This document shows, in pieces, positions 1 to 64,000 of a stretch of DNA of 64,000 nt. The notes beneath the pieces were generated by a model. That model was given only the letters and a program-made list of their open reading frames with translations. It did no database searches and was not told where the DNA came from. Every line of letters starts with the position of its first letter. The first letter of the stretch is position 1. The stretch comes from Meandrina meandrites (Eukaryota > Cnidaria > Anthozoa > Scleractinia > Meandrinidae). The position numbers were made by a program, and so were the translations under genes. Location of the stretch: assembly GCA_963693305.1 (NCBI GenBank), contig OY855915.1, forward strand, positions 9,251,607 through 9,315,606, read 5' to 3'.

Positions 1-709
1 ATTGGAATTTAAATTATACCCCCATACCGTTTTATCAGCCTTGCATTTTTAATTGTCCTCGTCAGTTATAGCTGGTTAGATCCTCTACAGTCAGACAAAT
101 GTGAGAGGATCCGGTACTTTTATTCGTCACGGTGGTCCTTGCAAATTCACGTTCGTTTTCTACAATTTAAATTAATTGCTGCAGAAAAAATTACTTCCCA
201 GATTTGTTTCCTTGTTGAACAAATGGGAAAACATCTTCCAAGGAATCAAAATTTTTCTGACTGAATAAACAGAACCTGTTTTGTTGCGGCAACAATTGTT
301 GCGAATGTGCGGAAACGCGGAAAGGGTTTAACTGTGTCTTTGTTTGCAGAAGTCTCTCCTGATTGGACAATAAAGACTTTATTTGTCTAATCAAGAAAGA
401 GAGCGTAAGCACTTCTCCAAAAGCTGTGACGTAATGTCGCTAAGCAACTGAAAATCGCGGGCTCGGTCTCCCTTATCACGAAACGAATTGAGGAAATACA
501 CGAATTTTAAGTATCCTACTGAACAGATGAACGGTTACGGCAATGAACTATTTACAGGAGCTAAGATTGTGTTCGTAGTCTGTCCCCATATTATGTTCTG
601 AGAACAGATAAAACATAATAATTTTTCATTGTGATTTCACGGCTAGTGAGACAGCCGAAGCGGGAGAGAGCGTGAGTTTTAGGGCTGAGATATCAGAAAA
701 AAAACTTAC
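1..709. other. Left-edge non-coding stretch, probably intron or 3' part of a minus-strand gene
   Basis: No convincing open frame, RNA gene or repeat was recognised. It lies downstream, in the minus-strand sense, of the candidate membrane-spanning exon at 710-806, so it is probably intron or 3' sequence of that gene. Confidence 0.3.
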
Positions 710-806
710 CGCTTTAAAATCACCGCCAACAGAAGTAAACCAATCAAAATCAAAACTGTCAATCCTCCGGCCACTCCTCCAGCCAAGATTTCACTTGATA
801 AACCCG
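710..806 (-). CDS. Candidate internal exon encoding a single transmembrane helix
   Basis: On the minus strand a 97-nt segment is bounded by a good acceptor (pyrimidine-rich, ending TTGCAG at 807-812) and a consensus donor (AAGCG followed by GTAAGT). Neither end is a start or stop. One frame reads through the whole exon. It encodes a short polar lead, then a Gly-rich and Leu/Ile-rich stretch of about 22 hydrophobic residues (core TVLILIGLLLLAVILKR) ending in Lys-Arg, as in the membrane exon of a type I single-pass receptor. The gene family cannot be named. The flanking exons were not identified with certainty; those at 2676-3066 and 3226-3382 are candidates. The splice sites and helix are seen in the sequence. 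Membership of one gene is inference. Confidence 0.5.
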
Positions 807-2675
807 CTGCAAGATGCGAACAAATTGATAAATTTAAATAGTCTAAGAATCTATTTTATAAGAACGTTGAGCCATAAGATTGAACAAAATTTTACTGTCT
901 TTAAAAAATAATTGCAGTTTCATTTTTGCTGCCGTCAGTGCTAATGAACCTGAAAAACAGAAACTTAAACTGGTTGAAGTGAACTTCTGTTTTATGATAA
1001 GTCCCCTTAGATGATTGACAGCAGGGCAACGTAACCGTTGATTGAGGAGAGTTCACGTGTTATTGTAAGGCGCAATAAAGTTTTAATGGTAATAGTTTTG
1101 CTTGCTTTGGTGACTTTGTTTCGCGTTCGGCGTTCGCAAAATCGCCCCTGCCGATTTTAATACCGTCACAATCACTGCTAATGTTTGGGTCCCCTCACCT
1201 CAAAATTCATTCCTACTGGCCTGACAGGTATATAAATTACACAAATGTTCACTATACACCTGTAAACTGCTACTTACTTTTTATGTCATAAAATAAATGG
1301 AAAGCAACGTTAACAAGCTATGTATTTAATAAATCAAAGTACCGGTAGCACTGTTTTTAATTAATTCAATAGCAAATTGTGCATGAAGCAGATTTTATTT
1401 TAAAAAAAATTGTGCATAGAGCTGCAGTCCAAAACAAATTTCTTGCACAGGCAACGGGCCAAAAAAAAAATTCTTGCAAGTCCAAAATCCCCCTCCCCCC
1501 CCCCCATCACTTTTCTAATGGTCCGTCCCTAATCCTTTGAGAATAACTATCTCCTTTCAAATATCCCCCAAAATTACCCAAAACTTTACAAAGCATCGCA
1601 AAACATCGATTCATGGGTTGAGTGAACAGTTTTTGAATTGTTTGAAACGCGAACGAGATATTGGCATTTAACCAAAGTTACGCGACGGAAACACGGCTTT
1701 CAGGTATACCTCGGCCTTTAGTCTGACATGGTTTAGCCTACGTTACCGGCTCGACGTGTCACAAAATCCTTGATTTACCGGCGGTTTAGACCGTCTGTGA
1801 CACAGGCTAACATGGCGGAGCAAATTTGAGTTTCTTTTGGTCTGCGACGGGGTAACGATTTGCACAAGCTTTTGCAAGACAAGCTAAGAACGTCTTTATT
1901 TTCTCCACACGGTTTTTCCATCGAATTTAAAGGGAATAACCCACTGCGCTCTTCTAAAAATGACAACTGAAAGCAAGGTGTACTGGTGCTGGTGTACGTA
2001 GGAGCTACTGACAGCTTAATATAATGCAGTACTCTTTGATGTCGCGTGTGCCACACTGCTTGCTGATACGTTTCTTGGAAACTAATTTCTTCCAAAGCAT
2101 AAAATATCATTTTTTTCTTGGATTGGGTTGGGTGTCCTGTGACACTTATGTACGGATGACCGATTTGCGCATTGTTTAGTGAAATCGAAAACAATTACAA
2201 GTCAGATCAGATAAACTGTGTCGTATAATTGCTTTAACATGTGCTAACGAAATAAGCGCGGATGTCAGGCGTTAAAGGACGATCTTGTTCCAAATACTTC
2301 ATTTCCGGACTATTCAAGAAAAGTCGTTTCCGACAGCGGTAGATTCTGCTTGTGTTCTAATACCGAGTTTTGTCTACAAATTTGCACGTTTAACAAACCA
2401 TGTGTGGCTTGGCTCCTGTGAATCGAATAGACCTACAGCGTAGATTTTGACTGTTTTGAGAATACCCAAGAAGAATAAAATTGCAGCAATTCTTTTACAT
2501 TTAAAAAACTAACAGTAATATTCCAGGAATGAACTGTTATTTGACAGGCTGGTGTACTCAAAGAATCCTGTTACACTAAGTAAACAACACTTCCATAAAC
2601 ACACGTACTATAAAGCGATATTGTAATGTATTCATGAAAAAGTCTTTACATAGCGATGCTTTAATATCATACCTT
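807..2675. other. Non-coding or intronic stretch with no firm feature
   Basis: This contains AT-rich sequence, a poly-C run near 1493-1505 and a 139-codon minus-strand open frame (1775-2194) without clear splice sites or recognisable domain. It is probably intron of the minus-strand gene suggested by the membrane exon at 710-806. No RNA gene or transposon end was recognised. Confidence 0.3.
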
Positions 2676-3066
2676 CTCTATTCTGTGCTGTAGACTCTTG
2701 AGACGTTGCTTGATAAATTGACGAAGAACACAGATTCATTACAGAACTTGTTGCTGTCGGCTTTGTATCGAAAAATGAAGATTTGATGGTGTTTCTTTCC
2801 GGCGTCGAGATAAGCTTTTGGAACGGGTCATATCCATTCCACCCATTTGTAATCGAGCTTGCTTGAAGAATGCCTGTTGACGGCTCTAATGTTGCATGTT
2901 TTGTAATAAAGAACGCTTTCGTGGCTAAAGGCGATGCTCGTATTCGCAAATCACTTGTTTGCTGCCTCGAGACATGTGTTCGTCTTTCTGGGGAGCATGA
3001 GAGATTCCCTGCAGACGGGCTTGGACGTAATGTCTTAACTGTTTTAACTCCACTTTCCTGCTCCAT
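2676..3066 (-). CDS. Candidate exon, Ser/Thr-rich protein of unknown function
   Basis: The minus-strand frame starts at an ATG at 3066 (MEQESGVKTVKTLRPSPSAG...). It stays open for about 130 codons and meets a good donor: GAATAGAGAAG followed by GTATGATATT. The predicted segment is rich in Ser, Thr and basic residues with several Ser-Pro sites and no membrane segment or recognisable domain, so it looks intracellular or disordered. Codon use looks more protein-like than the neighbouring frames. It could be the first coding exon of a separate gene or an internal exon of the gene with the membrane exon at 710-806. No family is recognised, and an accidental open frame is possible. Confidence 0.35.
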
Positions 3067-3225
3067 AGAATTTCTTCTCAGTGTTTAAGCCTCAAATTTA
3101 AATATTCTCTGACCTTCTTCAATCTTGTTGAAGACTGACAAATCTCGGCATGAACTCAACCAAGGCTAGAAATTGAAAATAAAGTCCTTGATGCGTCCTT
3201 GATATACTATTGAAACAAAGTACGA

Positions 3226-3382
3226 CCTCAAAGATGTTGTGCAATGTTTTGCAAGCATATCGATAAGCTAAGAAATGTGTTTGTAAGCTATCTAATCTTT
3301 TCATTAACGATAAGGCTAATGAACTGTCCAGAAATGTCAACAAAAGCATGAATGAAACAATACAAGTCAACAAACCACTCAT
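3226..3382 (-). CDS. Candidate signal-peptide exon
   Basis: A minus-strand ATG at 3382 opens a frame whose first 25 residues (MSGLLTCIVSFMLLLTFLD...) have the shape of a secretory signal peptide: short n-region, long hydrophobic core, small residues before the likely cleavage site. The frame continues about 60 more codons to a stop. The only nearby donor (GAG followed by GTCGTA) is weak, so the exon end given is tentative. A related, stop-containing copy lies on the minus strand near 63300-63390, which shows the segment has been duplicated. Taken with the membrane exon at 710-806, a secreted or single-pass surface protein is possible. Confidence 0.25.
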
Positions 3383-5274
3383 TTGATTATTAAAAGTGTT
3401 GGGAATGATTAATTTGCAAGAGCGATCTAAGACTCGAACTGAGTGTGAAAATTACTCCAAAAGGGCTCGGAAAAATAATTAGGTATCCTTTCATTGCCAT
3501 GGGACATCCGGCCGTTCAAGCGACACACGTGGAGCGCGAGTCACACGCGCGAAACCTGAGCCACACGAGTGGAACGATCGCTGAACAAAGGAGTTCGCGC
3601 CGTTGGGCCGGTCTGTAGTAATATGATTGACCCATTGTGCTTGATATTTACCTAAATTGTACTAAAATTGTGGAATGTTGACGGTTAAAGTTTATCGATT
3701 GTGACGGTCAAGTTTTAGGGCTCTTGACGGTTTACGGTTATGAAAAGAAAATTTCTTCCATGAGTCGAAGCTCTTGAAGAGAAGACTGCTAAAAGAGTGA
3801 AAATGTTCGGTATGCTCCCAAGAAAACTGTTTCGAGACACCTTAATCCTACTTTTTATGAACTGCCGGACGTTGAAAGTACCTTGAAATAATTGAGCTAG
3901 TATTAGCTAGTATTATGTCTGCCGAAACTGCCCGTAAAATCTTTACACGCCAGCCGAACGATTAGCAAAAAGACTTGCGTCTCGGTGAAGTTTAACAGGT
4001 GTTTTATGAAATTCTGTTGCTCACATCGAAACTGAAAATAACTAAAATGCTTTTGTTTAATCGCAAGCTTTCTAATTCATAATTTTGTTTTCTTCCTCCA
4101 ACATGTTTTTGTTTGCGATTAAATCTAGTTTTAGCCTCCACATTAAGCTTGAGGCTTCACCCGAGTTAAAATATACTTTTTAGTTGTTCGGTGGGCGTGT
4201 ACTGATTTTAGGGGGCAGTTTTTGATAGACATTCAGTTCCACAAGGACGTAGACATTTAAACAGATCGAAACAGCTGTCCGCGACTTCCGCTTTCTCGCG
4301 GACTCTTCTAAATATCACATGTCTGCAAATGAAACCCATTTTCAACGTCAGACTTTCATCCTGTTCATTCAAATGGAAAAAAGTTTTTCGTTAATCCGTT
4401 ATGATAATCAATCCTCAACTAAAATTTAAAATTTCTTTGCCTTCTTGAAACTAACCATGTGCAATATTCCCAGCAAAAGTGTTTCTGCTCAAAAAGTAAA
4501 ATTCTGCACAAAAGACTAAAAACGACTAATACACAACGGTGTAAAATGAACTATGGAAATAAATTGGACTTAGATAACATGTATAAAACGTGTGAGGTTG
4601 CCTGTTTGACGAAATGAAACCTGAATTTTATTTAAAAGAGAAGGAATAGAGAAAGAGGCGTTTCTTCGGCACGGTGCAAAATATATAATAAAATAAAAAA
4701 TTGGGAAAAAAGAAACTACGTAAAAAGTTTGAAATTCCAGTTAAAACTTATATTTACCATTTTTCTAGCACTGGAAAAATCGAACGCCATAAACCAATTA
4801 TAAGGATTTCTTTTATCAAATTTATTCGCTACCGTTTTTGCCATATCCTAAAGCTAATGAATCGATATGACATGCATGTAATATCAGCGTATTCACGTAT
4901 AGGCATAAACATAGTTTGTCAACAGACCTTCTGTTTTCGGCGATTGTGAAAAGTTAAACCGGAATAAAAATTTACACTGGACATAAAAAAGTGGGAAAAA
5001 GACTAAAAGGCAATTATGTTTACTGTAATTTTCGAATTTCTGGCCCTTTCCCCCACCACGAGAAAGGAACTAAGCTAAATTTTCGAATTTGCATGTGCTT
5101 AAATTTTATTTGTACCAAAAATACAGACATTGTTTTACTATGAAGTAAACGGATCCTTTGTCCCAGAGTTACATTGTGCGTAAGAAATAATATCTTATAA
5201 GAGAGCATTGCAGGCAATTTAAGTACAAAAACAACTTGACAGCGAAACCTCTTTCACAGCCGCTAAGAGGAAAA
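3383..5274. repeat. 5' flank of R1, duplicated upstream of R6
   Basis: No gene was recognised. The part from about 4020 onward is alignable by eye with 47.6-49.2 kb upstream of R6 (shared segments include the Ile/Asn-codon-rich stretch around 4080 and the stretch just before the ATG). This is an old duplicated receptor promoter region. Short GC-rich direct repeats of CACACG(A/C)GTGGA type occur at 3520-3580. Confidence 0.45.
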
Positions 5275-7091
5275 ATGAATTTCTCTCAGTCTTCATCGAT
5301 CGCGAGTGAAAATGAGTGTTTAAACTTTTTCTTCCAGACTGTTCCCTTGCGATATTCCTCTGTCGATTAATTTTATGGCTTGCTTGTCGCAGCAGCTGTC
5401 CTCGGCCTGGCCGCTTGTCCTTTTACCATTTTCTTGAACGCTTTGGTTATCGTTGCAGTGAAAATCAAACGAGGACTTCAAACACACCCTTACATTCTGT
5501 TGGCTTGTTTGGCGCTTACCGATCTGATGGCTGGACTTGTGGCACAACCCCTACACATCACCAAGACTATACTTCTCATACAAGGTAAAGATTTTCATGA
5601 ATTTTGTGACATTGATTTGGCATTTAGTGTCTCGAATGCGTTTTTGGTCCTCGCAACATCGTGTCATTTGGTTTTAATCAGCGGAAAGCCATTAAACACA
5701 CCTTCGCTCACGCTTCTGTCGTCACTAAAGCTCGCCTGATAGTTTCTTCTGCTGTAGCGTGGATGGTAGCCGCCTTATTTTTTCTTGTCGTTTCGTATTT
5801 AACTGTAATTTTTTTTTTGCATGCCCTGCAATACTCATTTCCACCATAGTCGTCCTTCAAATTCTCGTTTATAAGGAAGCCCGCAGACATGAAAAACAGA
5901 TTCTTTCACAGCAAGTTTCCTTGGAGGCCAGAGCAAAATTTAAACAGGAGAAGAAAGCTTTAAAACTAACCAGCATTATATTGGTGACAATTTTTCTGTG
6001 TTTCTTGTTGCCATCAACTGTTTTCTATTTCACGTGGCAGCTTTTCGGAGAAAATATCTCACCTGATATTAAAACATTAGTTCGTCATTGTGGTCTTCTG
6101 CCGGTGATGATTAATTCACTTCTAAATCCAGTCATTTACACAGTACGAAAAGAGGAGTTCCGAGTTGCATTTACTGAGTTACTTTTGAGGAAAAACTTGC
6201 AAGAGGCTGAAGAATTTCAACGAAGACTGTTTGGAACAACAAACAATGCTGGGAGACAGCAAGATGAACAACAAGGCGAAGGACAGGAACAGAATGCCGA
6301 GGAAAGAAATGCAGCGCTTGCTCAAGACAACCAAGATGATAATCCTGAAGTCCTAGCTACTGGCGCTAATATCGATGACAACACCACCCTCGCTTTACAT
6401 AACAAGCCTGTCTCCTCAAATGCACTTAACAGCATATCCAAAAAGAGAGAGGAAGAATATGGCGAGGAAAGAAATCCAGCTCGCGCTAAAAACAACATTG
6501 AAGATAATCCTGAAGTCCTCGCTTCTGGCAAAACACCAGAGGAAGAACATGACGAGGGAAGAAATCCAGCACACGCTGAAAACAGCCTTGAAGATAATCC
6601 TGAAGTCCTCGCTTCTGGCGCCAATTTCGATGGGAACACCACCCTCGCTACACACAACGAGTCTGTTTCCTTAAATGCACTCAACAGCATGTCCAAAACA
6701 CCAGAGGAAGAACATGACGAGGGAAGAAGTCCAGCACACGCTGAAAACAACATTGAAGATAATCCTGAAGTCCTCGCTTCTGGCAAAACACCAGAGGAAG
6801 AACATGACGAGGGAAGAAATCCAGCACACGCTGAAAACAGCCTTGAAGATAATCCTGAAGTCCTCGCTTCTGGCGCCAATTTCGAAGGGGAACACCACCC
6901 TCGCTACACACAACGAGTCTGTTTCCTTAAATGCACTCAACAGCATGTCCAAAACACCAGAGGAAGAACATGACGAGGGAAGAAGTCCAGCACACGCTGA
7001 AAACAACCTTGAAGATAATCTTTAAGTCCTCGCTTCTGGCACCAATTTCGATTGGAACACCACACTCGAAACACACAACGAGTCCTTTAAT
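5275..7091 (+). pseudogene. R1: class A GPCR, subtype A, pseudogene
   Basis: This is a degenerate copy of the local seven-transmembrane receptor. The original ATG (5275, MNFSQSSSIAS) is followed by an in-frame TAA at about 5368, inside the N-terminus. TM1-TM3 are then readable. A 10-bp deletion near 5688 removes the centre of the ERY-box codons and shifts the frame. TM4 is readable in pieces. An expanded T-run near 5815 shifts the frame again. TM5, TM6 (CFLLP), TM7 (NPVIY) and the tail are open from 5759 to 6973. The tail holds near-identical acidic repeats with EEEHDEGRNPAHAEN and LEDNPEVLASG motifs, and a +1 slip near 6890 breaks the last unit. R2 is the closest relative. With three lesions upstream of TM5 no functional receptor is expected. 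Confidence 0.85.
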
Positions 7092-9125
7092 TATGTATAT
7101 ATTTAAGTTAATTAATAAGTCGATTTATGTGAATTATGGATCAATATAGAAAGAGAGACGTAAGTTGAGAAGTTGGAAAATGTTACATGCAAAGCCGTGA
7201 AAACTGAGATAATTCGATAAGGAAAATGTCGGGTTTTCTTGATTCCACAAAAGTTCGTTATATCGCAGACAGTGTTTTCTCGCCTAGTATCCGTAAAGAA
7301 TCCTTTTAAGTAGCTATTGTTGTGTTTAGCAGTTTTACTCATCAGTCCACAATAAATAAAAAGTTATACATGTTTGTCGCAAATTGTGAATATCGAAACG
7401 CTTTTGGCCGTTTGGGAGCACAGTCATGAATAGTCATGAGGTTTTTATGGTATTTTCAGCGGATTTCATATTACGAAGATTGCATGTGATCCTTGTAAAC
7501 TCATGGACACTCGCAAGTAACGGTTTGGTCGGATTTTTAGTTTAGTTTTAGTTTTGACAGTCAGCAGGCAGCGGACATCACGCTGGCAGAATCATAATAG
7601 GATATTTTAGCGCTTTAAGGTTAATACCTTTCAAACTTAATAAACAAGACTGGTGATCATTTAACCATGGAGATAATCCGAATTTTAAAAGAATAAATAA
7701 CAAACAATTCCAGACAAAAAGAATTCGTTAGGGAATCGCTTCTCGAATTTCGGTTAATGAGATAGAAAATTTTGCTAAAATTAATATAAATATATAAAAT
7801 GTAGAGTAGGATATGCGAATTTTTGTTTACAGTTATCTCATTAGCATAAGCGCTTCAGTCTGTCACCAAGCTACAAAAATCTCAGCTCTGAATATTGAAA
7901 GAATATGATCGTGCAGCGACTCGGCAAATGTCTGCAACTTCCGAAACACGCGTAATTTTAACCCTCAATTTTGCGAGGAATCACGTGATTACCTAAATTC
8001 GATGAATGAGCATGTAATAATTTTACGAAGAGAAATCGAAACAGCTGTCCCCTACTGTCAGTTGCTCAGGCAAATTTTAACTTTTAACTGAGTACAAAAA
8101 GAAACTTAAATAAACTCGCTGTATCTATGTAATTCTTAAATTTGCAGTCCGCCGCGAGATTTCTTCAATTCACTAATAATACCTCATTGCAGTTAATACT
8201 GCGTGAAATTACGATCGAGTAACTTTCATTTATAGTACACCAGCAAAGAGTAATATATTTTCTTAGAAATTTGGGTCGGCTAAAACAAAACAGATCATTC
8301 TCGATCCGTATACTGCTTAGGCCAGCTTGTTGTATCTGTTATTTTGCTGTTAACAAGTTACAATTGAAATCCATACTTTCAGAGGCACGTTACTTTTAGA
8401 ATTTTACGCCTTAATAGCAGAAATTTTCTCATGTTTGAGCGTAAAAATACTGCAGGGGTGGGGGTGGGAAGAGTATGCTACAGTAAAGATCATCAAAAGT
8501 ATATTTCAACATAACCTAAATTTTGACATTTTATAACAGAGAATGGGCCAATTCTCACCCATTGCTAAATGTATGAACGGATTTATCCCTATCACTTAGC
8601 TACTCTCGAAGACTCCAGCGGTGAGACTTCATGTAATCGTAAAAGGGGAGTTGCGATGTTTATAACGTATATTGCTTTGTAGTTCAACTTGAAAGTGCCT
8701 CAGCCTAAATCGCTCTCCTTTGCATACGAGTGGGCTAAAAAAATGTAGGACCGGGCCTACAGACCTATAGGCTAGCTATACGACCCTGCCCAATTTACAT
8801 TAAGAATACCCCGCTCTGGGCCGACCTCCTTAGTCGCTCACTCGTATAATCGGTTGTGATCAGTGTTGCTCTGGAAAAATTGGTTCAGCTGACATTTTAT
8901 ATCCATTGCATTTTTTTTATGTCGCCAACACACTATACCGGTTTCCTGGTCTTTCTTTGCTTTGCTTCTCTCGCGGAGTCGTCGTTTAAATAGACTTTTT
9001 CGCAGAAAGTAGAGTGCAGCCTATACATTTTTGGAAAAAAAGCCCATCTAAAAAAATACAAGCTTTTATTTTTTATCAATAATCCGTAATGATTGTCCGC
9101 TTTGTAAGAACAAAACCTTGCAATA
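7092..9125. repeat. 3' flank module of subtype A/B receptors
   Basis: No gene. The first 1.3 kb matches the 3' flanks of R2 (17.6-18.9 kb), R3 (23.1-24.5 kb) and R6 (51.0-52.3 kb) closely, including the shared block GAAAGAGAGACGT, a TTTTAGTTTAGTTTTAG stretch and AATAAATAAAAAGTTATAC near 7350, a plausible polyadenylation region. The remainder is decayed flank ending at the transposon target site. Confidence 0.6.
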
Positions 9126-9195
9126 TTTTCAGAGGGTCTGGATGGGGTTAACTGACAACTGACAAATGGCCAAAATTTTAACTAACAACTGACAT

Positions 9196-12100
9196 TACTT
9201 ACTTACTTAATCCTCTTCGTTCCTAAGTGGAACATAGGTCCTCAACTAGTGCGCGCCACCTAACCCTATTTTGTGCAGTGCCTTTTGCCTCATTCCACGT
9301 AACATGCTTCGCCGCCAACTCTGCCATTCTTGTGCGTCTCCAGCTGTGTTGGGGTCTCCCTCTCTTTCGCTTCCCCTGTGGGTTCCACTCTAGTGCCCTC
9401 TTGACTACGTGTCCATCTGGTTTCCTCAGTGTGTGGCCAATCCAGCCCCAAGCTCTCTGTCTTATCTCTTCCTCTATCGGTCGTTGCCCTGTTTGACTCC
9501 AAAGGTCCTTGTTGCTGATTTTTCTAGGCCACCAAATCCGCAAGATGTTCCTCAGGCTCTTATTGATAAACACTTGCAACTTCTGCTCCAATCCCTTGGT
9601 CAGCCTCCAAGTTTCAGAACCATACAAGAGCACCGCCTTCACATTTGACCCAAAGACTCTCAGCTTGGTCTTGGTTGTTAGTGCCGTGGATCGCCATATT
9701 GGTCTCAGCATCGCAAATGCCTGTCTTGCCTTTCCAATTCGTGCCTGAATGTCCTCGTCAGTGCCTCCCTTCTTGCTTACAATGCTCCCAAGGTATGTGA
9801 ACTCATCCACTTCCTCAACCCGCTCCCCAGCTACCGACACACCATCACCACGTTTGGTACCAATACGCATCAGCTTTGTCTTGGTGGCATTGATCTTCAG
9901 GCCTACCTTCGCACTTTGTACCTCCAAGGCCCGTGTCTTATCCCTCATATCCTGTATTCTGTGCGACAGTAGGGCCAGATCATCGGCAAAATCAAGATCT
10001 TCTAATGATGTCGTAAAGGTCCACTGAATACCTCTTTTCCTGTCAAAGGCTGTCCTCGTCACCCAATCCAGGGCAACCAGAAACAGCAAGGGAGATAGCA
10101 GGCAGCCTTGTCTTACCCCGGTCCTCATATCCAATGGTTGAGTCTTCTGTCCATTGTGTACCACCTGTGCGGAGAAACCCTCATAGAGAACTTTGATGAT
10201 GGTGACTATCTTGTCTTGTCTGGCAACCCGTAGTGACGCAACAACCTCCACAAAACATCTCTACTGATACTATCGAAGGCCTTCTCAAAATCGATAAAGT
10301 TGATGTACAAGGAGGACTGCCACTCGATACTCTGTTCTATAATAATCCGCAGTGTTGCTATTTGATCCGTGCAGCTTCGACCTGCTCTAAAGCCCGCCTG
10401 TTCCTCTCTTAGCTTTTCGTCCAACGCAATCTTGATGCGCTCCAGGATCACTCTGCAAAACACCTTACTTGCCATGTTCAGCAACATAATGCCACGCCAG
10501 TTTTTACAGTAGCTCAGATCGCCTTTCTTGGGCAGCTTGATTAGCAAACCTTTTCTCCACTCCTCTGGTATCTTCTCCTCACTCCATATCCTGTTGCAGA
10601 GATCCAGAAGAACCTCCTCTGATGTGTCCCCTCCCGCCTTAATTGCCTCTGGTGGAATATTGTCACATCCTGCAGCCTTCCCGTTTTTTAACTTCTTTAT
10701 AGCATTCTTGATTTCAATACGTGTAACGTGACCTGTCCTGATGTTAAGCTCGTCATTTGGCTCCACCTCTGGCGGGTTGATCGGCTCCTCATGGTTAAGC
10801 ACTGTTTGAAAGTGCTCCCTCCACCGGTGCATCTCCTCCTCTGCTGTCCTGAGCAACACGCCTGCCTCGTTTCTCACTGGCTTACAAGTATTTTGGAACC
10901 TCCCACTTAGCTTTCTAGTGATCTCATACAAAGTCCTTGCATCACCTCTCTTTCCAGCCTCCTCAGCTCTCTCAGCTTCTGCTTCCACATACGCCCTCCT
11001 GTCTCTCCTACACCTCCTCTTCACCTCCCTATTTAACTCTTGATACCTTTTACTTGCCTCTCTCTTCTGGTTTCTTGTTCTGGCCATGTTTGTGGTGTTT
11101 TTTGCCACCTTTCGCTGCTCGATTAACTCCCAAGTCTCCTCGCTGATCCACTCCTTCCTGTTTGCCTTTGCCCTACCCAGCACCTGCTCGCAGGTCTCCA
11201 CATAACCTTGTTCAATCTGCCTCCATTCATCATCCACTGACAGTTCCTCCTCCTCCATCAACTGCTGCAGACCCTCAAATCTGTTATGCAGTGCTAGCTT
11301 GAATGCGTTCCTAACCTCCAGATCTTTCAGCTTGCTGACATCAAAACGCACTCGGCCACTATCCCCCTTTCTCACTTTGGCAATCCTTAGCCTGACTTTT
11401 GCCATCAACAGGTGGTGGTCTGACCCAACGTCTGCTCCACGCATCGCGCGAACGTCCTGCAGTGAGCTCCTCCATCTCTTGCTAAATGCCAGGTGGTCGA
11501 TCTGATTCACAATACCACCATCAGGAGACCTCCATGTCCGCTTGTGACACTCCCTATGGGGGAACAGCGTTCCACCTATTACCAGTTCATTTGCCTGACA
11601 GAAGTCCGCCCATCTCTCACCATTTTCATTCATCTCAGCTCTTGCTCCATGTTTACCCATCACCTCCTCTCTGCCTGTGTTATCCATTCCCATCTTAGCA
11701 TTCATATCTCCCATGACGATCTTCACATCTCTACATGGCACCTGCTCCAAAACCATCTGTAGCTGGTCGTAGAAATCATCCTTCGCCTCCTCCGTTGCCT
11801 CATTTGTTGGGGCATAGCATTGCAAGATGGTAACCTTCTGCCACCTCGAGTTGAACCGGGCTCTAATTATCCTCTCAGACACTGGCTCCCATTCCAGCAG
11901 ACATTGTGCAGCTTCTTTGGACAGAATAAAGCCAACTCCTCTCTCATGATTTTCACCTTCATCCATTCCTGAGTATAGTACAGTTTCGCCTGTAGCTACC
12001 CTCAACTTCCCACAAGAGTTCCATCTCATTTCACTTACTCCTAGAATACTAATACCATACCTCTGCATCTCCTTGATCACCTGTGCGCACTTACCAGTCT

Positions 12101-12486
12101 CAAACATTGTCCTAACATTCCATTGCCCGATCTTCACACACGCTTTTGGCGACAGCAATTTCGTCGGCGGTTTATGCGTCATTCGCTGCTTCGCACGTTG
12201 TTCCAACCGGGTGTTAACATCTTTTACCCCTGCTTCCCGATAGGGTGCAGTGGTAGTTCTAGCTTCGGTTTCTGTAATAAATAGCATTTTCTGGGAGCGG
12301 GTTATCAGCCCGCCGCCCAACCCCCAACCTGGAGGACCAGGGACTGTTCTTCGTCTGGCCTCTACCCTTCGACCAATCCGGCATGGTTAGACCTGCCAGG
12401 GAACAAAGTCCCCGCCGGCACAGCTCTCCGGGTCATGGAGACACACAAGCTTCACCACCGCGGCAAGGTGTCAGCCCAAGGTGAAG
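9196..12486 (-). mobile_element. Near full-length APE-type LINE retrotransposon
   Basis: A minus-strand non-LTR element of about 3.3 kb. Its 3' end (9196-9210) is a short tetranucleotide tail, TTAC on the + strand. Its 5' end has a short GC-rich leader. AACTGACAT flanks both sides (9187-9195, 12487-12495), a likely 9-bp target duplication, although the host element contains many AACTGACA repeats. It carries one long coding region with endonuclease and reverse transcriptase, broken by a frameshift. The short leader, single ORF and microsatellite tail fit an RTE-like or related clade; clade assignment is tentative. Confidence 0.8.
9223..12320 (-). pseudogene. LINE ORF: apurinic endonuclease plus reverse transcriptase, frameshifted
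   Basis: Frame 1 (12320 down to 10206) encodes an APE-like endonuclease with QWNVRTM, GVSEMRW, GDMNAKMG and SDHHLL motifs. A basic linker follows, then the first half of the reverse transcriptase (AGCDNIPPEAIK, KNWRGIMLLN, EEQAGFRAGRSCTDQI, INFIDFEKAFDS with the first catalytic Asp). Frame 2 (10251 down to 9223) continues with GVRQGCLLSPLLF, the catalytic FADDLALL, TYLGSIVSKKGG and a C-terminal region with WIGHTLRKPDGHV and a basic GKRKRGRP motif. The break is a 5-bp tandem duplication (GACAA twice on the minus strand, near 10210-10222). Removing it would restore a continuous protein of roughly 1030 aa, so inactivation looks recent. The + strand frames here are shadows. Confidence 0.88.
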
Positions 12487-13018
12487 AACTGACATATCGC
12501 CTAAAATTTAACTGACAACTGACATTTGTAGTGAGTTTTTCTGGCAACTGACAAAAGACTGTTTCTTCTTAATATCCACAAAACACCGTTGTAAATAACA
12601 TTGTATGACTTTTTTCCCCGGGCTCTTTTCGTCCAACAAATGCATGTTTTATGCTAAATCTTAGCAGCAGGACGGTAGAGTGTCATATTTCGTTAATAAT
12701 TTACCGTATGACCCATAACCAGATTGAAAATTAATATACATATATTTGTTGTTTTTGCAATGTAGCCTCTCACACAGTAGTTTTATTGTCGCTACTCCTT
12801 TCTCAATAAGTACCTGTAATAGACCCGTTAGCCCGAGTGCAATATTCCTTTCCGACTATTTCATCTAGGCCAATTACCATCGAGGCATTGCTAAACAAAA
12901 CCCAATCAAATTAATCGTAATAAAGACCTCTTCCCATATTTGTTTGTTTTTAATATTTTGAAGGTTAGTTTTGATTGGCTAACTCTTGGAAAGGAATTTT
13001 GGGCTCGGCAAGCAGGAG

Positions 13019-13440
13019 CCCGGGGGATACTCTTTAAAAATTCGTGTGGGGTGTATGCGGCATGCTTCAAGAAACCCCTTTACCCTATTTTAGACCAAAA
13101 TATACGATTTCCCCCACCCTATTTTAGATCTGACTCCAAAATCTATAACCTATTTCAGACCACATTGTATCCAGAAACTGCTTCGGTTTGGCTAAAAATT
13201 AACAAGGGCCTCATTATTCCTAACTTACACTTCGCAAGGGGTGCATTATAAGAACGATAAGAATAGTTTCTTCCAAAAGTTGCTAACTAGACTCACCAGA
13301 GTGCACAAACCATACCCTATTTCAGACTAAAATGGTAATAATCTATACCCTATTTCAGACCGAAAGGGCTCGAAAACCATACCGTTTGGCTTTGGGGCCA
13401 CACATACGTATACAGCTTATGTAAGGGAGTAACCCCCTGG
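13019..13440. mobile_element. MITE with CCCGGGGG-type inverted ends
   Basis: A 422-bp element whose left end reads CCCGGGGGATACTC and whose right end, inverted, reads CCAGGGGGTTACTCCC. AGCAGGAG and AGCAGAAG lie just outside, an 8-bp duplication with one mismatch, as expected for hAT-type insertion. The body contains repeated CCCTATTTCAGACC and CCCTATTTTAGACC motifs. There is no coding capacity. Confidence 0.6.
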
Positions 13441-13750
13441 AGCAGAAGTTCGTGTGGCGGAGAGTGGTAACTTGCCTTGATTAAAAGGCCGTATAGAAAC
13501 AAAAGCCGCTTGGAGTTGCAATTATTTCAGCACCAAAATTTAATATAAATGATATAATTTACATTCTGAATGTTACCTTTTTAGCTACATTTTGGGTCAA
13601 AAATTAATAATTAAGCTATATGGTTAATTATTAATAGTCCATTAACTAAAAACTGACAAATGGCCTAAAATTTAACCGATGACTGACAAATGGCCATAAT
13701 TTTAACTGACAACTGATATTTTGTAACCCCCATCCAGACCCTCTTTTCAG

Positions 13751-14539
13751 CAAACTCTGGTGAAAAAATGAAAATCTTCAACCACGCCTCAAAGGCCATT
13801 TATACGGACGGTCCATTGGTGTACTTGCAAAAACGATTCTGCAAAATATACAGATGAAAAGGAGATTATAAGTTTCCTTTAACTTATTCATCATTTTTCC
13901 TGGCATTCGAAAAATAGAACGCAACACGCCAAATATTTTTTCCGAGTTTTTTTTCCGCTATCCGTTTATGACGTTTTCCACAAAACCATAAAAAATTACT
14001 GTTTATTGTTTACCTTTCCGTCACTCATTTTTATTTAATTTCTTCTTTTATTTTCAAAAATAGTACAGATTGTATAAATTTACTCTTTCGACTCATACGA
14101 ACGAGCTCATTCGTAATAACATTATCAAGGTCTATTTCCCTCGAGCTCCATCATGACACAATCAAAAGCTGTCAGAATACACGTTTTCGTGTAAAATTTC
14201 AACGTACAATTTTTTTTTGTCGGAAGATCTCTTAATAGAAAACAATTCCTCCCTGCACAACACACTAATTACTCTGCTTACCTACAATTATCTGGTAATC
14301 AATTCCATTGTAAATATACAGGTAACGGCGCTTATTGAAATTACAGCACGTTTAATGTCCGGTTAAGCGCACACAACACTTAGTAAATAACAAACTGCAG
14401 CTCCGTAAATCTTCTTCCTTTGGGATTGTTTCAGGACAACAAGTAAATTAAAAATTTTAATGTTCTTTGTGTTTTAACATAGGTAAGTGCTTCAAAACTC
14501 TGATCAGTTTCATTAAACAAAATGGAAACGCTTCAGTAA
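13751..14539. repeat. Distal 5' flank module upstream of R2
   Basis: No gene. The sequence matches, with many substitutions, 27.9-28.76 kb, 39.4-39.96 kb and 56.5-57.5 kb, all upstream of other receptor copies. It is part of the duplicated receptor unit. Confidence 0.5.
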
Positions 14540-14630
14540 CCAATGGCCGCGCACCTTTTCCCTCTTAAACCAATCACATTTGAGCTTACGAGAATGCTCC
14601 TTCAATTCCGAGAAACGCCTGACAGCTGCA
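14540..14630 (+). promoter_or_regulatory. Conserved CCAAT/CCAAT/E-box module upstream of R2
   Basis: Two CCAAT boxes (CCAATGG at 14540, CCAATCAC at 14570) and an E-box CAGCTG (14623-14628) followed by CAAATA. The spacing is kept in modules at 20583, 28763 and 57506, all upstream of receptors and better conserved than the surrounding DNA. The distance to the R2 ATG is about 0.38 kb. A promoter or enhancer role is inferred from conservation and motif content. Confidence 0.45.
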
Positions 14631-14915
14631 AATAACGATCATAACAGTATTTCACTGGCTCTATTGCAAAGTGTCTTCAATTTATCTGATTTTATTTGGG
14701 ACTTTTTGAGCAAATAAGCTCTTCTAAAATACCGTAATCATTTTTCTATTATTATTTGGATGATTTGTCATGAAAAATTTTAGGTAAAAATGTTTCACGA
14801 TTAGATAAGCGGAAGTATATAGAAATTAACACTTTTTATAAGAGAGCACTGCATGCTATTTAAGTATGAAAACAACTCAACAGCGAAACCTCTTTCACAG
14901 CTGCTAGGAGAAAAA

Positions 14916-17601
14916 ATGAATTTCTCTGAGTCTTCATCGATCGCGAGTGAAAATGATTGTAAAAGCCTTTTCTTCCAAACTGTTCCCTTGCGATATTCGT
15001 CTGCCGATTCATTTGATGACTTACTGTTAGCTGCAGCTGTCCTCAGTCTGGTCGCTTGTCTTTTTACCATTTTCTTGAACGCTTTGGTTATGGTTGCCGT
15101 GAAAACCAAACGACGACTTCAAACACACCCTAACATTTTGTTGGCTTGTTTGGCGTTTACCGACCTGATGGCTGGACTTGTTGCACAACCCCTACACATC
15201 ACCAAGACTATACTTCTCATACGAGGTAAAGATTTTCATGAATTTTGTGACATTGATTTGGCATTTAGTGTCTCGAATGCGTTTTTGGTTCTCGCAACAT
15301 CGTGTCATTTGGTTTTAATCAGCGGAGAGCGATATCTTGCCATTAAACACACCTTCACTCACGCTACGGTCGTCACTAAAGCTCGCCTGATAGTTAACCG
15401 CGCGGCCATGGGCCGAGCGCGGTTCTTGCTTTACACGGGATTTTTTTTGTTTTTTTTGTTTTTTTTGTTTTTTTGTCGGTGACCAGACCCAAACCTCCCC
15501 TCGGCCAAATCACGATCGGGACTGAATCACGCAACCTGGAATGCTTATTCGCCAAAAGCTGTTGGAGCAATGATGTACGGGGAATGTTACGGATAATGTT
15601 TTCTTTGTTGTGAATAATATATATTTTTCTTTGGGTTTTTTTCCGAAGCGTTGGATTCAAAGGGAATATTGAATTCACTAAGAAAAGGTATGACATCAGC
15701 CATGGAATGCGCTGACGTTGCAGCTTTCACTTTCGCTACGTGACAAATAAGATTGTGTTTACTTGGCATGTTTATTTCGCCAGAAGCGACGGTCGTTGCA
15801 GTCAAAACAGCTCAAGCGTTTCTATCGAGGGTGAATAATGAATTTATTTATGGAAATTTGATTTAATTCTTCGCTTCAATATTCCAGTCATGAAGAAAAT
15901 ATTTCAATGTTCAAAAGGCGGCTCAATTCAAATCGCGAATGTTAAATAGTTTGTTATCTTGCTTCACGCGACGGGCACGTGGGAATTTGGCCAAAATTTG
16001 CATAATTTCCACTGCAACAAGTCAACCACCAATTGTCACGCACACTGTTTCTTCATCATTTTGTTCGCATTGTGTTTTTTTTTGCAAGTTTATATCGGCA
16101 GAAGCGACGGTCATTAATTTATTTGCACCTCTGCGAGTATTTCTTGTGGGTTTAGGCAATTGCAAAGAAATTCTTTAGCTGTTTCATCGAAGCAAGTTCA
16201 AAGATTTAAAGGGAATTAAAATATTTGCTTAAGTAAACAATTGAGCGTGCCCAAACGTGCAGGGGTTACGTCATTAGAAGGGAAAAAACCCCGGATTGTG
16301 TGACTAACGTGACTACTTTGCTTGTCCTTTACTCATAATGCAAACAGATTAAATTTAACCGTGACTTTTGAGAAAGAAAGCTGTTAATTAGCCTAAAATA
16401 TAAGCGCGGTTTTAAGTTGCTATAGCAACTTCTTGTTTCTTCTGCTGTAGCGTGGATGGTAGCCGCCTTATTTTTTCTTGTCGTTTCGTATTTAACTGTA
16501 ATGTTTTTTGCATGCCCTGCAATACTCATTTCCACTATAGTTGTCCTTCAAATTCTCGTTTATAAGGAAGCCCGCAGACACGAAAAACACATTCTTTCAC
16601 AGCAAGTTTCCTTGGAGGCCAGAGCAAAATTTAAACAGGAGAAGAAAGCCTTAAAACTAACCAGCATCATCTTGGTGACAATTTTTCTGTGTTTCGTGTT
16701 GCCATCAACTATTATGTTTGTTACGTGGAAGCTTTTCGGAGAAAAACTCTCACCTGATATTAAAACATTAGTTCGTCATTTTGGTCATCTTCCGGTGATG
16801 ATTAATTCACTTTTAAATCCAGTCATTTACACAGTACGAAAAGAGGAGTTCCGAGTTGCATTTACTGAGTTACTTTTGAGGAAAAGCTTACAAGAGGCTG
16901 AAGAATTTCAAAGAAGACTGTTTGGAACAACAAACAATGCTGGTAGACAGCAAGATGAACAACAACACGAAAGACAGGAACAGAATGCTGAGGAAAGAAA
17001 TGCAGCGCTCGCTCAAGACAACCAAGATGATAATCCCGAAGTCCTCGCTACTGCCGCTAATTTCGATAACAACACCACCCTCGCTTTACATAACGAGCCT
17101 GTCTCCTCAAATGCACTTAACAGCACAGCCAAAGAGAGGGAGGAAGAACATGGCGAAGAAAGAAATCCAGCTCGTGTTAAAAACAACGTTGATGATAACC
17201 CTGACGACCTCACTTCTGACAATTTCGATGGCAACACCACACTCGCTACACACAACGAGACTGTTTCCTTAAATGCACTCAACAGCCTGCGCAAAACAGC
17301 AGAGGAAGAAAATGACGAGGGACGAAATCTAACCCATACTAAATACGACCTTGAAGATAATCCTGAAGCTCTCGCTACTGGCGCTAATGTCGATGACAAC
17401 ACAACCCTTGCTACACAGGAGCCGGTTTCCTCAAATGCAACAGTCTACCCAAAAAGACAGAGGAAGAACATGGCAAGGGAAGAAATCCAGCTGAAAACTG
17501 AAAACAACCTTGAAGATAATCCTGAAGTCATCGCTTCTGGCGCTAGTATTGATTTGAAAAACACTGAAACCGCTCAGAATGAGAACTTATCAGTCCTTTA
17601 A
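14916..17601 (+). pseudogene. R2: class A GPCR, subtype A, interrupted in TM4 by a 1 kb insertion
   Basis: The ATG at 14916 (MNFSESSSIAS) opens a frame covering the N-terminus, TM1 (N in FLNALVMVAV), TM2 (LAFTDLMAGL), TM3, the ERY box and the start of TM4. At 15396 a 1.04 kb foreign sequence begins. The receptor resumes near 16435 and is open to 17601, with TM5, TM6 (CFVLP), TM7 (NPVIY), helix 8 and a full acidic repeat tail ending in SVL. Neither half contains another stop or frameshift. A GT-AG removal from 15393 to 16425 would join the halves in frame (ATA to CAA) with three extra residues in TM4, giving about 550 aa, close to R5 and R8. It may be a pseudogene or a gene with a newly acquired intron. 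Transcript data would decide. Confidence 0.75.
15396..16434. mobile_element. 1.04 kb insertion inside R2, unclassified
   Basis: It is absent from the same site in all other receptor copies. It starts AACCGCGCGGCCATGG, followed by T-rich (TTTTTTTG)n, and ends at an 18-bp perfect palindrome (16414-16431) and CTT. GTT flanks both sides (15393-15395, 16435-16437), a possible 3-bp duplication. There is no coding capacity, and no long inverted repeats or retro-tail identify a class. Confidence 0.55.
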
Positions 17602-18960
17602 TTATGTATATATTAAAGTAAATTATACAATCGATTTATGTGAATTATGGATCAATATAGAAAGAGAGACGTTATTTAAGAAGTTGGAAAATGTTACATG
17701 CAAAGCCGTGAAAACTGAGATGATTTGATAAGAGAAATCTCGGGTTTTTTTGATTCCACAAAAGTTCGCTATATCGCAGACAGTGTTTTCTCGCCTAGTA
17801 TCCGTAAAGAATCCTTGTAAGTAGCTATTCTTGTGTTTAGCAGTTTTACTCAGTCCACAATAAATAAAAAGTTATACATGTTTGTCGCAAATTGTGAATA
17901 TCGAAACGCTTTTCGCCGTTTGAAAGCACTGTCATGAATAGTCATGAAATGTTTAGGGTATTTTCAGCGGATTTCATATTACTAAGATTGCATGTGATCC
18001 TTGTAAAATCATGGACAATCGCAAGAAACGGTTTGGTCGGATTTTTAGTTTAGTTTTAGTTTTGACAGTCAGCAGGCAGCGGACATCACGCTGGCAGAAT
18101 CATACAAGGATATTTTAGCGGTTTAAGGTTAATACGGTTTAAACTTAATAAACAAGACTGGTGATCATTTAAACCAGATAATACGAATTTTAAAAGAATA
18201 AATAACAAAAAATTCCAGACAAAAAGAATTCGTTAAGGAATCGCTTGTCGGATTTCGGTTAATGAGATAGAAAATTTGCTAAAATAATATAAATATATAA
18301 AATGTAGAGTAGAATATGCGAATTTTTGTTTACAGTTATCTCATTAGCATAAGCGCTTCAGTCTGTCACCAAGCTACAAAAATCTCAGCTCTGAATATTG
18401 AAAGGATATGATCGCGTAGCGACTCGGCAAATGTCTGCAACTTCCGAAAACGCGCGTGATTTTTATCCAGAATTTTGCGAGGAATCATGTGATTACCTAA
18501 AGTCGTTGGATGAGCATGTAATAATTTTACGAAGAGAAATCGAAACAGCTGTCCCCGGCTGTCAGTTGCTCAGGCAAATTTTATTTTTTAACTGAGTACA
18601 AAAACAAAATTAATTGTACTTGCTTTATCTATATAATTCTTAAATTTGCAGTCCGCCGCGAGATTTCTTCAATTCACTAATGATACCTCATTTCAGTTAA
18701 TACTGCGTTAAATTACGATCGAGTAACTCTCATTTATAGTACACCAGCAAAGAGTAATAAATTTTCTTAGAAATTTGGGTCGGACCAGTTTTGATCCCTA
18801 TACTGCTTAGGCCAGCTTGTTATATCTGTTATTTTGCTGTTAACAAGTCACAATTGAGGTCGATACTTTCGGAGGCACGTTACTTTTAGAATTTTACGCG
18901 TTAATACCAGAAATTAAACACCCATGTTTTAGCGTAAAAATACGGTATACCCAGAAGTTT
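17602..18960. repeat. 3' flank module of R2
   Basis: Closely matches the 3' flanks of R1, R3 and R6. Contains AATAAATAAAAAGTTATAC near 17860, a plausible polyadenylation region. No gene. Confidence 0.6.
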
Positions 18961-20582
18961 GTAAACTGCTGGTATACCCAGGGTGGGGTGGGGGGAGTAT
19001 GATCCAGTAAAGACCATGAAAAGTATATTTCAACTAATAACCTAAATTTTGACAATTGATCCCCATCACTTGACTACTCTAGAAGTCTCACGCGGTGAGA
19101 CTTCATTTAATCGCATATTTCAACTTGAAAGTGGCTCAGCCTGAATTGCTCTTCTCTGTTTGATTATCGGTTTGTGATCAGTGTTTCCCCTGGAAAAGTA
19201 GGTTCACCCGACATTTATCCATTGCATTTTTTTCTGTCGCCGACACACTGTACCGTTTTCCCGGTCTTTCATTTTTGGCAGAAAGAAAGTACAGCATTTC
19301 ACATATGAAATCAGCATTTCACATAAGATTAATCGTTACCAATCCAGCGGAGAGCAATGTTTTGATGACATGGATTTTGTTATAAATCGGGTTTGCTCAG
19401 TAAAAAAATATATATTACGTTAACCTATGTGGCTTACTGAGTTAAAAAAATTGTTTTATTTGACCCTACTTATGTTTCTCTGAAAAAAAAACCCTAAAAT
19501 GAAAACATTTAATTCATCTGACATTTTCCATTGTTTTTCAACCACCCACATATTTTACCGCTTTCCTGGCCTTTATTCGCTTTGCTCCTCTCACGGAGTC
19601 ATCTTGAAATATATCCAGTAAATGTACTTTTCCAAACGAACTCAGCCATTTTTCTCTGTTAACAATCTCAGGTTTTTCAAGCTCGTTAAGAAAATCGTAA
19701 AAATATCAATAATCTGCAACGACTCTCCGCCTTTCAAGAAAAAACTTTTTTGTTTTCTTTGAAACCACCACCTGCAATATTTCCAGTATAACACCTTCTG
19801 CTGAAAACGTAAAAATCTTCATCGAATCCTAATTAATTCATTTACGTAAAAAATAATAATATGACGAAGGACAATGAAATTATAACATCAACTGAGGTGA
19901 AATTAATCGTTAAAATTGTCCTTTATTGACCATTTTTCCTAGAGGTCGCAGGGTAGAACGCCTCACACGCCAAATATTAGACATTTATTGCCAAAACCAT
20001 GAAAAACCACTGTTCATTGTTTACCATTGCGTCAACACAAATATTAATTTTTATCCAATTTTCTGTTTCCTTTTTGAAAGCAGGTGTAGATTGTGTAAAT
20101 TTATTTCTTTCGACTCACACAGCGAAGAAGCTCATTTATTATAACATCACCAAGTTCTAGTCCCCTCCATCGTGGCACAGCTAAAACATATTAGAAAATT
20201 TCGTGTTTAAATTTCAGCGTCCAATATAACAATATCTCCCTGCACAAAAATGATTTTTTATTGAACGAAATATTATAAATTTCACCGCCACTCTGTGTTG
20301 GGTGCTGGGTTTCAGTGACTTAGCAGATCGTATTTATCTTGTATTATCTTGTAACTTCATTGTAAGAATGTAGGTCACAGCGCTTATGGAAAATACATTA
20401 CGTTTAATGTCAGGTAAAGCAGACAAAAATATAAGCTGTAGCCACGAGATCTTCTTCCTTCACAGTTTCATTGAAGACTAAAAATAGATCAGAATATTTT
20501 TTTGAAAGTTCTTTGGGTTTTATCAGATAGCACGTGCTTCAAAAGTGAGTCAATTTCCTAAAAAGAAACTCTTTATCACTGA
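18961..20582. repeat. Mosaic of decayed receptor flanks
   Basis: No gene. The stretch at about 19300-19800 (CCAATCCAGCGGAGAGCAAT and following) matches the 3' flank of R8 at 60.3-60.7 kb, so a subtype D 3' flank sits here without its gene. This suggests a deleted receptor or recombination between units. The rest resembles distal 5' flank. Confidence 0.45.
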
Positions 20583-20672
20583 CCAATGACAGCGCAACAT
20601 TTCTCTCATAAACCAATCACACTTGAGCTCGCAAGCGAGAAACGCGTGAGAGAAGCGCCTGAGAGCTGTAAA
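20583..20672 (+). promoter_or_regulatory. Conserved CCAAT/CCAAT module upstream of R3
   Basis: CCAATGA at 20583 and CCAATCAC at 20612 are followed by a degenerate E-box (GAGAGCTGTAAATA). This is the same module as upstream of R2 and R8, about 0.9 kb before the R3 ATG. A regulatory role is inferred. Confidence 0.4.
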
Positions 20673-21482
20673 TAGCGATCATCACATTATTCCACTGGCT
20701 CTATTGCAAAGTGTGTTTAATTTGTGTGATTTATTTGGGACTTTTTGAGCAAATAAGATCTTCTAAAATACCGTATTCATTTTTTTTTTTAATTATTTGG
20801 ACGATTTATAATAAAAAATCCCAAGTAAAAATATGTTACGATGGGATTGGCGGAGGAACTACGTAGAAATTAAGAATTGTATTACAAGCGCATATATGAT
20901 GTGAATCTCTTGCATTTAATTATTTTTGTAACAAACAATCCATTTCGAAAAAGTGGCATTTGTGCACTTAAAGCTGTTTTAAAAAAAAATATTCTGTTGT
21001 TTCGTGGCGCAGATTGAGTCTGATGACGAAGGCGAGTTTGACTAAACATTTAATAAATTCTATAATTTTTATAAGCCGATTGTCTTATTTGGAACGGAAA
21101 GATTGAAAAGGTTTTTGCCGTCCTGGATAAGCTCTGTACATGCTTCCATTTTGTCGCTCGGATTAATATCAGCTTTGCTCCCTGTCTCGCCTTCTTTATA
21201 CAGCAAACGAAGTCTTCAAACTATTTTTTGAGAAGTTTTCCTTTTCAAATCGATGATAAGCTGAGCTGCGTGTTGCAACCGGGTAAAAAATTTTTGCCTC
21301 TCACTCTTTATAAAAACTAGCCTATTGTTTAACTAGAAGTAAACAGAAGCCCAGTCCCCAAAATAAATTAATTATTCTGCTGTAATTGAAAAAAGGAACG
21401 ATAACTTATGCAGCAAGACACGTTCAACACGAAACAAATTAACAGCAACGCTCAGCTCGTGATTTCTTAACAGCGAAGAAAT

Positions 21483-22841
21483 ATGAATTTCTCACAGACT
21501 TCATCGATCGAGATTGAAAATGATTGTAAAAGCTTTTTCTTCCAAACTGTTCCCTTGCGATATTCCTCTTCCGGCTCATTTCATGGCTTGCTTGTCGCAG
21601 CAGCTGTCTTCAGCCTGGCCACTTGCTTTTTTACCATTTTCCTGAACGCCTTGGTTATGGTTGCCGTGAAAATCAAACGACGACTTCAAACTCACCCTAA
21701 CATTCTGTTGGCTTGTTTGGCGCTTACCGATCTGATGGTTGGACTTGTTGTACAACCGCTACACATCGCCAAGACTATTCTCCTTATACAAGGTAAATAT
21801 AGTGACGAATTTTGTGACATTGATTCGGCATTTAGTGTCTCGTTTGTGATGTTGGTCCTCGCAACATCATGTCAATTGGTTTTAGTCAGCGGAGAGCGAT
21901 ATCTTGCCATTAAACACACCTTCACTCACGCTTCTGTCGTCACTAAAGCTCGCCTGATCGTTGCCTCTGCTGTGGCGTGGATTGCAGCCGCCGTATTTTT
22001 TCTTCTCATTTTGTATGTAAGTTTCCTTCCACAAGCAATAATCTATTCCTCAATAATTGTCCTTCAAATTCTCGTGTATAAGGAAGCCCGACGACATGAA
22101 AAACACATTCTTTCACAGCAAGTTTCCTTGGAGGCCAGAGTAAAATTTAAACAGGAAAAGAAAGCCTTAAAACTAACCACCGTAATATTAGTGACAATTT
22201 TTCTGTGTTTCGTGTTGCCATCAACTGTCATGTTTGTTACATGGGAGATTTTCAAAGAAAAACTCTCACCTGATATTAAAACATTAGTTCGTCATTTTGG
22301 TCATCTTCCGGTGATGATTAATTCACTTCTAAATCCAGTCATTTACACAGTACGAAAAGAGGAGTTCCGAGTTGCATTTACTGAGTTACTTTTGAGGAAA
22401 AGCTTACAAGAGGCTGAAGAATTTCAAAGAAGACTGTTTGGAACAACAATTTACAATGCTGGGAGACAGCAAGATGAACAACAAGGCGAAGGACAGGAAC
22501 AGAATGCTGAGGAAAGAAATCCAGCACATGCTAACGACAACCAGGATGATAATCCCGAAGTCCTCGCTAGTGCCGCTAATTTCGATAACAACACCACCCT
22601 CGCTTTACATAACGAGCCTGTCTCCTCAAATGCATTTAACAGCACAGCCAAAGAGAGGGAGGAAGAATATGGCGAAGAAAGAAATGCAGCTCGCGTAAAA
22701 AACAACGTTGATGATAATCCTGACGATCTCACTTCTGACAATAATTTCGATGGCAACACCACACTCACTACACACAACGAGGCTGTTTCCTTAAATGCAC
22801 TCAACAGCGGCACTGTACAAAACAGCAGAGGAAGAACATGA
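21483..22841 (+). CDS. R3: class A GPCR, subtype B, intact 7TM with frameshifted tail
   Basis: The ATG at 21483 (MNFSQTSSIEIEN) starts a 452-codon frame. It has a conserved N-terminal sequon (NFS), TM1 with N in FLNALVMVAV, TM2 LALTDLMVGL, TM3 after FCDIDSAF, the ERYLAIKHTF box, TM4 with AVAW, a very short ECL2, TM5 with Pro in SFLPQAIIY, the amphipathic ICL3 helix, TM6 CFVLPS, TM7 NPVIYTVRK and helix 8. An acidic tail follows. A net +4 change near 22807, against R2, shifts the frame and stops the protein at 22841. The remaining two tail repeats stay readable in another frame to a stop at 23127 (ending SVL). The receptor core may still function. R6 is the closest paralogue. Confidence 0.82.
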   Translation: MNFSQTSSIEIENDCKSFFFQTVPLRYSSSGSFHGLLVAAAVFSLATCFFTIFLNALVMVAVKIKRRLQTHPNILLACLALTDLMVGLVVQPLHIAKTILLIQGKYSDEFCDIDSAFSVSFVMLVLATSCQLVLVSGERYLAIKHTFTHASVVTKARLIVASAVAWIAAAVFFLLILYVSFLPQAIIYSSIIVLQILVYKEARRHEKHILSQQVSLEARVKFKQEKKALKLTTVILVTIFLCFVLPSTVMFVTWEIFKEKLSPDIKTLVRHFGHLPVMINSLLNPVIYTVRKEEFRVAFTELLLRKSLQEAEEFQRRLFGTTIYNAGRQQDEQQGEGQEQNAEERNPAHANDNQDDNPEVLASAANFDNNTTLALHNEPVSSNAFNSTAKEREEEYGEERNAARVKNNVDDNPDDLTSDNNFDGNTTLTTHNEAVSLNALNSGTVQNSRGRT

Positions 22842-23127
22842 CGAGGGAAGAAATCTAACCCATACTAAATACGATCTTGAAGATAATCCTGAAGTTCTCG
22901 CTACTGGCGCCAATGTCGATGACAACACAACCCTTGCTACACACGAGCCTGTTTCCTCAAATGCAACAGTCTACCCAAAAAGACAAAGGGAGAACATGGC
23001 AAGGGAAGAAATCCAACTGAAAACTGAAAACAACCTTGAAGATAATCCTGAAGTCATCGCTTCCGGCGCTAGTATTGATTTGAAAAACACTGAAAACGCT
23101 CAGAGTGAGAACTTATCAGTCCTTTAA
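22842..23127 (+). pseudogene. Out-of-frame remainder of the R3 tail
   Basis: This continues the acidic repeat tail (KTAEEEHDEGRNLTHT, LEDNPEVLATGANVDD, C-terminus ENLSVL) in the frame lost after the indel near 22807. It matches the R2 tail closely, so the shift is recent. Confidence 0.7.
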
Positions 23128-24499
23128 TTATGTATATATTAAAGTAAATTATACAATCGATTTATGTGAATTATGGATCAATATAGAAAGAGAGACGTTA
23201 TTTAAGAAGTTGGAAAATGTTATATGCAAAGCCGTGAAAACTGAAATAATTTGATAAGAAAAATCTCGGGTTTTCTTGATTCCGCAAAGGTTTGTTGTAT
23301 CGCAGACAGTGTTTTCTCGCCTAGTATCCGTAAAGAATCCTTGTAAGTAGCTATTCTTGTGTTTAGCAGTTTTTCTCAGTCCACAATAAATAAAAAGTTA
23401 TACATGTTTGTCGCAAATTGTGAATATCGAAACGCTTTTCGTCGTTTGGAAGCACTGTCATGAATAGTCATGAAGTTTTTATGGTATTTTCAGCGGATTT
23501 CATATTACGAAGATTGCATGTGATCCTTGTAAAATCATGGACACTCGCAAGTAACGGTTTGGTCGGATTTTTAGTTTAGTTTTAGTTTTGACAGTCAGCA
23601 GGAAGCGGACATCGCGCTAGCAGAATCATACAAGGATATTTTAGCGGTTCAAGCTTAATACGGTTCAAGGTTATTAAACAAGACTGGTAATCATTTAAAC
23701 GAGATAATACGAATTTTAAAAGAAGAAATAACAAAAAAAACAGATAAAAAGAATTCGCCAATGTTAAGGAATCGCTTCTCGAAATTCGGTTAATGAGATA
23801 GAAAATTAGCTAAAATTATATAAAAATATAAAATGTAGAGTAGAATAGGCGAATTTTTGTCTACAGTCTCTTCAGTCTCTGTTCAAGCTACAAAAATCTC
23901 AGCTCTGAATATTGAAAGGATATGATCGCGTAGCGAGTCGGCAAATGTCTGCAACTTCCGGAAACGCGCGTGATTTTAATCCTTAATTTTGCGAGGAATC
24001 ATGCGATTACCTAAAGTCGTTGAATGAGCATGTAATAATTTTACGAACAGAATTCAAACAAGTCGAAACAGCTGTCCCCGTCTGTCAGTTGCTCAGGCAA
24101 CTTTTATTTTTTAACTGACTACAAAAAAATAATAATAATAATTGTACTGGCTTTATCTATATAATTCTTGAATTTGCGGTTCGCCGCGAGATTTCTTCAA
24201 TTCGCTAATAATACCTTATTCCAGTTAATACTGGGTTAAATTACGATCGAGTAACTCTCATTTATAGTACACCAGAAGAGAGTAATAAATTTTCTTAGAA
24301 ATTTGGGTCGGCTAAAACAAAACAGACCAGTTTTGATCCGTATACTGCCAAGGCCAGCTTGTTGTATCTGGTATTTTGCTGTTAACAAGTTACGATTGAG
24401 GTCAATCGATACTTTCGGAGACACGTTACTTTTAGAATTTATATTAAATACCCATGTTTTAACGTAAAAATACGATATACCCAAAAGCTCATAAACTTC
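23128..24499. repeat. 3' flank module of R3
   Basis: Near-identical in layout to the 3' flanks of R1, R2 and R6, with the same AATAAATAAAAAGTTATAC block near 23385. No gene. Confidence 0.6.
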
Positions 24500-25936
24500 A
24501 GGCCCCGGTTGTTCGAAAGCCGATTAAAATAACCAACGATTAGCGGTTATTCCGCGATTAAATTTCTTATTCTCAGGATAACTAATCGCGGGATAAAATG
24601 GTGTTCCCGAAAGCAGATTTAACCTACGATTAACTATCCGTCGGTTAAACTCAGATTAAACCGGTAAAACCGGTTACTGGAGGGAGAAACGGTGGAGCGC
24701 GAGGGGAGGGAAGGGAAGGGATAAAAAATGACAGCTCCTACAAAATACGAAATTCAACGGAAATTATTGTAGAAATAAAAAATAAAATGAGAAAAATAAA
24801 TAAAGCCCAATTTACTTTTACGAAATTTCCTGTGTCCGGGTATCAATAAGAAGCAACAGAAAAAGCTAAGATAAAAATTAAATTCGAGTTTTGACCAGAA
24901 ATAATTTCAATGTATCCTGTGCATAAACGCTGGGCGAAGCTCGCTGAATCATGCAAGTAGGCCCGTGCAGCGGCCGGAAATAAATAAAAACGCTAACCGG
25001 TCTAATTTTCAACCTTAGTCGTTTGTATTTTATAAATTAAAAATTGTTTCTCTATTAAAACTGAGAAGTTCACGAAACCGAAATGTCTTCAATCCTCGCT
25101 GAAACTTTTACATGAGTTCAGTAAAAGTTTGTAGATTTCTCTTACATGGAACTAGTGCGAACTACTGTGAATAATAAAATATAACGGCGACGGGCAAATA
25201 AAGTGAGAATCGCAATTGCATGAATGAAACAAAACAAAGTTTGGTTAGGGGAAAATATTAGAAAGGAAGAAAGGCATTAAATTAAACTATGCAAGAAGAA
25301 TAAACTGAAAGCGTAGATTGATGGCTTGTTATAAGTTCAGCCAAATGAACAACAAACAAGTTCGACAGTAAACTAAACTTTTACCAGATTCTGTCCGTAA
25401 AATCAAATGAATACTCGCCATTTTTAGACCAAAAAAGCCTTTAATTCCACCATTGATGTTGCCTTTTACATTACAGCGGTTAGTCAGGGACGATTTCTAC
25501 CCCTGAGGAAAATGCTGAAATTTCTTTGCTTCGTGCTTGTATATAATTTTGCGATCTCAGGGCAGAGGTCAAAAAACCGCGGGGAAAACCGGACGCAGGA
25601 CTGCACACGTCTGACACGTCCTCGAGAGAAAAGTAAAATGTGTTTTGGAAAAGTCGTCAGGTATCCTAAGTTGCTTTTCTTTCCTCACTGGACCCGGCAT
25701 TAAAGCAAAACCACCAAACAGTAAGTCGGCTATTGTGTTTGTTCGTGAGCTTTTTCCCCCGATTAGTGAGTTAATCCACCTCGCTAGGTGTGTTAAATTT
25801 AACCCTTAGTTTATCCCTCGGATAGTGCTAATCGAGCTTTGAGGAACACAATTTAATCGAAGGATAAATTTATTCCGTGGATTAGGCCGATTTAATCGTG
25901 GGTTAGTGCTAATCGGCTTTCGAACAACCGGGGCCT
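24500..25936. mobile_element. 1.44 kb TIR DNA transposon (AGGCCCCGGTTGTTCG ends), non-autonomous
   Basis: The left end (24500) starts AGGCCCCGGTTGTTCGAAAG and the right end (25936) is its exact inverted complement for about 26 bp. Subterminal regions on both sides are full of CGATTAA/TTAATCG motifs typical of transposase binding repeats. No transposase frame is present; a 63-codon frame at 25512 shows no similarity. A clean target duplication cannot be seen because another copy abuts the right end. hAT-like is possible but unproven. Confidence 0.75.
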
Positions 25937-26031
25937 GGCCCCGGTCGTTCGAAAGCCGCTTAAAATAACCCTTGATTAGCCGTTATACCGCGATTAAATT
26001 TCTTATTCTCAGGATAACTAATCCCGGCGTG
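25937..26031 (+). mobile_element. Truncated second copy of the AGGCCCCGG-end transposon
   Basis: This repeats the first 95 bp of the 24500 element in the same orientation (GGCCCCGGTCGTTCGAAAGC and following, through ATTCTCAGGATAACTAATC), then stops abruptly before an ATCGAT-rich stretch. It abuts the intact copy with no spacer. Confidence 0.7.
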
Positions 26032-26267
26032 CCCAATCGATGATAATCGATCATCGGAAATCAATCGATATAATCGATATTGGTTTTTCTATGCAATTAA
26101 TGAGTTTGGGATCCACGGCGAGATTTCTTCAATTCATTAATAATAACTTATTTTAATGATACTAATAAAATAATATAATACGACCGAGAAACTCTTATTT
26201 AAAGTACACCAGAAAAGAGCAATAATTGCCTATAATGGGAATACGGTTGGCTAAAACAATACATATA

Positions 26268-26299
26268 TCTTATTAGACGTTTTGTTGTGTAGTATCGCC

Positions 26300-26337
<38 letters not shown>

Positions 26338-26391
26338 GTAGGGCGAGTCAAAATACAAACAACGAGTAAAAATTCTCGGCGATACTACACA

Positions 26392-26425
<34 letters not shown>

Positions 26426-27298
26426 AGCCAAAATGTTATCTCAAAGCGGGCGAATTTCGCGGATATTTATTTGCCGCGAATGCGTGACAGAAGTATGCGA
26501 AGCGGAACGGAATTGGCGCGGGATATCTAGCTAACTGATTGGTCAAGAGCACGAGAACACGTCAAACTCGTTTTGTGGTCGAGCACGCCATCACTGGTGC
26601 AATTTATTTCACTTTTTACAACGTGTCGTCTAGCTGTTTCTCGCTCCAAAACTTTTCAAGCTCGTCGTTTGTTAGACCCAGCGCCTTGTTTGGACAACCA
26701 TCTTTACCTGACAGCCTTAGCTGCTTTCGTTTTGTGATTTTTCAAAGATCTTATCTTGAATGATGCTGTAATTCTTGCCATGTTGTCGTAGAAAGCGGTC
26801 GAAACTTCGTTGCAACGAAGTTAAAGCTCCTGGCTCGAACTCATCTCCGTTAAGTTTTCTGACTTTGATGAAAAACTGGGCAAGGAGACTGTTCAGTTCC
26901 TCGGGAGGAATATCCTCCATTGGCCTTCTCTCGTTGATGGAGTTGCACCACCGAGTCCAAACATTGAGGTCAGTTTTCGTCTTCTTTGTTCAGTTTGGTG
27001 TGTTGCTCTTTCTATTTTCTTCAATAAATAATGAAATTTCACTCTCGTTTAACTGCTTTTCTTTGTTCGGTTTATTTAATAAACTTGGATCAATACTCGC
27101 CAGCCATTCCGACTCTTCGCTTCGTCGTCAGAAAAAATAATTTAAATTGTCCGCCATTTTTTCGTAACTTCAATCCAATTCGTCGCTTGCGCGTTGCGCG
27201 AAACCTGTCTAACCAGTTCTCTGGAGTACAAATATCGTGTGATATTTGTACTCGTTTTGGGCGTTATTTGTACTCTACGAAGCAGTGTTGGATAATAA
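26268..27298. mobile_element. Hairpin-ended transposon (TCTTATTAGAC family), long copy carrying a recombinase relic
   Basis: It starts with a 142-bp near-perfect inverted repeat (26268-26409; arms TCTTATTAGACGTTTTGTTG), followed by TTATTATCCAACA. It ends in a 13-bp-stem hairpin (27224-27253, GAGTACAAATATC/GATATTTGTACTC) and TGTTGGATAATAA, the inverse of the inner left motif. Two short relatives with the same order of parts, 302 and 279 bp, are at 42986-43287 and 61521-61799, so the whole arrangement is one element family. Confidence 0.65.
26616..27158 (-). pseudogene. Crypton/KIAA1958-type tyrosine recombinase relic (N-terminal part)
   Basis: On the minus strand an ATG at 27158 (MADN) is followed by frameshifts and a stop. 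A readable stretch then contains TKTDLNVWTRWCNSINERR, PPEELNSLLAQFFIKVRK, EPGALTSLQRSFDRFLR and YSIIQDKIFEKS. After another shift comes ALGLTNDELEKFW before a stop at 26616. This order is what I recognise from the N-terminal region of Crypton-derived genes (the KIAA1958/QRICH1/ZMYM group). The catalytic recombinase domain is absent, so the host element is non-autonomous. Family recognition is from memory of the motif pattern, not from a search. Confidence 0.55.
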
Positions 27299-28762
27299 GG
27301 ATCGGTTATTTACGGATCGGTTTTGATCCGCATACTGCTTAGCTCAGCTTGCTGTATCTGTTACCTTGCTGTTCTTTTTTTTCAAGTTACAATTGAGGTC
27401 GATACTTTTGGAGGCTTGTTACTTTTAGACTTTCACGCCTTAATACAAGAAATTAAAAGTATTTATTCTTAACACCCACGTTCAGCATAAAAATAGGAAA
27501 TACCGATAAATTCATGAAATTCTGGTATACTCAATTTAAGAACATCTGTCTTGTGTATACCCAAATCTCTGGTCGACCTCCTTAGTCGCTCAATCGTATA
27601 ATTGGTTGTGATCAATGCTTCCTCTGGAAAATGTTATTTCAAAATTGAAAAATTCAGTTCAGTCGACATATTCCATTGTTTAATTTTTTCTGCCGCAGAC
27701 ACCCTTTACCGGCTTCCTGATCTTTATTTGCTTTGTTTCTCTCTCGCGGACTCGTCCTTTAAAGAGATTTTTCTCAAAAAAAGGAGAGTACTGTCGATTT
27801 GTTTTTATAGTATTTTTGAAATAAAGCCCATTTTTAATGTAAACAAGCCTTTTTTTCTATCTCGTTCTAGAAATTCCAAAAATACCAATAATTCGCAGAT
27901 GATTCTCCGATTTGTTACAACAACCACCCGCTATATTTTCAGACTACTTTCTGCTAAAAAAAATGAAAATTTTCTCTCCTAAAAAATGCGAAAGGCGTGA
28001 AAGGCCCCTGTTCGACACGGTCCATAAGTGTACTTGCAAAGACGATTCTGGAAAATATAGCGATGAAAAGAAGATTATAGTTTCGTTCAACTTATTTACC
28101 ATTTTTCCTGGCTTTTAAAAATAGAACGCCACACGGCAAATAAAAGGGTTTTTTTCAAGGAGATTTTTTGTCTCGCTATCAGTTTATGACCATAAAAAAA
28201 CTACTGTTCAAGCATTGTTTACCTTACGTCAACCGGCCCTCATTTTTATCTAATCTCTTCTTTTATTCTCCACAACAGTACAGATTGTATAAATTTATTC
28301 CTTTCGCCTCATACGAACGAGCTCATTTATAATAACATTTATATCAAGGTCTATTTTCCTCCATCATGACACAACCAAAAACTATCAGAATAGACGTTTT
28401 GGTCTTCAAATTTCAACGTGCAATTCAACATCTTATAACGAAGCGACAGAAAACAATCCCTCCCCGCACAACACACTAATTGCTTTGCTTAATTCTAAAA
28501 GCAATCCCCCAATTATCTGACAATTCCATTGTAAATATGTCGGTAACGGCGCTTATGAAAAATACAGTACGTTTAATGTCCAGTTAAGCGAACAAAACTT
28601 GGTAAATTGCAAAGTGCAGCTACGCGAATCTTCTTCCTTCAGAGATTGTTTCAGGACTACAAAAAAATTAAAAATTTATAACGCTCTTGTTGTTTTAACA
28701 TAGCAACGTGCTTCAAAACTTTGTCAATTTCATTGAACAAAATAGAAACGCTTCAACACTAA
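27299..28762. repeat. Receptor 5' flank module upstream of R4
   Basis: Matches 38.7-39.96 kb (upstream of R5) and 56.3-57.5 kb (upstream of R8) over most of its length, for example the TTTGCTTTG...CTCGCGGACTC stretch near 27735 and 39165. No gene. Confidence 0.55.
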
Positions 28763-28856
28763 CCAATGGCAGCGCAGCTTTTCCCTCTTAAACCAATCAC
28801 ATTTGAGCACGTCAGAAAGCTCTTTCAATTCCGAAAAACGCCTGACAGCTGCAAAT
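28763..28856 (+). promoter_or_regulatory. CCAAT/CCAAT/E-box module separated from R4
   Basis: CCAATGG at 28763, CCAATCAC at 28792 and CAGCTG at 28846-28851 followed by CAAATA. Same module as at R2, R3 and R8. Here a 4.4 kb composite insertion pushes it about 5.6 kb from the R4 ATG. Confidence 0.42.
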
Positions 28857-29624
28857 ATCGACCATTGTATGTAGTATTCCACTGGCTCTATTGAAATTGT
28901 GTTTAATTTTCCTGATTTAATTTAGGTCTTTCTGAGCAAACAAGCTCTTCGAAAATACCGTATTTGCTTTTTTACTAATAATAATAATAACAAATAATAA
29001 CAATCTTTTATTAGGAAACTCCATCACTAGAAGTGGTAGTACTATTAGTTGGATTGTTTATCAAGAAGAATCTCTGGAAAAATATGTGCATATGACATGG
29101 GTTTGGTACATCAGTTTATTGTTGTAATAAACAATTCAGTTCAAAAAGGTACATTTATGCGCGGAAAGCCTTTACCATTCTTTTATTGGATGATTTATAA
29201 TAAAAAATCGTAAGTAAAAATATGTTACGATAAGATTTGCGGAGGAACTACATACAAATTGAGAATTGTATTACTAATGCATATATGATATGAACTTGAT
29301 GCATTTATTTATTTTTGCAATATAAACAATCCATTTGAAAAACATTACATTTATGCACGGAAAGCTGTTTCAGAAAACCATATTCTAATTATTCTGGTTA
29401 TTATAGTGATTCAATATGTTCTTTATAACGAAGTTCTCTTAAGTAGCCATTAGTATGTGTCTGTTTGACTAAACACTCAATGAACTCAATAATCACTTAT
29501 AAGTCCATTGTCTAATTTAGAACTAAAAGGCTAAAAAGGTTTTCGCCGTCATGGACTATCCAGTTTCCATTTTTGGTCGAACGGTTTAATGTCAGGTTTG
29601 CTCCTTGTCTCGTCTCCTTTATAC
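28857..29624. repeat. Proximal 5' flank module of R4, left part
   Basis: Matches the sequence between the CCAAT module and the ATG of R8 (57.6-58.16 kb), up to CTCCTTTATAC at 29614-29625, where the match breaks. It resumes at about 34050. No gene. Confidence 0.5.
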
Positions 29625-30384
29625 TACTAGGGATAGTTAACACTACAGATGCCCCCGCTGTTATCCTTTTTTTTTTCAGCGTATCCGCTACTACAGTCAA
29701 TTATTTCACTTGATATTTTGGCTATTCTATTTCCTTAATTGATTGAAAATCAGTTTTTTGTTAGGAACAGTCTTGCGATAATTCAGAAGAAAGCACTAAT
29801 TTTCTCGTGTTCTGCTCACAAAGCATCACTTGTTTCTGGCCTTGTCTTTTTCAAGATCATTGGACGAGGACGTGCCATTTAAAACAAAGAAAAATTATGC
29901 AAAAATTCTGAAGGATTTCATGTAAGTCACGTAAATTTAATTACACGAACGCGTCCCCAACTTCCTGAGATCATTTTGCTTTTTTTGCTGTAACGAGTGA
30001 TCTCAGCGAGGATAAACTTTGGTAATAGCCAAACGTTTTAAAACTACCAATTAAGACCAGCTGTCTTCAGATATTTTGTTTCAATATAATGACCAACTTG
30101 ACAGCTGAGCTCGAAACGGATGCCAAAAGATTTCTCACCTCTGTCAATGTAAACGCCTGTCGTGAGTTTTAATTAATTATCCCAAGAACTCTTTTGAATT
30201 CTCTTTCCTTCTTGGCAAGTCTCAGTACAAATTTTACTTAAATGCCTGAAGACTGATCGAGTCTTTTATCTTTTATTTCTACCACTTGATTTTTTTTTAA
30301 TGTTATGATGTTCCAGCTAAGAGCTGAAAGCACTGGATCGACAGCTGGCTAGTTATCCATGTGTACGAAAGCCGAGGAGGGACA

Positions 30385-30729
30385 TCAGACTTCCGACTTC
30401 AGACTTCCGACTTCAGACTTCCGACTTCCGACTTCCGACTTCCGACTTCCGACTTCCGACTTCCGACTTCAGACTTCCGACTTCCGACTTCCGACTTCCG
30501 ACTTCCGACTTCCGACTTCCGACTTCCGACTTCCGACTTCAGACTTCAGACTTCAGACTTCAGACTTCCGACTTCAGACTTCAGACTTCAGACTTCAGAC
30601 TTCAGACTTCCGACTTCCGACTTCCGACTTCCGACTTCCGACTTCAGACTTCAGACTTCAGACTTCAGACTTCCGACTTCCGACTTCCGACTTCCGACTT
30701 CCGACTTCCGACTTCCGACTTCGGACTTG
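30385..30729 (+). repeat. Heptamer minisatellite, array 1 (about 49 units)
   Basis: Tandem 7-bp units GACTTCC/GACTTCA without visible length change. Essentially one position varies (C or A). All three frames stay open because 21 nt equals three units. The resulting peptide (TSDFRLP/TSDFRLQ) is a by-product, not a gene. Confidence 0.95.
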
Positions 30730-30965
30730 GCTTGATTTCCGCTTACCTCCGAGTTGTTGTTGTAATAAACATGAAACATGTTGAAAAGTACAACAGAGTC
30801 ATCTCTGAACAATCAGTCGCTAAACCCAATGAAGCAGAAAGGCTATCCACGAATAAAAAACGCAAAAAGCGTAGAAAAAATGCAATGCAGAAGCGAATGA
30901 TTACAGAACGGGAGAAAAAATACATTAACTGACCACCAAGTCATCATGTTAGCAAAAGGGCTTAA

Positions 30966-31377
30966 GACGGAATCCGCCAGGACTTCGAGTAGTTGTTGGA
31001 CAAAATTATGTACCAAAATTATTTACACCTTATTGCAAGCTTTTGTGTTACTGCTTCAAATATCTTATCAAAAGAAATCTTTTCTAACAACACCAAACAC
31101 CCAAAACAAATTTTGAAATTTCACTGAATTCCACTGAATCGCTTAAAGTGATTTTACAAAATGGCTGCACGTGAGAATTTCCCTATAGCTTGTGAACTTT
31201 GAAATTCATTTTCTAAGACTCTGATAAGAAATTGTTGTTGGTGTTATCAGTGATAATTGCTTACATCTTTACCTTTTATTTGGGGTAGAAAATAACGCAA
31301 TAGGATTTAAATTATTCTGGTACTCGATTTTTGTCCAACTTAAATAAATATTACTCGACTTCCTGGTGGATTCCGTC
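30966..31377. mobile_element. MITE A, TTAA target, GACGGAATCC inverted ends
   Basis: A 412-bp element with inverted ends GACGGAATCC(G/A)CC flanked by TTAA on both sides (30962-30965, 31378-31381), as for piggyBac/Kolobok-type insertion. No coding capacity. Confidence 0.7.
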
Positions 31378-31554
31378 TTAAGTTTATTTAAACACCCGTG
31401 ACAAATGAAAATGATGACAAAAATAATGGAGGTAAAGTTTAGCTCCCAGAACGCAAATCACAACCACTCTAGTGGCGTCACTTTCGGCGATGTATAAGCG
31501 AAACATGAGTACCCAATAAATGACTTTCAAACACTCAAACTAAGGGGAGCTTAA

Positions 31555-32093
31555 GACGGAATCCACCTGGAAGTCGAGTAATATTTATTTAAGTTGGACA
31601 AAAATCGAGTACCAGAATAATTTAAATCCTATTGCGTTATTTTATACCCTTAAGAAAAGGTAAAGATGTAAGTAATAATCCCTGATAACATCAACAGCAA
31701 TTTCTCCTCAGCGTCTTAGAAAATGAATTTCAAAGTTCACAAGCTGTAGGCAAATTCTCACTTGCAGCCATTTTGTAAAATCGTCTTTAAGGGCTTCAGT
31801 GGAATTCAGTGGAACTTCGAAATTTGTTTTCGGTGTTTGGTGTTGTTAGAAAAGATTTCTTTTGATAAGATATTTGAAGCAGGAGCACAAAAGTTTGCAA
31901 TAAGGTGTAAATAATTTTGGTACAACAATTTCTTATCAGAGCCTGAGAAAATGAAATTCAAAGTTCACAAGCTATAGGCAAAAGCTTACGTCTTTTAAGC
32001 GATTTAGTGGAATTCAGCGGAACTTCGAAGGTGTAAATAATTTTGGTACATAATTTTGTCCAACAACTACTCGAAGTCCTGGCGGATTCCGTC
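31555..32093. mobile_element. MITE B, same TTAA family in opposite orientation
   Basis: A 539-bp element with the same GACGGAATCC ends and flanking TTAA (31551-31554, 32094-32097). It aligns to MITE A in reverse complement and holds an extra internal duplication, with the AAATTCAAAGTTCACAAGCT region present twice near 31720 and 31955. Confidence 0.7.
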
Positions 32094-32690
32094 TTAAAAA
32101 CAACTCAAAGAAACCATCGCTCTCAATGCTTAGAGACTGCAGTAGCCTTCAAAAGACTCGGATCTTAGAGAACTGTGGTAACGAAACGTTATCCAACGAA
32201 CTAACCGCCACTTCAGATAAACAGGATGACGGTTGGAGATCCACTGATTCGATACACATTAAATACTACAACATTCTTTTAAAGGCTATTATGAATCTTT
32301 CGACAAACATGAGCTGATAAACCTAACGAAATATGCCACAGAGCTAGCAAACACAATGGCATAAAGATTATTACTCTAACGGCTCTAGAGAGTGTAAAAT
32401 CCTCCGTTAACAGACTGAAGGCTTACATTTAGCGACCAGCGGGAGCCGTGTTTGGCCTGTCACATTTTATATTTTCACTTTAAAATTTAAAACAAATACT
32501 GATGCAACAATGGAGTCTCATCCAAAATCAGCCACTGCTGAAAACAATTTCCAAACCGCCTCCGATCATATCATACAAAAGAGGTAAATCGCTCAAAGAC
32601 ATACTCGTCAGAGCAAAACTTTAAAGGCTCACGCGTCGCTGCGCCGTAAACCACATAGGGAAGTCTGTGTAGGCATGTCTATGACGTTTT

Positions 32691-33350
32691 CAAGTCTGAA
32701 GTCTGAAGTCGGAAGTCGGAAGTCGGAAGTCTGAAGTCGGAAGTCGGAAGTCGGAAGTCTGAAGTCTGAAGTCTGAAGTCTGAAGTCTGAAGTCTGAAGT
32801 CGGAAGTCGGAAGTCGGAAGTCGGAAGTCGGAAGTCGGAAGTCGGAAGTCGGAAGTCGGAAGTCGGAAGTCGGAAGTCGGAAGTCGGAAGTCTGAAGTCG
32901 GAAGTCGGAAGTCGGAAGTCGGAAGTCGGAAGTCGGAAGTCGGAAGTCGGAAGTCTGAAGTCTGAAGTCGGAAGTCGGAAGTCTGAAGTCTGAAGTCGGA
33001 AGTCGGAAGTCGGAAGTCGGAAGTCGGAAGTCGGAAGTCGGAAGTCTGAAGTCTGAAGTCTGAAGTCGGAAGTCGGAAGTCGGAAGTCGGAAGTCGGAAG
33101 TCTGAAGTCTGAAGTCTGAAGTCGGAAGTCGGAAGTCGGAAGTCTGAAGTCGGAAGTCTGAAGTCTGAAGTCTGAAGTCGGAAGTCGGAAGTCGGAAGTC
33201 GGAAGTCGGAAGTCGGAAGTCGGAAGTCGGAAGTCGGAAGTCGGAAGTCTGAAGTCTGAAGTCGGAAGTCTGAAGTCTGAAGTCTGAAGTCTGAAGTCGG
33301 AAGTCGGAAGTCGGAAGTCTGAAGTCGGAAGTCTGAAGTCGGAAGTCTGA
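32691..33350 (-). repeat. Heptamer minisatellite, array 2 (about 94 units)
   Basis: Tandem GGAAGTC/TGAAGTC units, the reverse complement of array 1 with the same single variable position. It is nearly twice as long. It ends at 33350 next to the inverted flank TGTCCCTCCTCGGCTTTCGT. Confidence 0.95.
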
Positions 33351-34348
33351 TGTCCCTCCTCGGCTTTCGTACCATGTGTGTCTCAAGTGAAAACTTTCTC
33401 ACTTCTCTGCGAGTTTCAATGCTCACGGTATCTTTTAAAAACTTTCTTTCTTTAACTCTTTTTGAACTTATTGCAGCTGCTAACTTTATATCTTGGCTGT
33501 GGCCTGAGTCTTTCAAACCCCTCGTGTAAAGTTTGATTTGTGTCTGACAAATCTCGATTTCGGATTGAGTCTGTCAATCCTGCGAGCGAACGAGAGCTGC
33601 TCGCAACGCGCTAACAAGAGAAATTTCTAGACCAATACGTGCTATTCTTGTTTTTGATCATATCAATTGCGTAAGTTTCGACTTCTAGACCTTGTGATCA
33701 TGAAATCAAGACAGCTCAAAGGAAACTGTAGCAACCCAACTGCAATCAACGTTTGCAAGCGTCGTTTGTTGACTTGTTGTCATTTGTGCACGTGCTCACG
33801 CTTTGGTTTGTCATCATCACCCAATCATCGTTTATCTTGCGTCATCATTGACCAATCATCGTACTGGAAATTTATCACACCTACCGATACTACTTGCGGG
33901 CATTTTATCACACCTACCGATACTACTTGCGGTCCCAGTTTGGCCAAGTCAAGATTTTGTCTGGTATACTATATATATATACTCTATATACGCGCGGACT
34001 ACAATGATGCCTCCTCGGGTTTTGGCCTCTGGGCCAAAACCCTGCGGGGGCAACTAAAGAAGTCTTCATCCTTTTTTTCGAGAAGACTTTCCTTTTTAAA
34101 TCGATGATAATCTCTACAGCGTCTTTCAACCAGGTAAAAATTTGCATTAGCCAAGTCTCTCTTTGCGACTCTCTTTCTTTCCCAAAACTAACGTATTGTT
34201 TTACTATAGAAGTAAACGGAAGCCCAAAACCAGAAATAAATCTATTATTCTGCTGTAATTAAAGAAAGGAACGATAAATTATGCAGAGACACGTTCAACA
34301 CGAAACAAATTAACAGCAACGCTCCGCTTGTAATCTGCTCAAAGAAAC

Positions 34349-37100
34349 ATGAATTTCTCTCAGTCTTCATCGATCAAGACTGAAAATGATTGTAAAAGCT
34401 TTTTCTTCCAAACTGTTCCCTTGAAAAAATCTTCTACCGACTCATTTTATGACTTGCTTGTCACAGCAGCTGTCTTCAGCCTGGCCGCTTCTTCTCTTAC
34501 CATTTTCTTGAACGCCTTGGTTATGGTTGTAGTGAAAACGAAACAACGACTTCAAACACCCCCTAACATTCTGTTGGCTTGTTTGGCGCTTACCGATCTG
34601 ATGGTTGGACTGGTTGTACAACCCCTACACCTAACCAAGACTATTCTCCTTATACAAGGTAAAGATTTTCACGAATTTTGTCAAATCAATTTGGCATTTA
34701 CTATGTCCTTTGTTATTTTCTTTTTTGCATCGTTATTTCACTTGGTATTAATCAGCGGAGAGCGATACCTTGCAATTAAACACACCTTCACCCACACTAA
34801 TGTTGTCACTAAAGCTCGCCTCTTGATTTCCTCTGCTGTGGCGTGGATTGCAGCCGTCATTTATCTTCTTGTCGCATCCTATTCAATGGTAGTGGCACTT
34901 GTTTTTAAAGCAGCGACCTTTTCTTCAATCGTCTTGCTTCACACTCTAGTTTATAAGGAAGGTTTACGGTCATTTCGTTCCATGGTCAGATCGTTCCAAG
35001 TCACTTCGTTCCAAAGAAAAGTTATTTCGTTCCACAAAAAAGTCATTTCGTTCCACGATATGGTCAGTTCGTTCCACGACATAGTCAGATCGTTCCACTT
35101 TAAAAAAAATCGGTTATGCAAAGAATTAAACCTGCTTACTCGATAAAAGTGTAAATAAAAACGTTTCTTTCAATTTATCGAGCTAAATAATACGATAGAA
35201 CTGATTATATCTGAGAATGAACTGGTTCGCCAAAATATATAATATCCTTAAAATATAATATTGCCATTTTTATTGACATTTCAGTATTGCTTCAATGCCA
35301 ATTAAAGCACACGCGTTTACTTGAAGTTGTCAAGGTTCTTAGTTTACTCGTTCTGCGTTGACTCGGTGTTTTCGACTCTGATGGAGTTGGAGTTTTTCGA
35401 ATGCAGAACTTAGGTTAAGGTTATAGTTTTCTATTAAGGCTTTAGAATTTAGATCTTGTAAACCATTAGCCTATAGAACATAGGTTCAAGTCTTTAGAAA
35501 ATAAGTTAAGGAGTATAGTTTTCAATTAACATGAATTAAGGCTTTAGACTAGATCTTGTAAATAGGTTACAGATATGTCAATAAAAATGGCGATATTATA
35601 TTTTAACATGTGTTTATCATTCAACCGGGCGCCATTGTTTGTATTAAACTTATTGCGATTTTGGGACGGCGATAATGCATCATTTTTAATGCAGTGTTGC
35701 CCTTTCAAAATCAGTTAGTTAAATATTAAGTTAATAATTTGTTACTCGCGAAGAGTAACGATATAACATTTTCTGCTTCGGCATCTTGCAAAAAATTCAA
35801 AATGGCGAACCAGTTCATTCTCAGATATAATCAGTTCTATCGTATTATTTAGCTCGATAAATTGAAAGAAACGTTTTTATTTACACTTTTATCGAGTAAG
35901 CAGGTTTAATTCTTTGCATAACCGATTTTTTTTTAAAGTGGAACGATCTGACTATGTCGTGGAACGAACTAACCATATCGTGGAACGAAATGACTTTTTT
36001 GTGGAACGAAATAACTTTTCTTTGGAACGAAGTGACTTGGAACGATCTGACCATGGAACACCATGATATTAGTAACAATTTTTGGGTGTTTGTTTTTGCC
36101 AGCAATTGTTACATTTGTTACATGGAAACTTTTAGGAGAAAAACTGTCACCTGATGTTAAAACTTTATTTCGTCATTTGGGTCTCCTGTTGATGATTATC
36201 AATTCAGTTCTTAATCCAGTTATTTACACGTAAGAAAAAAGGAGTTCCGAGTTGCCTTTATTGAGTTGCTTTTAAAAAAAAGTATTAGAAAGAAGACTGT
36301 TTGGAACAAAAAACAATGCTGTGAGACCGCAAGATGAACAAGAAGGCGAAGGACAGGAACAGAATGCTGAGGAAAGAAATGCAGCACACGCTAACGACAA
36401 CGAAGTAGATAATCCTGAAGTCCTCGCATATGTTGCTAATTTCGATGACAGCACCAGTCTGAGCAACGAACCTGTCTTCACAAAGGTACATAAGAGCACC
36501 TTTTCCAAGAAGACAGAGGAAAATGATTTTGAGAGAAGAAACCCAGCTCACGTTAAAAGCTACCTTGAAGATTCCCCTGAGGACCCTGCTTCTGGAGCTA
36601 ACCTCCATGCCAACACCCCTCTCGCTACACACAGCGAGCCTCTCTTCTCAAATGGACTCAAAAGCATATCCAAAAAGAAGGAGGAGGAAGAACATTGCGA
36701 GGAAAGAAATCTAACCCATGCTAAGAGCGACCTTGAAGATGATCGTAGATTCCCGTATTCTGGCATCAATTTCGATGCGAAAACCACCCTCACTACACAC
36801 AACGAGCCTGTCCACTCAAATGCACTCAACGGCATATCCAAAAAGGCAGACAAAGAACATGGCGAGAGAAGAAATTCAGCTCACGCTAAATGCGACGTTG
36901 AAGATTCTCTTGATGACGAGGGGAGAAATCCAGCTCACGCTAAAAGCGACCATGGCGATAATCTTAAAATTCTCGCTTCTGGCGCTAATATTGATTTGAA
37001 AAGCACTGAATCTTCTCAGAACGAGAACTTATCATTCCTCCAATTGGAATGCGACACATCTGAAATAACAGAGAAACAACACAACATAAAGAATGACTAG
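34349..37100 (+). pseudogene. R4: class A GPCR, subtype C, pseudogene split by a foldback element
   Basis: The ATG at 34349 (MNFSQSSSIKTEN) opens TM1 (FLNALVMVVV), TM2 (LALTDLMVGL), TM3 (FCQINLAFTM), the ERYLAIKHTF box, TM4 and TM5 (FKAATFSSIVLLHTLVYKE). At about 34974 a 1.08 kb foldback element begins. After it, at about 36060, the receptor resumes in TM6. Roughly 100 bp coding for the ICL3 helix are missing across the junction. TM7 reads NPVIYT and then a TAA at 36231, caused by loss of 2 nt against GTACGAAAA. The tail has another deletion near 36275, then an open acidic repeat tail from 36321 to 37100. R7 is its nearest paralogue and lacks the foldback element. Confidence 0.88.
34978..36059. 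mobile_element. Foldback transposon inside R4, about 255-bp inverted ends
   Basis: The left arm (34978-35232) and right arm (35803-36059) are near-perfect inverted copies beginning GTTCCATGGTCAGATCGTTC. Each arm is built of spaced CGTTCCA repeats alternating with GTCA motifs. The 570-bp loop has a second nested inverted repeat (about 35249-35275 against 35577-35603, GTCAATAAAAATGGC) and no coding capacity. The left junction carries one extra CGTTCCA unit. Confidence 0.88.
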
Positions 37101-37348
37101 AGAAAAAAAGCAAACTGTGCATCGAAAGAGTGAAATCATAGAAAAATTTCATTTGGACCGAATTTTACAGACTGAGAGATATGAATTTTATCCTGTATGC
37201 TCGGATAATAAGCGAAACCAGGGTTGCTCTGCAGAATCAAACGATCATTTTAACCACATAGGTTTAGTGAATTCGAGAACTTTGCATTATTCGTTGATTA
37301 AACACTTTATGAGTTGTGAAGATGGATTTAAATGGCCCAGTTCACCAC
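37101..37348. other. Immediate 3' flank of R4
   Basis: Only decayed receptor 3' flank, partly shared with the region after R7. No gene. Confidence 0.4.
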
Positions 37349-37426
37349 GAGTCTCTTGTAGATCAGTTGGTTAGAGCGCCCAACCGGTATCTGGGAGGCC
37401 ATGGGTTCGATTCCCGTCGGGGACTC
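37349..37426 (+). repeat. tRNA-derived SINE-like head
   Basis: The 78 bp fold roughly as a tRNA: ends GAGTCTC and GGGACTC pair, the A-box region reads TAGATCAGTTGG, and the B box is a perfect GGTTCGATTCC. The D stem and anticodon stem carry mismatches, position 33 is C instead of U, and an extra base offsets the acceptor, so a working tRNA is unlikely. The GACTCAGAATTTTTCTTTGT continuation looks like a SINE body. A degenerate relative lies at 47474-47541. Confidence 0.5.
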
Positions 37427-40400
37427 AGAATTTTTCTTTGTCCCATGCTCGTGTCATTGTTGAAAAACTCCATCTTCATTATTTATTACCGAGCTTAAAA
37501 TTTACCATCTTTATTATTTACTACTTTATGAGTTGTTTGTCAATTATGTATATATTAAAATAGACGATCGATTTATGTATGGATAACAGAAATAATTTAG
37601 AGAGTTGGAAAATGCTGCATGCAAAGCCGTAAAAACTGAGATAATTTGATTAAAAAATCTCGGGTTTCCTTATTCCGCAAAAGTTCGTTTATCACAAACT
37701 CGGCTAAAGTTAAAAGGAATAAAGCCGAGCTTATCCAATATTACAGTTCTACTCAGAAGTTAAAGTGTTTTCTTGCCTGGTATACTAATGTGTAGCAGAT
37801 TTACTTAGATTACAATAAACTCAATAAAAAGTTATACATGATTGTCGAATTTAAAATTGTGAATACTGAAACGCTTTTCACCGCGAGGAAGCACTGACTA
37901 AATAAGTAGCACTGTTTCTCGTGTTAACTGTTAAAAAAGTGAACTTTTTATGGTATTTGTAGGGTATTTCATATTGTGAAGATTGTGTCCTTGTAAATTC
38001 ATGGACAGTCGTAAGTGAGGGCTTGATTTGCTTTTTATCGACAGAATTTCGAGCAGAAATCCTAAGTTCAGCAGTTCAGGTATAATAAACAAATATTTGG
38101 TGATCATTTTAACCAGATAATAAAATTATGAATTTAAAGAGAATTAATCATAAAATATTCCAGATAAAATAATTCGCGAATGTTAAAGAATCGCTCCTCG
38201 AAATTCGGTTAATAAAATAGAAAATTAGATAAAAACATAAAATGCTTTACCTAGTAGAATAGGCGAGTTTTTGTTTACAATTAGCATAAGCGCTTCAGTC
38301 TCTGATCGAGCTACGGAAATATCAGCTTTAAATATTGGAAGGCCATTCAGCGACTCGGCAAATTTCTGCAACTTCCGAAAACACCCTTTAATTAATTATC
38401 AGGCGATTACCTAAAGATATTAAGACGTCGAATGGGCATGTAATAATTTTACGAACAGTTTTCAGTGAACAAGCACGTTTAAAACTCAGACCAAATCCAA
38501 ACAGGTCGAAACAGCTGTCCCCAGCTGTCAGTTGTTCAGGCAACTTTTACTCTTTAACTAAGTACCAAAAAAGTAAAATAAAAATTTTGAAATGTACTCG
38601 CTTTATCTTCGTAATTCATGGATTTGTGGTCCGCTGCGAGATTTCTTCAATTTATTAATAACACCTTATTTCAATAATACTATGTCGTATTACGACCAAG
38701 AAACTCTAATTTATAGTACACCAGAAAAGAGCAATAATTGCCTATAATGGGAATATGGTTATCAAAACAATACAGTTCGGTTTTGATCCGTAAACTGCTT
38801 AGTTCAGCTTGTTGTATCTGTTATTTTGCTGTTTCTTACAAGTTACAATTATTGAGGTCGATACTTTCGAAGGCTCATTACATTTGGAATTTTACGCCTT
38901 AACCCCACTTAATACAAGAAATTAGAAGTATTTATTCTTAACACCCACCTCCATTCAGAGTAAAAATACGGTATATCCAAAAGTTCATGAAATTCTGGTA
39001 TATCCTTTTAAAAACGCCTGTCTTGTGTATACCCAAAGCTCTGCTTTGGGTATACAATGCTTCCTCTAGAAAATGTTTCTCCAAATTGGAAAATTTCGGT
39101 TCTGTCGACATTTTCGGTTGCTTTTTCTGCCGCCGACACACTTTATCAGTTTCCTGGTCTTTATTTGCTTTGCTTCTCTCGCGGACTCATCATTTAAACA
39201 GATTTTTTCGCAAAAAGGAGAGTCAGTCAATATATTTTTACAGTATTTTTGAAATAAAGCAAATCTTTATTGTAAACAAGCCTTTTTTCTATCTCGTTCA
39301 AGAAATTCCAAAACTATCAATAATCCGCAATGATTCTCCGCTTTGTAACAACAGCCACCCGCTATATTTTTCAGCCTATATTTTTCAGGCGTGAAAGGCC
39401 TTTGTTCGGCACGGTCCATAAGTGTTCTTGCAAAGACGATTCTGGAAAATATACCGATTAAAAGAAGCTATTAGCTTCGTTTAACTTATTCACCATTTTT
39501 CCTGGCATTGGAAAATAGATCGCCACACACCAAATAACTTTTTTTTTTATTTCAACGAGGTCTTTTGCTTCGCTTTCAGTTTATGACGTTTTTAACAAAA
39601 CCATAAAAACTACTGTTCATGCATTGTTTACCTTACGTCAACCGGCACTCATTTTTATCTAATCTCTTCTTTTATTTTTCACACCAGTACATGCAGATTG
39701 TATAAATTTATTCCTTTCGCCTCATACGGACAAGCTCGTTTATAATAACATTTATATAAAGGTGTATTTTCCTCCATAATGACACAACCAAAAACTATCA
39801 GAATAGACGTTTTGGTGTTCAAATTTCAACGTGCAATTTAACATCTTATAACGAAGCGACAGAAAACAATTCCTCCCTGCACAACACACGCGAATCTTCT
39901 TCCTTCAGAGATTGTTTCACGACTACAAAAAATTAAAAATTTTTTACGCTCTTGTTGTTTTAACATAGCAACATGCTTCAAAACTTTGTCAATTTCACTG
40001 AACAAAATAGAAACGCTTTCTGAGCAAACAAGCTCTTCGAAAATACCGTATTTGCTTTTTTACTATTAGTCGGATTATTTATCAAGAAGAATCTCTGGAA
40101 AAATATGTTATGATTAGATAAGCGGAAGTACATAGAAATTAACAATTCCATTTCAAGTACATATGATATGAGTTTGGTACATCTATTTTGTTGTTGTAAT
40201 AAACAATCCAGTTGAAACCGCACGGAAAGCTGTTTCAGGACATCATTCTGCCGTTTCATCGCGCAGATTGGAAAAATATACTCACGTAAAAATTTGTCCT
40301 TCATAAAAACGTTTTCTTAATTAAGTAGCCATTAGTATGTGTCAGTTTGACTAAACACTCAATAAATTCAATCGATAATCAGCTGCTACAGCGTCTTTCG

Positions 40401-40596
40401 ACCGATTGCGATAGTCTCTTTCTTTCCAAAAAATAACGCATTGTTTTACAAGAAGTAAACGGAAGACCAGTCCCCGAAATATGTTAATTATTCTGCTGCA
40501 ATCATATTAACAGAAAAAAATATATTTTTCAACAAGACACTTTGGACACGAAACAAATTAACAGCAACGCTCCGCTCGTGATTTGTTCAAAGAAAC
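37427..40596. repeat. 3' flank of R4 and 5' flank of R5
   Basis: No gene. 37.54-38.6 kb matches the R7 3' flank (55.0-56.2 kb). 38.7-40.3 kb matches the distal 5' flank of R8. The CCAAT/E-box module found elsewhere is missing: sequence jumps from AATAGAAACGCTT to TCTGAGCAAACAAGCTCTTC at about 40018. The last 200 bp before the ATG match R3, R4, R7 and R8 (AACAGCAACGCTCCG...TGATTTG). Confidence 0.55.
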
Positions 40597-42345
40597 ATGA
40601 ATTTCTCTCAGTTATCATCGATCGAGAGTGACAAAGAGTGTAAAAGCGTTTTCTTCCAAATTGTTCCCTTGGGATATTCTTCTGCCAATTCATTTTATGG
40701 CTTCCTTGTCGCAGCAGCTGTCCTCAACCTCGCCGCTTGTCCTTTTACCATTTTCCTGAACGCCTTGGTTTTGGTTGCCGTGAAAATCAAACGACGGCTT
40801 CAAGCACACTCTAACATTCTGTTGGCTTGTTTGGCGCTTACCGATCTCATGGTTGGACTTGTGGCACAACCCCTACACATCACCAAGACTATTCTCCTTA
40901 TGCAAGGTAAAGATTTCCACGAATTTTGTGACATTGATTTGGCATTTAGTCTCTCGCTTATGATGTTGGTTCTCACAACATCGCTTCACTTGGTTTTAAT
41001 CAGCGGAGAACGATATCTTGCCATTAAACACACCTTCACTCACGCTACTGTCGTCACTAAAGCTCGCCTGATCGTTTCTTCTGCTGTGGCGTGGATTACA
41101 GCCGCCATCTTTTTTCTTGTTAATTCGTATTTTAAAGTCTTTTTGTTTGTTTGGCCAACAATAATATTTTCTACAATTGTACTGCTCCAAATTCTCGTTT
41201 ATAAGGAAGCCCGACGACATGAAAAACAGATTCTTTCACAGCAAGTTTCCTTGCAAGCCAGAGCAAAATTTAAACAGGAGAAGAAAGCCTTAAAACTAAC
41301 CGCGATACTAATAGTGACAATTTTTGTATGTTTCATTTTGCCATCAATTGTTATGTTTGTTTCATGGAAGCTTTTCAGAGAAAAACTCTCACCTGATGTT
41401 AAAACTTTAGTTCGGCATTTTAGTCTCCTACCGCCGATTATCAATTCAGTAATTAATCCAGTTATTTACACAGTACGAAAGAGGCAGTTTCGAGTTGCAT
41501 TTATTGAGTTACTTTTGAGGAAAAGTTTCCAAGAAGCTGAAGAATTCGAAAGAAGACTGTTTGGAACAACAAACAATGCTGGGATTCAGCAAGATGAACA
41601 ACAAGGCGAAGGACAGGAACAGAATGCTGAGGAACGAAATCCAGTACATGCTGAGAACAACCAAGAAGATAATCCTGTAGTCCTCGCTTCTGGCTTCAAT
41701 TTCGATGGCAACACCACTCTCGCTACACAGAACGAGCGTAGGTCTTTAAATGTACTCAACAGCATGTGCAAGACAGCAGAGGAAGGACATGAGAAGGGAA
41801 AAAATGTTGCCCATGCTGAATTCGACCTAGACGATAATCCTGATAACCAATTGCAAGCTACTTGCTCGTATGTGGATGACACATCTACCCTCGCTACATA
41901 CGAGCGTATTTCCTCACATGCACTCAACAGCACACCCAAAAAGGCATCGGAAGAACATGATGAGGGAAGAAATCTAACCCATGCTAAAAGCAACCTTGAA
42001 GATATTCGTGAAGACCTTGCTACTGCCTCTCTCGCGACACAGAACGAACTTGTCTCCTTAAATACACTCAAAAGCGTATCCATAAACGAAGAGCAGAAAC
42101 ATGGCGAGGAAAGAAATCCAGCACATGCTAAAAACAACTTTGAAGACAATCCTGAGGAACACGCTTCTGCCGCTAAGATTGTTTTCAAAAGCGTTGAAAC
42201 GGCTCAAAACAAGAATTTGCCAGTCCTCCAAACGGAACACGACACATCCAAAATAACAGAAAAACAACCACAGCATCAAGAAGGACTAGAGAAAGGTCAA
42301 CTGGACATTGACACTGTGGCAGAATTTAAGGTGACATCCCTTTGA
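40597..42345 (+). CDS. R5: class A (rhodopsin-like) GPCR, subtype D, intact, 582 aa
   Basis: A complete single-exon receptor expected in the plasma membrane. The ATG at 40597 fits all paralogues and gives a sequon (NFS). TM1 is about residues 36-62 (N55 in FLNALVLVAV), TM2 73-95 (D83 in LALTDLMVGL), TM3 begins after C111, ERY is 138-140, W166 lies in TM4, and Pro187 in TM5. ICL3 is an amphipathic basic helix (SQQVSLQARAKFKQEKK), TM6 is 232-256 (CFILP, so Ile replaces the usual Trp at the toggle position), and NPVIY is 287-291. ECL2 is only a few residues and has no Cys to pair with C111. Residues about 310-582 are an acidic, probably disordered tail of about four repeats, ending in VTSL, a class I PDZ-ligand pattern. 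Ligand unknown. Short ECL2 recalls melanocortin/cannabinoid/adenosine-like receptors. Confidence 0.93.
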   Translation: MNFSQLSSIESDKECKSVFFQIVPLGYSSANSFYGFLVAAAVLNLAACPFTIFLNALVLVAVKIKRRLQAHSNILLACLALTDLMVGLVAQPLHITKTILLMQGKDFHEFCDIDLAFSLSLMMLVLTTSLHLVLISGERYLAIKHTFTHATVVTKARLIVSSAVAWITAAIFFLVNSYFKVFLFVWPTIIFSTIVLLQILVYKEARRHEKQILSQQVSLQARAKFKQEKKALKLTAILIVTIFVCFILPSIVMFVSWKLFREKLSPDVKTLVRHFSLLPPIINSVINPVIYTVRKRQFRVAFIELLLRKSFQEAEEFERRLFGTTNNAGIQQDEQQGEGQEQNAEERNPVHAENNQEDNPVVLASGFNFDGNTTLATQNERRSLNVLNSMCKTAEEGHEKGKNVAHAEFDLDDNPDNQLQATCSYVDDTSTLATYERISSHALNSTPKKASEEHDEGRNLTHAKSNLEDIREDLATASLATQNELVSLNTLKSVSINEEQKHGEERNPAHAKNNFEDNPEEHASAAKIVFKSVETAQNKNLPVLQTEHDTSKITEKQPQHQEGLEKGQLDIDTVAEFKVTSL

Positions 42346-42985
42346 ACTATAGATTGCGTTTTTAATTTAGTGAAATTAGACTAAGAGATAAATTTTCGAC
42401 CGTATTCTAGAACGACAGGCGTAACTAATATTTCACTTTGTGTTTTCTACCGCCAACTTATTTTACCGCTTTCCTGGCCTTTATTCGCTTTTCTCATCTC
42501 ACGGAGTCGTTTTCAAACATTTTTTTTTTGCAGAAAAGAGAATTCGGGAAATGTACTATTCCAAATGAACTTAGCCATTTTTATTGTTTACAAACTCAGT
42601 TTTTTAAGCTCGTTCAGAAAATTGTAAAAATATAAATAATCTGCAAAACCTTTACCTTCTGATGAAAAAATAAAAATCTTCATCGAATCCTAAATAATAA
42701 GATACGTTTGATTTTGACCTGTAAATAGCGTGTTATTCCCAACAAACTAAACAGGGATGTACGTTCTCTTTCAAAGATGTCTTTTGCTTCTGTTGCCTGT
42801 CACCTCTTAAACAATTTACCCGCGAATGCTGGTAATGAGGCAAGTTTTAATACTTTCGATTGATTTAGGAACCAATCATACCGTGTTTTATTACAAACTC
42901 AAGGCAAATGCAATTTTTTTCTTTTCAACACTTGAGTAAGAAGCGCTGCATAGACATTTAAATTTTTGATAATTCAGTATATATA
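42346..42985. repeat. 3' flank of R5, duplicated after R8
   Basis: Aligned to 60.2-60.93 kb and 61.42-61.52 kb. Block II holds about 500 bp more at 60.93-61.43 kb. No gene. Confidence 0.6.
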
Positions 42986-43287
42986 TCTTATTAGACATTT
43001 TAGTGTGTAGTATCGCTGTATATTTTTGCGAGTCATACAGTATTTTGGTGAACCCGAAGGGCAAGTCAAAATACAAATGATGAGTAAAAATTTACAGCGA
43101 TACTACACATTAAACTGTCTAATAAGAGATTTATTATCCAACGTTTTCGTTTTCCCAAAATGCTGACTTACTAAGGTTTTTAATCTTTCGGGCGTTCGGG
43201 GGAATGAGACGAGTACAAATATCGTGTGATATTTGTACTTGTTTCGCGCGTTATTTGTACTCTACTAAGCAATGTTGGAAAATAATA
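42986..43287. mobile_element. Short hairpin-ended element (TCTTATTAGAC family)
   Basis: A 302-bp relative of the 26268 element: long terminal hairpin (arms TCTTATTAGACATTTTAGTG, slightly decayed), TTATTATCCAAC, the GAGTACAAATATC hairpin and TGTTGGAAAATAATA. No recombinase relic. Confidence 0.65.
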
Positions 43288-43544
43288 CAATTTTCCACAT
43301 TTACATAGTGTACTTTTAGTGTCATAGATACACTGGGTATCTCTGCTGAATATTCCTTAGCGCAAATTGTTTCAATGATTGATTGAGTAACCCTTGATTG
43401 ATTCATTGAGTGAAGGAGTGATTAAAATATTGTTTTGTTTTTTTGCTTGATCTAATTCCCTTTGCCTCATGTCGGAAATAAGTAGCCGGTTTGGTGAAAA
43501 ACTTTGTAAGATAAACAAATATTTTTTTCTGCAGGATGTGATTA

Positions 43545-43676
43545 AACGATTGACTTATCGATTGATCAATTGATCAATTGATCAATAATTGATCATTTGA
43601 TCATTATTGATTGATTGATTGATCAATTTATCAATCAATTGAGATCGACTGATCAATCAATTGATAAATCGAGTTT
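43545..43676. repeat. TGATCAAT palindromic repeat cluster
   Basis: Irregular tandem and inverted repeats of TGATCAAT/ATTGATCA, duplicated at 62063-62189 with the downstream flank. Low-complexity, no coding role seen. Confidence 0.75.
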
Positions 43677-44085
43677 TTTCGCCCTTGCCAGCGGTTGCAT
43701 GTTTTCCTACCCTGGCAAATGGTTGCAACCGGTTTTAAAGTATTTTCCCTCCCTTGTTTACCACCAGCTCTTCCCTCCCCCCCTCCCCTACCCCGAGCAC
43801 CAGCTACAAGTAACAAATTACACTGGTCATCAACTTACCCCTGGACTTTAAAGAATTGCAAGTAAGCTTTTTTATTCAGGGTTCTGGGCACAAATCGCAG
43901 ACACGTTTTCCTATCCCATTGTTTGATGTCATTCAGCACAAAACGAACAGCACTATTCATTTTCCTGAAAAAGATAAAAGCAAGACATCACGAGGCGTCT
44001 ACAACAGAGGTCTATAACAGTGTAGACCATACTGGGTAAAATGTGGTCGATTTGTTTTTTTTAACAATAACAGAAATATAAACAC
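43677..44085. repeat. Shared flank of the duplicated block
   Basis: Near-identical to 62190-62608 (TTTTTTCGCCCTTGCCAG and following). No gene. Confidence 0.6.
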
Positions 44086-44334
44086 AGAAATATGAATATT
44101 TTTAAAAACACAACAACGCTTTTTAGTTTTTGGAACATGTTTCGATGTTTCAAACATCATCATCAGCCATAATGAATATATAAGGTTTACAGAATGATCG
44201 TTATTATATATGTAACAGCCTATACAATGAGCCTTTATAAATTCAAATTAACGTAAAATGCAAACTTATTTAAACTAACCAATAAAAATAGAAAAGAACA
44301 ATAGTGACATAACCACTAAGCTGAAATTGATACA

Positions 44335-44919
44335 TTAAAAGTGTAACGATAAATTGACATGCTCAACTTGTTTGTTGAGTTCTGGATTTAACCGTTCAAT
44401 ATGAAAACTCTCCTTGATTTTAAGTTGTGAGAAAGTCTTAGCAGAATCAATAATCTTAAAACTAGAGGCATCACATCTATCTCGACAATGCCTAGAACAA
44501 TTAAGATGTTTAAAAACATGGGAATTTTTGTCCCGGAAAAGATGTTCATTAACACGTGTGTGAAAATGCCTATTGGTTTCACCAATATAACGAGCTCCAC
44601 AGCTCGCACACGTAAACTGATACACAACACGTGATTTTAGACACTCGGGAATAAAATCCTTAGGACTAAACATACAACTAAGTTTGAATGGAGAGAATAT
44701 AACTTTTACATTTAAATCTTTGCAATACTTATTAATAATAGATGAAATTTTCTTCCCTGTGTAGGTAGAATAAAAACCAATATATGGTAGTTTGTAAAAA
44801 TGGCAGTTGGATTTGTCAGATGTTGAAGTATCCACATCCTGTTCTGTGGTTTTGACCTTTCTAAGATAACCTCTAGCTGACTTGTCAATGAGCCATTTAG
44901 GAAACAGATTACGTTTCAA
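44335..44919 (-). pseudogene. Penelope-like GIY-YIG domain fragment, left arm
   Basis: This 194-codon minus-strand frame is the 3' part of a Penelope-like element ORF. It starts in what looks like the end of the reverse transcriptase/thumb region (LFPKWLIDKSARGYLRK). It continues through a linker (IGFYSTYTGKKISSIINKYC) into the GIY-YIG endonuclease domain: VVYQFTCASCGARYIGETNR, RVNEHL and a Cys/His cluster (CSRHCRDRCD), ending KQVEHVNLSLHF. The paired Cys before YIGET and the E in NEHL are typical of the family's nuclease. The frame is 5'-truncated and cannot mobilise itself. It is longer than the right arm copy by about 40 codons. Confidence 0.8.
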
Positions 44920-44928
44920 AATAACAGA

Positions 44929-45406
44929 AAATAACTGCCATTTTTACAAACTACCATATATTGGTTTTTATTCTACCTACACAGGGAAGAAAATTTCATC
45001 TATTATTAATAAGTATTGCAAAGATTTAAATGTAAAAGTTATATTCTCTCCATTCAAACTTAGTAGTATGTTTAGTCCTAAGGATTTTATTCCCGAGTGT
45101 CTAAAATCACGTGTTGTGTATCAGTTTACGTGTGCGAGCTGTGGAGCTCGTTATATTGGTGAAACCAATAGGCATTTTCACACACGTGTTAATGAACATC
45201 TTTTCCGGGACAAAAATTCCCATGTTTTTAAACATCTTAATTGTTCTAGGCATTGTCGAGATAGATGTGATGCCTCTAGTTTTAAGATTATTGATTCTGC
45301 TAAGACTTTCTCACAACTTAAAATCAAGGAGAGTTTTCATATTGAACGGTTAAATCCAGAACTCAACAAACAAGTTGAGCATGTCAATTTATCGTTACAC
45401 TTTTAA
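44929..45406 (+). pseudogene. Penelope-like GIY-YIG domain fragment, right arm
   Basis: The plus-strand copy of the same domain, beginning at NCHFYKLPYIGFYS, where homology with the left arm starts. It has the same GIY-YIG motifs (CASCGARYIGETNR, RVNEHL) and C-terminus. The only difference I see over about 155 residues is one (KLSS for KLSC). The open frame extends upstream to 44882 through unrelated sequence at the inversion junction, so the annotated start is the homology boundary and not a real start codon. Confidence 0.8.
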
Positions 45407-45692
45407 TGTATCAATTTCAGCTTAGTGGTTATGTCACTATTGTTCTTTTCTATTTTTATTGGTTAGTTTAAATAAGTTTGCATTTTACGTTAATTTGAAT
45501 TTATAAAGGCTCATTGTATAGGCTGTTACATATATAATAACGATCATTCTGTAAACCTTATATATTCATTATGGCTGATGATGATGTTTGAAACATCGAA
45601 ACATGTTCCAAAAACTAAAACGCGTTGTTGTGTTTTTAAAAATATTTACAACACTTGTGCTATCAAGACCCTTTGGTAAAGAAATATGAATA

Positions 45693-47473
45693 CCCAGAAA
45701 TGGGAAGAAAGATTAGTTTAGGATTTGTCTCTGCGTGACTGCGGAAATTATAAATCAGAATTTACTGTACTTTAAAATCAAATAGAGTGGAATTCCAATT
45801 TCTTTAAATTCCAAAGGAAAGCAAACATTGGTTCGAGAAATTTGGGGTAAAATTGCAGTTTTCGACTGAGTGAAGGGAAGCGACCTTCGGTTCGAATAAT
45901 CGGGGGAGGTTAGAGAAATCGAGAATACGAATAATTGGGATTATCGACCATAAAATATATCATTTTTCATGCCTGACCGCTCTAGACCTCGAAAGAAATA
46001 TGACGGCTTTTTTTATTTCTTCACGCATAAGCCTAAACTAAAAATATTGGCGTTTTGTACTTAACACTCTAAATGAGACCAAAATCGATTTTTTACATCC
46101 CTAAGCGAGACGACGAGAACCCCTGCCCCTTTGATATGGAAGTAATATAGCAGAAGGATACGTTGCACTATATCCAATCGAATTTATTTTTGTTGAGTAG
46201 ATATTCCACTTCAAACTATGCGCGCCGTGGGTGCGAGCGATTCAACTGCAGTAAACAAACCAAATACCTAAGTATAATATTCTACCTAAACTGACGAGAA
46301 AAAATAAAGGACAAGTACAGAACTTACAATGTGTGTCAATCCATATTCCATGATCCAAATTCATCATAAATAAGGGTAAAACGAGAACGGTTTATCCAGA
46401 AACAAAGTTACAAGTAAATCCAAAAAAACTGCTAATACGGCGCTATTGTAATTTATTATATATGAAATACTGATATATTATTCTCATGGGTATTATGTAA
46501 TCGGTGCAAAATGCGAATAACAGTGACGGGAATTCAAGTCTTAACACCAAATGCGCTAGTAGAGTTGGAGTTCTATCATGTTCTATCATTGTACGTTATG
46601 GAACAAGATTTTTGAGTTCTGGATCAGAATACTCAGACATCGATTCTTGGTCTCTTAATGGTTTACCGAATTGTGATAGCTCGAACCGAAAGTAATTTCC
46701 CTTTGATTTACTTCACCCAGTCAAACACGGCAATTTTAACCCCGATTCCTAAAGCCTCCGATTTGATGATGATGATGACGAAGATGATGATGATGGTGAT
46801 GATCATGGTAATAATATCATTTTGCCTTCTTTCTGTGACATACATTTCTCTGGTATCTTTACGTGAAGTTTTATCAAAACCTTTCTACAGTTACTGTTCA
46901 GTTGTTTAGAATATGAAAGTGAGTCGTCGACATTCACCTGCGTTGCTTTCTAAAATACTTAAGGAACTTGACAATAGAAACTTTCATCGCATTTTAACGA
47001 ATTTTCTGAATATTTCCCGATAACTGCTTCTATTGGCCGTTTAAAAGGGTTTAAAGTGTCGCTAAAATTGATATCCGCCACGAAAATCATTTTCATTATT
47101 ACAACTATAATTACTACTTTTCTGCAAGGAAGTAAAACAGATTGTTTTGAAAGGCCACATTAGTAACAACCTAGTGTTTAAAATTCATATTTTAACTTTT
47201 CAAAAAGTGCTTGCCGTGTGTAGAATTAACCATAAATGAGAAACAAATTTTGCAGTTTAATTCTCTTAATGACACGATATTAACGAAAGGTGATAAAATT
47301 ATCACCTGGTAATAGAGCCATGTTGCAAAATTAGGAAATGGAAAATATTTTCTGTTTTAATTGGGTCAAGGAAACACAAATAGAAGTTTAGGAGTGAGAG
47401 AAATGCTGTAGGAACTGACATATGAACTCACAATTGATCTTGCTCACAATGTGTGGTTTCATACTTCATACTT
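45693..47473. repeat. Right flank of duplicated block I and unique sequence
   Basis: 45.69-46.56 kb matches 62.62-64.0 kb, apart from two insertions in block II. A (GAT)n-like microsatellite lies at 46764-46805. Beyond 46.6 kb no match within the window was noticed. No gene. Confidence 0.5.
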
Positions 47474-47541
47474 AGCAAGCATCGCACCGCTATCGTGGAG
47501 GTCATGGGTTCGCATCACGTTAACGCCCTGAGTTTTTTCCT
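47474..47541 (+). repeat. Degenerate tRNA-derived SINE-like fragment
   Basis: Shares GGAGGTCATGGGTTCG with the B-box part of the 37349 element and the following CCCTGAGTTTTTTCCTTTTT. The A-box half is decayed. Confidence 0.35.
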
Positions 47542-49178
47542 TTTTGCTTCTTAAATTCCAGTTACTCATAAAGATTCACTGCTAAGATCGTCTTTCACTT
47601 ACTTAGATATTTTTTTCTAATCGCAAGTTTTCGAATTCACAATTCTCAAGTCCAGTTTTCTAGCGCTTAAGGCTAGTTTTATCACTGAAAACTTTCTCGT
47701 TACTGATGCGTTTTGTGTCAATTCCTTGAAAATTTCCATGAATTTTTTGACGTGTTTTTCCCTTCGGTTTTAATTTATCCAGTACCTCCCACTAGCGCAT
47801 TAGCACATTCAGTAATTTTGAAAAGCTTTAGGCTTCACCCGAGTTACAATTAACTTAAGGCGTGTTTATTTTGGGCTGTGTCGCTACAAAGGCAAGTTTT
47901 TGACGCATAACGCGTGTTACCTGGGTCGAGTTACACAAAAACAAAAGAACTTATTGTTTCACAAGAAATAGTTCGTACGACCATCCCATAAAATTCGCAC
48001 TAGAGGAAATCTCTGTGACTTTCCGCACGAACCAATTTTCAGCCGCGTTCGTAGTGGCCTTTGGTGTAAACCGATTCGTACAAATTGCTTATACACAATC
48101 CAATACGAAAACTGCGTTCGCATTCGCGGCCACGTTTACGTTCATAGTTGTGCGCTGAATAAACAGGCTTTTATTCAGTCGCGCGGTGGGCGGAATTTCA
48201 CACGCAGTATTCGGAAAGGCCGCTGATAATTAAACAGATCTAAACAGGTCGAGACAGCTGCCAGCTACGGCCGCATTTCTTTCGGAGTAGTTTCCTAAAT
48301 ATCACACAATTTATATTTACAAATGAAACTGCTTTTTAACGTCCGACGTTCATCGTTTATTTAAATTGTAAAAATATGGTTAGTCCGTAATTTCTTTTAA
48401 AAATACAATCTTTGTTTTCCTGAAAATAAACAGATTCAAAAATTTCCAGCAAAAGACTTTCTGCTGCCTGACAAATTAAAATTCTCCATGAAGACGGCTA
48501 AAGCTCAAAACCTCAAAAAGGGCTTGTATTAACTATGGCAATATATTCAACTTGTAAATTAGTGTATTAAACGCACGAAAGCAATCAAATTATATTTTAA
48601 TTCTTCTTGTGCATTTGACACCACTAAACCAGAATATAATTTGAAAGACAAAGGATAAACTGAAAGAGGCATTTGTTCGGAAAGGTTCAAAAAAATATTC
48701 GGACATCAACTCCAAGATTACTTCAATTTTGCTTTGACCATTTTCCGAGAACGCCACATATCAAATATAAGGATTTCGTTTTACCAAATTCATTTTGCTA
48801 TCCGAATTTGTAGTTTTCGTCATATCCTAAGGCTAATACATGGAACTATATTACATAATACCAATTAAAAACAAATTACATATGTATTCACGTACCGCTT
48901 TAAACATTAAAGTTGGCAACAAACCTATTTTCTCCATTGTAAAGAGTTTGACTATAGTTAAACTCGATACTTAACATAAAAACAGTGGGAAACAAACTAA
49001 AAACGCAATAATGCTAATGTTGTTCGCGAATTTGCATTCGCTTAAATTTTAATTGTACAACTAAACAACACATTGTTGTACTATGTAGTAAAGGAAAGCT
49101 TTGTCCCAGAGCTACATCGTGAATGAATAAAGCGACAATTTCTTATAAGAGAGCGACGCAGGCACTTTCAATACGATG
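47542..49178. repeat. 5' flank of R6, related to that of R1
   Basis: Aligned by eye with about 4.0-5.2 kb upstream of R1. It does not match the 5' flank of R3, although the R6 body is subtype B. No gene. Confidence 0.5.
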
Positions 49179-49188
49179 AGATATAAAA
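49179..49188 (+). promoter_or_regulatory. Candidate TATA box of R6
   Basis: GATATAAAAG about 35 bp before the ATG at 49223, followed by CACAGTCC. R1 and R2 have related but weaker TTTAAGTA at the same place. Confidence 0.35.
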
Positions 49189-49222
49189 GCACAGTCCATC
49201 TTCACAGCTGCTACTAAGAAAC

Positions 49223-51011
49223 ATGAATTTCTCACAGTCTTCATCGATCGCTAGTGAAAATGAATGTAAAAGCTTTTTCTTCCAAACTGTTCCCTTGCGA
49301 AATTCTTCTGCCAGTTCATTTTATGGCTTGCTTGTCGCAGCAGCTGTCCTCAGCCTATTTTACCATTTTTTTGAACGCCTTGGTTATGGTTGCCGTGAAA
49401 ATCAAACGACGACTTCAAACACACCCTAACATTCTGTTGGCTTGTTTGGCGCTTACCGATCTGATGGTTGGACTTATTGTACAACCTCTACACCTCACCA
49501 AGACTATTCTTCTTGTACAAGGTAAAGATTTTCACGAATTTTGTGACATTGATTTGGCATTTAGTGTCTCGTTTGTGATGTTGGTCCTCGCAAGATCATG
49601 TCAATTGGTTTTAGTTAGCGGAGAGCGATATCTTGCCATTAAACACACCTTCACTCACGCTTCTGTCGTCACTAAAGCTCGCCTGATCGTTGCCTCTGCT
49701 GTGGCGTGGATTGCAGCCGCCGTATTTTTTCTTCTCATTTTGTATGTAAGTTTCCTTCCACAAGCAATAATCTATTCCTCAATAATTGTCCTTCAAATTC
49801 TCGTGTATAAGGAAGCCCGACGACATGAAAAACACATTCTTTCACAGCAAGTTTCCTTGGAGGCCAGAGCAAAATTTAGACAGGAGAAGAAAGCCTTAAA
49901 ACTAACCACCGTAATATTAGTGACAATTTTTCTGTGTTTCGTGTTGCCATCAACTGTTATGTTTGTTACATGGAAGCTTTTCGGAGAAAAACTCTCACCT
50001 GATATTAAAACATTAGTTCGTCATTTTGGTCATCTTCCGGTGATGATTAATTCACTTCTAAATCCAGTCATTTACACAGTACGAAAAGAGGAGTTCCGAG
50101 TTGCATTTACTGAGTTACTTTTGAGGAAAAGCTTACAAGAGGCAGAAGAATATCAAAGAAGACTGTTTCGAACAACAAACAATGCTGGGATACAGCAAGA
50201 TGAACAACAAGGCGAAGGACAGGAACAGAATGCTGAGGAAAGAAATGCAGCACACGCTAACGACAACCAGGACGATAATACCAAAGTCCTCGCTACTAGC
50301 GCTAATCATAGTTCGATGACAACACCACCCTCGCTTCACATAACGAGCCTGTCTCCAACAGCATATCCAACGAGGGAGAGGAAGAACATGGGGAGGGAAG
50401 AAATGCAGCTCGCGATAAAAACAACTTTCAGCATAATTTTGAAGACCTCACTTCTGACAACAATTTCGATGGCAACACCACCCTCGCTACACACAACGAG
50501 TCTGTTTCCTTAACTGCACTCAACAGCATGTCCAAAACACCAGAGGAAGAACATGACGAGGGAAGAAGTCCAGCACACGCTGAAAACAACCTTGAAGATA
50601 ATCCTGAAGTTCTTGCTTTTGGCAACAATTTCGATGGGAACACGACCCACGCTACACACAACGAGGCTGTTTCCTTAAAGGCACTCAACAGACTGTCCAA
50701 AACAGCAGAGGAACATGACGAGAGAAGAAATCTAACCCCTACTAAATACGACCTTGAAGATAATCCTGAAGTTTCAATCGCTACTGGCGCAAATGTCGAT
50801 GACAACGCAACCCTTGCTACACACGAGCCTGTTTCCTCAAATGCACTCAACAGTATACCCAAAAAGACAGGAGAAGAACATGGCAAAGGGAAGAAATCCA
50901 GCACACACTGAAAACAACCTTGAAGATAATCCTGAAGTCATCGCTTATGGCGCTAGTATTGATTTGAAAAACACTGAAAACCGCTCAAAGTGAGAACTTA
51001 TCAGTCCTGTA
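49223..51011 (+). pseudogene. R6: class A GPCR, subtype B body with A-like 5' end, frameshifted
   Basis: The ancestral ATG at 49223 (MNFSQSSSIASENEC) reads to about residue 45. There an 11-bp deletion within TM1, against the R3 and R8 reading AGCCTGGCCGCTTG, shifts the frame. The second frame has its own ATG at 49260 and is open to 50513. It carries a shortened TM1 (FTIFLNALVMVAV), TM2, TM3, ERYLAIKHTF, TM4, TM5 (SFLPQAIIY), TM6 CFVLP and NPVIY. A +5 change near 50309 shifts the tail into a non-homologous frame that stops at 50513. The original tail repeats are readable in other frames to about 51011. An aberrant receptor from 49260 is conceivable, but TM1 and the N-terminus are damaged. The body is nearly identical to R3. 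Confidence 0.82.
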
Positions 51012-52360
51012 ATTATGTATATATTAAAGTAAATTAAACAATCGACTGATTTATGTGAATCATGGATCAATATAGAAAGAGTGAAGTAATTTTGGGAGTT
51101 GGAAAATGTTATATGCAAAGCCGTGAAAGCTGAGATAATTTGAAAAGAAAAATCTCGGGTTTTCTTGATTCCGCAAAAGTTCGTTATATCGCTGACAGTG
51201 TTTTCTCGCCTAGTATCCGTAAAGAATCCTTGTAAGTAGCTATTGTTGTGTTTAGCAGTTTTACTCAATCCACAATTAAATCAATAAAAAGTTAAACATG
51301 TTTGTCGCATTTGAAATTGTCAATATCGAAACGCTTTTCGCCGTTTGGGAGCACTGACTAAAATAAGTAGCACTACTTTTCGTGTCGACTGTTCAAAAGA
51401 GAGCCATGGAGAGTTTTTATTTTACTTTCAGCGGATTTCATATTACGAAGATTGTGTCCTTGTAAAATCATGGACACTCGTAAGTATAACGGTTTGCTCG
51501 GATTTTTAGTTTTTTAGTTTTGACAGTTAGCAGGCAGCGGATATCACGCTGGCAGAACCATAGAAGGATATTTTAGCGGTTCAAGCTTAATACGAAAAAA
51601 AAAGAATTCGCCAATGTTAAGGAATCGCTTCTCGAAATTCGTTTAATGAGATAAAAAATGAGCTATAATTATATAAAAATATAAAATGTAGAGTAGAATA
51701 GGCGAATTTTTGTTTAAATGTCTCATAAGCATAAGCGCTTCAGTGTCTGATCAAGCTACAAAAATCTCAGCTCAAAATATTGAACGGATATGATCGCGTA
51801 GCGACTCGGCAAATGTCTGCAACTTCCGATAAGACGCGCGATTTTAATCCTTAATTTTGTGAGGAATTATGCAATTACTTAAAGCCGTTGAATGAGCATG
51901 AAATAATTTTACGAACAGAATTCAAACGGATCGAAACAGCTGTCCCCGGCTGTCAGTTGCTCAGGCAACGGACTACAAAAAAAAATTAATTGTACTTGCT
52001 TTATCTATATATATAATTCTTGAATTTGCGGTTCGCCGCGAGATTTCTTCAATTCGCTAATAATACCTTATTCCAGTTAATACTGGGTTAAATTACGATC
52101 GAGTAACTCTCATTTATAGTACACCAGAAAAGAGTAATAAATTTTCTTAGAAATTTGGGTCGGCTTAAACAAAACAGACCAATTTTGATCCGTATACTGC
52201 CTTGGCCAGCTTGTTATATCTGTAATTTTGCTGTTAACAAATTACAATTGAGGTCGATCGATACTTTCGGACGCACGTTACTTTTAGAATTTTACGCCTT
52301 AATAAAAGAAATTAAACACCCATGTTCTAGCGTAAAAATACGGTATACCCAGAAGTTTGA
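51012..52360. repeat. 3' flank module of R6
   Basis: Matches the 3' flanks of R1, R2 and especially R3 (for example 52.02-52.3 kb with 24.17-24.4 kb). No gene. Confidence 0.6.
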
Positions 52361-52655
52361 TAAGCGCCGTTACTTGTATGTTTACAATAGAATTAATTAT
52401 CAGATCATTGGATGATTGCTTTTGTAGGTAAGCAAAGTAATTAGGGAGGAAGGTCTCGAAAAATAGTATGAGACAATGAGCAAAACTGATATTCATCCGC
52501 TCGACAAAATGGAAACAGGACTCATCCTTGACGGTGAAACCCTTTTGAAACTTTCGGTCGATGTTCACAATTCCAAATAAGACAATCGGCTTATAAGCGA
52601 TTATTGAATTTATTGAGTGTTCGTCAAACTGACACGTACTAATTAATGGCCCTTA
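52361..52655 (-). repeat. Inverted fragment of receptor 5' flank upstream of R7
   Basis: Read in reverse complement this matches parts of 57.2-58.1 kb upstream of R8 (AATTACTTTGCTTACCTACA; GTGTCAGTTTGAC...ACACTCAATAAATTC). Flanks on both sides are in normal orientation, so a segment was inverted, with deletion of the CCAAT module. Confidence 0.6.
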
Positions 52656-52966
52656 ATGAAGAACATATTACATCAGTATAATTTAATCGGTCGGTTTCCC
52701 AATCTGCGTGTTGAATCGAGACTTTCTTTTTCAAAGCGATGATCAGCTCTACATCGTCTTCCAACCGGGTAAAAATTTGCATTAGCCAAGTCTCTCTTTG
52801 TGACTCTATTTCTTTGCCAAAACTAACGTATTGTTTCACTAGAGGTAAACGGAAGCCAAGTACCAGAAATAAATCTATTATTCGGAACGATAAATTATGC
52901 AGAGAGACACGTTCGACACGAACCAAATTAACAGCAACGCTCCGCCCGTGATCTGCTCAAAGAAGC
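52656..52966. repeat. Proximal 5' flank of R7
   Basis: Matches the last 300 bp before R3, R4, R5 and R8 (AACAGCAACGCTCCGCCCGT, CTGCTCAAAGAA). No gene. Confidence 0.5.
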
Positions 52967-54918
52967 ATGAATTTCTCTCAGTCTTAATCGATCGAGACTG
53001 AAAATGATTGTAAAAGCCTTTTCTTCCAAACTGTTCCCTTGCGATATTCTTCTGCCGATTCATTTTATGGCTTGCTTGTCGCAGTAGCTATCTTCAGCCT
53101 GGCCGCTTGTTCTATTACCATTTTCCTGAACGCCTTGGTTATGGTTGTAGTGAAAATCAAACGACGAATTCAAACACACCCTAACATTCTGTATGTAAGT
53201 TTGTCACTTACCGATCTCATGGTTGGACTTGTTGTACAGCCCTACACATCACCAAGACCATTCTCCTTATACAAGGTAAAGATTCTCACGAATTTTGTCA
53301 CATCAATTTAGCATTTACTATGTCCTTTGTTATTTCCTTTTTTACATCGTTATTTCACTTGGTATTAATCTGCGGGGAGCGATACCTTGCCATTAAACAC
53401 ACCTTCACCCATGCTAATGTTGTCACTAAAGCTCGTCTCTTGATTTCTTCCACTGTGGCGTGGATTGCAGCCGTAATTTTTCTTCTCGTCGCATCCTATT
53501 CAGTGGTAGTGGCATTTGTTTTTAAAGCAGCAACCTTTTCTTCAATCGTCTTGCTTCACACTCTCGTTTATAAGGAAGCCCGCCGACAGGTAAAGCAGAT
53601 TCTTTCACAGCAGGTTTCGGTGCAGGCCAGAGCAAAATTTGAAAAGGATATAAAAGCCTTAAAACTAAACACCATCATATGAGTAGCAATTTTTGTGTGC
53701 TTGTTTTTGCCACCAATTGTTACATTTGTTGTATGGCAACTTTTAGGAAAAAAAAACTGTCATCTGATGTAAAAACTTTAGTTCGTCATTTTGGTCTACT
53801 ATTGACGACTTTCAATTCAGTTCTTAATCCAGTCATTTACACAGTACGAAAATAGGAGTTCCGAGTTGCATTTATTGAGTTGCTTTTAAGGAAAAGTTTA
53901 CAAGGAGCTATAGGATTCGAAAGAAGACTGTTTGGATCAGCAAAGAATGCTGTGAGACCACAAGAAGAATAACAAGGTGAAGGACAGGAACAGAATGTTG
54001 AGGAAAGAAATGCAGAAATGTCGCACGCTAACGACAACCAGGAAGATAATCCTGAAGACCTCGCCGCTATTGCTAATGTTGATGACCACACCACTCTCGC
54101 TAGGCACAACGAGCCTGTCTTCACAAATGAACTGAACAGCATTTCCAAAACGACAGAGGAAAAAGATTTTGAGAGAAGAAACCCAGCTCACGCTAAAAGC
54201 TACCTTGAAGATACTCCAGAAGACCCTGCTTCTGGAGCTAACCTCGATGATACCACTCTCGCTACACACAACGAGCCTGTCTTCTCAGATGGACCCAACA
54301 GCGTATTCCAAAAAGACAGAGGAAGAACATGGCGAGGGAAGAAATCTAACCCATCCTAAGAGCGACCTTGAAGATAATCGTAAATCCCTGTCTTCTGGCT
54401 CTAATTTCGATGCCAAAACCACCTTCACTACACACAACAAGCCTATCTACTCAAATGCACTCCACATCACATCCACAGAGACAGAGGAAGAACAAAGCGA
54501 GGGAAGAAATCCAGGTCGAGCTAAAAACAAGCCTTGAAGATAATCCTGAAGACCTTGCTTCTCACGGTAATTTCCATGACAACACCACCCTCGCTACACT
54601 CAACGAGCCTGTCTCCTCAAAAGCACGTAACAGCATATCCAAAAAGGCAGAGGAAGAACAAGGCGAGAGAAGAAACCCAGCTCACGCTAAATGCGACGTT
54701 GAAGATTTTCCTGAAGACCCCGCTCGTGGGGCTAATGGAAGGACGTGGCAAGAGAAGAAAGATCCAGTACACGCTAAAAGCGACCTTGAAGACAATCTTG
54801 AAATCCTCGCTTCTGGTGCTAATATTGATATGAAAAGCACTGGAACTTCTCAGAACAATTGGAACGCAACACACTCAAAATAACAGAGGAACAACACAAC
54901 ATCAAGAATGACTACAGA
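52967..54918 (+). pseudogene. R7: class A GPCR, subtype C, pseudogene
   Basis: The ATG at 52967 is followed by a TAA at codon 7 (MNFSQS-stop). TM1 and TM2 are readable in pieces (FLNALVMVVV, SLTDLMVGL). A 1-bp deletion near 53240 shifts the frame. TM3 to the ICL3 helix are open from 53320 to 53682 (ICGERYLAIKHTF, FKAATFSSIVLLHTLVYKE). A TGA at 53680 ends the frame at the start of TM6. TM7 retains NPVIYTVRK followed by TAG, and the tail has several frame changes through 54.9 kb. Subtype C signatures match R4 throughout. R7 preserves the ICL3 segment that R4 lost to the foldback insertion. No function is expected. Confidence 0.88.
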
Positions 54919-56956
54919 AAGATAAACTCTGCATCGAAACAGTGAAAGAAAATGTTGCCAATAAAAGCAGTGAGCCAAAAGTAGACCAAGGTGTATTCCG
55001 CAAAAGTTCGTTATATCGCAAACTCGCCCAAAGTTAAAAGGAGTAAAGCCGAACTTTTCTAATATGACAGTTCTTTTAAGAATTCAAAAGTGTTTCCTCG
55101 ACTAGTATCCTAGTGTGTAGCAGTTGTACTCAATCTACAATAAGCTCAATAAAAGTTATACACGATTGTCGCATTTGAAATTGTGAATATCGAAACGCTT
55201 TTTTGCGGCGCGAGGAAGCACTGGCCACATAAGTAGCACTGTTTCTCGTGGCAACTGTTCAGAAAAAGAAAATGGTGAACATTTTATGGTATTAGTAGGG
55301 TATTTCATATCATGAAGATTGTGTGGATTTGATCGACTTTTTACCGGTAGAATTTCTTATATGACAGTTCTTTTAAGAATTTAAAAGGGTTTGCTCGCCT
55401 AGTATCCTAGTGTGTAGCAGTTGTACTCAGTCTACAATAAACTTAGTAAAAGTTATACACGATTGTCGCATTTAAAATTGTGAAAACTGAAGCACTTTTC
55501 GCCGTGAGGAAGCACTGCCTAAATAAGTAGCACTATTTCTGGTGTCAACTGTTAAAAAAGTGAAATTTTTATTGTATTAGCAGGGTGTGTCCTTATAAAA
55601 TCATGGACACTCGTAAGTGAGGGCTTGATTGGCTTTTTACCGACAGAATTTCGAACAGAAAGCCTAAGTTCAGCAGTTCAGGTATACTAAACAAGAAGTT
55701 GGTGATCATTTTAACCAGATTATACGAATCTTAAAAGAATAAATAACAAAAAATTTCAGATAAAATTATTCGCCAATGTTAAAGAATCGCTCCTCGAAAT
55801 TCGGTTAATGAGATAGAAAACTAAATAAAAACATGAAATGTTTTACTGAGTAGAATAGGCGTCGGAGTTTTTGTTTACAATTGTCTCATTAGCATAAGGG
55901 CTCTAGTCTGATCGAGCTACAGAAATATCAGCTTTGAATATAGAAAGGACATGGTTGCTAAGCGACTCTGCAAATGTCTGCAACTTCCGAAAACACGCGG
56001 GATTTTAATCCTGAATTTTGAAGATGTTAAAGATATTAAGTCGTCAAATGGGAATGTAATACTCTTACGAACAGTTTTCAGTGAATAGGCACGTTAAAAA
56101 CTCAGACGAAATCCCAACAGGTCGAAGAGCTGTCCGCGGCTGTCAGTTGCTCAGGGAACTTTTACTCTTTAACAAAGTACCAAAACAAATAATAGTTTGA
56201 AATGTACTCGCTTTATCTTCTTTTATTCATTAATAATTCCTTGTTTCAATAAATTTTGTCGTATTACGACCGAGAAACTCTTAATAGTACAACAGAAAAG
56301 AGCAATAATTTAGTATAATGGAATATGTTTATCAAAAACAACACGGATCAGGTTTGATACGTGTACTGCCTAGCTCAGCTCGGTTGTTTGTTGTTTGTTT
56401 CTTACAAGTTATTGTGGTCCATACTTTCGAAGGCTCTCGTTTTAGAAATTCCAAAAATATCGATAATCCACCATCATTCTCTGCTTGGTAACAACAACCA
56501 CCCGCTATACTTTCAGCCAACTTTCTGATGAAAAAAAAAAACATGAAAATTTTCATCGAAGCCTGAAAGGCGTGAAAGGCCTTTGTTCGGCACGGTCGGT
56601 CCATACGTGTACTTGGAAAGACGATTAACCTGTTCACCATTTTTCCTGGCATTTAAAAATAGAACAGCACACGCAAAATAAAAGGTATTTTCAACGAGGG
56701 TTTTTTTGTTTCGCTATCAGTTTATGACAATTTTAACAAGCCATAAAAAAATATTGTTCATGCATTGTTTACCTTACGTCAACCGGCACCCATTTTTATC
56801 TAATCTCTTTTTTTAATTTTTTTTTTAAATTTTCCACAACAGTAAAGATTGTATAAATTTATTCCTTTCGCCTCATACGAACGAACTCATTTATAATAAC
56901 ATTTATATCAAGGTCTATTCCTCTCCATCATGACGCAACTAAAAACTGTCAAAATA
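54919..56956. repeat. 3' flank of R7 and distal 5' flank of R8
   Basis: Matches the R4 3' flank (37.5-38.6 kb). A stretch containing ACAGTTCTTTTAAGAATT and the AGTGTGTAGCAGTTGTACTCA block occurs twice (55.05-55.25 and 55.36-55.56 kb), a local direct duplication of about 310 bp. No gene. Confidence 0.55.
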
Positions 56957-57131
56957 CAGTCAACTCTCGCCTTGCGGACACCCCGTTATTACGGAGACTC
57001 GCTATTTCGGACAAAATTCAGATCCCCGACTATAGAGGTTTGACTGGAAATGACTCCCGCTATTACGGACTCTCGCTAATACGGACACTAAACGAAGTCC
57101 CAAGCGTGCCCGCCATAACGAGAGTTTACTG
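56957..57131. mobile_element. pogo/Tigger-type MITE, 175 bp
   Basis: Inverted ends CAGTCAACTCTCG and CGAGAGTTTACTG (right end as read on +), with TA on both sides (56955-56956, 57132-57133). Paralogous flanks at 28.38 and 39.79 kb show the empty site reading AGAATAGACGTTTTGG with a single TA. Confidence 0.82.
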
Positions 57132-57133
57132 TA

Positions 57134-57505
57134 GACGTTTTGGTGTTGTTAAATTGCTTGTTGAAATTTAAAACTTTTAGCATCTTAGAACTAAGCGACA
57201 GAAAACAATTCCTCCCTGCAAAACACACTAATTACTTCGCTTACCTACAAAAGCAATCCGCCAATTATCTGATAATTCCATTGTAAATAAACCGGTAAAA
57301 ATACACTACGTTTAATGTCCGGTTAAGCGAACAAAACTTGAATTACAAACTGCAGCTACGCGAATCTTCTTCCTCCAGAGATTGTTTCAGGACTACAAAA
57401 AAATTTTTAACGCTCTTGTTGTTTTAACAAAGCAACGTGCTTCAAAACTTTGTAAATTTCATTGAACAAAATTTATTTAACAAAGTAGAAACGCTTCATC
57501 ACTAA
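57134..57505. repeat. 5' flank module of R8
   Basis: Matches 28.4-28.76 kb. No gene. Confidence 0.5.
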
Positions 57506-57600
57506 CCAATGGCAGCGCACCTTTTCCCTCTTAAACCAATCACAGTTGAGCACGTCAGAAAGTTCCTTTAATTCCGAGAAAAGCCTGACAGCTGCAAATA
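57506..57600 (+). promoter_or_regulatory. Conserved CCAAT/CCAAT/E-box module upstream of R8
   Basis: CCAATGG at 57506, CCAATCAC at 57536 and CAGCTG at 57589-57594 followed by CAAATA, about 0.95 kb before the ATG. Same order and spacing as at R2 and the R4-linked module. Confidence 0.45.
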
Positions 57601-58451
57601 TCATCCATTGCAGTATTCCACTGGCTCTATTGAAACTGTGTTTAATTTTCCTGATTTAATTTGGGACTTTCTGAGCAAACAAGCTTCTAAAATACCGTAT
57701 TTGCCTTTTTATACTACTAGTTGGATTATTTATCAAGAAGAAGTCTTGGAAAAATATGTTATGATTGCATAAGCGGAAGTACATAGAAATTAACAATTCC
57801 ATTTCAAGTAAATATGATATGAATTTGGTACATCTATTTATTGTTGTAATAAAAAAAAAAACAGTTGAAATTGCACGGAAAGCTGTTTAATTCAGGACAT
57901 CATTCTGCCGTTTCATCGCACAGACTGGGAAAATATATCGATGTAATAAATATGTTCTTCATAAAATCGTTTTCGTAATTAGCCATTAGCATGTGTCAGT
58001 TTGACTAAACACTCAATAAATTCAATAAACACTTATGAGCCGATTGTCTTATTTGACTGAAAGGTTGAAAAGGTTTTCGCCGTCATGGATGAGCCCTGAC
58101 GTCACTTTGTCCATCGGATTTATATCAGGTTTGCTTCTTGTCTCTCCTTTATACAGCTAACGTAATCTTCATACTATTTTCCGAGAAAATCTTCCTTTCC
58201 GAATCGATGATAAACTCTATAGCGTCTTTCAACCGGTTGTGATAGTCAAGTTTCTCTTTGTGCGTCTCTTCCTTTCCAAAAAATAGCGTATTGTTTTACA
58301 AGAAGCTAACGGAAGCTCAGTCCGCAAAATATATTAATTATTCTGCTGCAATCAAAATGTTGTAAAAAGAAAAGATATATTTTGCACGAAAACACTTTCG
58401 ACACGAAACAAATTAACAGCAACGCTCTGCCCGTGATCTGCTCAAAGAAAC
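57601..58451. repeat. Proximal 5' flank of R8
   Basis: Matches R3, R4 and R5 proximal flanks up to the ATG (AACAGCAACGCTCTGCCCGT). It may hold the 5' UTR or an upstream intron, but no splice site is supported. No gene. Confidence 0.45.
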
Positions 58452-60131
58452 ATGAATTCCTCTCAGTCTTCATCGATCGAGAGTGGAAATGATTGTAAAA
58501 GCTTTTTTATTCAAACTGTTCCCTTGGGATATTCTTCTGCCGATTCATTTTATGGCTTGCTTGTCGCTGCAGCTGTCCTCAGTCTGGCCGCTTGTCCTTT
58601 TACCATTGTGCTAAACGCCTTGGTTATGGTGGCCGTGAAAATCAAACGACGACTTCAAACACACCCCAACATTTTGTTGGCTTGTTTGGCGCTTACCGAT
58701 CTGATGGTTGGACTTGTTGCACAACCTCTACACATCACCAAGACTATACTCCTTATTCAAGGTAAAGATTTTCATGAATTTTGTGACATTGATTTGGCAT
58801 TTAGTGTCTCGTTTATCATGTTGGTCCTCGCAACATCATGTCAGTTGGTTTTAATCAGCGGAGAGCGATATCTTGCCATTAAACATACCTTCACTCACGC
58901 TACTGTCGTCACTAAAGCTCGCCTGATCGTTTCTTCTGCTGTGGCGTGGATTACAGCCGCCATCTTTTTTCTTGTTAATTCGTATTTTAAAGTCTTTTTG
59001 TTTGTTTGGCCAACAATAATATTTTCTACAATTGTACTGCTCCAAATTCTCGTTTATAAGGAAGCCCGGCGACATGAAAAACAGATTCTTTCACAGCAAG
59101 TTTCCTTGCAAGCCAGAGCAAAATTTAAACAGGAGAAGAAAGCTTTAAAACTAACCGCGATACTAATAATGACAATTTTTCTATGTTTCTTTTTGCCATC
59201 AATTGTTTTGTTTGTTACATGGCAGCTTTTCAGAGAAAAACTCTCACCTGATGTTAAAACTTTAGTTCGGCATTTTAGTCTCCTACCGCCGATTATCAAT
59301 TCAGTAATTAATCCAGTCATTTACACAGTACGAAAGAGGCAGTTTCGAGTTGCATTTATTGAGTTACTTTTGAGGAAAAATTTCCAAGAAGCTGAAGAAT
59401 TCGAAAGAAGACTGTTTGGAACAACAAACAATGCTGGGAGACAGCAAGATGAACAACCAGGCGAAGGACAGGAAGATAATGCTGAGGGAAGAAATCCAGC
59501 ACATGTTGAGGACAAAAGCGAAGATAATCCTGAAGTCCTCGCTTCTGGCTTAAATTTCGATGACAACGCCACTCTCGCTACACAGAACGAGCCTGTTTCC
59601 TTAAATGTACTCAACAGCATGTCCAAAACGGCAGAGGAAGGAGATGAGAAGGGAAAGAATCTTGCCCATGTTGAATTCGACCTTGATGATAATCCTGATA
59701 ACCAAGCTACTTGCTCGTATCTGGATGGCACATCTACCCTGGCTACATACGAGCGTGCTTCCTCACATACACTCAACAGCATACCCAGAAAGGCATCGGA
59801 AGAACATGGTGAGGGAAGAAATCTAACCCATGCTAAAAGCAACCTTGAAGATAATCCTGAAGACCTTGCAACTGCCTCTCTCGCGAAACAGAACGAACCT
59901 GTCTCCTTAAATACACTCAAAAGCATGTCCGTAAACAAAAAGCAAAAACATGGCGAGGAAAGATATCCAGTCTATCCAGCACATGGTAAAAACAACCTTG
60001 AAGACAATCCTGAGGAACACGCTTCTGCCGCTACGATTGTTTTCAAAAGCGTTGAAACTGCTCAGAACAAGAATTTGCCAGTCCTCCAAACGGAACACGA
60101 CACATACAAAATAACAGATAAACAGCCATAG
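58452..60131 (+). CDS. R8: class A (rhodopsin-like) GPCR, subtype D, intact, 559 aa
   Basis: A complete single-exon receptor. The ATG at 58452 matches all paralogues (MNSSQSSSIES, sequon NSS). Landmarks: N55 in VLNALVMVAV (TM1), D83 in LALTDLMVGL (TM2), C111 before TM3, ERY 138-140, W166 (TM4), P187 (TM5), CFFLP 245-249 (TM6, Phe instead of toggle Trp), NPVIY 287-291, helix 8 about 293-309. ECL2 is minimal, without Cys. TM4-TM5 are essentially identical to R5. The tail (310-559) has the acidic repeats (SEDNPEVLASGLNFDDN, EEHGEGRNLTHAKSNLED). The stop is a TAG where R5 has CAG. Beyond it the R5-like 23 residues ending VTSL are still readable, so R8 has lost a possible PDZ ligand by one base change. 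Confidence 0.93.
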   Translation: MNSSQSSSIESGNDCKSFFIQTVPLGYSSADSFYGLLVAAAVLSLAACPFTIVLNALVMVAVKIKRRLQTHPNILLACLALTDLMVGLVAQPLHITKTILLIQGKDFHEFCDIDLAFSVSFIMLVLATSCQLVLISGERYLAIKHTFTHATVVTKARLIVSSAVAWITAAIFFLVNSYFKVFLFVWPTIIFSTIVLLQILVYKEARRHEKQILSQQVSLQARAKFKQEKKALKLTAILIMTIFLCFFLPSIVLFVTWQLFREKLSPDVKTLVRHFSLLPPIINSVINPVIYTVRKRQFRVAFIELLLRKNFQEAEEFERRLFGTTNNAGRQQDEQPGEGQEDNAEGRNPAHVEDKSEDNPEVLASGLNFDDNATLATQNEPVSLNVLNSMSKTAEEGDEKGKNLAHVEFDLDDNPDNQATCSYLDGTSTLATYERASSHTLNSIPRKASEEHGEGRNLTHAKSNLEDNPEDLATASLAKQNEPVSLNTLKSMSVNKKQKHGEERYPVYPAHGKNNLEDNPEEHASAATIVFKSVETAQNKNLPVLQTEHDTYKITDKQP

Positions 60132-61520
60132 CATCAAGAAGGACTAGAGAAAGGTCAACTGGACATTAACACTGTGGCAGAATTTAACGTGACATCCCTT
60201 TGAATGATAGATTGCGATTTTAATTTTAATGAAATAAGACTAAGAGATGAATTTTCGACCATATTCCTTAACGACAGGCGTAACCAATAATTTCACATAA
60301 AAGTAAGCGTTGCCAATCCAGCGGAGAGCAATTTTTTTCCATGACTTGTATTTTGTTATAAATCAGGTCTGCTCTGTAAAATAAAACTATCACGTTAACC
60401 TACGTGGTTTACTGAGTTCATAACTTTTTTTATTTGACCCTGCGGATGTTTTTCTGAAAAAAATATTTTCCTAAAATGAAAAACATTAGTTTATCTGAGA
60501 TTTTTTCGTTGTATTTTCTACCACCCACATATTTTACCGCTTTCCTGGCCTTTATTCGCTTTGCTCATCTCACGGGGTCGTTTTGAAACATTTTTTTTGG
60601 CAGAAAGGAGAATTCAGGAAATGTACTATTCCAAATGAAGTTAGCCATTTTTGCTGTTCACAAGCTCAGTTTTTTCAAGCTCGTTCAGAAAATTGTAAAA
60701 ATATAAATAATCTGCAAAACTTTTACCTTCTGATGAAAAAATAAAAATCTTCATCGAATCCTAAATAATAAGATACGTTTGATTTTGACCTGTAAATAGT
60801 GTGTTATTCCCAACAAACTAAACAGGGATGTACGTTCTCTTTCAAAGATGTCTTTTGTTTCTGTTGCCAGTCACCTCTTAAACAATTTTCCCGCGAATGC
60901 TGGTAATGAGGCAAAGTTTAATACTTTACTACTCATTTACTAGTCATTTATAGTGTTACGTTTCCTCTATTTTGATTCCACTGCATATTAGAAAATTATT
61001 AGCAATAGTCTTTTTGTTCGTTTTGTTTTGATTTTTCTCCGTTGTTGACAGATATTTCTTTTTTATTTCAATGCCTCTGGTTTTAATGTTGTATATAATT
61101 ATTAAAAGGATAAGTAACTTTAAGCCATTTATGTGTTGTCAAGAATAGTTTTACGCCATTTGGATTCCAATGTATTTATTTATTTATTTATTTATTTATT
61201 ACGATTTACTCCATACACAACAAACAATATAAATATTTTGTTGACTTGTTTTTATCTCTATTTAGAGAGGCTCTGTAAAACAAAAAAAAGTAAAGTAATC
61301 ACTCTGGCCAATCACAAAGGACAGAGACAATCCAGGGAACCAATCAAAACTCGAAGCAAATACATGTAGCCGGCATGAAACACAGGAAAAGTGCTGTTAG
61401 TGAGTCAGTTGGTTTTGGTTTTACTTTTGATTGATTTAGGAACCAATCATACCGTGTTGTATTACAAACTCAAGGCAAATGCAATTTTTCTTTTTAATAT
61501 TTTCTAATTCAATATATATA
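60132..61520. repeat. 3' flank of R8, duplicated block II
   Basis: The first 70 bp code for the lost R8 C-terminus. The rest matches the R5 3' flank, except an extra segment at about 60930-61430 with a (TTTA)n run (61171-61199). Its edges share TACTTT, so it may be an insertion here or a deletion in block I. No gene. Confidence 0.55.
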
Positions 61521-61799
61521 TCTTATTAGACATTTTAGTGTGTAGTATCGCTGCATATTTTTGCGAGTCATGCAGTATTTTAATACAAATGATGAGTAAA
61601 AATTTACAGCGATACTACACACTAAAATGTCTTATAAGAGATTTATTATCCAACATTTTCGTTTTCCCAAAATTCTGACTTGCCAAGGTTTTTATTCTTT
61701 CGCGCGGTCGGTGGAATGAGACGAGTACAAATATCATGTGATATTTGTACTTGTTTCGCGCGTTATTTGTACTCTACAAAGCAGTGTTGGAAAATAATA
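61521..61799. mobile_element. Short hairpin-ended element, duplicated copy
   Basis: A 279-bp counterpart of 42986-43287 in the second block: arms TCTTATTAGACATTTTAGTG, GTACAAATATC hairpin, end TGTTGGAAAATAATA. The inner loop is shorter. Confidence 0.65.
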
Positions 61800-64000
61800 C
61801 AATTTTCCACATTTACCTAGTGCACTTTTAGTGTCGTAGATACACTGGTATCTCTGCTGAATTTTCCTTAGCGCAAATTGTTTCAATGATTGATTGAGTA
61901 ATCCCTTGATTGATTCATTGAGTGAAGGAGTGATTAAAATATTGTTTTGTTTTTTTGCTTGATCTAATTCCCTTTGCCTCATGTCGGAAACAAGTAGCCG
62001 GTTTGGTGAAAAACTTTGTAAGATAAACAAATATTTTTTTTTCTGCAGGATGTGATTCAACGATTGACTTATCGATTGATCAGTTGATCAATTAATCAAT
62101 AATTGATCACTTGATCATTATTGATTGATTGATTGATCAATATTTATCAATCAATTGAGATCGACTGATCAATCAATTGATAAATCGAGTTTTTTCGCCC
62201 TTGCCAGAGGTTGCATGTTTTCCTACCCTGGCAAATGGTTGCAACCGGTTTTAAAGTATTTTCCCTCCCTTGTTTACCACCAGCTCTTCCCTCCCCTGCC
62301 CCCTTCCCCCGAGCACCCCCACCACTACAAGCAACAAATTACACTGATCATCAACTTATCTCTGGTCTTTAAAGAATTCCAAGTAAGCTATTTTATTCTG
62401 GGTTCTGGGCACAAATCGCAGACACGTTTTCCTATGCCACTGTTTCATGCCATTCAGCACAAAACGAACAGCACTATTCATTTTCCTGAAAAAGATAAAA
62501 GCAAGACATCACGAGGCGTCTACAACAGAGGTCTATAACAGTGTAGACCATACTGGGTAAAATGTGGTTGATTTGTTTTTTTTTTAACAATAACAGAAAT
62601 ATAAACACAGAAATATGAATACCCAGAAATGTGAAGAAAGATTAGTTTAGGATTTGTCCCTGCGTGACTGCGGAAATTATAAATTAGAATCTACTGTACT
62701 TTAAAATCAAATAGAATGGAATTCCAATTTCTTTAACTTCCAAGGGAAGAAACATTGGTTCGAGAAATTTGGGGTAAAATTGCAGTTTTCGACTGAGTGA
62801 AGGGAAGCGACCCTCGGTTCGAATAATCGGGGGAGGGTAGAGAAATCGAGAATACGAATAATTGGGATTCTATTCTACCTGTTATGGTGAAAGATTCAAT
62901 GGCTTTGTTTTTTTTATAGAACATAAAACGTTGTTTCGTTCGCCGGTTATGAATATATGAGAATTTTTTAAATGCATCAGGGTAAGGCCTATATAAAATG
63001 GACAAGGATAGTAGTCGGAACGTGTGAATTAAATCCCTAAACGAGACGATACTAGGCGAGGCTCAAGATTATTGACCATAAAAGATATCATTTTTCATGT
63101 CTGACCGATCTAGACCTCGAACAAATTATGACGGCTTTTTTTATTTCTTCACGTATAAGCCTAAACTAAAAATATTGGCGTTTTGTACTTAGCACTCTAA
63201 GTGAGACCAAAATCGATTTTTTACATCCGTAAGCGAGACGACGAGAACCCCTGCCCCTTTGATATGGAAGTACCCCACCCCCACCCCCAGGACTTCCATA
63301 ATTACGACAAGGCTACTGAACTATCCAGAAATGTCTACAAAAACATGATTGAGTGAAGCAAAAGCCAACAACCAAACATTTGATTATTAAAAGTGTCGGG
63401 AATGATTTATCTGCAAGGGCAATCTAAGATTCAGAGTGTAAAAATACTGCAAAAAGACCAGAAAAAATAATTGGATATCCTCCATCGCGCGAGGCGTGAG
63501 CCACACGCGTGGAGCTCAAGACGCACGCATGGAATGAGCTGCACTGGACGCACTGGCCGCACTGTGAAAAGCTGGCTTTCCCTTGATTTTAGACCGTGTA
63601 TAGCATAAGGATACGTTGCACTATATCCAATCGAATTTATTTTTGTTGAGTAGATATTCCACTTCAAACTATGCGCGTGGGTGCGAGCGATTCAACTGCA
63701 GTAAACAAACAAATACTTAAGCATAATATTCTACCTAAACTGACGAGAAAAAAGAAAGGACAAGTACAGAACTTACAATTTGTGAAAATCCCTATTCCAT
63801 GATCCAAATTCATCATAAATAAGGGTAAAACCGAAAACAGTTTATCCAGAAACAACGTTACAAGTAAATCCAAAACAATGCTAATACGGCGCTTTTGTAA
63901 TTTATTGTATATGAAATACTGATATATTATTCTCATGGGTATTATGTAATCGGGGCAAAATGCGAATAACAATGACAGGAATTCTTGTCTTAACATCAAA
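61800..64000. repeat. Right flank of duplicated block II
   Basis: Colinear with 43.29-44.09 and 45.69-46.56 kb, including the TGATCAAT cluster (62063-62189) and the empty Penelope site (62609-62621). Two segments are extra: about 62870-63066, and about 63276-63610. The second is homologous to 3290-3600 and includes a stop-containing copy of the signal-peptide candidate. No intact gene. Confidence 0.6.

Follow-up and report, generated by a model that had tools for sequence, protein, structure and literature searches.

Did the repeated subtype order in a tandem array of coral receptor genes arise by one duplication of a gene block, or did the copies also exchange parts of their sequences? The locus analysed is a stretch of 64,000 nucleotides from the genome of Meandrina meandrites, here called the window. 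The original prediction had placed eight receptor copies (R1 to R8) in it, in the order A-A-B-C-D-B-C-D; copies, positions and order were confirmed, and the copies are arranged head-to-tail. The four pairs of TM4-TM5 motifs on which this sorting was based are likewise present (R1/R2, FACPAILIST; R3/R6, SFLPQAIIY; R4/R7; R5/R8, NSYFKVFLFVW).

Organisation of the array

The features of the window are listed in the following; plus denotes the forward strand, and flanks and inserts have no strand assigned.

3307..5274: 5' flank of R1; its start resembles the far 3' flank of R8, the remainder the 5' flank of R6
5275..7082, plus: R1, subtype A pseudogene with a repeat tail; codon 32 is a stop and 10 bp are deleted at GERY
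14916..17600, plus: R2, subtype A pseudogene, split by an insert (15396-16434); N half and TM4-TM5 A-like, from about 16582 on R3/B-like
15396..16434: insert of R2 (1.04 kb), between TM3 and TM4
21483..22841, plus: R3, subtype B; frame open for 452 aa (= P0009), 7TM part wholly open
21888..22133, plus: stretch of R3 identical to R6 (49617-49862), TM3-ICL3, 84/84 polymorphic columns; coordinates counted by hand from the alignment
34349..37105, plus: R4, subtype C pseudogene; 1.09-kb insert, then a later frameshift
34977..36059: insert of R4; inverted ends of ~257 nt, 99.2% alike
40597..42345, plus: R5, subtype D; frame open for 582 aa (= P0002); divergence from R8 changes near 40990
42346..46551: 3' flank of R5, pairs with that of R8; K2P 0.052, insert 44095-45646 excluded
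48180..49222: 5' flank of R6, R1-like and not R3-like; K2P 0.32 to 4200-5274
49223..50960, plus: R6, chimera of subtype B; TM1 has lost 11 bp, and the frame is open from TM1 onward
52967..54883, plus: R7, subtype C pseudogene; frame broken by several stops and frameshifts
58452..60131, plus: R8, subtype D; frame open for 559 aa; divergence from R5 changes near 58845
60132..64000: 3' flank of R8, partner of that of R5; 63304-63544 is also 74% identical to 3307-3566 in front of R1

The window contains two open frames of subtype D, one of subtype B (R3) and none of subtypes A and C. The frames agree with the earlier statement that D is intact in both blocks (R5, R8) and C is dead in both (R4, R7). 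C-like copies have open frames in Oculina patagonica, whereas both C copies of the window are dead. When an Oculina C-like protein served as query for an intact C protein of M. meandrites, the best 120 of 624 matches contained no new protein from the contigs of 1,361,808 and 1,492,787 bases.

Eight is the number of copies inside the window, and this count has to be qualified because two further proteins, P0006 and P0008, are not encoded there; their best identities to window-encoded proteins are 90.5% and 92.9%. Both lie on a contig of 1,361,808 bases, as do the proteins of R3 (P0009) and R5 (P0002). Judging from the equal size, this is presumably one and the same contig, and the receptor array probably continues past the window edges. 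A D-type gene end immediately in front of the window was considered and discarded: with an R8-like query protein, nothing in positions 1-5274 matched below an E value of 0.38.

Assignment to the class-A receptors

The array is made up of class-A GPCR genes whose coding frames are uninterrupted. A scan with Pfam 7tm_1 took in R3, the first part of R4, R5, R6 and R8 and left out R1, R2 and R7; all five pieces scored above the curated cut-off (77.7-97.3 bits versus 30.5). Seven transmembrane helices and helix 8 are present. The class-A signature comprises the Asn of TM1, the Asp of TM2, the E/DRY motif, the Trp of TM4, the Pro of TM6 and the NPxxY motif. Across 67 sequences, the residues N55, D83, E138, R139, W166, P249, N287, P288 and Y291 show a conservation of 90% or more, up to complete invariance.

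In the seven-helix model, residues 179-180 alone lie between TM4 and TM5, which corresponds to a very short second extracellular loop. Such a loop is also a property of melanocortin receptors, and the Oculina patagonica proteins P0010 and P0121 bear the name "melanocyte-stimulating hormone receptor-like". P0010 shares 75% identity with the receptor part of R8 and contains tail units, too. MC4R and MC5R align across most of the receptor, and among the best 60 of 313 matches they are outscored by adrenergic and histamine receptors. In a profile search, melanocortin receptors are absent from the best 60 of 379 rows. None is found among the 50 Foldseek and 50 VIA rows listed either, an observation that carries no evidential weight.

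Pairing of the copies in genes and flanks

In TM4-TM5, nucleotide differences amount to 3.2% for R1/R2, 0% for R3/R6, 9.7% for R4/R7 and 1.1% for R5/R8, compared to 26-42% between subtypes. Separate trees of core, 5' flank and 3' flank had been proposed as a check of the pairs and were calculated. In each of the core segments 431-700 and 701-1021, all four pairs were recovered. R4/R7 was recovered in all segments tested; R5/R8 was recovered in the two later core segments, and neither columns 1-430 (dlogL 0.12) nor the 5' flank (dlogL 0.77) rejected it. R3/R6 was recovered in the core with SH-aLRT/UFBoot values of 65/72, 99.9/100 and 73/61, and the 3' flank did not reject it (dlogL 2.5, pAU 0.28). 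These results are in accord with one clean duplication of R3-R4-R5 to R6-R7-R8, in which all later changes are point mutations and indels. In the 5' flank, however, R3/R6 was rejected (dlogL 37, pAU 2e-5), and R6 is R1-like there.

Two other pairings were discarded. An exclusive R1/R6 pairing was compatible with the 5' flank (dlogL 9.5, pAU 0.06), but the three core segments and the 3' flank all rejected it; R6 is therefore not simply the counterpart of R1. A sister relationship of R2 and R3 in the 3' flank, hinted at by raw distance, did not withstand the tree test (pAU 1.6e-4). Since the 5' flank of R1 consists of sequence related to the far 3' flank of R8, followed by sequence related to the 5' flank of R6, R1 and R6 are similarly placed.

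The 3' flanks at 42.3-46.6 and 60.2-64.0 kb had been named as independent support for a block duplication. They do align, in six pieces with 88-95% identity; block 1 has an additional 1.55-kb insertion that breaks the alignment, as do stretches that exist only behind R8. The flanks of R5 and R8 match one another along some 2.4 kb; elsewhere only pieces of up to 456 bases match. The 3'-flank distances are 0.052 for R5/R8, 0.088 for R3/R6 and 0.153 for R4/R7 with non-overlapping intervals, and this spread exceeds what one event would give. A breakpoint at the 5' end of R6 would rescue the clean duplication from the result in the 5' flank; it would rescue it neither from the unequal distances nor from the shift in silent divergence within R5/R8 described below. 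The original prediction stands as a block duplication; for these three reasons it fails as a single clean copy of three genes, a reading that we regard as unlikely.

Still less probable are independent single-gene duplications that gave the order B-C-D twice by chance and involved no block event. They would be consistent with the heterogeneous pair distances and with the spacing, which is 11.2 kb for R3-R4 versus 2.0 kb for R6-R7. The far upstream region of R4 fits as well and is likewise consistent with the recombination model given below: its stretches 28429-28974 and 28622-28753 match best upstream of R8 (85% identity) and of R5 (95% identity), respectively, and not upstream of its partner R7. 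The match 28429-28974/57181-57711, at first a candidate for block support, was dropped because it joins the upstream regions of R4 and R8. Against independent events argue the occurrence of three subtypes twice in the same order and orientation, the D-type 3' flank common to both blocks, and the matching intergenic stretches of R4-R5 and R7-R8 (37738-38876/55359-56436, 79%; 39888-40008/57358-57472, 89%; 40016-40372/57667-58026, 88%). An assembly artefact that joined two haplotypes, which the original prediction had named as a possible refutation, is highly improbable: a near-identical R8 protein (P0001) on a contig of 1,492,787 bases does indicate that two haplotypes or assemblies exist, but P0001, presumably an allele of R8, differs from R8 in 2 of 559 residues, whereas the differences are about 9% for R5/R8 (receptor part) and about 12% for R4/R7.

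Mosaics within genes

Silent differences between R5 and R8 are 20.5/100 in codons 1-142 and 4.5/133 thereafter (p=3.8e-5). Among the 21 silent-site tests (seven pairs, three splits), whose split points were picked after inspection of the data, R5/R8 at codon 142 is the only one to survive Bonferroni correction. Uncorrected shifts were observed for R2/R3 (37.3/181 versus 2.0/50, p=0.0048) and R3/R6 (9.5/98 versus 3.0/131, p=0.018). The dead pair R4/R7, which served as a control, gave no shift (13/97 versus 20/114, p=0.45). The same holds for R1/R2 (p=0.67), whose change point is not significant (p=0.27).

Change points were located at 40990|58845 in R5/R8 (p=0.0033), at 22547|50273 in R3/R6 (p=0.0066) and at 16582|22098 in R2/R3 (p=0.0033), where 0.0033 is the floor of the 300 permutations used. 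A change point was likewise obtained for R4/R7 (37136|54948, p=0.0033); it lies in poorly alignable sequence behind the tail. In a permutation test of identity runs, which profits from the strong divergence of the subtypes from one another in TM4-TM5, six of 21 pairs remained below 0.05 after multiplication by 21 (R5/R8, R2/R7, R3/R6, R7/R8, R2/R3 and R2/R6); the control R4/R7 gave p=0.38. The assumption that the dead C copies take no part in exchange was abandoned because R7 has significant short runs in common with R2 and R8. These runs lie in the first 130 alignment columns of R7; the divergence between R4 and R7 is even along the gene.

The protein nearest to R2 is P0004 (A) for the N half and TM4-TM5, and P0006 (B) for the C half. 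Within the window, neither R5 nor R8 has a near-identical donor for its 5' half; the nearest sequences are 7-9% off in TM1-TM3.

A model for the history of the array

Taken together, this part of the tandem array was probably shaped by repeated non-allelic homologous recombination, that is, by unequal crossover and gene conversion. A block with one gene each of the B, C and D types would have been repeated through unequal crossing over, possibly in one step; the pairing of the C and D genes is seen in bodies and flanks. R6 has a joint near its 5' end, which gives a B-type body with an R1-like upstream region, and a crossover may have caused it. Exchanges of gene parts would then account for R5/R8, in which the 3' part is young and the 5' part old, and for R2, which is A in front and B-like behind. 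The absence of differences between R3 and R6 through TM3-ICL3 may be a further product of exchange, by conversion or crossover and in either direction.

The TM4-TM5 segment

As judged from the sequences, TM4-TM5 is the most variable part of the family and the apparent carrier of subtype identity; the subtype labels are valid mainly for this segment. Residues 181-195 are the least conserved block of 15 residues (mean pair identity 0.31; 126/130 sequences). With one copy per subtype (R2, R3, R7, R8), silent divergence in codons 173-205 exceeds that outside by a factor of 2.2 for A-D, 2.5 for B-D and 1.7 for C-D (codon permutation p 0.006, 0.004 and 0.028), and the excess pooled across the six subtype pairs has a p of 0.006. 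The segment may therefore be older and not merely faster. No excess was found for A-B (p 0.42), and the values for A-C (0.11) and B-C (0.09) are not significant. A control with contiguous windows was weaker: 22 of 331 windows reach the A-D value and 9 of 331 the B-D value.

A single clade of the species' own copies including C is rejected by TM4-TM5 (pAU 0.017, pSH 0.058) and not by the rest of the gene (pAU 0.41). The own A/B/D/E copies as one clade are not rejected in TM4-TM5 (pAU 0.42). The FastTree of this segment (130 sequences) places 17 other sequences inside the own A/B/D/E group with a weak support of 0.72; in the tree of the rest of the gene, the own A/B/D/E copies form a pure clade of 12 (support 0.977). 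These data do not demonstrate a trans-species age of the A, B and D segments, because a single own clade is compatible with the AU test. It is conceivable, albeit doubtful, that TM4-TM5 is a protected specificity cassette that is homogenised within subtypes and not exchanged between them, while the rest of the gene is homogenised across subtypes. The likely product of the array is a set of cell-surface receptors, whose putative ligand selectivity would vary via TM4-TM5, as the geometry of the class-A pocket suggests.

Comparison with known systems and significance

Most features of the array are ordinary genome churn, and tandem arrays of GPCR genes are already known from corals. In the parts of Noel et al. 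2023 (PMC10236652) considered here, the Rhodopsin-like GPCR is the commonest domain in coral-amplified gene families (34 of 192 orthogroups), and arrays are described as large, old and tandem, with genus- or species-specific expansions. The M. meandrites array resembles these orthogroups in its tandem amplification and differs in its within-gene mosaics. The same parts call gene conversion in corals very rare, an argument based on exon/intron structure and on mutations that are mostly intronic (PMC10236652). As this argument is built on introns, receptor genes lacking introns in their coding part could escape it. The mosaics observed here speak against the view of very rare conversion.

Chimeras of class-A GPCR paralogues are known from CCR2/CCR5, where, according to the sections of PMC8877049 used here, conversion extends over parts of the coding region. 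That case concerns two mammalian genes, whereas the present array has at least eight copies, many of them dead, with subtype identity in TM4-TM5. In non-syntenic regions of Acropora with gene expansion, gene arrangements differ between haplotypes, which the passages of PMC12314368 considered here ascribe to recombination between non-allelic sequences, either by unequal crossing over or by break-induced replication. The TPR-CHAT DCP family serves as the example there; the main text of that paper contains none of the terms GPCR, G protein-coupled and gene conversion.

The within-gene mosaics come with a negative control, R4/R7, from the same array. They imply that the closest relative of a gene depends on the part that is read, and whole-gene trees would mislead on the history of the copies. 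The analysis marks TM4-TM5 as the site at which to seek ligand differences.

Receptor subtypes and their copies

The four pairs of receptor copies postulated from TM4-TM5 (R1/R2, subtype A; R3/R6, B; R4/R7, C; R5/R8, D) are borne out by nucleotide differences of 0 to 9.7% inside pairs versus 26–42% across subtypes. Open reading frames were found for R3, R5, and R8, whereas those of R1, R2, R4, R6, and R7 are broken. Subtype D is thus open twice and subtype C dead twice, as proposed in the original prediction; B is open once, in R3. The copy number of eight is bounded by the window. Two database proteins not encoded in it, P0006 and P0008, are B-type and, as their contig equals that of the window in length, presumably sit on the same contig. 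A contig of 1,492,787 bases contributes an R8-like protein, the open A-type P0004, the B-type P0007, and P0005. P0003–P0008 were taken as belonging to the species of the window; the membership of P0003, whose contig measures 111,644 bases, is suggested by similarity alone. P0005 is a 340-residue protein with a further TM4-TM5 type (identity to the other sequences compared does not exceed 0.74); its end resembles, as judged by eye, the start of R4's tail.

The receptor tails are built from an acidic unit, roughly 55 residues long, that is repeated in tandem in varying number:

6294–7041, tail repeats
16990–17545, tail repeats
50384–50938, tail repeats
54042–54719, tail repeats
3' of R3, R4, R5, and R8, tail repeats

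The unit was matched in 66 of 125 fetched relatives; the repeat tail is therefore a family trait.

Phylogeny of cores and flanks

Separate trees were calculated for cores, 5' flanks, and 3' flanks, and pairs were tested per segment with eight copies (six in the 3' flank, where R5 and R8 have no match). Core columns 431–700 and 701–1021 give all four pairs. Columns 1–430 recover R1/R2, R3/R6 (65/72), and R4/R7; R5/R8 is absent, and enforcing it costs just 0.12 log units. In the 3' flank tree, R1/R2 and R4/R7 are paired and R3/R6 is not rejected. The pairs expected from a single copying of R3-R4-R5 to R6-R7-R8 are all present in core columns 431–1021, but R3/R6 is rejected in the 300-base 5' flank (ΔlogL 37, pAU 2e-5). 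There, R3 clusters with R4, R7, R8, and R5, and R6 lies near R1 and R2. Over 1 kb upstream, R6 aligns to R1 with 728 positions kept (K2P 0.32) and hardly to R3 (109 positions). Further upstream, the sequence preceding R1 aligns with the distal part of the 3' flank of R8 at 74% identity in 261 columns, which argues that R1 and R6 each follow D-type flank sequence.

Flank divergence was determined after dropping columns of low local identity, which makes the K2P values (95% intervals) smaller. For the 5' flanks it is 0.121 (0.087–0.154) in R5/R8 and 0.113 (0.070–0.177) in R4/R7. The 3' flank values of 0.052 (0.040–0.066) for R5/R8, 0.088 (0.071–0.109) for R3/R6, and 0.153 (0.125–0.183) for R4/R7 are at odds with one duplication event and one clock. 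That the window is an artefact of haplotype joining is unlikely: P0001, likely the R8 allele, differs from R8 at 2 of 559 residues, whereas the blocks differ by 5–15%.

Mosaics inside genes

Silent differences between R5 and R8 drop from 20.5/100 before codon 142 to 4.5/133 after it (p=3.8e-5), with split positions picked after viewing the data; this is the only one of 21 silent-site tests to survive Bonferroni correction. The change point is at 40990 in R5 and 58845 in R8, and the difference is 1% in TM4-ICL3 versus 7–13% in most of the tail. Six of 21 identity-run tests survive, aided by the large between-subtype divergence in TM4-TM5. R3 and R6 show zero differences across 84 polymorphic columns. 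R2 has an A-like front and a B-like rear (R2/R3 change point 16582 in R2, 22098 in R3). R1/R2 lacks both a shift at silent sites and a change point. Between the dead copies R4 and R7, silent divergence does not shift (p=0.45) and identity runs are not unusual (p=0.38); their sole change point (37136 in R4, 54948 in R7) lies in poorly alignable sequence past the tail. The first 130 columns of R7 contain runs common to R2 (p=1e-4) and R8 (p=0.0013); the C copies are therefore not entirely outside the exchange.

Age of subtype C

The best matches of R7's TM4-TM5 outside its pair are P0019 from Oculina (0.76), followed by P0039 and the Oculina protein P0012 (0.74). A single clade of all copies of the window species, including C, is rejected for TM4-TM5 by pAU 0.017 (pSH 0.058) but not for the rest of the gene (0.41), in a sample of 60 sequences out of 130, made up of 14 from the species itself, 31 that were selected, and 15 drawn at random. 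Subtype C thus probably predates the split from Oculina, whose C-type copies are open, whereas both in the window are dead. The same age is unsupported for A, B, and D, as one clade is not rejected (pAU 0.42).

Insertions and other elements

30364–33371, 3,008-base element between R3 and R4
44095–45646, palindrome made of two 100% complementary arms of 714 bases each and a 124-base spacer
9226–12386, minus strand, LINE-like element; reverse transcriptase over two overlapping ORFs, weak endonuclease match under the cut-off
37351–37426, tRNA-Thr call (anticodon GGT) between R4 and R5, narrowly above the Rfam threshold (31.3 versus 29 bits)

The first element, which we take to be a Foldback-type transposon, has matching inverted ends made of a 7-base minisatellite (arrays 30388–30728 and 32692–33347, oppositely oriented). 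Its terminal inverted repeat measures 23 bases or more, and it is accompanied by a target duplication of 7 bases (CCATGTG); the element explains part of the longer R3-R4 spacing. The palindrome encodes a weak GIY-YIG match under the Pfam cut-off, resembling that of Penelope elements. Since it is flanked by a 13-base duplication and missing from the R8 flank, it is a real insertion. R6 and R7 are spaced by just 2.0 kb. Part of the R7 5' flank (52360–52682) matches the 5' flanks of R2, R3, R4, R5, and R8 in reverse orientation and seems to be inverted.

Origin of the array

An unequal crossover whose joint lies near the 5' end of R6 would generate both the order A-A-B-C-D-B-C-D and the foreign R6 upstream region in a single step. 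Additional exchange would account for the within-gene mosaics; individual tracts may stem from either crossover or conversion, and donors may sit beyond the window. Family variation peaks at residues 166–195 (mean pair identity 0.43 and 0.31; 126 of 130 sequences), which, going by class-A structure, is compatible with TM4-TM5 taking part in ligand selection.

Chimeric GPCRs have arisen through conversion in CCR2/CCR5 (PMC8877049), non-allelic recombination is described for Acropora haplotypes (PMC12314368), and Astrangia also has enlarged GPCR orthogroups (PMC12005167). Tandem GPCR expansion in corals is already known from PMC10236652, so the array is of a known kind. Its mosaic questions that paper's generalisation that gene conversion in corals is very rare.
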